Shown one piece after another: positions 1 to 39,439 of a stretch of 39,439 nt of DNA. Position numbers and translations under genes: made by a program. Position 1 is the stretch's first letter. Each line of letters starts with the position of its first letter. The notes below the pieces were generated by a model. It made no database searches, was not told where the DNA came from, and was given only the letters and a program-made list of their open reading frames with translations. This DNA comes from Butyrivibrio sp. (GTDB taxonomy: Bacteria > Bacillota > Clostridia > Lachnospirales > Lachnospiraceae): positions 1-39,439 of the forward strand of contig JAILJR010000121.1 of NCBI GenBank assembly GCA_024694565.1, given 5' to 3'.

Positions 1-2
1 TT

Positions 3-134
3 TCCGGAGACGGAATAATGACTGAATTTGGTATGCGCATGAATCTGGGAGGTACTGTTGAAGGGAATGAAGCAGCAATGATAGAGTGCTCCAAAGAGAT
101 TGAGGAGTTTTTAGGTTCACATCATGGTAAATGA
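3..134 (+). CDS. C-terminal end of an unidentified protein (partial)
   Basis: An open frame enters from the left edge and stops with TGA at 132-134, giving about 43 residues that end EEFLGSHHGK. The peptide is Gly/Met/Glu rich and I recognise no family. The frame stays open after the TGA from an ATG at 141 to a TGA at 246-248, so the two pieces could be one gene broken by a nonsense codon, or two short neighbouring genes. The upstream part is outside the window, so function cannot be assigned. Confidence 0.45.
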   Translation, partial: SGDGIMTEFGMRMNLGGTVEGNEAAMIECSKEIEEFLGSHHGK

Positions 135-140
135 GGTGGT

Positions 141-248
141 ATGGAACCGGTAAAGGATAAAAGCGGCTTTGACATAAGCGTTGCGGAGACCTTCGATGGC
201 CCCGGAAAGATAATATTGCAGCCTGGGGAAGAGCTTGTGCTTAAGTGA
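141..248 (+). CDS. Small ORF or broken extension of the preceding gene
   Basis: A 35-codon ORF starts at ATG 141, six bases after the preceding stop and in the same frame, with a purine-rich AGGTGG just before it. The peptide (MEPVKDKSGFDISV..., ending QPGEELVLK) looks like an alternating beta-strand segment rather than random sequence. A shifted frame downstream (KEKKSGEIRFVEDKG) also looks protein-like, hinting at decay by stop codon and frameshift. It may be a genuine short protein; low certainty either way. Confidence 0.3.
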   Translation: MEPVKDKSGFDISVAETFDGPGKIILQPGEELVLK

Positions 249-316
249 AGGAGAAAAAGTCGGGAGAGATAAGATTCGTAGAGGACAAAGGATGTACAAA
301 TCATATGACATTTTGA

Positions 317-325
317 TGCTATAAT
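317..325 (+). promoter_or_regulatory. Extended -10 promoter element of bcp-yaaA
   Basis: TGCTATAAT is a perfect extended -10 (TG-N-TATAAT) 43 bases before the bcp start codon. No good -35 is visible, which is normal for extended -10 promoters. A strong ribosome binding site, AGGAGGA, follows at 354-360. Confidence 0.6.
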
Positions 326-368
326 GGATTTTAGAATATGAAGTAAAACCATTAGGAGGATATCTTTT

Positions 369-821
369 ATGTTGGAAGTAGGAACAAAGGCACCGTCATT
401 TGAACTCCCAGATCAGAACGGAGTTATGCACTCTTTGGAAGAGTATAGAGGCAAGAAAGTCATTTTATATTTTTACCCAAAAGACAATACCTCCGGTTGT
501 ACCAAGCAGGCTTGTGGCTTCTCTGAAAGGTACCCTCTGTTTACGGAAAAGGGTGCAATAGTACTTGGAGTAAGTAAAGATACTGTTGCATCACATAAAA
601 AGTTTGAAGAGAAATATGGTTTGGCATTTACACTTCTTGCAGACCCTGAGCGAAAGGTAATAGAGGCTTATGATGTCTGGAAAGAAAAGAAGAACTATGG
701 GAAAGTGTCCATGGGAGTAGTCCGTACAACTTATCTTATTGATGAACAAGGAATCATTATAAGAGCCAATGATAAGGTTAAGGCGGCTGAGGATCCGGAA
801 AAGATGCTGGGAGAACTGTGA
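369..821 (+). CDS. bcp: Thioredoxin-dependent thiol peroxidase (Bcp/PrxQ peroxiredoxin)
   Basis: A cytoplasmic peroxiredoxin of the AhpC/TSA superfamily that reduces H2O2 and organic hydroperoxides using thioredoxin. The 150-residue length is normal for the Bcp/PrxQ branch. Peroxidatic Cys44 and resolving Cys49 lie in DNTSGCTKQACGF, five residues apart as in the atypical two-cysteine members, and the preceding YFYPKD strand is typical. The start is fixed by an AGGAGGA ribosome binding site eight bases upstream. The stop overlaps the yaaA start (TGATG), so the two are translationally coupled. Both act in peroxide stress, which suggests a small oxidative-stress operon. A hairpin terminator follows yaaA. 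Confidence 0.95.
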   Translation: MLEVGTKAPSFELPDQNGVMHSLEEYRGKKVILYFYPKDNTSGCTKQACGFSERYPLFTEKGAIVLGVSKDTVASHKKFEEKYGLAFTLLADPERKVIEAYDVWKEKKNYGKVSMGVVRTTYLIDEQGIIIRANDKVKAAEDPEKMLGEL

Positions 822-1567
822 TGAGAATAATTCTTTCTCCTGCGAAGAAAATGAATGTTGATACTGATAAGATTGAGTGCCAGGGGCTTCCGGTGTTTCT
901 TGATCAGACAAAGGTAATTCTTGATTGGCTGAGAGATCAGTCTGGTGCAGATCTGCAGAAGCTGTGGGGATGTAATGACAAAATAACAGAGCAGAATTAT
1001 AAGCGCATAAGAGAAATGAATCTCCATAACAGATTGACTCCCGCGATCCTGTCTTATGAAGGGATTGCTTATCAGTATATGGCTCCCGCTGTTTTTGAAG
1101 ATAGCTCTTTTGACTATGTACAGGAACATCTGCGGATATTGTCAGGATTTTATGGTGTATTAAAACCGATGGATGGAGTAACACCTTACAGACTTGAGAT
1201 GCAGGCAAAGGCAGCTATTGGAGGACACAAGGATCTATATGATCTGTGGGGACAGAGATTGTATGATGAGGTGTCAGATGGAACTGGTGTTATAGTGAAT
1301 CTTGCGTCCAAAGAGTATTCAAAATGTATAGAAAAATATCTTAAGTCCAATGACTATTATGTAACAGTCATATTTGGCGAAATGGTAAAAGGCAAGCTTG
1401 TAACAAAGGGTACCTACGCCAAGATGGCCAGAGGAGAGATGGTCAGGTACATGGCCGAGAATGGGATTGAAGATCCCGGGGATATTAAGAACTTTGACAG
1501 ACTGGGATACTTCTATAGAGACGATCTTTCAAATGCAGCGGAAATTGTTTTTGAAAGAAGAAGCTGA
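821..1567 (+). CDS. yaaA: Peroxide stress protein YaaA (UPF0246/DUF328)
   Basis: A YaaA/DUF328 family protein of 248 residues, close to the family norm of about 255. In E. coli, YaaA limits damage by lowering free intracellular iron during H2O2 stress, and the family binds DNA. Visible hallmarks are the N-terminal MRIILSPAKKM, the central SGFYGVLKPMDGVTPYRLEM, and the later NLASKEY and VIFGEMVKGKLV segments. I chose ATG 821, which overlaps the bcp stop by one base and has GGGAG at 809-813 as ribosome binding site. An in-frame GTG at 818 is the alternative. Coupling to bcp supports the peroxide role. Confidence 0.93.
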   Translation: MRIILSPAKKMNVDTDKIECQGLPVFLDQTKVILDWLRDQSGADLQKLWGCNDKITEQNYKRIREMNLHNRLTPAILSYEGIAYQYMAPAVFEDSSFDYVQEHLRILSGFYGVLKPMDGVTPYRLEMQAKAAIGGHKDLYDLWGQRLYDEVSDGTGVIVNLASKEYSKCIEKYLKSNDYYVTVIFGEMVKGKLVTKGTYAKMARGEMVRYMAENGIEDPGDIKNFDRLGYFYRDDLSNAAEIVFERRS

Positions 1568-1601
1568 CAGAAACTGAATAGAGAAATGTGTTTATGAAAT
1601 A

Positions 1602-1638
1602 GACAGCAGATCATATTATTGTGATTTGCTGTTTTTCT
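1602..1638 (+). terminator. Rho-independent terminator after yaaA
   Basis: ACAGCA-ATCA pairs with TGAT-TGCTGT around a short AT-rich loop, followed by TTTTTCT. It lies about 35 bases after the yaaA stop and separates the bcp-yaaA operon from the structured region that follows. Confidence 0.75.
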
Positions 1639-1692
1639 GTTTATAAGGAAGCAAAAAAATATATTTAATTTTTTTAAACTTTTTTTCATTTT

Positions 1693-2173
1693 GAGGTTGT
1701 ATAAAACGACCTCTCTGTGGGTATAGGTGAAAGGGCTAAAAAATCCTTTTGCCGGACATTGAAAACTGAATAGTCATTCATCAGGTACAATCCTGTGATC
1801 CGGAGCCGCAAGGGTTACTGTTTTGGAATATCTCAGGCAGCAAAGGTAATAAAACAGGCTCGGTAGAGCATAAAAAGGACAACGATGCTTCAGTAGCAGA
1901 AATGTCTACATGGTAGATTGATGTTGGGGTTGCGGGACGAAACCATTGGGTTACGTTTTGCAACCTCTGCTATTGCTTTGAGATTTGCCTCTTTCGGAGA
2001 AGGCAGAAGAAAGAATAGTTCTTTATGGACAGTTGAATCCAAGCATGTCGGGATGACGCGATAGTAAGTTCAACCGGAATATTATCGTGCTTAAATAGAG
2101 CGGATATCCTGCATGTTTAATATCGTAATATGCACATGAAGCAGTAGATCAATAAATGGTCTACTGCTTTTTT
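1693..2173 (+). ncRNA. Candidate large structured non-coding RNA (about 450-480 nt)
   Basis: No plausible gene lies here on either strand, yet the sequence holds an unusual density of helices: GAGGTTGT/ACGACCTC (1693-1713), AAAGG/CCTTT (about 1730-1749), CCGGA 1752-1756 with TCCGG 1799-1803 enclosing CAGG/CCTG, CTGTTTT/AAAACAG (about 1818-1857), and a ten-pair helix 1891-1900 with 1966-1975 enclosing TCTAC/GTAGA and GGTTGC 1928-1933 with GCAACC 1960-1965, the latter capped by AACC/GGTT. Further on come TGCC/GGCA (about 1986-2004) and AAAGAA/TTCTTT (about 2010-2024). GTTGAA 2032-2037 with TTCAAC 2069-2074 crosses AAGCA 2041-2045 with TGCTT 2088-2092, i.e. a pseudoknot. A strong terminator at 2141-2173 fixes the strand. 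It is not RNase P, tmRNA or 6S RNA by sequence. Size and ornate fold recall the ROOL/GOLLD classes of giant bacterial RNAs, but membership is only a hypothesis. The 5' end is uncertain. Confidence 0.6.
2141..2173 (+). terminator. Strong rho-independent terminator ending the structured RNA
   Basis: GCAGTAGA (2141-2148) pairs perfectly with TCTACTGC (2160-2167) and is followed by six T residues. The T-run is only on the plus strand, so transcription runs left to right through 1690-2140. Confidence 0.85.
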
Positions 2174-2267
2174 ATGTGCTGATATTACTATAAACCGATA
2201 ATAATAGATTCTATTGTATTCTAAACATATCTTCGTAAAAACTCTCAATTACCTGAAATCAGACCTT

Positions 2268-3464
2268 TCATTTGGCTATGTCCGAAAGGATATCTCCTAC
2301 TGTCACCGTATTCGAATCAGAGCGAATCATCAGTGCGCAGAGATTGCAGAAACGGCGGCCGAAACTCTCTATACTCTGCCTCTCATATTTCTCAGCATTG
2401 TAGCTAAGCTGGATGCCGAAGGCATCTTTTCCATCCAAAAGCTCGACATCAAGCAGGTTATATCCTGCTCCGGCAGGCCTTTGGAGTTCCCCTGCGTCTG
2501 AAACTACGTCTTCAGCGTCATGATATTCATAAAAATCTCCCTGGTACAGGAAGCAGACAAGCTCATTTCCGTTGTAGGATCCCTTTTCTTCCCAGTAAGA
2601 AACGCTGCCGTGGGAAATGCCTTCGCTGACCTGTCTGCTGATATCTTCAAACAGCGCGGACAGGCTAAGCCCCCGCTTCAGGTGAAGAGCGACCGGAAGA
2701 TCCCTGCAGAAAAATCCGACTGAATTCATGCGTCTTGCGTCAGATCTTCCGTGCCAGGTCCAGGTAAACATGATATCCTCGGAATTAGAACAGGAAGCGA
2801 TGGCCAGTGCAGTCGCGGCCAGATACACTCCATTTTTCCCAAGTCCGTATTTCTTCTCGAGGGCAGCTGTTTCTTTCTGTTTAAAGTCAAATGGCAAAAA
2901 GATCCTGCTGTTTGTGTTCCCATCCGATTCGTGGTCAGGCTTCAGACAGGTTACCCAACCCGGATTATCGTAGCGGTTTGCAAAAAATTCCATATCTTTA
3001 CGGAACTTCTCGGATGAGCGGCTCTCTGCCTCCTCCTTTAAAAGCTGATAGTTCCAGTCTTCTACGATCGTCTCACCGGCAAAAGCTGAGCCGATATCAT
3101 CTTTCAGCTTCATCAGTGAGAAACCGTCGCAGATCACGTGATAGATATCCATTAGCACAATACTTTTACTTTCACCCTTGATTATGCGGCATCTGAAGAG
3201 TGGTTCTCCGCTCAGGTCAAAGGGCTTTACAAAGTCTGCTGAAGCCTTTTCCAGCGCCTCATCTGTCATGTCTTCCACCGGGAAAGTGAAAGCTGTCTCC
3301 GGACGGTACTTAAGGTAATAGGAACCATCCTTTTCTTCTATTATGCTCATAATAGAAGGATGAGCCTGTACAGCAGTGAGGATTGCTGATGAGAGCTTCT
3401 TAAGATCAGCGGAAGGCAGAATGTTGAAACGTACAGGCATATGGTGCAAAAAAGGCACTCTCAT
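2268..3464 (-). pseudogene. NRPS condensation domain remnant
   Basis: About 398 codons resembling a nonribosomal peptide synthetase condensation domain, which forms peptide bonds between carrier-bound aminoacyl groups. The active-site motif appears as YHVICDG (HHxxxDG with the first His replaced; the second His and Asp-Gly kept). The start of the domain is missing: homology begins around MPVRFNI, where intact domains have about 30 more residues. The preceding adenylation fragment reads through the same DNA in another frame (overlap 3406-3464). The junction lies at a run of six T and lacks any carrier (PCP) domain. With the upstream fragments this is a decayed A-(PCP)-C gene; a product is unlikely to be functional. 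Confidence 0.75.
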
Positions 3465-4164
3465 CCGGTTCCGGAAGCACTTTTTTGTTTACCTTACCGT
3501 TTTCATTAAGCGGAATATTATCAAGTGCGACATAACATGACGGTATCATATACAGGGGAAGTCTTTTGCTTAGCTCTTTCGCCATTTCCGCAGCATTTAT
3601 CTTTTTCCCCGTGGTGTGATAAGCGCATAAATAGCGGCTTCCTCCACGTTCCCACGCCTTTACTGCGGCAAAATCCGTATGAAGAACCTCTCTGACTGCA
3701 AATTCCACCTCAGCAGGCTCGATACGGTTTCCATTGATCTTCACCATATCGTCTGAACGGCCAAGGATCGTATAATTACCTTTGTCATCCACACTCATAT
3801 AGTCACTGGTCTTGAAATATGTAAAACCATCTATCGTGATAACGTTCTCCCTGTCAGCATCGTGCAGGTAACCACGGAAAAACGGCAAGCGAATGCACAT
3901 AATGCCTTCCTTCTCATTTTTCATTCCGTATTCATCAAGCAATACAAGTTGTGTATTTTCATCCGGCGTACCTATCGGAGTATTCTTGTACGCCTTGTCC
4001 ATATCAAAGAAGAAGGGCAGGTAAGAAAACTCAGTTGGTCCGTATGCGTTCTTCATAGGGTAACGGTCTACATACAAGTCAACAGCAATCTCGCCCGTAA
4101 CCTGAAGCACTTTGAGATTCATCCCACCGGCGCTTTCAAGCGCTTTTACCAGTGTCGGGGTCAT
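3406..4164 (-). pseudogene. NRPS adenylation domain, C-terminal fragment
   Basis: C-terminal part of an amino-acid adenylation domain, which activates an amino acid as aminoacyl-AMP. Visible core motifs are A5 (NAYGPTE), A7 (FKTSDYMSVDD), A8 (GRSDDMVKINGNRIEPAEVE) and A10 (PLNENGKVNKKVLPEP), in the right order and spacing. The fragment starts at about TPTLVKALES, so the phosphate-binding loop motif A3 (TSGSTGKPKG-like) and A4 are absent here. It overlaps the N-terminal fragment in a different frame at 4136-4164, so a deletion plus frameshift has destroyed the enzyme. Without the A3 loop it cannot adenylate. Confidence 0.8.
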
Positions 4165-4483
4165 CGATTATCAGATCCGCTCCGCTGTCCTTGATGATAT
4201 AGGTAATCCGCTCCTCGCCCATCATGTCCTCAACACCAACCCAGGCAGCACCTATCATCATAGCAGCAAGTCTTGACGCAACAAATCTGACTCCGCGAGG
4301 TACCCTTATAGCTACAATCTTTTCCTTGCCGATTCCCTGCTTTAAAAGCCATGTTGCCAGCCGTCCCGACATCGCCACAAGCTCAGCATAGCTTGTTTCC
4401 CGATTTCCTTCCTGGTCAACAATAGCAATTTTCTGTGGTGTGTTCAGGCTGTGTGAATAGATGTTCTCCAATAGCTTCAACAT
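4136..4483 (-). pseudogene. NRPS adenylation domain, N-terminal fragment
   Basis: N-terminal part of the same adenylation domain: an MLKLLENIYSHSLNTPQKIA opening, then TSYAELVAMSGRLATWL (motif A1 region), KEKIVAIRVPRG, and AAMMIGAAWVGVEDMMGEERI (A2 region), ending at DSGADLIIDD before running out of frame into a stop. Compared with an intact domain, roughly 120-150 residues are missing between here and the next fragment. The likely original start is the Met codon at 4483; a few codons earlier is possible. Gene order on the minus strand is A(N)-A(C)-C domain, a remnant of a loading module and the following condensation domain. Confidence 0.8.
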
Positions 4484-4832
4484 AATACATAATCTCATTT
4501 CACAAATCCAGCTGTCCCAAAAACTCTTAAATACTGAGAGTCCGCTTTTATATGATGTTCAATTCCACTTGCGTTTATATATTCTCAGCACCCTGCGGTA
4601 CAGAAAACAGCGCCCATTCCTGTTTATCGCTATTATATCAGATTATCCCCTGATAGCTATTGCATAAAAATGAATTTTTTTTATATTTATAGATGCATAT
4701 AATACATATGATGTCGGAGTCAAAAGGTCATTTCAACCAAAAGCGCCACAATATGCGATGGGTACATCAGTATGAACAACATATAGTACTGTATTGGCAT
4801 AATAAGTGCCTTTGCCCCGACTTCATATTTAT
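4484..4832 (+). other. Gene-free AT-rich spacer
   Basis: Between the NRPS remnant and the first palindromic element I see no convincing gene on either strand. It contains a small TATCAG/CTGATA hairpin near 4637-4654 and an AT-rich stretch around 4670-4710 that could hold a promoter, but no clear -35/-10 pair. Confidence 0.4.
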
Positions 4833-5038
4833 GAGTCGCCCGACAAAAGCTCACCAGTCCGGCCCCGGCTGTGCATATTGTACAATCACTTCGGGCACGC
4901 TTTCGCTCCTTTCGCTTCGTAGCGGTACTAAGGCACCAAAATACGGTGCCTAAGTACCGACGAGCTCATAGGGCCGCTCAGCCTCCTGTGCAATATGCAC
5001 AGCCGGAGCCGGCCTGGCGAGCTTTTGTCGGGCGACTC
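4833..5038 (+). repeat. Palindromic element, copy 1 (arm type A)
   Basis: A 206 bp element whose ends, GAGTCGCCCGACAAAAGCTC at the left and its exact reverse complement at 5019-5038, form a perfect terminal inverted repeat extended inward by CCAGTCCGG/CCGGCCTGG and GGCTGTGCATATTG (4867-4880) with CAATATGCACAGCC (4991-5004). The apex is a hairpin, GGTACTAAGGCACC (4924-4937) with GGTGCCTAAGTACC (4945-4958), one A-A mismatch. The asymmetric core at about 4881-4925 (ATCACTTCGGGCACGC...) is shared almost exactly with the other copies. It sits 57 bp before dgt. No clear target duplication is visible at this copy. Confidence 0.9.
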
Positions 5039-5095
5039 ATTGCATAAATAGTAAAAGTAACCCTACTTGATTTCCGATAAAGGGGAAATTCTAAT

Positions 5096-6106
5096 TTGAA
5101 AATCCGTGAAGAACTCGAAGAGAGAGAAAAGACATTTTTAAGCAGTCACGCAAGCCTCAGCATGAACTCAAAGGGCCGCGTCAAGAAGGAGAAGGAATGT
5201 GACATAAGGCCCTGTTTTCAGAGGGACAGGGACAGGATACTGTACTCCAAGTCCTTCAGAAGGCTCAAGGATAAGACACAGGTTTTTTTATCACCTGACG
5301 GCGACCACTACAGGACCAGGATGACCCATACCCTTGAGGTATCCCAGAATGCAAGGACTATAGCCAAGGCACTGATGCTCAACGAGGACCTTACCGAGGC
5401 AATAGCACTTGGGCATGACCTCGGCCATACTCCCTTTGGACATGCGGGAGAGAGAGCACTTAATGCAGTATGTCCTGAGGGCTTTCGTCACAACGAGCAG
5501 AGTCTTCGCATTGTGGAGAAGCTTGAGAACTACGGCAAGGGACTCAATCTCACCTGGGAGGTTAGAAATGGAATTGTCAACCATGAGATTAACCTGACTC
5601 CCGCTACCCTTGAGGGCAAGGTGGTGAGGCTCTCTGACAAGATCGCATACATGCATCATGACATGGATGATGCCATCAGGGGAGGACTGATAACCGAGAG
5701 TGATGTGCCCAAGGATCTTGCCAGGATCATTGGAAGCAGCAAGGGAGAGTGGCTGGATACCTTCATTCATGACATCATCGCGACCAGCATGGATATGGAT
5801 GATATCAGGATGTCCGGGCCTGTATATGACGCTTTTCACAAGCTCAGACAGTTTATGTTTGCAAAGGTCTATACCAACCCAACTGCCAAAGGCCAGGAGG
5901 GGAAGGTTGAGGAGATGATCAAGATCCTCTACAGGTACTATGTGGAGCATCTGAGCGTTCTTCCCGATTATCTTCTGGAGATGGTTGATGGAGGAGAGTG
6001 CAGCAGGGAGAGAGCGGTCTGCGACTATGTGAGCTCGATGACCGACAGATATGCAGTTGCAGCATTTGAAGAGGTATACGTGCCAAGGTCATGGGCAGTG
6101 CTCTGA
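5096..6106 (+). CDS. dgt: Deoxyguanosinetriphosphate triphosphohydrolase-like HD-domain protein
   Basis: An HD-superfamily dNTP triphosphohydrolase of 336 residues (family about 330-350) that hydrolyses dNTPs to deoxynucleoside and triphosphate, trimming cytoplasmic dNTP pools. Metal-binding residues are visible as His78 (RMTHTLEVSQ), His107-Asp108 (ALGHDLGHTPFGHAGE) and Asp181 (VVRLSDKIAYMHHD). The start appears to be TTG at 5096, supported by AGGGGA at about 5081-5087; the MKIREELEEREK opening fits the family and no ATG lies nearby. It leads the dgt-dnaG-rpoD-trmK cluster typical of Firmicutes, 84 bp before dnaG. Palindromic element copy 1 lies immediately upstream. Confidence 0.93.
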   Translation: MKIREELEEREKTFLSSHASLSMNSKGRVKKEKECDIRPCFQRDRDRILYSKSFRRLKDKTQVFLSPDGDHYRTRMTHTLEVSQNARTIAKALMLNEDLTEAIALGHDLGHTPFGHAGERALNAVCPEGFRHNEQSLRIVEKLENYGKGLNLTWEVRNGIVNHEINLTPATLEGKVVRLSDKIAYMHHDMDDAIRGGLITESDVPKDLARIIGSSKGEWLDTFIHDIIATSMDMDDIRMSGPVYDAFHKLRQFMFAKVYTNPTAKGQEGKVEEMIKILYRYYVEHLSVLPDYLLEMVDGGECSRERAVCDYVSSMTDRYAVAAFEEVYVPRSWAVL

Positions 6107-6190
6107 ATTATTTCAGCCTTGAAGGCTTAACTATCCTGACCCAAATGTCGAAAAACATAAAGACTGCTGCGCAGGTAAACGGGGGCAACA

Positions 6191-7969
6191 ATGTACTATT
6201 CAGATCAGATAATAGAGGAAGTGCGCTCACGTAATGACATTGTGGATATAGTCGGACAATATGTCCATCTCAAAAAGCAGGGAGCTAATTACTTTGGTCT
6301 TTGTCCGTTTCACAATGAGAAATCAGGCTCTTTTTCGGTATCTCCGTCCAAGCAGATTTTCTATTGCTTCGGATGCGGAGCCGGAGGCAACGTGATCTCA
6401 TTTCTTATGAAATATGACAACCTCACATTTGGTGAAGCGCTCAAACAGCTGGCGGAAAGGGCAGGGGTCAAGCTCCCAGACGAGGACAACTCCCCACAGG
6501 CCAGGGCCTTCAGGGACAAGAGACAGCTTCTTCTTGATATAAACAAGGAGGCTGCCAGGTACTACTACATGAACCTCAGGTCAGAGCAGGGCCGCAAGGG
6601 AATGGAATATTTCAGACAGAGGGAGCTGACTGATGAGACCATGAAGCATTTCGGTCTCGGATACGCAAGTATAACCTCTGATCAGATTGTCAGATACTTA
6701 AAGAGTAAGGGCTACAACGATTCACAGATCATAGAGGCGGGCCTTGCAGCCTTTGATGAGAAGAGAGGCACTCACGACAAGTTCTGGAACAGAGTGATGT
6801 TCCCGATCCTTGACGCACAGAGCAAGGTTATAGGCTTCGGCGGCAGAGTGCTGGGAGATGGCAAGCCCAAGTATCTCAATTCACCTGAGACACCGATATT
6901 CGACAAGAGCCGGAACCTTTTCGGACTCAATTATGCCAAGAACTCAAGGGCGCCCTATATGATAATCTGTGAGGGCTACATGGATGTCATAGCCATGCAC
7001 CAGGCAGGGTTTGACATGGCCGTAGCTTCTCTTGGAACAGCCTTTACCTCCGGACAGGCCATGATACTAAAGCGTTACACCGACACTGTGATCCTGTCCT
7101 ACGACAGCGATGAAGCCGGTACCAAGGCCGCCCTTCGCGGGATAGGCATCCTCAAGGAGGCCGGTATCAAGGGAAAGGTTCTGGACCTCAGACCATACAA
7201 GGATCCGGATGAATTTATCAAGAACCTCGGAAAGGAAAAGTTTAAGGAGCGCATAGACAACGCTGAAAATACCTTCTTTTTTGAAGTCAGGGTAATGGAG
7301 TCGGGGCATGACATGTCCGATCCTGTCTCCAAGACGGAGTTCTACAGAGAGCTGGCTGTGAAGCTCTGTGAGTTTGAAGAAACACTGGAGAGGGACAATT
7401 ATCTTGAGGCTGTAGCAGCTAAGTACAACATCGCAGTAAACGATCTCAAAGCCTTAGTAGTGCAGACAGCTTCCAAAGGAATAACTGCAAAACCCATAGA
7501 GAGGCCCAAATCAGGTATCCACAGGAAGACAACACCTGAGGACAATGCCAAAAAGAACCAAAGGCTTCTTCTTACATGGATATCCGATGAGCCACAGATC
7601 CTGCCCAAGGTGGCAAAGTGGGTGAGCCCTTCGGATTTTTCGGATGACCTGTACAGGAGTGTTGCTGCTGAGATATTTGAGAGTATGAACAGCGGCGGCT
7701 TTTCGCCGGCAAGGATACTCGACAGGTTCACCGATGAGGAACAGCACCGGCAGATCTCAGAGATGTTCAACACATCTCTTGTGGAGATTGATACACCTGA
7801 TGCCAGGAGGAAGGCGTTCCATGACATCATCTATTCTGTAAAGCTCTCGGGATACGAGAGACAGAAAAAGGAGATGAAGCCGGATGATCCCGACTTTCTT
7901 ATTAAGACTATCCAGGGCAAGAAGGACCTGGAAAAGCTGGCACACATGGATATTTCACCTGATGACTGA
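6191..7969 (+). CDS. dnaG: DNA primase
   Basis: DnaG synthesises the RNA primers for the replication fork and is recruited by the replicative helicase DnaB. The 592-residue length is normal. Domains in order: a CHC2 zinc-binding domain (Cys38, His41, Cys59 and Cys62 in LCPFHNEKSGSF...FYCFGCGAGG); the Toprim catalytic core with ICEGYMDV (catalytic Glu) and SYDSDEAG (metal-binding Asp-x-Asp); then a helical C-terminal helicase-binding region, of lower conservation. A linker at about residues 437-460 is Lys/Pro rich. It starts at ATG 6191, preceded by GGGGGCAAC, and sits 99 bp before rpoD. Confidence 0.97.
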   Translation: MYYSDQIIEEVRSRNDIVDIVGQYVHLKKQGANYFGLCPFHNEKSGSFSVSPSKQIFYCFGCGAGGNVISFLMKYDNLTFGEALKQLAERAGVKLPDEDNSPQARAFRDKRQLLLDINKEAARYYYMNLRSEQGRKGMEYFRQRELTDETMKHFGLGYASITSDQIVRYLKSKGYNDSQIIEAGLAAFDEKRGTHDKFWNRVMFPILDAQSKVIGFGGRVLGDGKPKYLNSPETPIFDKSRNLFGLNYAKNSRAPYMIICEGYMDVIAMHQAGFDMAVASLGTAFTSGQAMILKRYTDTVILSYDSDEAGTKAALRGIGILKEAGIKGKVLDLRPYKDPDEFIKNLGKEKFKERIDNAENTFFFEVRVMESGHDMSDPVSKTEFYRELAVKLCEFEETLERDNYLEAVAAKYNIAVNDLKALVVQTASKGITAKPIERPKSGIHRKTTPEDNAKKNQRLLLTWISDEPQILPKVAKWVSPSDFSDDLYRSVAAEIFESMNSGGFSPARILDRFTDEEQHRQISEMFNTSLVEIDTPDARRKAFHDIIYSVKLSGYERQKKEMKPDDPDFLIKTIQGKKDLEKLAHMDISPDD

Positions 7970-8068
7970 AGTTAAATTCGCAAAGGCAATTGTGATGAAG
8001 GGAACTGATACGAGAGCATGTTTCATACAGTTCCACCATCATTAAAAAAAATAAAAGGATGGCGGAGA

Positions 8069-9538
8069 ATGGCAACTAAAAAAGAGACAGAAACAAAGAC
8101 AAAGATCACTGCAAAGAAGGCTGAGGAGTCGCTTGACGGCATGGCTATGGAAAAGGGCTCTGCAAAAGGGGAGACCAAAAAGTCCTCAAAACAGCTGCAG
8201 GCAGCAGTAGCTTCCGGTCAAGCGGCGCCAAAGAAGAGCGAGACCTCCGAGAAGAAAGCAGGCAGAAAGGGCGGCAAAAAGGGTGATAAGGCCGATCAGA
8301 GCCCAAAGGGTGCTAGTACTGACGGCAGGCTTGATGATGCGACCAGAGAGCTCTTTCAGCAGAAGATCAAGGAAATTCTTGCACTTGCCAAAAAGAAAAA
8401 GAACATGCTCGAGTATGCAGAGATCAGTGATTTCTTTGCAGAGCTCGGACTTAATGAGGAGCAGCTTGACAATGTCCTTGAGGTTCTCGAGAACTCCGGA
8501 ATTGATGTGCTTCGGGTAACAGATGCAGATGATGACATTCCCGAGGATGATGAGGTCATTCTCTCAGATGAGGATGAGGTTGACATGGAGAACCTGGACC
8601 TCTCCGTTCCGGATGGAATCAGTATTGAGGATCCTGTAAGGATGTACCTAAAGGAAATCGGTAAGGTTCCGCTTCTTACTGCTGAGCAGGAAATCGACCT
8701 TGCCAAGGCCATGGAAGCCGGGATTGATGCCGAGAAGGAGCTTGCAGACGACGAGGGTAAGAACGAGCTGTCCTCTGAGAGAAGGAAGGAACTTGACCAG
8801 ATCATCTATGAAGGTGAGGAGGCCAAGAAGCGCCTGGCTGAGGCAAACCTTCGTCTGGTTGTCAGCATAGCCAAGAGATATGTGGGACGTGGAATGCTCT
8901 TCCTTGACCTTATCCAGGAAGGCAATCTCGGACTTATAAAGGCTGTCGAGAAGTTTGATTTCAGAAAGGGCTTCAAGTTCTCGACCTATGCAACCTGGTG
9001 GATCAGACAGGCCATTACAAGAGCCATTGCCGACCAGGCAAGGACCATCCGTATCCCTGTACATATGGTAGAGACCATCAACAAGCTCATCCGTGTAAGC
9101 CGTCAGCTTCTGCAGGAGCTTGGACGTGAGCCTCTTCCTGAGGAGGTTGCAAAAGAGATGAATCTTCCTGTTGAGAGGGTGAGAGAGATACTCAAGATCT
9201 CACAGGAGCCCGTTTCGCTTGAGACTCCCATCGGTGAGGAGGAGGACAGCCATCTCGGCGATTTCATTCAGGACGACAATGTTCCTGTACCTGCCGATGC
9301 TGCAGCATTTACCCTTCTCAAGGAGCAGCTGGTTGAGGTTCTCGACACTCTGACAGAGCGTGAGCAGAAGGTGCTTCGCCTAAGATTTGGCCTTGACGAT
9401 GGCCGCGCGAGAACTCTTGAGGAAGTAGGTAAGGAGTTCAACGTAACCCGTGAGCGTATCCGTCAGATCGAAGCCAAGGCCCTGAGAAAGTTGCGTCACC
9501 CAAGCCGCAGCCGCAAGCTCAAGGACTATCTTGACTGA
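8069..9538 (+). CDS. rpoD: Primary RNA polymerase sigma factor (SigA/RpoD)
   Basis: The vegetative sigma-70 factor that directs RNA polymerase to housekeeping promoters. Region 2 is textbook ([47 protein letters not shown]); region 3 ([14 protein letters not shown]) and region 4 ([15 protein letters not shown], then the helix-turn-helix ending [20 protein letters not shown]) follow. I chose ATG 8069 ([10 protein letters not shown]), which has AAAGGA nine bases upstream, over ATG 8018, whose ribosome binding site is too distant. The first ~95 residues are an unusually Lys/Ala/Ser-rich, probably disordered extension before the acidic region-1.1-like part. trmK follows after a one-base gap. Confidence 0.97.
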
Positions 9539-9539
9539 T

Positions 9540-10601
9540 ATGAGTAAAGAGAAGCTAAGCAGGCAGGATGCACAAGAACGCCAATGCTTCCAATCACCCG
9601 ATTCCGGAATTGCCGACAGGGATACAATGAAAAAAACCGGCATCCAATCTACGGATTACAGAATTGCCGACAAGGATGCGAAGAATTTTTCTTGCATTCC
9701 ATCTTCAGATATCCGGCTTGCCGACAGGGATGCTTCCAAAGAAGCATCCACTGAATTAAATGTACCATCTGCAGCAAAGAATTCTTCTCAGGATGTGGCG
9801 CTTAAGATGTCAAAAAGGCTCATCACAGTAGCAGACATGCTGGGCGAGGTAAAAGGAGAGCGATCTTCCAAATCAGCTTGCAGCACAGAAGATCCCCTCT
9901 GTAGCTACAGATGTGTTGCTGACGTGGGCTGTGATCACGGCTACGTCTCAATCTATCTGGTCCAGAAGAAGATGGCAGCCTCCTGCCTGGCCATGGATGT
10001 CCGAAAGGGTCCCCTTGGCATGGCAGAGAAAAACATAGAAGAGTACCGCCTTTCAGATAAAATAAAAGTCCGACTCTCCGATGGCCTTTCGGGCCTGGCT
10101 CCCGGCGAAGCTGATGCCCTGGTCATAGCAGGCATGGGAGGCAAGCTGATGATAAGCATCCTCGATAAAATGGATCTGTCTCTTCTTGGAATCAAAACAA
10201 TGGTTCTCCAACCCCAGTCAGACCTTGAAGAATTCAGGCGCTACATTCTGGATGCAGGCTTTGCGGTAGAAGACGAGAGAATAATCTGCGACGAAGGCAA
10301 GTACTATTTCCCTATGCGTGTCAGTGTATATCCATCAGACACCTCCGGGAACGATGCATTATCGCTCCTGTCAGATCGGATTCCAAAGGACAGAGCCCTC
10401 TGTCTGCACTTTCGCTACGGAGCCTCCAACATCCTCCGTCAGGATCGTACATTTATATCTTACCTGCTCCACGGCCGCGAAGTCACCACCTCCATCCTGA
10501 AAACCTTAAACCCCAATTCCCATCCTGACCGCTATCTTCAGTTGAAAGAAGAATTGGAAGATATCAATTACCTGCTGTCAGGTTTTGAAAACGGACTATA
10601 A
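9540..10601 (+). CDS. trmK: tRNA (adenine22-N1)-methyltransferase with a repeat-bearing N-terminal extension
   Basis: A class I SAM-dependent methyltransferase of the TrmK/DUF633 family that makes m1A22 in tRNA. The conserved core begins at MSKRLITVADM (ATG 9807), followed by the SAM-binding VADVGCDHGYVSIYLV, ALVIAGMGGKLM and MVLQPQSDLEEFRRYI. The 353-residue length far exceeds the usual ~230, because of a ~90-residue N-terminal extension containing three imperfect repeats built on S-x-D-x-(G/R)-(I/L)-A-D-(R/K)-D. A short hydrophilic insert (KGERSSKSACSTEDPLCSYR) also precedes the first Rossmann strand. Start is ATG 9540, one base after the rpoD stop, giving tight coupling; if the internal ATG 9807 is used instead, the protein has normal length. 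Confidence 0.88.
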   Translation: MSKEKLSRQDAQERQCFQSPDSGIADRDTMKKTGIQSTDYRIADKDAKNFSCIPSSDIRLADRDASKEASTELNVPSAAKNSSQDVALKMSKRLITVADMLGEVKGERSSKSACSTEDPLCSYRCVADVGCDHGYVSIYLVQKKMAASCLAMDVRKGPLGMAEKNIEEYRLSDKIKVRLSDGLSGLAPGEADALVIAGMGGKLMISILDKMDLSLLGIKTMVLQPQSDLEEFRRYILDAGFAVEDERIICDEGKYYFPMRVSVYPSDTSGNDALSLLSDRIPKDRALCLHFRYGASNILRQDRTFISYLLHGREVTTSILKTLNPNSHPDRYLQLKEELEDINYLLSGFENGL

Positions 10602-10626
10602 AACAACTTTAAGTGAAAAATTTAAT

Positions 10627-10830
10627 GAGTTGCACGACAAAAGCTCGCCAGTACAGCTCAGGCTGTGCATATTGCACAAGCAACTGAGTGGCCCTGTGAG
10701 CTCGTCGGTACTTAGCGAGGTATTTTCGAGCTTAGTACCGCTACGAAGCGAAAGGAGCGAAAGCGTGCCCGAAGTGATTGTACAATATGCACAGCCGGAG
10801 CTGTACTGGTGAGCTTTTGTCGGGCAGCTC
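10627..10830 (-). repeat. Palindromic element, copy 2 (arm type A, inverted orientation)
   Basis: Same family as copy 1 in opposite orientation: the reverse complement of its core (about 10735-10795) matches copy 1 nearly base for base over some 60 bases. Outer arms (GAGTTGCACGACAAAAGCTC at left, complement at right) pair over about 34 bases with two mismatches. It starts 25 bp after the trmK stop. ATTTAAT occurs directly outside both ends (10620-10626 and 10831-10837), a probable target duplication. Confidence 0.9.
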
Positions 10831-10861
10831 ATTTAATTCGAATTGTTAAATGTTTGAGTGA

Positions 10862-10998
10862 GGCCAAACAATATGTGCAAACGCTGAGAGGCCCTTGCGA
10901 GCGGTCGGCACTTAGCGACCGTACTTTGGTCGCTTAGTACCGTTACCAGCGAGCAGGAGCGAAAGCGTGCCCGAAGCGCTTGCACATATTGTCTGGCC
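10862..10998 (-). repeat. Palindromic element, copy 3 (short, arm type C)
   Basis: About 137 bp, 31 bp after copy 2. The core (GAGCAGGAGCGAAAGCGTGC region, about 10950-10975) matches the family, and the apical hairpin is GCGACC/GGTCGC around GTACTTT. The outer arms are unrelated to types A and B: GGCCAAACAATATGTGCAA at left pairs with TTGCACATATTGTCTGGCC at right. No target duplication seen. It lies 39 bp before the nucleoside kinase gene and so would be in its mRNA leader if co-transcribed with trmK. Confidence 0.85.
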
Positions 10999-11037
10999 GG
11001 GCAAAATAATAATCCACTTCAGAAAAAAGGAGCCTCT

Positions 11038-12690
11038 ATGCCAGTAATCACGATAAGTGCAGTCCCCAAAGAGTATGAGCGCGGAATAACCTATGAGACG
11101 ATTGCCCAGGAGTATCAGAAGTTCTATGATGCCAGGATCGCTGCCGTAATATTCAATGGAAAAATCCGCGAATTAATGAAACCGGTAAAAAAAGATGGTG
11201 TCCTCTCTTTTGTCACTGTCTCTGACAGCATTGGCTATAAGACCATGAGAAGAACCGCCGTCATGATGCTAATAAAAGCTGTAAAAGATGTTGCAGGAGT
11301 GGAGAAGCTTTCCACGACCAAGGTGGAATTTACCATCGGCAATGGTTATTACTGCACGATCAAAGGGACAGATGTAACAGATGAGCTGGTCGGCAGAATA
11401 TCTGACAGATTCGCTGAAATCTCAAAAGAAGCCATTCCGATTATCAAGAAGGTCTTTCCGATCGATGAAGCAATTGAGATATTCAGGAAGCAGGGCATGC
11501 AGGACAAGGTAACCCTCCTGAAATACCGCCGCAGCTCAGAGATCAACATATACAAGATGGGTGATTTCTATGATTATTTCTACGGCTACATGCTGCCCAA
11601 CACATCATATATTGAAAAATTCAAGCTTGAGAAATTCCACGACGGAATGCTCCTTACCCTGCCAACAAGGCGTTCACCCAATGAGCTTATCGTATCTGAA
11701 CCCAGAGAGAAGCTGTTTCAGACGATGAAGCTTGCCAGTGACTGGGGCAGCATGATGGGAATCGGCAATGTCGGAGAGCTCAATGACAAGGTCTGCGAGG
11801 GCAGGATCAATGAGATGATCCTGATACAGGAGGCTCTTCAGGAGCGCAGGATCGGAGAGATTGCCAAGAGGATATATCATAGGGAGGGCGTCAAGTTCAT
11901 AATGATCGCCGGACCAAGCTCCTCAGGAAAGACCAGCTTTGCAAATCGTCTCTCGATACAGCTTCGGACCTACGGAATGACTCCTCACCCGATAAGTCTC
12001 GACAACTACTTTGTTGACAGGGAAAAGACTCCGCTGAATCCTGACGGCAGCTACAATTTTGAGTGTCTCGAAGCACTTGATGTTGAGCAGTTCAATGAGG
12101 ATATGACAAAGCTCCTTCAGGGTGAAGAGGTTGAGCTTCCCGAGTTCAATTTTATTACCGGCAAGAGAGAAATAAACGGAATGAAGCTTAAGCTTGGAGA
12201 GAGGGATGTGCTTGTAATCGAGGGCATTCACGGACTCAATGAGAAAATGAGCTACGCACTTCCAGCAAAGTCAAAGTTCAAGATCTACATAAGTGCACTT
12301 ACCACTTTGAGTCTTGACTACCACAACAGGATCTCCACAACTGACGGTCGCCTTCTTAGAAGGATTGTAAGGGATGCAAGAACCAGAGGCGCTTCCGCCA
12401 AGAGGACGATCAGCATGTGGGGGTCAGTAAGGGCAGGAGAAGAGGCCAATATCTTCCCGTTCCAGGAGGATGCGGATGAGATGTTCAACTCGGCACAGAT
12501 ATACGAGCTTGCAGTTATAAAGCCTTTCGCAGAGCCGCTCCTTTTCTCAATATCAAAGGAAGAGCCGGAGTACTATGAAGCAAAGAGACTCCTCAAATTC
12601 CTGGACTATTTTGTATGCGTAGACAGCTCCATGCTTCCCAAAAACTCTATCTGCAGGGAATTTGTAGGAGGAAGCTGCTTTAAAGTCTGA
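11038..12690 (+). CDS. TGS/uridine kinase-like nucleoside kinase with ThrRS-like N-terminus
   Basis: A 550-residue two-part protein common in Firmicutes. The first ~270 residues resemble the TGS and second additional domains of threonyl-tRNA synthetase, here without a synthetase catalytic domain. The C-terminal half is a phosphoribulokinase/uridine-kinase P-loop NTPase: Walker A GPSSSGKTS at residues 292-300, then the substrate-side segment PISLDNYFVDREKTP and VLVIEGIHGLNEKMS. Known relatives are annotated as nucleoside or uridine kinases; the actual substrate is not proven by sequence. The start is well supported by AAAAAAGGAG nine bases upstream. It is separated from trmK by two palindromic elements and followed by the rnpB promoter. 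Confidence 0.85.
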   Translation: MPVITISAVPKEYERGITYETIAQEYQKFYDARIAAVIFNGKIRELMKPVKKDGVLSFVTVSDSIGYKTMRRTAVMMLIKAVKDVAGVEKLSTTKVEFTIGNGYYCTIKGTDVTDELVGRISDRFAEISKEAIPIIKKVFPIDEAIEIFRKQGMQDKVTLLKYRRSSEINIYKMGDFYDYFYGYMLPNTSYIEKFKLEKFHDGMLLTLPTRRSPNELIVSEPREKLFQTMKLASDWGSMMGIGNVGELNDKVCEGRINEMILIQEALQERRIGEIAKRIYHREGVKFIMIAGPSSSGKTSFANRLSIQLRTYGMTPHPISLDNYFVDREKTPLNPDGSYNFECLEALDVEQFNEDMTKLLQGEEVELPEFNFITGKREINGMKLKLGERDVLVIEGIHGLNEKMSYALPAKSKFKIYISALTTLSLDYHNRISTTDGRLLRRIVRDARTRGASAKRTISMWGSVRAGEEANIFPFQEDADEMFNSAQIYELAVIKPFAEPLLFSISKEEPEYYEAKRLLKFLDYFVCVDSSMLPKNSICREFVGGSCFKV

Positions 12691-12768
12691 TAAAACTTCG
12701 GCACTTTGAGCTGAGCACAGGAGTGTTGCCGGCTGTCAGCTGAATCGTAAACCTGGATTAGGCTGAGA

Positions 12769-12797
12769 TTGACAATTTCACCTTAAGCTTTTAAAAT
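12769..12797 (+). promoter_or_regulatory. Sigma-A promoter of rnpB
   Basis: A consensus -35 TTGACA (12769-12774) and -10 TAAAAT (12792-12797) with the ideal 17-base spacer, placing the start site at the mapped 5' end of the RNase P RNA around 12804-12807. Confidence 0.88.
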
Positions 12798-12806
12798 GTA
12801 CATTCG

Positions 12807-13171
12807 TGAGCAGAATGGATGATCGCTGCCACGCAGACGAAAGGGCGTGGGAGAGGAAAGTCCGGGCTTCATAGGGCAGGATGCCAGATAACGTCTGGTG
12901 GAGGCAACTCCCAGGCCAGTGCAACAGAAATATACCGCGTAAGCAATGGGGCGGGCAACCGCTCATTGACCGTAAGGGTGGAAAGGCAGTGTAAGAGACT
13001 ACCGTGCTGGTGGTAACATCAGTAGCCATGTAAACCCCATCCGAAGCAAGACCGAGAAGAGGACCATGAACCGGCCCGGTTCGTCCTCAGGTGGGTCGCT
13101 TGAGGCTGTCGGCGACGGCAGTCCTAGATAGATGATCATCCCCGACATAACCCGGCTTACAGTTCTGCTCA
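12807..13171 (+). ncRNA. rnpB: RNase P RNA (M1 RNA)
   Basis: The catalytic RNA that cleaves 5' leaders from pre-tRNAs. Universal landmarks are present: GAGGAAAGTCCGGGCT near 12851, TAGGGCAGGATGCCAGATAACG, CAGTGCAACAGAAATATACC, GGTAAACCCCATCC-type strand, CCTAGATAGATGA and ACCCGGCTTA near the 3' end. The ends pair (TGAGCAGAA 12807 onward with TTCTGCTCA up to 13171), forming P1. Helix sequence and order resemble the ancestral type A more than the Bacillus type B. The usual ACAGAA near the 3' end reads ACATAA, a variant. A strong promoter and a terminator bracket it as a single-gene transcript. Confidence 0.96.
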
Positions 13172-13196
13172 CTAAAAAAAGATATATTCAAATTTG

Positions 13197-13231
13197 AAAG
13201 AACATCTGTAAATATGGATGTTCTTTTTTTT
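13197..13231 (+). terminator. Rho-independent terminator of rnpB
   Basis: AAAGAACATC (13197-13206) pairs with GATGTTCTTT (13217-13226) and is followed by a T-run. It lies about 25 bases after the RNase P RNA. Confidence 0.88.
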
Positions 13232-13281
13232 ATAGCCATATTATACTAGGAATGAGGTTTTGTAATTTGATTTAACTAATA

Positions 13282-13404
13282 AGAGCCGGGAGGAAATATT
13301 TGAAAATGTATATGCGAGCCGGCTCGGGAAGATGCATTTTCAAATATTTCCATTTGGCGGATATCCGATAGCAGGGAAACGCCCGCGTTTATGAGTCCTG
13401 GCTC
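13282..13404. repeat. Nested inverted repeat before the GH94 gene
   Basis: GGAAATATTTGAAAATG at 13292-13308 has an exact 17-base reverse complement at 13335-13351, separated by a spacer containing the palindrome GAGCCGGCTC. An outer pair, AGAGCCGGGA (13282-13291) and TCCTGGCTCT (13395-13404), encloses it with one mismatch. It could be a hairpin in the GH94 mRNA leader, a bipartite operator for the phosphorylase genes, or another small palindromic repeat family; nothing here decides. Confidence 0.75.
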
Positions 13405-13442
13405 TGAACAGTTACAATTTGATTAAGAAAGGGACAGATACA

Positions 13443-16181
13443 ATGAGCAGATATGAGTTTATCGACAGTCATGGAACATTCAGAATGGATAACCCACAGC
13501 ATACTAGCGGACTCTATATTCCGGTGGCGGGGAATACGGGGCTTAGGAGTGCGGTAACACCGGATTTTGGCGGTGACAGCAAGCTGGATCAGAACCATTT
13601 TCTGATCGCTCCCAAGAGCATTTCAAACCTTCATTCTGATCGGGACACAAGGAACTTCTTCTGTGTATTCAAGGATGATATCTGGTCTGCAACAGGTGCA
13701 TCTGCCACTCAGGAAGCTGACAGATTCACAGACAGGGAGGATGAGGTTCAGCTGGTTGGAGGCCGCATGTGGCAGACCGTGACCAGAACCTCCAAAAAGT
13801 GGAAGATCACATCAGAGGTTACGATTTTCTCGCTCCTTGACACACAGGCAGAGATAATGATCGTCAAGCTCACAAATGATTCAGGTGCTGACCTTACGTT
13901 CACGCCTGTTGCTGCTGTTCCTATATATGCAAGAAGTGCAGATAATCTAAGGGATCACAGACATGTGACATCGCTCTTAAACCGCGCCGTGGTTTCGGAA
14001 AACGGAGTGATCGTCAAGCCTACACTTTCTTTTGACGAGAGAGGGCATCAGATAAACGACACATCATATTATGTTATTGGAGCTGATGAAAATGGTAAGG
14101 CTCCCGCAGAATTCATCGCAGATACTGATCTCTATTTAGGTGAAGGCGGAACCTTCCTTCGCCCTCGCAGCATATTGAGCAATGACGAAGGCAACAGCGC
14201 ATGGAAGAAGGCTCCTTTTAATGTTGACGGAAAAGAAAATATTGGTGCTCTCAAATTTGATGAGGTAAAGCTTGAAGCCGGAAAGAGCGTGACCTTCCAG
14301 ATTGCGGCAGGATGCTTTGCTGACGCATCCGAAAAGAGGGGCGATGAGCAGATAACAAAGGCTTTGGAAGTAATAAGTAGCGCTGATACAGCACAGAAGG
14401 CATTTTTTGAAACTGCCGGATACTGGAACAGCCTTACAAACATTCATGTAAAGACTGGAGACCACAATTTTGACTGTTTCATGGAGTGGATTGCTTTCCA
14501 GCCACAGCTGCGAAGGATCTATGGCTGTTCCTTTCTTCCGCATCATGACTACGGACGCGGGGGCAGGGGCTGGAGAGACCTGTGGCAGGACTGCCTTGCA
14601 CTTCTTTTGACAGATCCAAAGGGCGTCAGAGAGATGATTCTTGACAATTTCAAGGGCGTCAGGCTCGATGGCACCAATGCCACCATCATAGGCGATCATC
14701 CCGGAGAGTTCAAGGCAGACAGGAATGGAATCCCAAGAGTATGGATGGATCACGGCTTCTGGCCATTCCTCACACTAAGGCTCTACATGGATCAGACCGG
14801 GGATCTTGACATCCTCTCTGAGGACGTTTCTTATTTCAAGGACGCCCAGATCATGAGAGCCAAGGACAGGGATGACAGATACTCCGAGGAACAGGGAGTG
14901 ATACAGAAGACTGAAGATGGTAGGGATTATCTCGGTTCAGTCCTTGAACATGTGCTTATTCAGAATCTGACTGCAGTATATGATGTTGGAGAAAACGGAG
15001 AGATCAGGCTTCGCGGAGCCGACTGGAATGATGCTCTCGATATGGCGAGGGACAAGGGTGAAAGTGTGGCCTTCACCTGCGGCTATGCAGGTAATCTGCA
15101 AAGTATAGCTGAGTATCTTCGCATTTACAGTGACAGGAGCGGAAATAAGGACTGCCTGCTGATTCCTGAGATAAAAGAGCTTCTTACAGGCTCTGAGGAA
15201 AGAGTTTTTGCGGATACAAAGTCGAAGAACGATACGCTGAAATCTTATATGAGAAGTGTATCACATGAGGCACCTGCGGAGAGGGAAAGCTTTTCAATCT
15301 CAGAAATCGCTGATGCCCTTGATAAGAAGGCCGATCTTATGATGAAGCTCATCAGGGAAAAAGAATGGGTTACTGACAGTGAAGGAAACGGCTGGTATAA
15401 CGGCTACTACGACAACGAGGGAAGAAGAGTCGAGGGTGAATTTGACACCGGAGATGGAAAGAACGTCAGGATGATGCTGACAGGTGCGGTTTTCTCTATC
15501 ATGTCAGGAACCGCAGAGGATGACAGGATTCCTGCTATCACAAAGAGCGCAGACAAATATCTTTACAGCAGGGAGCTTGGCGGATACAGGCTTAACACTG
15601 ATTTTAAGGCCCTCAGGACCGATCTTGGAAGAATGTTTGGATTTTCTTACGGTGACAAGGAGAACGGCGCTGTCTTTTCCCACATGGCAGTGATGTACGG
15701 AAATGCACTCTACAGAAGAGGTTTTGCTAAAGAGGGATTTGTCGCGTTAAACAGCCTCTATGATGCTGCAATGAATTTTGAGGTGAGCAGGATTTATCCC
15801 GGTATTCCAGAGTACTTTAACGGCGAGGGAAGGGGACTTTACAACTATCTGACAGGTGCAGCCAGCTGGTACCTTATGACCGTGGTGACAGAGGAATTTG
15901 GCGTAAGGGGCATGGCAGGTGATCTGGTCATTGATCCAAAGCTTCTTGCCTGTCAGTTTGATGCATCGGGAGAGGCATCAATTACGCTTCCCTTCAGGGA
16001 CAGGATTTTTAATGTGGTCTTCCACAATGAAGCAGGAAAATCCTACTCGGAGTACTCGGTTGAGAAGGTTCTGATAGACGGCAAAGAAGAGGGTGCAGCA
16101 AAGGACGGCCTGAAAGTTATTTCTTCTTCTGCGATCGATGCCCTTAGCGCAGGTGTCCATAAGATCAGCGTTTATCTCTAA
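13443..16181 (+). CDS. GH94 family glycoside phosphorylase (cellobiose/laminaribiose phosphorylase type)
   Basis: An inverting disaccharide or oligosaccharide phosphorylase of 912 residues that splits a beta-glucosidic bond with phosphate to give a sugar 1-phosphate, saving ATP. It has the GH94 order: N-terminal beta-sandwich (about residues 1-270), linker helices, then an (alpha/alpha)6 barrel. The catalytic-region motif GRGWRDLWQD is at about residues 374-383, with RLDGTNATIIGDHPGEFK, EIRLRGADWNDALDMA and FDTGDGKNVRMMLTG further on. No signal peptide, so it acts on imported sugars. I chose ATG 13443 (MSRYEF), with AGAAAGGG upstream, over TTG 13419. Substrate cannot be read from sequence; the adjacent GH161-like enzyme favours beta-1,3- or beta-1,4-gluco-oligosaccharides. 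Confidence 0.85.
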   Translation: MSRYEFIDSHGTFRMDNPQHTSGLYIPVAGNTGLRSAVTPDFGGDSKLDQNHFLIAPKSISNLHSDRDTRNFFCVFKDDIWSATGASATQEADRFTDREDEVQLVGGRMWQTVTRTSKKWKITSEVTIFSLLDTQAEIMIVKLTNDSGADLTFTPVAAVPIYARSADNLRDHRHVTSLLNRAVVSENGVIVKPTLSFDERGHQINDTSYYVIGADENGKAPAEFIADTDLYLGEGGTFLRPRSILSNDEGNSAWKKAPFNVDGKENIGALKFDEVKLEAGKSVTFQIAAGCFADASEKRGDEQITKALEVISSADTAQKAFFETAGYWNSLTNIHVKTGDHNFDCFMEWIAFQPQLRRIYGCSFLPHHDYGRGGRGWRDLWQDCLALLLTDPKGVREMILDNFKGVRLDGTNATIIGDHPGEFKADRNGIPRVWMDHGFWPFLTLRLYMDQTGDLDILSEDVSYFKDAQIMRAKDRDDRYSEEQGVIQKTEDGRDYLGSVLEHVLIQNLTAVYDVGENGEIRLRGADWNDALDMARDKGESVAFTCGYAGNLQSIAEYLRIYSDRSGNKDCLLIPEIKELLTGSEERVFADTKSKNDTLKSYMRSVSHEAPAERESFSISEIADALDKKADLMMKLIREKEWVTDSEGNGWYNGYYDNEGRRVEGEFDTGDGKNVRMMLTGAVFSIMSGTAEDDRIPAITKSADKYLYSRELGGYRLNTDFKALRTDLGRMFGFSYGDKENGAVFSHMAVMYGNALYRRGFAKEGFVALNSLYDAAMNFEVSRIYPGIPEYFNGEGRGLYNYLTGAASWYLMTVVTEEFGVRGMAGDLVIDPKLLACQFDASGEASITLPFRDRIFNVVFHNEAGKSYSEYSVEKVLIDGKEEGAAKDGLKVISSSAIDALSAGVHKISVYL

Positions 16182-16301
16182 GTTTTTCTGATACAAAGAG
16201 CCGGATACCGTAAGCGCACATTAATTTGGCGCCTTCGGATTCCGCATCCGACCGGATTATTCCGGATATAAAACGGCATTTTTAGATGAGGAGAAAAATA
16301 C
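16182..16301 (+). other. Structured spacer between the two phosphorylase genes
   Basis: A 120 bp gap rich in CCGGAT/ATCCGG words in both orientations (for example around 16202 and 16248-16265), able to form alternative hairpins. There is no T-run, so it is probably not a terminator; it may tune expression of the second gene. The ribosome binding site GAGGAG for the next gene lies at its end. Confidence 0.4.
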
Positions 16302-19300
16302 ATGGATAAATCGGCAACTGTAAAAGATACAATAAGGGACTATGGTAAAAAGAGTCCATTTGCCAGCTTCCTTCCCGGCATTGCAGGGGTAAAGGGAACT
16401 CCGATCTGGTGCTATTATGTAAATCGTGGTCAGGCGGTTGTGAGCTTTGGCGTACAGGACAAGGACCACAGCATAATGGAGTTTTATCCTGCCCACAATG
16501 CCTATCAGATGGTTGAGAGGACCGGCTTTCGTACTTTTCTGAGAGTAGACGGCAAATATCTTGAGGCCTTCGCAAAAAGAGATACCGTGAAAGACATGGA
16601 GATCCATATGAACGCTCTTTTGCTTAAGGAGCAGATGGAGGACGCCGGGATTCTCTCAGAAGTTACCTACGCAACGCTACCGGGTGAGGAGATAGGTGCT
16701 CTGATAAGGATACTGAAGATTACAAACATAGGTATTGAAGAAAAAGACATAGAGATACTCGACGGAATGCCTGCCCTCATACCATATGGCTGTAATCTTG
16801 CAGACATAAAGGACATGACTCAGACAAGAAAGGCATGGATGCAGGTGGAGGATGCAGACACAAAGGCTGCGTTCTACCGCCTCAGGGTCAGCACTCTGGA
16901 CTCGGCTGTAGTAAGTGAGATTGAGGGCGGCAACTTCGGCTTTGCCATAGATGATACAAATGAAAGGCTCCCTATGGTTGTGGATCCTTCTGCGGTCTTT
17001 GACTACGACCTGTCGCTTTCTGATGCGGTTAATTTTGAGAAGCTGGGACTTTCGGGAGTACTTGGTCTTAAGCAGAATACTTCAAATGAGTTTCCGACCT
17101 GCTTTTTCGGCGCAGGCCGAAGACTTCCTGCAGGTGAGAGCATAACGCTCTATGAGCTCATCGGCCAGGTTCGCAACAAAGGAGTCCTTCAGACTTTCCT
17201 CAAAAAAGACATAACCACTGCATACTTTGAAGCTAAGGTGAAAGAGGCAGAAAGACTCACAGATGAGCTGACAGATGCTGTCAGGACCAGAACGGGAAAC
17301 ACTACCTTTGATGACTATACGAGATACAACTACATGGATAATGTCCTTAGGGGAGGCACTCCGATTTCCCTTCCCGGCGGTCACACCTTCTATGTTTACT
17401 CCAGAAAGCACGGGGATCTTGAGAGGGACTACAATTTCTTTTCCATGTCTCCGGAGTTCTACTCACAGGGAAACGGCAACTTCAGGGATGTGAATCAGAA
17501 CAGAAGGTGCGATACATTCTTCAGTCCGATTGTGGGTGATATCAATATAAAGAGATTCTACTCCCTCATACAGCTTGACGGATACAATCCGCTAAAGATC
17601 GAACAGATCAGATTTACTGTGGATAAAGAAGCTCTTGGTGGAATAGAACTTGCCCAGCCCTTTACTCCGGGTGAGCTGATGGCTGCAATCAATGACAGAG
17701 GCGTTTCTGCGCCCGGCAAAGATGCCGATGAACTCTTTGCTTCAGTGATGGAGAAGGCGAAGGAGACCAATAACGGTGACTTCGGCGAGGGCTACTGGTC
17801 TGACCACTGGACCTACAACCTCGACCTTATCGAGGATTTCCTGGAGGTTTACCCCGACAGGGAAGAGGAGCTTTTAAAATCAGAGGTACTTTCTTTTGAA
17901 GCAAAGGAAAAGATATTAAAGAGAGAGAGGAGGTACGTGGAGACCGAAAATGGCCTTCGACAGTACAACTTCCTTGAAAAGAGAGAGGATGCTGTGCCTG
18001 TAGGCTCATATGAGCTTGACAAAAACGGCAAGCCCATCTCGATGACGCTTCTGACAAAGCTATTTCTCATGACTGCTCTTAAGTTCTCTGCACTTGATGC
18101 TGAGGGCATGGGAGTTGAGATGGAGGGAGGAAAACCGGGATGGTATGACGCCTTAAACGGTCTTCCCGGAATGCTTGGTTCATCCATGAATGAGAGCTAT
18201 GAGCTCTTAAGGATGCTGAGATTTACAAAGGACAAAGCCCTGAAGCTTGGCGCCTGTGCCGTGCTTCCTTCAGAGGCGGCTTTATTTATCAGAAAGCTGA
18301 AAACGGTGGAGGAGAACTTCACAGATGATGTCAGCGCCTGGCACCGGAGAAATGATGCCAAGGAAGAATACTGGAATAAGGTCTACGATCATCTTGGCGG
18401 GGAGTGTGAAACTCTTGATAACAGTGAGATTATCGCTGTGCTTGACCTCATGGAAAAGAGGCTTGAAGAGGGAATATCAAAGGCAATGGGCCTGGGTGAT
18501 GGTATAGCGCCTTCATACTTTACCTTTGACGTCACTGAATATGATAAGACTATCGAAGGCTATATGCCCAAGGCCTTCAGGGTCTTAAGCGTGCCATACT
18601 TCCTGGAGGGGCCGGTGAGGTTCTTAAAGCTGTCAAATACTCCTGATGAGAAGAGAAAGCTCTACAGGAAGGTTAAGGAGAGCGACCTGTTTGATGAGAG
18701 GCTCTCAATGTACAAGGTCAATGCTTCTCTCATGGATTCCAGCTTTGAATTTGGCAGGTGCAGGGCCTTTACACCCGGCTGGCTCGAGAACGAGTCCATA
18801 TGGCTCCACATGGAGTACAAGTATCTGCTTGAGCTGTTAAGGAGCGGACTGTATGAGGAGTTCTTTGAGGACTTCAGGAATGCAGCTATTCCCTTCCTCG
18901 ACAAAGAAATCTATGGCAGGAGCACACTTGAAAATTCATCCTTCATAGCAAGCAGCAGGAATCCAAATGAAAGTATCCACGGAAAGGGCTTTGTTGCCAG
19001 GCTTTCCGGTTCAACCATAGAGTTTATCAGCATGTGGAAACTGATGTTCTTTGGAAAAGAGGTCTTTGCCCTAAGGGATGGAAGGCTGGTCTTTAGCCCG
19101 GAGCCTGCAATCCCCGGATATCTTCTGAAGGAGGAGGGCAATGATTTTACAGCTGGTGCAATGCTTCTTGGTAAGACCTTTGTTACCTATCATTCAGGGG
19201 AGAAAAAGGACCTGATCCCCGGCAGTTACCATATTTCTGAGATAACGGCACTCTGTCATGACGGAAGGAAAGAGACTGTAAACGGGTCAGAGCTTCAGGG

Positions 19301-19367
19301 AGAAGCAGCACAGGACTTAAGGGATGGAAGGATTGCAGCACTTGAGGTAAGCCTGACCGTTCTTTGA
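16302..19367 (+). CDS. Large GH94-related glycoside phosphorylase, probably GH161-like
   Basis: A cytoplasmic protein of 1021 residues, longer than ordinary GH94 enzymes. The N-terminus (FASFLPGIAGVKGTPIWCYY, VNRGQAVVSFGVQDKDHSIM, TGFRTFL) and the motif QGNGNFRDVNQNRRCD at about residues 390-403 match my recollection of the beta-1,3-oligoglucan phosphorylases of family GH161 and related long phosphorylases. The (alpha/alpha)6 barrel follows (SLIQLDGYNPL, EGYWSDHWTYNLDLIEDFLE, LNGLPGMLGSS, ASSRNPNESIHGKGFVARLSG). Next to the Arg-Asp, the second GH94 Asp (RDxxQD) is Asn here, so the catalytic residue should be checked. It is downstream of the GH94 gene in the same direction, suggesting stepwise phosphorolysis of one imported oligosaccharide. 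Confidence 0.65.
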   Translation: MDKSATVKDTIRDYGKKSPFASFLPGIAGVKGTPIWCYYVNRGQAVVSFGVQDKDHSIMEFYPAHNAYQMVERTGFRTFLRVDGKYLEAFAKRDTVKDMEIHMNALLLKEQMEDAGILSEVTYATLPGEEIGALIRILKITNIGIEEKDIEILDGMPALIPYGCNLADIKDMTQTRKAWMQVEDADTKAAFYRLRVSTLDSAVVSEIEGGNFGFAIDDTNERLPMVVDPSAVFDYDLSLSDAVNFEKLGLSGVLGLKQNTSNEFPTCFFGAGRRLPAGESITLYELIGQVRNKGVLQTFLKKDITTAYFEAKVKEAERLTDELTDAVRTRTGNTTFDDYTRYNYMDNVLRGGTPISLPGGHTFYVYSRKHGDLERDYNFFSMSPEFYSQGNGNFRDVNQNRRCDTFFSPIVGDINIKRFYSLIQLDGYNPLKIEQIRFTVDKEALGGIELAQPFTPGELMAAINDRGVSAPGKDADELFASVMEKAKETNNGDFGEGYWSDHWTYNLDLIEDFLEVYPDREEELLKSEVLSFEAKEKILKRERRYVETENGLRQYNFLEKREDAVPVGSYELDKNGKPISMTLLTKLFLMTALKFSALDAEGMGVEMEGGKPGWYDALNGLPGMLGSSMNESYELLRMLRFTKDKALKLGACAVLPSEAALFIRKLKTVEENFTDDVSAWHRRNDAKEEYWNKVYDHLGGECETLDNSEIIAVLDLMEKRLEEGISKAMGLGDGIAPSYFTFDVTEYDKTIEGYMPKAFRVLSVPYFLEGPVRFLKLSNTPDEKRKLYRKVKESDLFDERLSMYKVNASLMDSSFEFGRCRAFTPGWLENESIWLHMEYKYLLELLRSGLYEEFFEDFRNAAIPFLDKEIYGRSTLENSSFIASSRNPNESIHGKGFVARLSGSTIEFISMWKLMFFGKEVFALRDGRLVFSPEPAIPGYLLKEEGNDFTAGAMLLGKTFVTYHSGEKKDLIPGSYHISEITALCHDGRKETVNGSELQGEAAQDLRDGRIAALEVSLTVL

Positions 19368-19370
19368 TCA

Positions 19371-19470
19371 CTTAGTAAAGCTATCGTCGGGCAGGAGCAA
19401 AAGCGTGGCGGAGGAACCAGCACATATGCACAGTCGGAGCCGGATGGGCGAGCTTTTGACGTCCGGCCCC
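19371..19470 (-). repeat. Palindromic element, copy 4 (decayed half)
   Basis: Only one half of the family is left: CTTAGTA, GGCAGGAGCAAAAGCGTGG, CACATATGCACAGTCGGAGC and GCGAGCTTTTGACGTC align in order with the core and right arm of copies 1 and 2, with many substitutions. The other arm is missing, so it can no longer fold. It lies in the gap between the phosphorylase and truA. Confidence 0.7.
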
Positions 19471-19498
19471 AAGATTCCTGCATTAAAAGAGAGGAAAT

Positions 19499-20251
19499 AT
19501 GAGACGAAATTATAAATTCATCATCAGCTATGATGGGACACGTTTCCATGGCTGGGAGAGACAGCCCGGGAAAGACATGACAATTCAGGGGAAGATCGAG
19601 AGCGTGCTTACAAGGATGACAGGGGCAGACAGTGCTGCCCCTGTTAATCTTATAGGGGCAGGCAGGACTGATGCCGGTGTCCATGCAAGGGCTATGACAG
19701 CAAACTGCAGCCTTGATACTGAAATGACGGAGGAAGAGATACTTGATTATCTCAATACCTACCTTCCGGAGGACATTTCCGTCAACGAGGTGAAAATCTG
19801 CTCTGACCGGTTTCATGCAAGATACAATGCACTTGGAAAGACCTACAGATACACCTGCTGGTATGGGAAGAATAAGCCCGTATTTGACAGGAAGTATGTA
19901 ACTGTCCTGGATGAAAAGCCTGACACTGAAAAGATGAGAAGAGCCGCGGAATACCTTACAGGGACACATGATTTTAAGAGCTTCTGCGGCAATACGCACA
20001 TGAAGAAGTCTACGGTAAGATGCGTGGATACCATAAACATAGAGGAGAGCGGCAATTACATCAGGCTTTACTTTCATGGCAACGGATTTTTGCAGAACAT
20101 GGTAAGGATACTGACCGGAACGCTTCTGGAAGTGGGCTATGGACACCTTGAACCGGAGGCTGTAAAGGAGATACTCTCAGCCTGCGACAGGCAGAAAGCC
20201 GGGCCAACAGCCCGTCCGGAGGGTCTTTGTATGATGAAGGTGGATTATTAA
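19499..20251 (+). CDS. truA: tRNA pseudouridine(38-40) synthase TruA
   Basis: Converts uridines 38-40 in the anticodon stem of many tRNAs to pseudouridine. Length 250 residues is normal. Catalytic Asp58 lies in GAGRTDAGVHA; other family signatures are the N-terminal ISYDGTRFHGWERQP, FHARYNALGKTYRY, the DFKSFCG segment and the C-terminal GNGFLQNMVRILTGTLLEVG. The ribosome binding site GAGAGGAAAT precedes ATG 19499. It stands apart from the phosphorylase genes and is probably transcribed with them or from its own promoter; no terminator is visible between. Confidence 0.96.
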   Translation: MRRNYKFIISYDGTRFHGWERQPGKDMTIQGKIESVLTRMTGADSAAPVNLIGAGRTDAGVHARAMTANCSLDTEMTEEEILDYLNTYLPEDISVNEVKICSDRFHARYNALGKTYRYTCWYGKNKPVFDRKYVTVLDEKPDTEKMRRAAEYLTGTHDFKSFCGNTHMKKSTVRCVDTINIEESGNYIRLYFHGNGFLQNMVRILTGTLLEVGYGHLEPEAVKEILSACDRQKAGPTARPEGLCMMKVDY

Positions 20252-20353
20252 GAAACGATCGTTACAATATGTGGCATTGTAAATTCTGTTGTTTTTGGTA
20301 TCATAAAATAAGCGTAATATTTTAGAGAAAATAGGAAAAAAGTGGGGATTTTT

Positions 20354-21964
20354 ATGATTAAGAGTATTGTTAAGGGTATGCGTGTGGCGGTGGTCAGTGC
20401 CGCGGTTTTTTCTTGTGTGTTCTTTACACGGTCTTTTGATGTGGCTGCTGCCGGGGCGGGGGCTGTATCTATTAGTTCTGCGACGATTTCAGGGGAAAAT
20501 GTGATAGTGAAGATATCGGCGAGTGATCTGCCGGATAGTGACGACGGGATTTATTATGTCTTTGCTGAAAAGCCTTATCAGACTACTATTGCTGGCGAGC
20601 CTGTTGCTCAGGGGGCGATAGGAGCGGGGACAACAATTTCTTTGCCGCTTGAGAAAAAGACCGCGAATTTCAGGCTCTATGACAAGTTTCAGATAGCTGT
20701 GAAGCAGGGCGGTGCTTTTGTTCCTGTATCGGATGCAAAATATATTACGAATCCGGAGGCTCTGGCTACAAGCTCACCTGCTAGGAAGAATGCGGGGAAA
20801 AAGGGACTGATCCTCGACGGAGCCAAGATAGGTAATGGGAATAATGAGGCTGTTGAACTGGGTGTCCAGCAGGCGGCCTACAATATAAACATCTCTGATG
20901 TGGTCGGAGGAGATGGCAGGGTAGAGTATATCTACAAGGGAAAGACTTATCATTTTGACTCATCATATTTAAGCCAGTACGACCATGCGATAAGGACCAG
21001 CACTGAGCAGGGCATGGGAATGACCATTGTGCTCTTAAATCCATATGCGCCGGGAGAGGAATTTCTTTTAAGCCCATCGGCCAGGGACAAGATAGGAAGC
21101 GCTCCGTATTATCTTATGAATACCTCTGAGGACACCGGACTTGAATACCTTGAGTCTGTGGCATCTTATCTGGCTATGAGGTACAATGGACAGCTGGGCT
21201 TTGGCCAGGTTGATAACTGGGTTATTGCCAATGAAGTAAACTGCAAGGATCAGTGGAACTATTCATCAATTACTGATGAGGCAACTTATGTACAGCTCTA
21301 CGCAGACTCCTTCAGAGTCTGCTACAATGCCATCAAGAGCAGGAATGCCAATGCATATGTGTGCACAAGTATTGACAACAACTGGACCCACAAGCACAGT
21401 CCTTCCTACTATTCAGCAAGGAGTCTGATCGAGAGCTTTAACGCCCATATCGTTGCCCAGGGAAATATAGACTGGGGACTGGCGGCACATCCGTACAACC
21501 AGCCCATGACCTGGACAAGCTTCTGGGAACCTAAGGAACCCGGAATGGTTATACACAGCTTTGACACGCCCTACATGTCCATGGAGAACATTGAGCAGCT
21601 GACTGATTTCCTTAGCCAGCCGGGTTACAGAAATACTAAAGGGGGCGTGAGACCTGTTCTTTTAACTGAGATAGGATATACCTCAACCCAGAGTGAAGAA
21701 GCTCAGGCAGCAGCTGTTGTGTATGCTTATCAGAGGTGTATGAACAATCAGTACATCAAGCTCATATGCTTCAACAGACAGACAGATTTCCCGCTTGAGG
21801 TGAGTCAGGGCATGTCAGTTGGTCTCACACGACAGGACGGGACAAGGAAGCAGGCCTTTGAGTACTACCAGCAGATGAACGGGCCCAATGCCGCCGAGTA
21901 CATAAACCGCGCAGCGGCCATAATGGGAATCGCAGACTGGGGTGCAGCAATGAATCCACGATAA
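20354..21964 (+). CDS. Secreted DUF5722-type glycoside-hydrolase-like protein
   Basis: A probably exported 536-residue protein: the first ~35 residues have a positive start (MIKSIVKGMR), a hydrophobic stretch (VAVVSAAVFSCVFF) and an Ala-rich cleavage region. An N-terminal beta-sandwich-like segment (to about residue 140) precedes a TIM-barrel-like domain resembling DUF5722. Two acidic motifs, NWVIANEVNCKDQW and LLTEIGYTSTQSEE, sit where the acid/base and nucleophile Glu lie in clan-A glycosidases, suggesting a hydrolase on extracellular polysaccharide; activity is inference. ATG 20354 was chosen with GTGGGG upstream; a GTG at 20342 is the alternative. It is followed by a membrane glycosyltransferase, so a role in exopolysaccharide handling is possible. 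Confidence 0.7.
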   Translation: MIKSIVKGMRVAVVSAAVFSCVFFTRSFDVAAAGAGAVSISSATISGENVIVKISASDLPDSDDGIYYVFAEKPYQTTIAGEPVAQGAIGAGTTISLPLEKKTANFRLYDKFQIAVKQGGAFVPVSDAKYITNPEALATSSPARKNAGKKGLILDGAKIGNGNNEAVELGVQQAAYNINISDVVGGDGRVEYIYKGKTYHFDSSYLSQYDHAIRTSTEQGMGMTIVLLNPYAPGEEFLLSPSARDKIGSAPYYLMNTSEDTGLEYLESVASYLAMRYNGQLGFGQVDNWVIANEVNCKDQWNYSSITDEATYVQLYADSFRVCYNAIKSRNANAYVCTSIDNNWTHKHSPSYYSARSLIESFNAHIVAQGNIDWGLAAHPYNQPMTWTSFWEPKEPGMVIHSFDTPYMSMENIEQLTDFLSQPGYRNTKGGVRPVLLTEIGYTSTQSEEAQAAAVVYAYQRCMNNQYIKLICFNRQTDFPLEVSQGMSVGLTRQDGTRKQAFEYYQQMNGPNAAEYINRAAAIMGIADWGAAMNPR

Positions 21965-22018
21965 AACTATCCCGGGGCATAAGGCTCATCTGAAATCCGG
22001 CTGAGGCCGGGGCGGAAT

Positions 22019-22112
22019 AGTTTATGACAGCCGACATCCGGATCGTAGCAATTTATGACTGCAGGCAGCTTGACCTGAGTAATTTATGATTGCCGGCATC
22101 CGGATTGCGGCA
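22019..22112 (+). repeat. Short tandem-like repeats in the spacer before the glycosyltransferase
   Basis: TTTATGACAGCCGACATCCG (22021 onward, about 30 bases) recurs at 22083-22112 as TTTATGATTGCCGGCATCCG with the same spacing of GGAT and GCA behind it; a shorter third copy, TTTATGACTGCAGGCA, lies between at 22052-22067. The spacer has no gene. Function unknown; could be decayed intergenic repeats or protein-binding sites. Confidence 0.6.
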
Positions 22113-22148
22113 GGATTCGCCCTACATCATAAGATAGGAATATAATAA

Positions 22149-23867
22149 ATGCGGATTATCGATTATTATAATTATATAGCTACGGCTGTTTACATCCTTG
22201 TGGGTGTGGCAGCCGTTGTGGCTTTTTATAAGGGAAAGAAGACTAAGAGAGCAGATTTTAGTGACAGGACAGCCATGATACTTTTTGCATTGATCATGGT
22301 GCTGGCTTCATTCTTAAGGCTGTATAAGCTTGGAGAGGTTCCTCTTGGGCTGCAGCAGGATGAGGCTTCTATCGGTTATGACGCGTATACGCTTGCAACC
22401 TACGGCATAGACAGAAATGGCTATCACTGGCCGGTTTATCCCATTACCTGGGGCTGCGGCGGAGGAAGTCCCCTGCTCATTTATATCAATGTGATAACGA
22501 TTTCGCTATTCGGAACAGGAATCGTCAAGCTCAGGCTCATACCGGCAGTTCTTGGGATAATTACAGTTGCGCTGTTTTACTGGAGCCTGCGGCTCATATT
22601 TGAGAACAGAACAGGAAGAAATATTTTATCACTCCTTGGAGCCCTGTTTCTTGCTGTCTGTCCATGGCACATAATTCTCTCAAGGTGGAGCCTTGACTGC
22701 AACATAATGCCCTTTAATATGATGGCAGCTCTGCTTCTCTATCTCTATGCTGCCAAAAAGAAGAGTACGCTCCTGTACTGCCTGAGCGCAGCGGCATTTG
22801 CCGTGTGCATGTACAGCTATGGTGCGGCAACTATCATAGTTCCGCTGTTTCTTTTGATGATATGCATTTACTCCGTAAGGGAGAAGGTCCTGACGATCAG
22901 GGCTCTTATAGCTTCTTTTGTGACCTTCATGGTGGTCTTTGCGCCGCTCCTGTTGTTCTATGGGGTTAATTATCTGGGACTTCCGGAAATTGTAACACCC
23001 TATGTGTGCTTCAACAGATTTACAGCTGCGAGAACGGGAGAGGCATTTCTTGCATTTGATGCATCTCTTCCCGGAAAGCTTTTTAACAATATAAGGTCAC
23101 TTTTCCTGGCTCTTTCCATAGGAGACAGCTCCTATACAATGGCACATTACTATGACGGCTATGCCTGCCTTTTCGAGTTTACATTCCCTATAACGGCTAT
23201 AGGACTTATCCTGTGCATAAGGGATGTATTTGGGAAAAAGAATGCGGACGAAGCAGGCTCCTTGTACCGGATCGGAAGTGCAGCTTATCTTTTCTTCATA
23301 ATAGGCTCGGCAGTTTTGGAGCTTGTCATCGTGCCTGATGTCAGCAGGCTCGTTATGCTGTTCATACCGGCGATTTTCCTTTTTGTCCGTGGCGCTGCCT
23401 TCGTCTATGAGAATGTAGGGAAACTGCTTGTGGTTGTCGTTGCCTTCCTGCTTGTTGGAGGGGTGTCTTTTTCAAAAGACTATTTCACAGATTACAGCAG
23501 ATGGGCTGTGAGCATCTATATGCCGGGCTATGGTGATGCTATAAAGAGAGCCTATGAGGTGGCAGGAGATGAGAGGACTGTTTACTCAACCTATGATGGT
23601 CTGTCTTCGCCCTTTATGCTGGCGCTTTACTACAATGAATATGATCCTTATAAGTTCTTTCAGACTGTAGTATACAAAGATGAGAAGGCTGAATTTCGAA
23701 TTGCTGAGTCTTTTGGAAACTTCATTTTTAAGCTGCCTGAAGAAATTTTAGCCGGCGAAAATGAGGACGCAGTCTTCGTTCTGTCAAGTGGTGACATTGG
23801 AAATATTGAATTGCCTGAAGACTGTAAAGTAGAGGATTTTGGCGGGTACTGGGTAGTATATAAATAG
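22149..23867 (+). CDS. Multi-spanning membrane glycosyltransferase, GT39/ArnT-PMT type
   Basis: An integral membrane protein of 572 residues with about ten to twelve hydrophobic segments, of the PMT/ArnT-like (GT-C fold) superfamily, which move a sugar from a polyprenyl-phosphate carrier to an acceptor on the outer face of the membrane. The first extracytoplasmic loop carries the expected acidic motif in VPLGLQQDEASIGYDAYTLA, followed by the GYHWPVYPITW segment and WHIILSRWSLDCNIMPFN. The last ~100 residues form a soluble extracellular tail. Preceded by AGGAAT and starting at ATG 22149. Donor and acceptor are not recognisable; the neighbouring secreted proteins suggest cell-surface polymer assembly. 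Confidence 0.8.
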   Translation: MRIIDYYNYIATAVYILVGVAAVVAFYKGKKTKRADFSDRTAMILFALIMVLASFLRLYKLGEVPLGLQQDEASIGYDAYTLATYGIDRNGYHWPVYPITWGCGGGSPLLIYINVITISLFGTGIVKLRLIPAVLGIITVALFYWSLRLIFENRTGRNILSLLGALFLAVCPWHIILSRWSLDCNIMPFNMMAALLLYLYAAKKKSTLLYCLSAAAFAVCMYSYGAATIIVPLFLLMICIYSVREKVLTIRALIASFVTFMVVFAPLLLFYGVNYLGLPEIVTPYVCFNRFTAARTGEAFLAFDASLPGKLFNNIRSLFLALSIGDSSYTMAHYYDGYACLFEFTFPITAIGLILCIRDVFGKKNADEAGSLYRIGSAAYLFFIIGSAVLELVIVPDVSRLVMLFIPAIFLFVRGAAFVYENVGKLLVVVVAFLLVGGVSFSKDYFTDYSRWAVSIYMPGYGDAIKRAYEVAGDERTVYSTYDGLSSPFMLALYYNEYDPYKFFQTVVYKDEKAEFRIAESFGNFIFKLPEEILAGENEDAVFVLSSGDIGNIELPEDCKVEDFGGYWVVYK

Positions 23868-23948
23868 TTTATTACAAAAATGTTACAATGGTAAAAATAG
23901 AATTAAATAACATTTGCCACTATGGAAAGCTCTGCCAAATTCGTCTAT

Positions 23949-23962
23949 AGTGTTAATACACT
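23949..23962. promoter_or_regulatory. Possible operator upstream of the small secreted protein gene
   Basis: AGTGT-TAAT-ACACT is a short inverted repeat about 50 bases before ATG 24015, in an AT-rich stretch where a promoter would be expected. Weak evidence only. Confidence 0.25.
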
Positions 23963-24014
23963 CTTAATTAAGTTTTTAATGAGGTGTGAATAACGGCTTT
24001 GGAGGGTTCATGGT

Positions 24015-24683
24015 ATGAGGAGAAAGGTATTATCTGTTGTTTCTGTTGGAATCGCTTTGGCAGCTTTTTTGTCTGTAAATCTGTCCGTAGGAAGCGCGTG
24101 TGCAGCACCGGCTCTTGCTGATGGCATATCCGTCGAGGAGGAGTATTTAATTCCCGATGAGTGCGGACTTTCAAGTTATTACGTAATTGTTGCAAAAAAT
24201 AACACCGGCGAGGATGTAGCGGTTGATGCTGATTTCTTTGCAAAGGATTCATCAGGCAATACCGTTATGAAGGTGAACGACTACTCAGAGGCAGTTGGCA
24301 AGGATCAGACCTTTATCCTCTACGGTCAGTTCAGAAATTCCAAAGTTGAAAATGCAAAGGACTATGAGTACTCACTTACAGTAAAGCAGACAGACAGATG
24401 CGCCTATACTTCAATTGACGTAACTCCCGACAATGAGGAGGAATGCCTCAGCGTCAGTGCCCGCAACAATTCAGACTTTGATGTAAACGGCGTCGGAGTA
24501 AGGACTATTTTCATGAAGGACGGCAAGGCTGTTGGCTTTGATACCGTGAACATCGCCGATGTCGGAACAACCTTCAAAAGCGGAAGCACCAACTCACAGG
24601 AGCTTGGGTTAAATGCCTCTGATTACGACGACTTCATCCTCACCTACACATCCTGCAGTGATGTGGCACTTGGGGATCTGTAA
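24015..24683 (+). CDS. Small secreted protein with FxLYD-like beta domains
   Basis: A 222-residue exported protein: signal peptide MRRKVLSVVSVGIALAAFLS...ACA-AP with a likely cleavage around residue 33. The mature part consists of two similar segments with YYVIVAKNNTGEDVAVDADF...DSSGNTV and LSVSARNNSDFDVNGVGVRT...KDGKAV, the pattern of FxLYD/DUF-type immunoglobulin-like folds in which N-N-(T/S) precedes paired strands. Function unknown; such domains usually mediate surface binding or anchoring. The ribosome binding site GGAGGG is eight bases before ATG 24015, and a strong terminator follows, so it may be a single-gene transcript or end of the glycosyltransferase operon. Confidence 0.75.
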   Translation: MRRKVLSVVSVGIALAAFLSVNLSVGSACAAPALADGISVEEEYLIPDECGLSSYYVIVAKNNTGEDVAVDADFFAKDSSGNTVMKVNDYSEAVGKDQTFILYGQFRNSKVENAKDYEYSLTVKQTDRCAYTSIDVTPDNEEECLSVSARNNSDFDVNGVGVRTIFMKDGKAVGFDTVNIADVGTTFKSGSTNSQELGLNASDYDDFILTYTSCSDVALGDL

Positions 24684-24700
24684 TAAAAAGTAGATTCTAT

Positions 24701-24756
24701 AAAGAATGGATGTCACTTTCGTGCTTATTCCAAGCAGCCGACATCCATTCTTTTTC
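24701..24756 (+). terminator. Rho-independent terminator
   Basis: AAAGAATGGATGTC (24701-24714) pairs exactly with GACATCCATTCTTT (24740-24753), followed by TTT. It ends the transcript of the secreted protein gene. Confidence 0.88.
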
Positions 24757-24872
24757 ATTGCACTCAAAGGGACGTCTCTTTTGGAGGATTTCATAGTATA
24801 TCTCTGACTGTATGAATTGTTCGGACAATCCAAAGCGCTGAATATTCTATATATTCCCTTTATTTGAAATTC

Positions 24873-24881
24873 TGATACAAT
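24873..24881 (+). promoter_or_regulatory. Possible extended -10 promoter before the ene-reductase
   Basis: TG-A-TACAAT reads as an extended -10 about 325 bases before the next gene. If used, palindromic element copy 5 would sit in the 5' untranslated leader. No convincing -35. Confidence 0.3.
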
Positions 24882-24904
24882 GGTTATATCTATTTAATCC
24901 TGAT

Positions 24905-25110
24905 GATGTTGAGGTCAAAAGTCACCTGGTGGCTCCGTGGCTGTGCATATTGCACAAGCAGCTGAGAGGCCCTTGTGAGCGGTCGGTACTTAGAGGCCGT
25001 ACTTTGGCCTCTTAGTACTGCTACCAGCGAGCAGGAGCGAAAGCGTGCCCGAAGTGATTGTACAATATGCACAGCCATGGAGACACAAGGTGGCTTTTGA
25101 CCTCAACATC
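24905..25110 (-). repeat. Palindromic element, copy 5 (arm type B)
   Basis: A 206 bp copy with ends GATGTTGAGGTCAAAAG and CTTTTGACCTCAACATC, pairing inward with few mismatches through GGCTGTGCATATTG and CAATATGCACAGCC. Core and apical hairpin (GAGGCC/GGCCTC around GTACTTT) match copy 6 almost exactly in opposite orientation. Flanks are ATCCTGAT (24897-24904) and ATCCCGAT (25111-25118), an 8 bp target duplication with one change. It lies in the leader region of the ene-reductase gene. Confidence 0.92.
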
Positions 25111-25206
25111 ATCCCGATGTGATAATACTTGAATGAGGCAGGATAGAATTCACAGGATAACTGTGAGTTTCACTGTCGGCTCATTATATAAAAAGGAGCA
25201 ACCTGA

Positions 25207-27273
25207 ATGAATCAGAATTTATCCTCTCTTATGAGGCCGTGGAAGATAGGTAAATGCGAAATTAAAAACAGGATTGTCATGACATCAATGGGCGGAACCA
25301 ATCTTCTTGGCTGGATGGAAAGGAACCATTTTGACAAAGAGGGCGCCGAATTCATACTTAAGGTTGCTCAGAATAATGCAGGTCTGTTGCTTCCGGGCTG
25401 TCAGTGTGTCTACAATCCCATGTATGGACAGTGGCTCTATGAGAACAGGCAGATGTACAGAGACCTTGCCGACTGGATGCCAAAGCTTCACAAGACCGGT
25501 GCAAAACTGTTTATCCAGCTGACAGCCGGGTTTGGCAGATCCTTTACCGTGACACCGGTCATGGAGAAGATTTATAATAATCAGACTCTTCGCTCACTGA
25601 CCAAGAGGATAATGGACATTGATAAGATAACAGCCTGTCCAAGTCCCGCACCCAACAGATGGTCCGATAAGGTTCCATCAAGGGAGATGACAAAAGAGGA
25701 AATAAGGGAGATGGTAGAAGCCTTTGGCAGAAGTGCAAAGCTCCTGATGGATGCGGGTGTGGACGGAGTCGAGATCCATGCCGTACATGAGGGCTATCTT
25801 CTTGACCAGTTTACCCTTCCTTATGTTAACAGGCGGACAGACGAATATGGCGGATCCTTTGAGAACAGATACAGATTTGCCGTTGAGATTGTCAGGGAGA
25901 TAAAGAGCAGGTGCGGAGAAGATTTTCCTGTTTCCATGAGATACAGTGTCATTTCCAGGACCAAGGGAATGAGGCAGGGAGCACTTCCGGGTGAAGAGTA
26001 TACCGAAGTCGGAAGGGACTTTGAGGAGTCAAAAAAAGCAGCTAAATATCTGCAGGATGCCGGAATAGATATGCTTAACTGCGACAATGGAACCTATGAT
26101 GCCTGGTACTGGTCTCATCCGCCCATCTATATGCCAAAGAACTGCAACCTGGAGGACGTAATAAGGCTGCGCAGATACATTGATATCCCCGTTGTATGTG
26201 CCGGACGACTTGATCCTGAGACTGCTGCGCTTTCCATTGACAGAGGAGAACTTGACGGAGCCGGCTTTGCGAGACAGTTTCTTGCTGATCCCGAGTGGGT
26301 GACAAAGCTGATGGAGGACAGAGAAGAGGACATAAGGCCCTGTATACTTTGCCACAACGGGTGCTTTACCATGTGCCACTACAAGGGTGTCCCCAATGAC
26401 CAGCCTCTTGAGGACTCGCTTCATCTTGCGAGATGTGCAGTCAATGCTGAGACAATGCAGACCAAAAAGCATTTCATAAAGGAGTCGAGGCGCAAAAAGA
26501 CTATCCATATAGTCGGTGGCGGCATCGCAGGGATGGAAACAGCGAGGGTATGTAAGCTTCGCGGTCACAATCCCATTATCTACGAAAAGGGCGACGCACT
26601 GGGGGGAACACTTATCGCTGCAAGCTCCGAATCCTACAAGGACAAGCTTCGTGACCTTCTCAAATGGTACCGTAGACAGATGGAGGTACTTGGGGTAGAG
26701 GTTCATTTAAATACTGAGATTGATGATCCGAGGAAGTTCGGCAGAAAAAGCGACATAATAATAGCAACTGGCGCAAGACCAAGAATACTGACACAGGTCA
26801 CCGGACATGAGAAGATGACGGAGGCCTGCGACTATTTGAATGGCACACTGGTAGGTGACAGAGTAGCTGTTATAGGTGGAGGACTCACCGGCTGTGAAAT
26901 AGCTTACGAGCTTGCATTAAAGGGCAGACACCCTGTTATTGTGGAGATGAAGGATGACCTGATCTCCCAGCCCGGTGTCTGTCTCGCCAACAGCTCTTAT
27001 CTCAGGGAATATTTTGCACTTCATTCTGTTCCCGTATACCTTGAAACGTCTCTTAAGGAAGTGGGAGATGACTTTATCGTCTGCACTGACCGGGATGGAA
27101 AAGAGATAAGGTTAGACTGCGACAGCGTCATCTGTTCAGCCGGTTACATAGCGGATCCCGTTATCAAAGAGAATGACCGCACCAGCAACATGGACTATGT
27201 GGGAGACTGCTGGAAAGTAGGAAACCTCCGCACAGTAATCTGGCGCGCCTACGAAGTCGCCATGAGACTTTAA
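25207..27273 (+). CDS. NADH:flavin oxidoreductase / 2,4-dienoyl-CoA reductase-like (old yellow enzyme, FeS)
   Basis: A 688-residue cytoplasmic enzyme with the modular architecture of bacterial 2,4-dienoyl-CoA reductase and bile-acid/enoate reductases: an FMN-binding TIM barrel (about residues 1-370; GVDGVEIHAVHEGYLLDQF and NRRTDEYGGSFENRYRF are family signatures), a [4Fe-4S] cluster motif CxxCxxxC...C (CILCHNGCFTMC, with a further Cys in ARCAVNAE), and a C-terminal FAD/NAD(P) domain with two dinucleotide-binding loops (IVGGGIAGMETAR, VIGGGLTGCEIAYE). It probably reduces an activated C=C bond; substrate unknown. The ribosome binding site AAAAGGAG precedes ATG 25207. A bidirectional terminator separates it from the convergent transporter operon. 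Confidence 0.9.
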   Translation: MNQNLSSLMRPWKIGKCEIKNRIVMTSMGGTNLLGWMERNHFDKEGAEFILKVAQNNAGLLLPGCQCVYNPMYGQWLYENRQMYRDLADWMPKLHKTGAKLFIQLTAGFGRSFTVTPVMEKIYNNQTLRSLTKRIMDIDKITACPSPAPNRWSDKVPSREMTKEEIREMVEAFGRSAKLLMDAGVDGVEIHAVHEGYLLDQFTLPYVNRRTDEYGGSFENRYRFAVEIVREIKSRCGEDFPVSMRYSVISRTKGMRQGALPGEEYTEVGRDFEESKKAAKYLQDAGIDMLNCDNGTYDAWYWSHPPIYMPKNCNLEDVIRLRRYIDIPVVCAGRLDPETAALSIDRGELDGAGFARQFLADPEWVTKLMEDREEDIRPCILCHNGCFTMCHYKGVPNDQPLEDSLHLARCAVNAETMQTKKHFIKESRRKKTIHIVGGGIAGMETARVCKLRGHNPIIYEKGDALGGTLIAASSESYKDKLRDLLKWYRRQMEVLGVEVHLNTEIDDPRKFGRKSDIIIATGARPRILTQVTGHEKMTEACDYLNGTLVGDRVAVIGGGLTGCEIAYELALKGRHPVIVEMKDDLISQPGVCLANSSYLREYFALHSVPVYLETSLKEVGDDFIVCTDRDGKEIRLDCDSVICSAGYIADPVIKENDRTSNMDYVGDCWKVGNLRTVIWRAYEVAMRL

Positions 27274-27285
27274 AAAGCATAAAAC

Positions 27286-27334
27286 AAAAAAGTTCCCTGA
27301 ACACTGGCAAAGGCCGTTGTTCAGGGAACTTTTT
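27286..27334. terminator. Bidirectional rho-independent terminator
   Basis: AAAAAGTTCCCTGAACA and its exact reverse complement TGTTCAGGGAACTTTTT flank a 14-base loop. T-runs exist on both strands, serving the ene-reductase gene and the convergent ABC transporter operon. Confidence 0.92.
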
Positions 27335-27401
27335 CCATTAAAGACATGTGGCAGCCTGCGGCATCTTTTCCTGACCGTGATGGCTGCCGAATCTATAATC
27401 T

Positions 27402-28160
27402 TTACTTCGAACTATGCACATTTGACAAAAACTGTCTTGTTCTGTCGCTTTTTGGATTGTCTATGACTTGTTCGGGAGATCCTTTTTCGACGATTACTCC
27501 GCCATCCATGAAGATAACCTCATCCGATACATTCCTTGCGAAGCTTATCTCGTGTGTTACGATTATCATTGTGGTATGCTGACTTGCAAGCTCTCTTATA
27601 ACCTTTAATACTTCCCCTGTAAGCTCGGGATCAAGAGCAGAAGTGGGCTCGTCAAAGCACAGTATATCCGGCTTAAGAGCCAGAGCCCTGGCAATCGCAA
27701 CCCTTTGCTGCTGACCACCTGACAACTGGTGGGGATAGTTGCCCATTCTGTCAGAGAGCCCCATCTTATCGAGAAGGAGCTTTCCATCGTCGATGATATC
27801 CTGTCTGTTTCTGCTTTTATCATTGAGAAGTGGGGCAAGAGTAACATTCTCAAGAGCTGTATACTGCGGGAACAGATTAAACTGCTGGAACACCATTCCG
27901 AAGTGAAGGCGCCTTTTGCTCAGTTCAGTATCGCTCAGGTTTTGCTGGTCTCCATCAAACAGTATCGTTCCGTTTACACTTATCTTTCCATTGTCAGGTG
28001 TCTCCAAAAAGTTGAGGCACCGAAGGAGAGTAGTCTTGCCGCTTCCGGAGCTTCCCAGAATAGAGACTGCCTGCCCTTTCTCCATGTCAAAGGATATTCC
28101 CTTTAATACTTCTATATTTCCAAAGCTTTTTTTGATATCTCTTACTTCAAGTATTGCCAT
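27402..28160 (-). CDS. Polar amino-acid ABC transporter ATP-binding protein
   Basis: The ATPase subunit (GlnQ/HisP type, 252 residues) powering amino-acid import. All ABC motifs are visible: Walker A GSSGSGKTT at about residue 36, Q-loop MVFQQFNLFP, signature LSGGQQQR, Walker B ILCFDEPTSALDPE, and switch His in IIVTHEI. It is the last gene of the operon SBP-permease-ATPase on the minus strand, 60 bp after the permease gene. The start ATG at 28160 is preceded only by a weak GGCGGTG, so it may be less translated. A strong terminator follows. Confidence 0.95.
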   Translation of the reverse strand: MAILEVRDIKKSFGNIEVLKGISFDMEKGQAVSILGSSGSGKTTLLRCLNFLETPDNGKISVNGTILFDGDQQNLSDTELSKRRLHFGMVFQQFNLFPQYTALENVTLAPLLNDKSRNRQDIIDDGKLLLDKMGLSDRMGNYPHQLSGGQQQRVAIARALALKPDILCFDEPTSALDPELTGEVLKVIRELASQHTTMIIVTHEISFARNVSDEVIFMDGGVIVEKGSPEQVIDNPKSDRTRQFLSNVHSSK

Positions 28161-28220
28161 TATTTCACCGCCAGAAGATATTTACATTTATTTTTTATGA
28201 ATAAGCCACTGATGAACTTT

Positions 28221-28877
28221 TTATTTAAAGAAGTCCAGCTTCTTCTCTATGTAGCCAAAGAGAAGTGTAAGAAGACCGCTGAACATCAGGTAGAATGCTC
28301 CTGTGTAAAATAAAGGCCAGATGATTCCGGCGCTCTTGATGAAGCGTTCTCCTTCCCAGATGATCTCGTAGAATGCGATTACCCTCGCCAGGGAGGTGTC
28401 TTTTACCAGAGTTATAACTTCATTTGATATGGGGGGAACAATCCTCTTTACAACCTGCAAAAGGATTATCCTGAAAAATGTCTGCGTCTTAGAAAGACCC
28501 AGAACTGCCGCTGCCTCGTACTGACCCTTCGGTATAGACTGAATACCGCCTCTGAAGATTTCGCTGAAATAGCAGGCGTAGTTGATTACGAAGGCAACAA
28601 GTGCGGCGGAAAATCTTCCTGAAGTTCCGGAGCCCCATATATTTTTTCCAAAAAATATGCCAGGGCCGTAGAAGATAACAAGAAGCTGCAGCATCAGCGG
28701 AGTTCCTCTGATTACCCATATAATAAACCTGATTGGAAGCCTGATCACAGGGCTTTTGCTCATTGAACCAAAGCTTATGATAAGCCCAAGCGGAAGAGCG
28801 AAGAGCAGGGTGAGTGAAAAGAGCTTTAAGGTCTCTAAAAATCCATTCAGTAGTGAGAGAGTAACGGTAATAAACAT
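28221..28877 (-). CDS. Polar amino-acid ABC transporter permease
   Basis: An integral membrane subunit of 218 residues of the HisM/GlnP family, with about five transmembrane helices. The helix-turn ATPase-coupling (EAA) loop reads QYEAAAVLGLSKTQTFFRIILLQ, and the family signatures VIRGTPLMLQL and FVINYACYFSEIFRGGIQSI are present. Only one permease gene is present, so a homodimer is likely. AAAGGA precedes ATG 28877. About 500 bp separate it from the substrate-binding gene upstream, including palindromic element copy 6, a half copy and a terminator-like hairpin. Confidence 0.93.
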   Translation of the reverse strand: MFITVTLSLLNGFLETLKLFSLTLLFALPLGLIISFGSMSKSPVIRLPIRFIIWVIRGTPLMLQLLVIFYGPGIFFGKNIWGSGTSGRFSAALVAFVINYACYFSEIFRGGIQSIPKGQYEAAAVLGLSKTQTFFRIILLQVVKRIVPPISNEVITLVKDTSLARVIAFYEIIWEGERFIKSAGIIWPLFYTGAFYLMFSGLLTLLFGYIEKKLDFFK

Positions 28878-28910
28878 AGCTGTTCCTTTGCATTGTATTT
28901 GTATTCAGAT

Positions 28911-29116
28911 GATGTTGAGGTCAAAAGTCACCTTGTGTCTCCATGGCTGTGCATATTGTACAATCACTTCGGGCACGCTTTCGCTCCTGCTCGCTGGTAG
29001 CGGTACTAAGAGGCCAAAGCACGGCCTCCAAGTACCGACCGCTCACAAGGGCCTCTCAGTTGCTTGTGCAATATGCACATCCACGGAGCCACCAGGTGAC
29101 TTTTGACCTCAACATC
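28911..29116 (+). repeat. Palindromic element, copy 6 (arm type B) inside the ABC transporter operon
   Basis: A 206 bp copy with the ends GATGTTGAGGTCAAAAG and CTTTTGACCTCAACATC. It is flanked by a perfect 8 bp direct repeat, ATTCAGAT, at 28903-28910 and 29117-29124, the clearest target duplication in the window. Core and arms match copy 5, in the opposite orientation. It lies between the substrate-binding protein and permease genes, so transcription of the permease must cross it. Confidence 0.95.
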
Positions 29117-29139
29117 ATTCAGATCAATGAGATGAGATG

Positions 29140-29218
29140 ACCTCTCAAGGGCATTCCATTTGCCTGTGCACTATGCACAGCCGAAGCTGACCGGGCAGGA
29201 CTTTGTCGCCCGTATCAT
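29140..29218 (+). repeat. Palindromic element, copy 7 (decayed half)
   Basis: CCTCTCAAGG, GCCTGTGCACTATGCACAGCCG, and CAGGACTTTGTCGCCCG..ATCAT align in order with the non-core half and type A end of copy 1. The other half is missing. It sits 23 bp after copy 6, so this gap has received at least two insertions. Confidence 0.65.
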
Positions 29219-29240
29219 AAAAATCAGAAAAATATCAGTT

Positions 29241-29277
29241 ATAGCCAGCCGGAAATATGAATTTCCAGGCTGGCTAT
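29241..29277 (-). repeat. Strong hairpin between the SBP and permease genes
   Basis: ATAGCCAGCC-GGAAAT pairs with ATTTCC-GGCTGGCTAT with one bulge. It lacks an adjacent T-run, so it is more likely an mRNA-stabilising or processing hairpin downstream of the substrate-binding protein gene than a terminator. Confidence 0.6.
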
Positions 29278-29302
29278 GATTTCCTTATAATGACAAGGGA
29301 AA

Positions 29303-29330
29303 TGAGTAAAAATCCTGTGCATGCAGGATA
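29303..29330 (-). terminator. Terminator-like hairpin after the substrate-binding protein gene
   Basis: Read on the minus strand, ATCCTG-CATGCA-CAGGAT is followed by TTTTTAC, 46 bases after the stop codon of the substrate-binding gene. Partial termination here would give more binding protein than membrane components, as is common for such transporters. Confidence 0.55.
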
Positions 29331-29375
29331 CGCTCATAGAATAAATATCATGAGCTTAACAAGAAATCCTAAATT

Positions 29376-30290
29376 TTACTGTGCGATAAGAGCATCCTGA
29401 ACGCCGTACTTTTTGGCAATCTCTTCTGTTTTTCCATCAGAGTAGAGGCTCCTGAGCTGCTCATTGATGAATGCTGCAAGATCTGAGCCCTTGCGGCAGC
29501 CGATTCCGTATTCTTCGGTTGTCAGCTCAACGGTGTGAGTGAGATCCTTGTAGCTTGTATTCTCGCCAACCATTGCACCGGCCATAAGAAGGTCAATGAT
29601 GCAGGCGTCTGATGTTCCGGCTTCGACCTCCATAACAGCATCAGCCTGTGACTTGACAGCAACAGCATTGAGACCATTTTCTGCAGCAGCAGCTTCACCT
29701 GAGGAACCGGATTCAACGGCGAAGGTGAGATCCTTAAGTGAATCCTTGTCCTGATACTTGTCAGCGACATCAGCTTTAACAACTACTACCTGAGCGTTGT
29801 TGCAATAAGGATTAGTGCACTCCATAGAGCTTGTTACTTCAGGAGTGAGAGTCATTCCGTTCCATACAACGTCTATTGAACCGTTCTCAAGTTCAAGTAT
29901 TTTGTTGTCCCAGTCAATCTCGACAAATTCTGCTTCAACACCAAGTGCAGAAGCAATTTCCTTTGCCATATCGGCATCAAAGCCAATCCAGTTACCTGAA
30001 TCATCCTTGAAGTCCATTGGCTCAAAATCAGTGATGCCTACGATGAGCTTACCTTTTTCCTTGATTTTCTCTACATCGCTTTCAGCAGCATCCTCTTTAG
30101 CTTCGTCCTTGACATCAGCTTCCTTCTTTTCCTCATCCTTGGCATCATCAGCCTTTTCGGTAGCTTCAGCCTTCTCCTCAGCTTCTGTGCTCTGTGCGGT
30201 AGAAGCAGGAGCTCCACCCTCAGCACCGCAAGCCGCAAGCATAGAACAAGCTGCCAAAGCAAGCATCATAGAAACAATTCTCTTTTTCAT
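29376..30290 (-). CDS. Polar amino-acid ABC transporter substrate-binding lipoprotein
   Basis: A lipoprotein of 304 residues that captures an amino acid outside the membrane and delivers it to the permease. The signal peptide ends in the lipobox LAAC with Cys21 as the lipidated residue. Residues about 25-75 are an Ala/Glu/Lys/Asp-rich linker (EEKAEATEKADDAKDEEKK and similar), probably a disordered tether. The SBP_bac_3 domain follows (KLIVGITDFEPMDFKDDSGN, GFDADMAKEIA, WNGMTLTPE, VESGSSGEAAA, YGIGCRKGSDL). Ligand unknown; polar amino acid by family. AAAGGAGAGG precedes the start, and a promoter lies about 70-100 bp upstream. Confidence 0.95.
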   Translation of the reverse strand: MKKRIVSMMLALAACSMLAACGAEGGAPASTAQSTEAEEKAEATEKADDAKDEEKKEADVKDEAKEDAAESDVEKIKEKGKLIVGITDFEPMDFKDDSGNWIGFDADMAKEIASALGVEAEFVEIDWDNKILELENGSIDVVWNGMTLTPEVTSSMECTNPYCNNAQVVVVKADVADKYQDKDSLKDLTFAVESGSSGEAAAAENGLNAVAVKSQADAVMEVEAGTSDACIIDLLMAGAMVGENTSYKDLTHTVELTTEEYGIGCRKGSDLAAFINEQLRSLYSDGKTEEIAKKYGVQDALIAQ

Positions 30291-30358
30291 AACCTCTCCT
30301 TTTCATAAATAAGACTTTAGACTACAACTAAAGCAGATAGTCTTTACTTCAACACTTT

Positions 30359-30388
30359 ATCATAGTGAAATATTAATGTAAAGTTCAA
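30359..30388 (-). promoter_or_regulatory. Sigma-A promoter of the amino-acid ABC operon
   Basis: On the minus strand, TTGAAC (30383-30388) and TATGAT (30359-30364) are separated by 18 bases, giving a leader of about 65 bases before the substrate-binding gene. Confidence 0.6.
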
Positions 30389-30470
30389 TCGACGTTCTTT
30401 TTATTTGCAGCCTTGACTTATAACTTTATACAATATGATATAATACAAAGAGTTTTTACCGGAGGTTGTT

Positions 30471-31865
30471 ATGAGCTATACTTCTTTTGGATATTATGTT
30501 CTCGTGGCAGTAATCGTCCTGGTCTACTACCTGATCCCAAGGAGAGCCAGATGGATTGCGCTGCTTTCGGGGAGCCTCATATTTTATTACCTGGTAAGTT
30601 CCGGATTAAGCTGCGTGTGTCTCTTTATCCTGTCAATTGCAATATGCTTCACCTTTGGAATCCTACTGGAGAAGAAGAGGACAAGGCTCTGCCTCGGGGC
30701 TGGAATAGTATTGACCGCCTTGCCGCTTATTCTGACCAAGACTGACAGCATTTTAGGTTCACCGTTTGAAAGGCTGTCCGGATTTTCCTTTATAGTTCCG
30801 GTCGGACTGTCCTTTTATACACTTCAGATGGTCGCGTACCTGGCGGACATATATAATGGAAAGTTCCCGGCCCAGAGAAATCCGTTAAAATTTGCACTTT
30901 TCACGTCATTCTTTCCGCAGATCATACAGGGACCCATTCCACGGTATGACGCGCTGGCAAAAGAGCTATATGACGGGAATGACTTTGACCTCGATAGTAT
31001 ATTGTCTGGAATACAGCTGATCATTTGGGGCTTTTTCCTGAAATTCATGATCGCTGACAAGGCCGCGATACCGGTGAATACGGTCTTTGACTCTTATTCT
31101 GAGTACGGCGGGGGTGTTGTGATACTTGCGGGAGTTTTGTACAGCATTCAGCTCTACACCGACTTCCTGTCATGTACGACTCTGGCTCAGGGGGTGGCAC
31201 AGATGCTTGGAATCCATGTACAGGACAATTTTTTCCATCCGTATTTTGCCGTCTCGATAAAGGATTTCTGGAGACGCTGGCACATGTCACTTAGCTCATG
31301 GCTTCGTGATTACATCTATATTCCTCTTGGAGGGAGCAGGAGGGGGAGCTTTCGAAGGTACTTGAATGTATTTATAACCTTTGCCGTCAGTGGTCTATGG
31401 CACGGCAATTCATTTAAGTTTATCTTCTGGGGACTGCTTCATGCAGTATATCAGATTGCCGAGCGCGTCCTTGACAGGCCAAAAGTACCCAAGTTTCTTC
31501 GAACGGTGATCACATTTATTCTCGCAATGCTCGCCTGGGTCATATTCAGAGCAGACACGCTTGGCGCATCATTTGCCATGATGAGGAGTATGGTTACGGG
31601 CTTTGACATCGCCGTGTTTACGGATAACAGTATCTTCAGCCTTGGCCTTGATGAAAAAGAGTTCACAGTGCTTGTACTTTCGATTGCAGTTCTTTTCGGA
31701 GTCAGTTTACTTCAGGAGAAGGGCATTGAAGTCAGAAAATATATTTCTGAGAGGAGCCTTGTTGTCAGGTGGGGAGTGTATCTTTTATCAATCTGGGTAA
31801 TATGGATATTTGGCACATACGGATTTGGTTTTGATGCGAGTGAATTTATATATGGAGGGTTCTAG
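30471..31865 (+). CDS. MBOAT-family O-acyltransferase (AlgI/DltB type)
   Basis: A polytopic membrane protein of 464 residues that passes acyl groups, usually acetyl, across the membrane for O-acylation of an extracellular polysaccharide. Signatures: the N-terminal FIVPVGLSFYTLQMVAYLAD, FPQIIQGPIPRY, the RRWHMSLSSWLRDYIYIPLG block and the catalytic His311 in SGLWHGNSFKFIFWGLLHA. Ribosome binding site GGAGGTTG precedes ATG 30471. The next gene begins eight bases after its stop and encodes the expected SGNH-like periplasmic partner, so the pair likely forms an acetylation system comparable to AlgI with AlgJ/AlgX. Confidence 0.92.
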   Translation: MSYTSFGYYVLVAVIVLVYYLIPRRARWIALLSGSLIFYYLVSSGLSCVCLFILSIAICFTFGILLEKKRTRLCLGAGIVLTALPLILTKTDSILGSPFERLSGFSFIVPVGLSFYTLQMVAYLADIYNGKFPAQRNPLKFALFTSFFPQIIQGPIPRYDALAKELYDGNDFDLDSILSGIQLIIWGFFLKFMIADKAAIPVNTVFDSYSEYGGGVVILAGVLYSIQLYTDFLSCTTLAQGVAQMLGIHVQDNFFHPYFAVSIKDFWRRWHMSLSSWLRDYIYIPLGGSRRGSFRRYLNVFITFAVSGLWHGNSFKFIFWGLLHAVYQIAERVLDRPKVPKFLRTVITFILAMLAWVIFRADTLGASFAMMRSMVTGFDIAVFTDNSIFSLGLDEKEFTVLVLSIAVLFGVSLLQEKGIEVRKYISERSLVVRWGVYLLSIWVIWIFGTYGFGFDASEFIYGGF

Positions 31866-31872
31866 GCGGAGC

Positions 31873-33135
31873 ATGAACGCTAAACTAAAGAGACTGGCAG
31901 GGTTTGCAGTATTTCTGATCCTATTATTGACATCCCTGTTCATGATTAACAGAATACTTGAGCCCAAGTACACTCTGAGCAACAGCTCCTGGCCAACCAC
32001 CTCGACCTACAACCAGTTTTACAGGATGGAGAAGGATACGGTTGATGTGCTGTTTTTTGGCTCCAGTGTCGCAGCAAGTACCTTTGTTCCGCAGGTCATC
32101 TATGATGAGTATGGCATCACAAGCTACAACCTCGCCAGCGAGCAGCAGAGTATCTTCCTTAGTTATTACTGGCTCATGGAGGCTCTCAGATTCCAGAGCC
32201 CCAAGGTCGTTGTTGTCGATCTGGAATTTATGGAGGACTATCACCCGGAGAGCCCTATCAACACCAGGGAGACCATCACCAGAAAGAGTATTGACCCGAT
32301 GAAGTGGTCTCTGGTCAAGCTTAAGGCAATACGCAACATTTGCAGAATGGACAGCTCACAGTCGCTCCTTAGTTATTTCCTTACAAATATCAGATTTCAT
32401 TCCAGATGGGAGGATTTAAGCCCGGATGATTTTGACAGGAAAATGAGCACAAGCGCTCCGCTAAAAGGCTATGCACCGATTGCGGAAAAAGGGCCTGACA
32501 CATATGAGCCCTTTTTGCCGGGACAGGGTGGTACAAAGCACGAATTTCAGAATCTGATGCAGGAGTACCTGGACAGGATTGTTGAGCTGTGCAGTGATCA
32601 GGGGATAGAGCTTATGCTGGTAAATCTTCCGGGAGCGACTATGGATGATTCTATTAACTTTACCCATGAAACTTATGCAAAAGAGTATGGTGTAACCTAC
32701 ATCAATCTCTGCCTGCCGCAGCATATTGAGGCTATAGGAGCAAAGCTTCCTGAAGAGAATATCGTCTACCACGAGAATATCTGGGGAGCGATCAAGACAA
32801 GCAGGTACATAGGAAGGCTCCTTCAGGACAATTATGAGATTCCGCCGCGAAAAGATGAAGCTTATGAGGACTCCGGGAAGTTTTTTGAAGAGGTTTTGGA
32901 CAGCTTTAATCTGACAAGAATAGAGGATGCAGGTGAGTACAAAAATGCGCTTGCAAAACCATATTTTAAAGTGTATGAGTCAGAGGGTACCACTATAACG
33001 GTTTTGGGGAAAGACTATACACCATCACATTCCGGACAGAATACTGTTGTTTTTGACACAAATATTGAAAGAGTTGTAGATCACGTGACAATTTACGGAG
33101 AAAATGTTATAAGATATAAACTTGAATTGGATTAA
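31873..33135 (+). CDS. SGNH-like/DltD-like partner of the MBOAT acyltransferase
   Basis: A 420-residue membrane-anchored extracellular protein: one N-terminal transmembrane helix (LAGFAVFLILLLTSLFMI) then an SGNH-hydrolase-like domain with block I VDVLFFGSSVAASTFVP and later segments IELMLVNLPGATMDD and NIVYHENIWGAIKTSRYIG. Such proteins transfer the acyl group onto the polysaccharide. The C-terminal Asp/His pair of classical SGNH enzymes is not obvious; HENIWGAIKTSRYIG may replace DxxH, so catalysis is uncertain. I chose ATG 31873, eight bases after the previous stop; upstream in-frame Met codons at 31810 and 31852 overlap it. Co-transcribed with the MBOAT gene. Confidence 0.75.
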   Translation: MNAKLKRLAGFAVFLILLLTSLFMINRILEPKYTLSNSSWPTTSTYNQFYRMEKDTVDVLFFGSSVAASTFVPQVIYDEYGITSYNLASEQQSIFLSYYWLMEALRFQSPKVVVVDLEFMEDYHPESPINTRETITRKSIDPMKWSLVKLKAIRNICRMDSSQSLLSYFLTNIRFHSRWEDLSPDDFDRKMSTSAPLKGYAPIAEKGPDTYEPFLPGQGGTKHEFQNLMQEYLDRIVELCSDQGIELMLVNLPGATMDDSINFTHETYAKEYGVTYINLCLPQHIEAIGAKLPEENIVYHENIWGAIKTSRYIGRLLQDNYEIPPRKDEAYEDSGKFFEEVLDSFNLTRIEDAGEYKNALAKPYFKVYESEGTTITVLGKDYTPSHSGQNTVVFDTNIERVVDHVTIYGENVIRYKLELD

Positions 33136-33165
33136 TAGGTGGTAACTAAGTTTTTGAGGTGTTTT

Positions 33166-34512
33166 ATGAAATACAATATTGTTGCTGTAGGTGATGAGTC
33201 CACTACCCTTGAAACGGTAAGGGCGCTCATGACTGAAGGAGAGATGGGCGTGACATGTCTTGGTTCCGGGCAGATGCTGCTTGATTATGTCAAAAGGAAT
33301 ACGCCCGACCTTATCCTAATGGATGTTAATATGCCTGAAATAGACGGCTTTGATACATATATAGCCTTGAGGCGATATGAAGATCATGAGGAAAGAACCC
33401 ATATACCCGTGATATTCACATCAGATATTTTAAATGCTGAGACAGAAGAGTATGCACTTGTTCTTGGAGCATCGGATTTCATCATGAAGCCCTTTGAAAA
33501 ATTCGTCCTTATAAGACGTATCAACAATGCGATCAAGAACAACAGAAGAATAGAGGACCTCACTGAGGAGGCAACCGTAGACAGGCTTACAGGCTTCTGG
33601 AATAAAGCAAAGGGTACGGACAGGGTATCCAAGCTGTGCAAGAGAAAAAAGGGAGCTCTTTTGATCCTTGATCTTGACAGCTTCAAGCTTGTGAACGATC
33701 TCTATGGACATGATAAGGGAGATCAGATCCTTAAGGCTTTCGCAGATGTAGTCAGACACAATACCAGGGAGACCGATACCTTCTGCCGTATAGGAGGAGA
33801 TGAGTTCCTGGGGTTTCTGGACGATCTGACTGATACCTCAGTCCTCGAATCCCTGTCACTTCGTCTCAATTCACAACTTGTTACGAAGGCAAAGAGCATA
33901 CTCTGTGAGGACTTTGGCATCCCGCTTGGAATATCAATGGGAGTAGTCATGGTTCCTGATGAGGGGACAGAATATGACGATTTATTTAACATGGCAGACA
34001 ATGCCCTGTACAAGGTCAAGCAGAACGGCAAACACGGATATAAGATATACGGAAAAGAAAAGATAGTAGGCAGTCAGAGCGGAGAGGGACTACTTGACAA
34101 GCTCGACCGCATAAAGCAGACTCTTGAAGAGAGAAATGATTTAAACGGAACCATGATTCTGGGAAAAGATTCTTTCTCCGTGGTCTACAGATTTGTGATG
34201 CGCTACTACAGGCGATACGGAGGCCATGCCACGCTGATGCTCTTTGAACTGGGGGCAACAGAAAATGATGATGTGCAGATCATGATCGAGGCTCTTGATT
34301 CATTCAATTCAATTCTGGAAAGAATACTCAGAAAGAGCGACATTGTCATGCAGAGTGATCCAAAGAGCTTTTTTGTAATGCTGACCGAGTGCGATGAGGC
34401 AGAGATTGAAAATGTGATCAAAAGAATAACCGAATCCTTTAAAAAATCAGAGTACAGCTACAAAGTAAAAGTAGACCATGTATACAGGTACATGGAAAGG
34501 TCCGAATCCTAA
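33166..34512 (+). CDS. Response regulator with GGDEF domain and a degenerate second GGDEF-like domain
   Basis: A 448-residue cytoplasmic signalling protein. Receiver domain 1-125 has the phosphoacceptor Asp53 (DLILMDVNMPEIDG) and Lys in DFIMKPF. The diguanylate cyclase domain (about 138-300) has GGDEF at 210-214 and the product-inhibition I-site RETD at 201-204, so it should make c-di-GMP and be feedback-controlled. Residues about 330-445 resemble another GGDEF fold (KSDIVMQSDPKSFFVMLTECDE aligning with the R-x-x-D...GGDEF block) but lack the motif, suggesting a sensory or dimerising role. ATG 33166 (GAGGTG upstream) is preferred over GTG 33139. Thirty bases after the acyltransferase partner, so the acetylation genes may be linked to c-di-GMP. 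Confidence 0.9.
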   Translation: MKYNIVAVGDESTTLETVRALMTEGEMGVTCLGSGQMLLDYVKRNTPDLILMDVNMPEIDGFDTYIALRRYEDHEERTHIPVIFTSDILNAETEEYALVLGASDFIMKPFEKFVLIRRINNAIKNNRRIEDLTEEATVDRLTGFWNKAKGTDRVSKLCKRKKGALLILDLDSFKLVNDLYGHDKGDQILKAFADVVRHNTRETDTFCRIGGDEFLGFLDDLTDTSVLESLSLRLNSQLVTKAKSILCEDFGIPLGISMGVVMVPDEGTEYDDLFNMADNALYKVKQNGKHGYKIYGKEKIVGSQSGEGLLDKLDRIKQTLEERNDLNGTMILGKDSFSVVYRFVMRYYRRYGGHATLMLFELGATENDDVQIMIEALDSFNSILERILRKSDIVMQSDPKSFFVMLTECDEAEIENVIKRITESFKKSEYSYKVKVDHVYRYMERSES

Positions 34513-34522
34513 GCCGCTAATA

Positions 34523-34553
34523 TTGCCACAATATATGTTTATTCGTATATAAT
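34523..34553 (+). promoter_or_regulatory. Possible promoter before the giant ORF
   Basis: TATAAT (34548-34553) has TTGCCA (34523-34528) 19 bases upstream. It precedes the terminator hairpin at 34570, so a transcript from it would be short unless read-through is regulated. Confidence 0.4.
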
Positions 34554-34569
34554 AACAGGGGATAGAAAG

Positions 34570-34598
34570 CAGTTGATGGTACAAAATCAACTGTTTTT
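34570..34598 (+). terminator. Rho-independent terminator between the GGDEF gene and the giant ORF
   Basis: CAGTTGAT (34570-34577) pairs with ATCAACTG (34586-34593), followed by five T. It lies 40 bases before the giant ORF. It could simply end the acyltransferase-GGDEF operon or act as a leader attenuator. Confidence 0.8.
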
Positions 34599-34637
34599 AC
34601 GTTTTAAGTTTAAATTGTTTAATACAGGAAAGAGATT

Positions 34638-37600
34638 ATGGGAGAAAAAAGTCTGGAGATTAATACACCATCGGGAGAGATATTCGCTTCTTTTCCAAAA
34701 TACGAGGAGGTGCAGAAGGCGTCATGGGATGTCCTGGAGCACTTCAATCAGACGGCAAGTGTAGATACAGCCCTTGGCCGTAAATATGAGAAATTTGATT
34801 CAATGTCCCTTTTTCAGCTCAGGGATGCACTTTTTCAGGACAGCCAAAAGAAGCATAAGGGCTTCATGGCGATGTACAACTCAGTAAATGAGCTTCTGAA
34901 CCTGTCGGGAAGCAGCGGCAGATGTTTTGATGAAGACGGCAACGGTATGACGAAGGATTTCTTTGAAACACTGTTTACCGCTGTGACAAGTGTCAATCAG
35001 TACCTTGCAACACATTCGGGCTACAGGTGGCTTGAAAAGGGTGAGCGCAGGGTTCAGATTGCAACAAGGATAAGCTATCTTCTCAAGGAACTGACAAATG
35101 AGGTTTTGCGTGTTCAGAGTGCACTTCCCGAAAAGAAGGCGCGAATGGTCAACTATGCCAAGGAAGGACTCTCTGATGAGGAGATACAGGAGAGGGAGAG
35201 ACTCCTTTTGATCGACAGCCATTCTGAGGAACTTATCAGAATGACTGAGACCGGAGAGTTCGGACCAAAGGTGAGCTCTGCGAATGATAAAGAGGCTGCC
35301 AAAAAATGGATAATTAACGGATATTCTGCAGAGCTGAAAAAGCTGTTAGAAAATGGCGGTGTTTTAGATGGAACAGCAGAAACCAGGGATGATTTTGCAG
35401 CATATATAACAGATCAGAACAACAGGCTTCTTGCCAACCGCATGGCTATCTCCATCATCATAGATGATGACAAGGAAGCTACTCTTGGCATGCCCTGGAT
35501 TAAGTCAGAGCTTTACGAGTATCTTCTGAAAAATATCGATAATGAAAAGATGCTGACAAAGACTACTGAGTTTGCTCAGCTGGTCAGAAATACTGTGGAA
35601 AACTTTAAGCGCGACAACAAAGAGAAGCTTTCATTTCAAAAAAAACGCAGGGATATGATCGAGAGTGCCCTCAATGTATCCGAAACGAGCCATGATCTCT
35701 TCAGCTACAGCCTGATAAAGGAGCTGATCACTGAGCCCGACGATGAGATATTTAAGGAAAAGCTTGAGGATATCAGCGAGAGAGTAAAAGCAACTGACAG
35801 GCTTATCAAAAGCTATCTGAATGAGCATTTTTCAGAGGCTACAAGAGATTATGTGGCAGAAAAACTGATCCGGTTTTCCGGTGTATACAGGGTAGCTGCG
35901 TCTCCTTCACAGATCATGAATCAGGTGGAAGTTTTCTGCGATATGATCAAGTACACTGCCCCGAATGAGTATATTCTTGAGAATATCATCATCAATATGA
36001 TGAAGGACCTCAGAATAGACATGGTCAGGAGAGATCATTTCGTAAGCTTTATTTCGGAAGATAAGCCGAAAAAACTTGTGCGGGTTCCAATTGAGCAGCT
36101 TCGTGAAAAAGCAGAGAAGTATGCAGATAATGTAAAGGAAAATTCAAAGTCGTTTGCGAAGTGTGTAGATACGAAAGGATGCTATCTGAGCTGGGCACAG
36201 TGGGATGAGCTTGAAAATATCAACCTGATGAGCGGTGCCATGAAAAACAGTGAGTTTAAAGCAAAACTCATAGCTGTTCTGGAAGCTCAGTCTCCCGGTC
36301 AGAAGCTGTCGCGTAATGAGTATCTGACTGAGAGAAAATTTATGGATGCGCAGAATGAGCCTGAAAGGATAAGACGCGCAGAACATGAGAGAGAGCTGAT
36401 TAAAAATCTGGGTGCCGGCATGAAACAAAAATTCATGCTGATCCTTTCCGGAAACGGTGAAAATGCATATGCTGATTACATAAAGCTTGACGCTGCATAC
36501 AAGGGAACAGGCGACAAGCTGAAGAAACAGCAGGAAGCTGAAGAGGAGCTTTTTGCAGAACGTGAAGCATATGTGAAGCATGCGCTGCAGAGAGGCGGAG
36601 TTCCGAGGAATCTGTGGCAGTACTATGTCAGGAAGCTGGACTATTGTCTTAAAGGCCTGTTGGAAGTCACATCTGATATGACTGATGATGAGCGACTCTA
36701 CGCTGAGAGGAAGAATCTTGAGAACTTCGGCGTGAAAAATCTGGATAAAGTCATCGAACTTATTGAACAGGTTGGGCCTGAGCTTGCAAATGCGTCCATG
36801 CGTCCTGATGGGACAATAGATGATATTGAGGCGTTGACCCGGGTCAGAGTAAAGTATGACAAAGGGTTCGACATTTTAAAAACCTATGATGGCGAAAAAT
36901 ATGCGGAAATTGCCGACTTTATGGTAAACATTCCGGAGGTTTTCAATGCCATGATGGAATCCACAGCGGAGGAGTTTTCAGCATTTATTTCAAAGAAGGT
37001 GGATGCGAAGCTTGATGCGTTCATTGATGGATTACGGCTGGCCGGAAAAAAGAACGATACGAGAGAAAATAATTCTGACAGGAACATAATTCCCGGTGCG
37101 GTTCTCAGGCAGTATGCGTATTCCTATATACGGGATATTTATGATGGCAGCTTAACGGGGAATGCAGCTTTTTTCAAATCCCAGCTTGAGGGCTACAATG
37201 AAAAGGTATTTAAGATAAAACCGGACGGCTCAAGGAGTATTGCCGATAATATCAGGGATGCCGAAAAGGTAATAGACAAGGAGCTTAATAAACTGGGTAA
37301 AGGAGGCTCAGAGGCTCTTGGTCTCAGGCTTGCGGTACTTACCAAAATTTACGACATGGCAAATGACACGAAAGAATTCCAAAAGCTCATGGACAATGAA
37401 TTTCTTTCGGAATTTGTAAAAGACGAGCTGGAAAAGGTCATCGGTTCAGTTAAGGATGATCAGTTCAGCGATAAGCTTAAGGACAGAATAGTAAAGGCGT
37501 TTACTGACAATCTGCCTTCAACTGATGAGGCAACTGCCAGAAAGAAGGAAAAAATAAGAAAGACCAGGGAATCGGGAGCCGGGGCGAGGACTGTTTATCT

Positions 37601-39439
37601 TGGCATGAATACCGGTCAGATCGCTGATATCAGACTGGGTAAATCCCTGGTGCGTGTAGCTGAAAAGGGAATCAGACGTATCAAGCTTGGCTCTTCCATG
37701 GCAGATGACATGAGAGGGCGTATTCAGAAGTACTGCAGTTCCTTTGACCTTCCGCCTGTTCTTGTCGACGCCCTTGTGGAGGAGGGATCAAGCGAAGCCT
37801 TCACCGACAGGGTGAGGGGCATAATGTGGGACAGCGACTTGCTTCAGATGCATGCTTTTTCCATGAACAAGCTAAACAGCATGCTGATGCAGGAATTTAA
37901 GGATGATACCGCCATGTCAGCCGAAGAGGCGCAGATGTATATCATCAGGTTGTACGGCAGTCCTGAAACGAGACAGCTTTTTGAGAAGGAGGGGGGACCG
38001 GATGTTGCCGCCCTTCGGACCGGCAGCGAGTACAGACTTTTTAGGAAAAATTACGAAAAGCTGACACTGCTTGAGGGTGAAGAATCCGGTGATCCACTTA
38101 TTGAGCGGGAGCGAATGGAGCAGTCCAAAAATCTCAGGACAATGCTTATAACCGGAGTAGGTGTACTTGATAAGAGAGGAAATACTATTGACAGCACTCT
38201 TTATACAAGTGAAGAAGAGAGGTGTGCTCTCCTTGAATCCATGGGCGATATTATCGACCGCAATAAAAGATATCTCGACTACTCTGTCAGGCTGTCAGAA
38301 CTTATACGCAGACAGCTTGAGACCGAGAAGAAGGATAAGAATGTCGATTATTCTGACCGATACAGGGACTTGAAGATCATTGCAATCAGGAATTTCCTTA
38401 TGAAGGATTTCATAAAGACTCTGGATTCTGACGAAGGCTTTGATGAGCAGACCTGGGCGGATAAGCTCGAAAGAATCTATAGCGATCCTGACTTATGGGA
38501 GAATATTGTCTTCGACAGAAACTCTGTCACCGAAGAAACCTACAGGCAGGCAGAGGAAAAAAAGCTTGAGCATGAAGCGACAGAAGAGACTATTGCAAAT
38601 GTGATAGATGGCAGTGCTTACCTGTTCAGGGATCGTGCCAATAGCTATAAAAGGCTTGATGAGGACCAGAAGAAGCTTTTTGCCCTTGGCCTGGTTGTTA
38701 TGGACAAGGGTGCTATAGGCTACGGCACACAAGGGAGCATGGCTCTCATTCATGCACAAGCCGGTAAGGCCAAAGAACTGGGCAAAATCCGGAAGGTGCT
38801 GGATAAGTATGTGAGCGGGCAGCCCATTGATCCTGTTATAGATTACAAAGAAGCTCTCGATAAGCTTTTGAACTACGGAGAGACAAATGTATTTTACATG
38901 GAAGGATATACCCTCTCCACCACTGCTTATGACAAGGCACTTAGCTTTGTCAATGCCCTGACGGCAAAGAAGATTGCATTTATGGCTAAAGACTATGAAA
39001 AGCTTGGTTTTGGCTATGAATCGATCAATACAGCCTTTGTTAAATACGGCAAGGAGAAGCAGCTCAATGAGGTCGACAAACTGCGGGATGAGACCATCAC
39101 GATTGAGGATGTCAGAACAAAGCTTATAGAGTATGTGGGTATCGATACTCGTGGTGTGAAAGAGCTTGGTATGGACATAATTGAGAGCGGCATTACCAGT
39201 CCGGTCACTGTGGCTGCGCTTGACAGGTATGCTGCGCACAGACTGAAAATGAGCAGGATCAAAAAGCGTCTTCAGGGTATGACGCCTCGGGATATTAAGA
39301 TATTTGTCAGGATCATGCAGGAGCGAAGTGTGATCGATGAGAGCCGTGCAAATACAGGCGACGGGGAAAAGCTGTATGTTGATCAGGACAAGAGGAGTGC
39401 TCCGATCTCCGGGTCAGATGACAGCGTCTCAATCAGAGC
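34638..39439 (+). CDS. Giant protein of unknown function (N-terminal 1600 residues, runs off the window)
   Basis: An uninterrupted frame of 1600 codons from ATG 34638 to the window end; I read it through and met no stop. AGGAAAGAG lies seven bases before the start. No signal peptide or transmembrane segment: it opens MGEKSLEINTPSGEIFASFP and appears cytoplasmic. The sequence is rich in Glu, Lys, Leu and Asp and reads as mostly helical, with short coil-forming runs (KLKKQQEAEEELFAEREA). No Walker, protease, nuclease or transferase motif is recognisable. Distinctive segments include ARTVYLGMNTGQIADIRLGK (about residue 980) and FDLPPVLVDALVEEG. No internal repeats were obvious. It is the only gene after the terminator at 34598. 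The family is unknown to me; a large scaffold or a polymorphic effector with a C-terminal active domain beyond the edge are possibilities. Confidence 0.85.
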   Translation, partial: MGEKSLEINTPSGEIFASFPKYEEVQKASWDVLEHFNQTASVDTALGRKYEKFDSMSLFQLRDALFQDSQKKHKGFMAMYNSVNELLNLSGSSGRCFDEDGNGMTKDFFETLFTAVTSVNQYLATHSGYRWLEKGERRVQIATRISYLLKELTNEVLRVQSALPEKKARMVNYAKEGLSDEEIQERERLLLIDSHSEELIRMTETGEFGPKVSSANDKEAAKKWIINGYSAELKKLLENGGVLDGTAETRDDFAAYITDQNNRLLANRMAISIIIDDDKEATLGMPWIKSELYEYLLKNIDNEKMLTKTTEFAQLVRNTVENFKRDNKEKLSFQKKRRDMIESALNVSETSHDLFSYSLIKELITEPDDEIFKEKLEDISERVKATDRLIKSYLNEHFSEATRDYVAEKLIRFSGVYRVAASPSQIMNQVEVFCDMIKYTAPNEYILENIIINMMKDLRIDMVRRDHFVSFISEDKPKKLVRVPIEQLREKAEKYADNVKENSKSFAKCVDTKGCYLSWAQWDELENINLMSGAMKNSEFKAKLIAVLEAQSPGQKLSRNEYLTERKFMDAQNEPERIRRAEHERELIKNLGAGMKQKFMLILSGNGENAYADYIKLDAAYKGTGDKLKKQQEAEEELFAEREAYVKHALQRGGVPRNLWQYYVRKLDYCLKGLLEVTSDMTDDERLYAERKNLENFGVKNLDKVIELIEQVGPELANASMRPDGTIDDIEALTRVRVKYDKGFDILKTYDGEKYAEIADFMVNIPEVFNAMMESTAEEFSAFISKKVDAKLDAFIDGLRLAGKKNDTRENNSDRNIIPGAVLRQYAYSYIRDIYDGSLTGNAAFFKSQLEGYNEKVFKIKPDGSRSIADNIRDAEKVIDKELNKLGKGGSEALGLRLAVLTKIYDMANDTKEFQKLMDNEFLSEFVKDELEKVIGSVKDDQFSDKLKDRIVKAFTDNLPSTDEATARKKEKIRKTRESGAGARTVYLGMNTGQIADIRLGKSLVRVAEKGIRRIKLGSSMADDMRGRIQKYCSSFDLPPVLVDALVEEGSSEAFTDRVRGIMWDSDLLQMHAFSMNKLNSMLMQEFKDDTAMSAEEAQMYIIRLYGSPETRQLFEKEGGPDVAALRTGSEYRLFRKNYEKLTLLEGEESGDPLIERERMEQSKNLRTMLITGVGVLDKRGNTIDSTLYTSEEERCALLESMGDIIDRNKRYLDYSVRLSELIRRQLETEKKDKNVDYSDRYRDLKIIAIRNFLMKDFIKTLDSDEGFDEQTWADKLERIYSDPDLWENIVFDRNSVTEETYRQAEEKKLEHEATEETIANVIDGSAYLFRDRANSYKRLDEDQKKLFALGLVVMDKGAIGYGTQGSMALIHAQAGKAKELGKIRKVLDKYVSGQPIDPVIDYKEALDKLLNYGETNVFYMEGYTLSTTAYDKALSFVNALTAKKIAFMAKDYEKLGFGYESINTAFVKYGKEKQLNEVDKLRDETITIEDVRTKLIEYVGIDTRGVKELGMDIIESGITSPVTVAALDRYAAHRLKMSRIKKRLQGMTPRDIKIFVRIMQERSVIDESRANTGDGEKLYVDQDKRSAPISGSDDSVSIR

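What the first reader, a model, noticed from the sequence alone, without database searches (positions are those of the whole stretch)
4833..29218. A family of structured palindromic intergenic elements, five full copies and two halves in 25 kb
Copies at 4833-5038, 10627-10830, 10862-10998, 24905-25110 and 28911-29116, plus halves near 19371-19470 and 29140-29218, share one layout: outer inverted arms, an inner GGCTGTGCATATTG/CAATATGCACAGCC stem in most, an asymmetric unpaired core with CACTTCGGGCACGCTTTCGC, and an apical hairpin framed by GGTACT/AGTACC-like words. All are between genes and occur in both orientations. That density suggests a major repeat family of this genome. I know of no named family with this sequence.
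Basis: seen in the sequence. Interest (0 to 1): 0.85.

Follow-up and report, generated by a model that had tools for sequence, protein, structure and literature searches.

The report
Mobile folded DNA repeat in Lachnospiraceae
The repeats are copies of an apparently unnamed mobile element, about 140-350 bases long, whose elaborate folded core is kept across many genera of one gut-bacteria family while its ends differ between lineages, which is the reverse of what small transposons usually keep.

Summary
The window has five full copies (206, 204, 137, 206, 206 bp) and two fragments. Its genome, a Butyrivibrio draft, has 113 hits (up to 2 mismatches) to the 16-base core, 0 for the reversed control.

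A covariance model of the inner 137 nt hits 40 of 61 Butyrivibrio genomes and 65 of 392 in the order, 32 of 173 genera, all in one family, read as Lachnospiraceae. No Rfam family reaches its threshold on a copy.

In 34 matches, 30 from other genera, 40 of 43 base pairs show compensatory changes. Many copies have target-site duplications: mostly 7-8 bp here (19 of 47; controls 1.4%), 9-15 bp in other genera with different ends (22 of 45; controls 0.95%). They are mobile, non-autonomous elements of MITE type.

The unusual part is what is conserved: the folded core persists while ends and duplication length change between lineages. No autonomous partner or empty site was found. I infer that the fold is needed in cis for mobility; a host role near mRNA 3' ends is the main rival.

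The parts
4833..5038 (+). Full copy, A-type arms (GAGTCGCCCGACAAAAGCTC...GAGCTTTTGTCGGGCGACTC), 206 bp; no clear target-site duplication
10627..10830 (-). Full copy, A-type arms, 204 bp; flanked on both sides by ATTAAAT as read on the core strand (7-bp duplication)
10862..10998 (-). Short form (D type): core plus inner GGCC...GGCC stem, no outer arms, 137 bp
24905..25110 (-). Full copy, B-type arms (GATGTTGAGGTCAAAAG...), 206 bp; flanks ATCGGGAT/ATCAGGAT on the core strand (8 bp, 1 mismatch)
28911..29116 (+). Full copy, B-type arms, 206 bp; perfect 8-bp target-site duplication ATTCAGAT
28903..28910 (.). Left copy of the target-site duplication ATTCAGAT
29117..29124 (.). Right copy of the target-site duplication ATTCAGAT
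19371..19470 (+). Degenerate fragment: right half of an A-like copy
   Evidence: weak, E 0.013
29140..29218 (+). Degenerate fragment: right half of a copy, directly downstream of the B-type copy; not found by the model
4867..5003 (+). Inner unit used for the model: inner stem, GGGC pairing, CGCTTTCGC mini-hairpin, stem P3 with bulge, GTAGCGGTACTAAG/CTAAGTACC apical hairpin P4

Best explanation
It is a family of non-autonomous mobile elements of MITE type, 137 to about 350 bp, carried by many genera of one bacterial family (read as Lachnospiraceae). Shown: an asymmetric folded core of about 110 nt (arm stem, 3-4 bp GGGN/N'CC helix, a mini-hairpin whose loop reads T-Y-N-C, a stem with a bulge, and a long apical hairpin) is kept by compensatory changes across genera; around it sit long palindromic arms whose sequence differs between lineages; many copies have target-site duplications, so they were inserted. 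Inferred: copies are moved in trans by one or more transposases coded elsewhere, and the core is the part the machinery needs in cis, as folded single-stranded DNA (cruciform or lagging strand) or as RNA, which would explain why the core and not the ends is conserved. I put mobile-and-structured at about 0.9 and a cis role of the core in mobility at about 0.4. After insertion some copies appear to lose their middle between short repeats at the arm tips, leaving fragments (inferred from remnants that keep their duplication).
For: Copy number, both orientations, zero control hits. Target-site duplications: in this genome 19 of the 47 copies with both outer ends and readable flanks score >=6, against 1.4% of 5000 mismatched flank pairs; perfect lengths 7 (11 copies), 8 (6), 6 (1), 11 (1) (list). 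Among copies with ends AGNNNNTTGCGAAACTC from four genomes of four other genera, 22 of 45 pass, against 0.95% of 2000 mismatched pairs; the 22 come from three of the genomes (14 from G393, 6 from G342, 2 from G339), the 16 perfect ones are 9-15 bp, with up to 2 bases slack at each end, and one of the 45 (L283, 245 bp) is a mis-paired end. Fold: 32 of 44 pairs with changes on both sides in 39 copies; 40 of 43 in 34 matches not used for the model (30 from other genera, 4 from two further Butyrivibrio genomes), score 0.838 against shuffled 0.192 and at most 0.127 for slid versions (alignment fitted to the model, which leans towards it). RNAalifold on its own finds 42 pairs, 31 with such changes. 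Tetraloop T-Y-N-C in 90 of 90 non-redundant copies, two of them with one extra closing pair and three with T-A instead of C-G closing. All inverted end pairs printed enclose the core, a rearranged or interrupted core, or, in the shortened forms (L270, L274, L280), remnants or arms only. Recent amplification elsewhere: 58 hits in G025; the 15 read are near-identical in two subtypes.
Against: No autonomous element or transposase was found: the one 1.2-kb stretch between B arms holds a VanY-like gene (name by eye), and the two Y1 transposase genes have no copies within the 3.3 kb read around each. No precise empty site was shown: of three typed sites one was followed up, and 10 of 11 relatives' loci aligned to its right flank only, apart from two 20-nt matches. 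28 of 47 copies here and 23 of 45 elsewhere have no convincing duplication. Ends are not always exchanged: four genera share one end type. Loop exceptions exist among this genome's near-duplicates that the filter dropped, e.g. TTTT in L018 and L099. Butyrivibrio relatives carry old copies with unrelated arms, some at shared loci, which fits retention for a host function as well as decay. That the core acts in transposition is not tested at all.
Confidence: 0.7

Rival explanations
1. A structured RNA with a host role (mRNA 3'-end protection, processing or termination) that is conserved for that role and only incidentally hitch-hikes on various MITE ends.
For: In 67 distinct copies outside this genome with 300 nt of flank on each side, the left side meets a gene end 35 times and a gene start 26 times; the gene ends lie a median of 28 nt before the model's first base; divergent gene pairs are few, 5 of 44 with both neighbours called, and 1 of 33 in the Butyrivibrio relatives alone, where shared loci were not merged. 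G.T pairs exceed A.C mismatches in stems P3/P4 on the core strand, 46 to 19. A T-run follows the core-strand end in 9 of 47 Butyrivibrio relatives against 1 of 47 on the other strand.
Against: No strand preference in the arms, 44 G.T to 48 A.C, and the reverse in P2, 5 to 13; in this genome's arms 127 to 120. The loop rule T-Y-N-C reads as GNRA on the opposite strand, which points the other way. T-runs are rare in this genome (2 of 76) and in the second, mostly other-genus set (2 of 32, 2 of 32 on the other strand). In this genome gene ends and starts are balanced on the left side, 31 to 33 of 77.
Confidence: 0.25
2. A retroposon-like element: the folded RNA is the mobile form, copied back by a reverse transcriptase in trans, a bacterial analogue of SINEs.
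For: RNA-like fold under covariation, no longer element with the same ends among the hits listed for G339, G342 and part of G393 (read by eye; the listing was cut and shows none of G408's 35 hits), and duplications of variable length, 9-15 bp.
Against: Both ends are inverted copies of each other as in DNA transposons; duplications in this genome are 7 or 8 bp in 17 of 19, mostly with AT at both ends; no reverse transcriptase was looked for; no 3' tail seen.
Confidence: 0.08
3. Ordinary MITEs: several unrelated MITE families whose internal resemblance arose by recombination or gene conversion between them.
For: Copies with unlike arms occur, 9 of 47, of which 5 join A with B and 4 join A with the similar E; in several places elements abut and share one duplication.
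Against: The core is found in 32 genera with compensatory changes in nearly every pair, which conversion between copies of one genome does not give.
Confidence: 0.12

Closest known systems
Bacterial MITEs such as ERIC, RUP, Correia/NEMIS (reviewed in PMC2229807, passages seen)
   Same: Short, non-coding, inverted terminal repeats, target-site duplication, intergenic, strong hairpins; RUP is given there with 108 copies in one genome
   Different: Most of those have TA at their termini; here the ends and the duplication length differ between lineages while the inner core persists across genera
REP/BIME repeats with RAYT transposases, GTAG- and CGTC-tagged (PMC3733652, abstract and passages seen)
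   Same: Palindromes near gene ends in high copy; an apical hairpin that here is often preceded by GTAG on one strand (36 of 67 parsed copies, 23 of 90 not parsed)
   Different: REPs are 20-40 bp and no duplication is mentioned in the passages seen; ours are 137-350 bp with duplications; the two Y1 transposase genes here are not flanked by copies
Mobile/repeat sequence candidates such as MRSC-65-2 (PMC11109978, passages seen)
   Same: Multi-copy, strongly covarying, orientation not fixed, suspected selfish, possibly active as DNA
   Different: Described there as a single long stem with UYCCGG repeats; ours has a branched asymmetric core with other conserved words. Sequences were not compared
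bcr1 repeats of the Bacillus cereus group (recalled; papers only seen as a search listing)
   Same: Recalled as about 155-bp mobile repeats with a conserved fold and target duplication
   Different: Other bacteria; no sequence comparison made

Membership tests
MITE (general class) | Terminal inverted repeats | tested here: met
   Arms 88-93% complementary over 54-64 nt in four window copies; the 137-bp form lacks the outer arms
MITE (general class) | Target-site duplication | tested here: met
   19 of 47 here and 22 of 45 elsewhere, against 1.4% and 0.95% in controls; the rest show none
MITE (general class) | No coding capacity of its own | tested here: met
   Elements read are 137-353 bp, too short for a transposase gene
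MITE (general class) | Shares terminal repeats with an autonomous transposon | tested here: inconclusive
   None found in this draft (82% complete) or among the hits listed, a cut list; a partner may lie in unassembled or unlisted sequence
REP/RAYT elements | 20-40 bp palindrome with GTAG tag next to a RAYT gene | tested here: not met
   Length 137-350 bp; tag variable, GTAG in 36 of 67 parsed, 23 of 90 not parsed; two Y1 genes not flanked by copies
Any Rfam family | Score over the curated threshold | tested here: not met
   Only RNase P in the window; relaxed search of one copy gave six sub-threshold matches, best mir-214, 27.4 bits, threshold 66.7
Intrinsic terminator | Stem followed by a T-run | tested here: not met
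   2 of 76 copies here, 2 of 32 in the mostly other-genus set, 9 of 47 in Butyrivibrio relatives
ISfinder MITE families | Sequence match | not testable with these tools
   No such database on hand

The most novel reading that the evidence does not exclude
The core is a cis-acting fold, RNA or single-stranded DNA, that defines a family-wide mobile lineage able to change its terminal repeats and thus its transposase, or that moves through an RNA copy as a bacterial SINE; the unit of inheritance is the fold, not the ends.
Probability: 0.2. Interest if true: 0.93.

Novelty: new variant of a known kind. Interest (0 to 1): 0.72.

Why it matters
If right, an abundant repeat of rumen and gut Lachnospiraceae has gone without a name in the sources searched here. 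It breaks assemblies: nine contigs of this genome begin in a copy. It also poses a testable question: why does a miniature transposon keep an elaborate folded interior across a bacterial family while its ends differ between lineages? Answers would bear on how non-autonomous elements capture transposases and on how structured DNA or RNA serves mobility.

Tried and rejected
Rfam: nothing over threshold. RAYT/Y1 transposases: two genes, no copies beside them. Autonomous partner by terminal arms in this genome, then stretches read: shortened derivatives, other neighbours and a VanY-like gene between B arms. Autonomous partner by the AGNNNNTTGCGAAACTC ends in four other genomes: in what was listed and read, only core elements, variants with extra hairpins in the apical part, and shortened forms. 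Phages and plasmids: no match for one copy each. Copies about 1 kb apart in G001 looked like transposon ends but flank a polysaccharide-deacetylase-like gene (name by eye); the G031 pair has like flanks, so it is an old shared locus. Orientation to genes: not clear enough to prove a 3'-UTR role. Strand test: contradictory signals; wrongly included four antisense matches and was redone; helix labels are approximate because alignment A1 has 44 pairs and the others 43. Empty site in relatives: not shown. One search used a narrower filter, kept 11 of 25, and is not used for counts. One search's automatic 40-bp figure for L139 paired the wrong repeats; the remnant is 20 bp as read. Rows dropped: 12 of 42 cluster representatives judged broken were left out of alignment A1; 82 of 172 matches were dropped as near-duplicates, after four antisense matches; copies cut by contig ends were left out of contexts and flank tests. 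BLAST scored 40 of 230 candidates.
Full report
WHAT WAS SEEN. The five full copies and two fragments are present as described. Two arm types and one armless form occur in the window: A (GAGTCGCCCGACAAAAGCTC) at 4833-5038 and 10627-10830, B (GATGTTGAGGTCAAAAG) at 24905-25110 and 28911-29116, and the short form at 10862-10998.

GENOME-WIDE. The window is one contig of a 3.47-Mb draft of 249 contigs, 82% complete. The 16-mer GGGCACGCTTTCGCTC with up to 2 mismatches hits 58 times forward and 55 reverse, control 0. BLAST with one copy gives 98 matching pieces, many of them the two strands of one palindrome, with 40 of 230 candidates scored. A arms hit 167 times and B arms 73 with up to 2 mismatches, and several of those sites have no core. 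A script over the fetched stretches kept 101 distinct core sites, not all full copies.

ORGANISM. An exact core pattern in named genomes hits 13 stretches: ten in records titled Butyrivibrio, three in other assemblies titled Lachnospiraceae (two) or Eubacterium (one). The family is called Lachnospiraceae here from established taxonomy of Butyrivibrio, not from a tool label.

FOLD. On 39 copies (30 from this genome, 9 from relatives) a hand-drawn structure of 44 pairs has 91.9% of cells paired, 32 pairs with changes on both sides, score 0.394 against 0.136 shuffled and at most 0.100 for slid structures. RNAalifold agrees for most pairs and adds a CC/GG step that closes a three-way junction around the mini-hairpin. 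On 34 matches not used to build the model, 30 from other genera and 4 (L247, L248) from two further Butyrivibrio genomes, 40 of 43 pairs have changes on both sides and 94.2% of cells pair; the alignment was fitted to the model, which leans towards it, but slid versions reach at most 43.7%. In 90 of 90 non-redundant copies the mini-hairpin loop is T-Y-N-C (two with one more closing pair), third base free and second always a pyrimidine; on the opposite strand that is the GNRA rule. Exceptions occur among dropped near-duplicates of this genome, such as loop TTTT in L018 and L099.

WHICH STRAND. G.T against A.C mismatches on the core strand: arms 44 to 48, P2 5 to 13, P3 and P4 together 46 to 19, the last driven by few positions. 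The GNRA reading favours the other strand. I leave the strand open; a role as DNA, where both strands count, fits the mixed picture.

RANGE. Model R1: 40 of 61 Butyrivibrio genomes; 65 of 392 in the order, 32 of 173 genera, every hit in family f1; 11 of 391 in the class, every hit in f1, and all 11 also among those. Stricter filters lose weak matches, and only 8 candidates per genome were scored in the two large searches. G025 has 58 matches; the 15 read are near-identical in two subtypes and mostly bounded by TATA or TATG.

MOBILITY. In this genome 47 copies have both outer ends and readable flanks; 19 have a direct repeat scoring at least 6, against 1.36% of mismatched flank pairs; the repeats are 7 or 8 bp in 17 of 19 and mostly begin and end with AT. 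In four genomes of other genera, chosen because their copies showed ends AGNNNNTTGCGAAACTC, 22 of 45 pass the same threshold against 0.95%; the 22 come from three of the four, the two G408 copies do not pass, and one of the 45 is a mis-paired end; the 16 perfect repeats run from 9 to 15 bp. Some sites were used repeatedly: ATTCTAA stands three times around two elements in L002, ATAAAAT three times in L127. A 20-bp arm remnant in L139 (read) and a 57-bp remnant in L129 keep their duplications, as expected from loss of the middle after insertion.

WHAT IS CONSERVED. Between lineages the core words (ACGCTYNCGCT, GTAGCGGTACTAA and its variants, TAAGTACCG) stay, while the arms mostly share no recognisable sequence, though four genera share one end type. 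That is why I think the core matters in cis. This is inference; no experiment or partner gene supports it.

LIMITS. No transposase partner, no empty site, no expression data, no ISfinder. Old copies with like flanks at the same loci in G001 and G031 show that some copies are long-lived. Papers: for PMC3733652 the abstract and passages were seen; for PMC2229807, PMC11109978 and PMC8632094 passages only; others only as search listings.

Noticed in passing
L122 (own genome contig C102) 95-1262: A VanY-like (D-Ala-D-Ala carboxypeptidase-like, name by eye) gene of 275 codons lies between two inverted B arms, next to A arms: a possible gene-carrying form or two unrelated remnants.
   Followed up: partly
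L120, L121 (own genome contig C41): Two Y1 (RAYT-like) transposase genes of about 252 and 346 codons, about 9 kb apart, without element copies in the 3.3 kb read around each.
   Followed up: partly
L194, L196, L198, L200, L202, L204, L206, L208, L210, L214, L216 (genome G025): Copies stand next to other hairpin repeats (called Z, X, Y here) with similar CAANAA...TTNTTG tips and short TATA/TATG spacers, seen by eye and motif search.
   Followed up: partly
L267-L269, L271-L273, L275-L277, L281: Variants of 261-353 bp carry extra hairpins inserted in or near the apical part of the fold.
   Followed up: no
L092, L108, L113, L117 (own genome): A C-type arm (CAATTCAGTTGCCAGCC) around the same core, without a visible duplication.
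   Followed up: no
window 9585-9731: Three direct repeats at 54-nt spacing, 72-100% alike over 39 nt, inside the ORF at 9531-10601.
   Followed up: no
window 12807-13175: Class A RNase P RNA, 308 bits.
   Followed up: no
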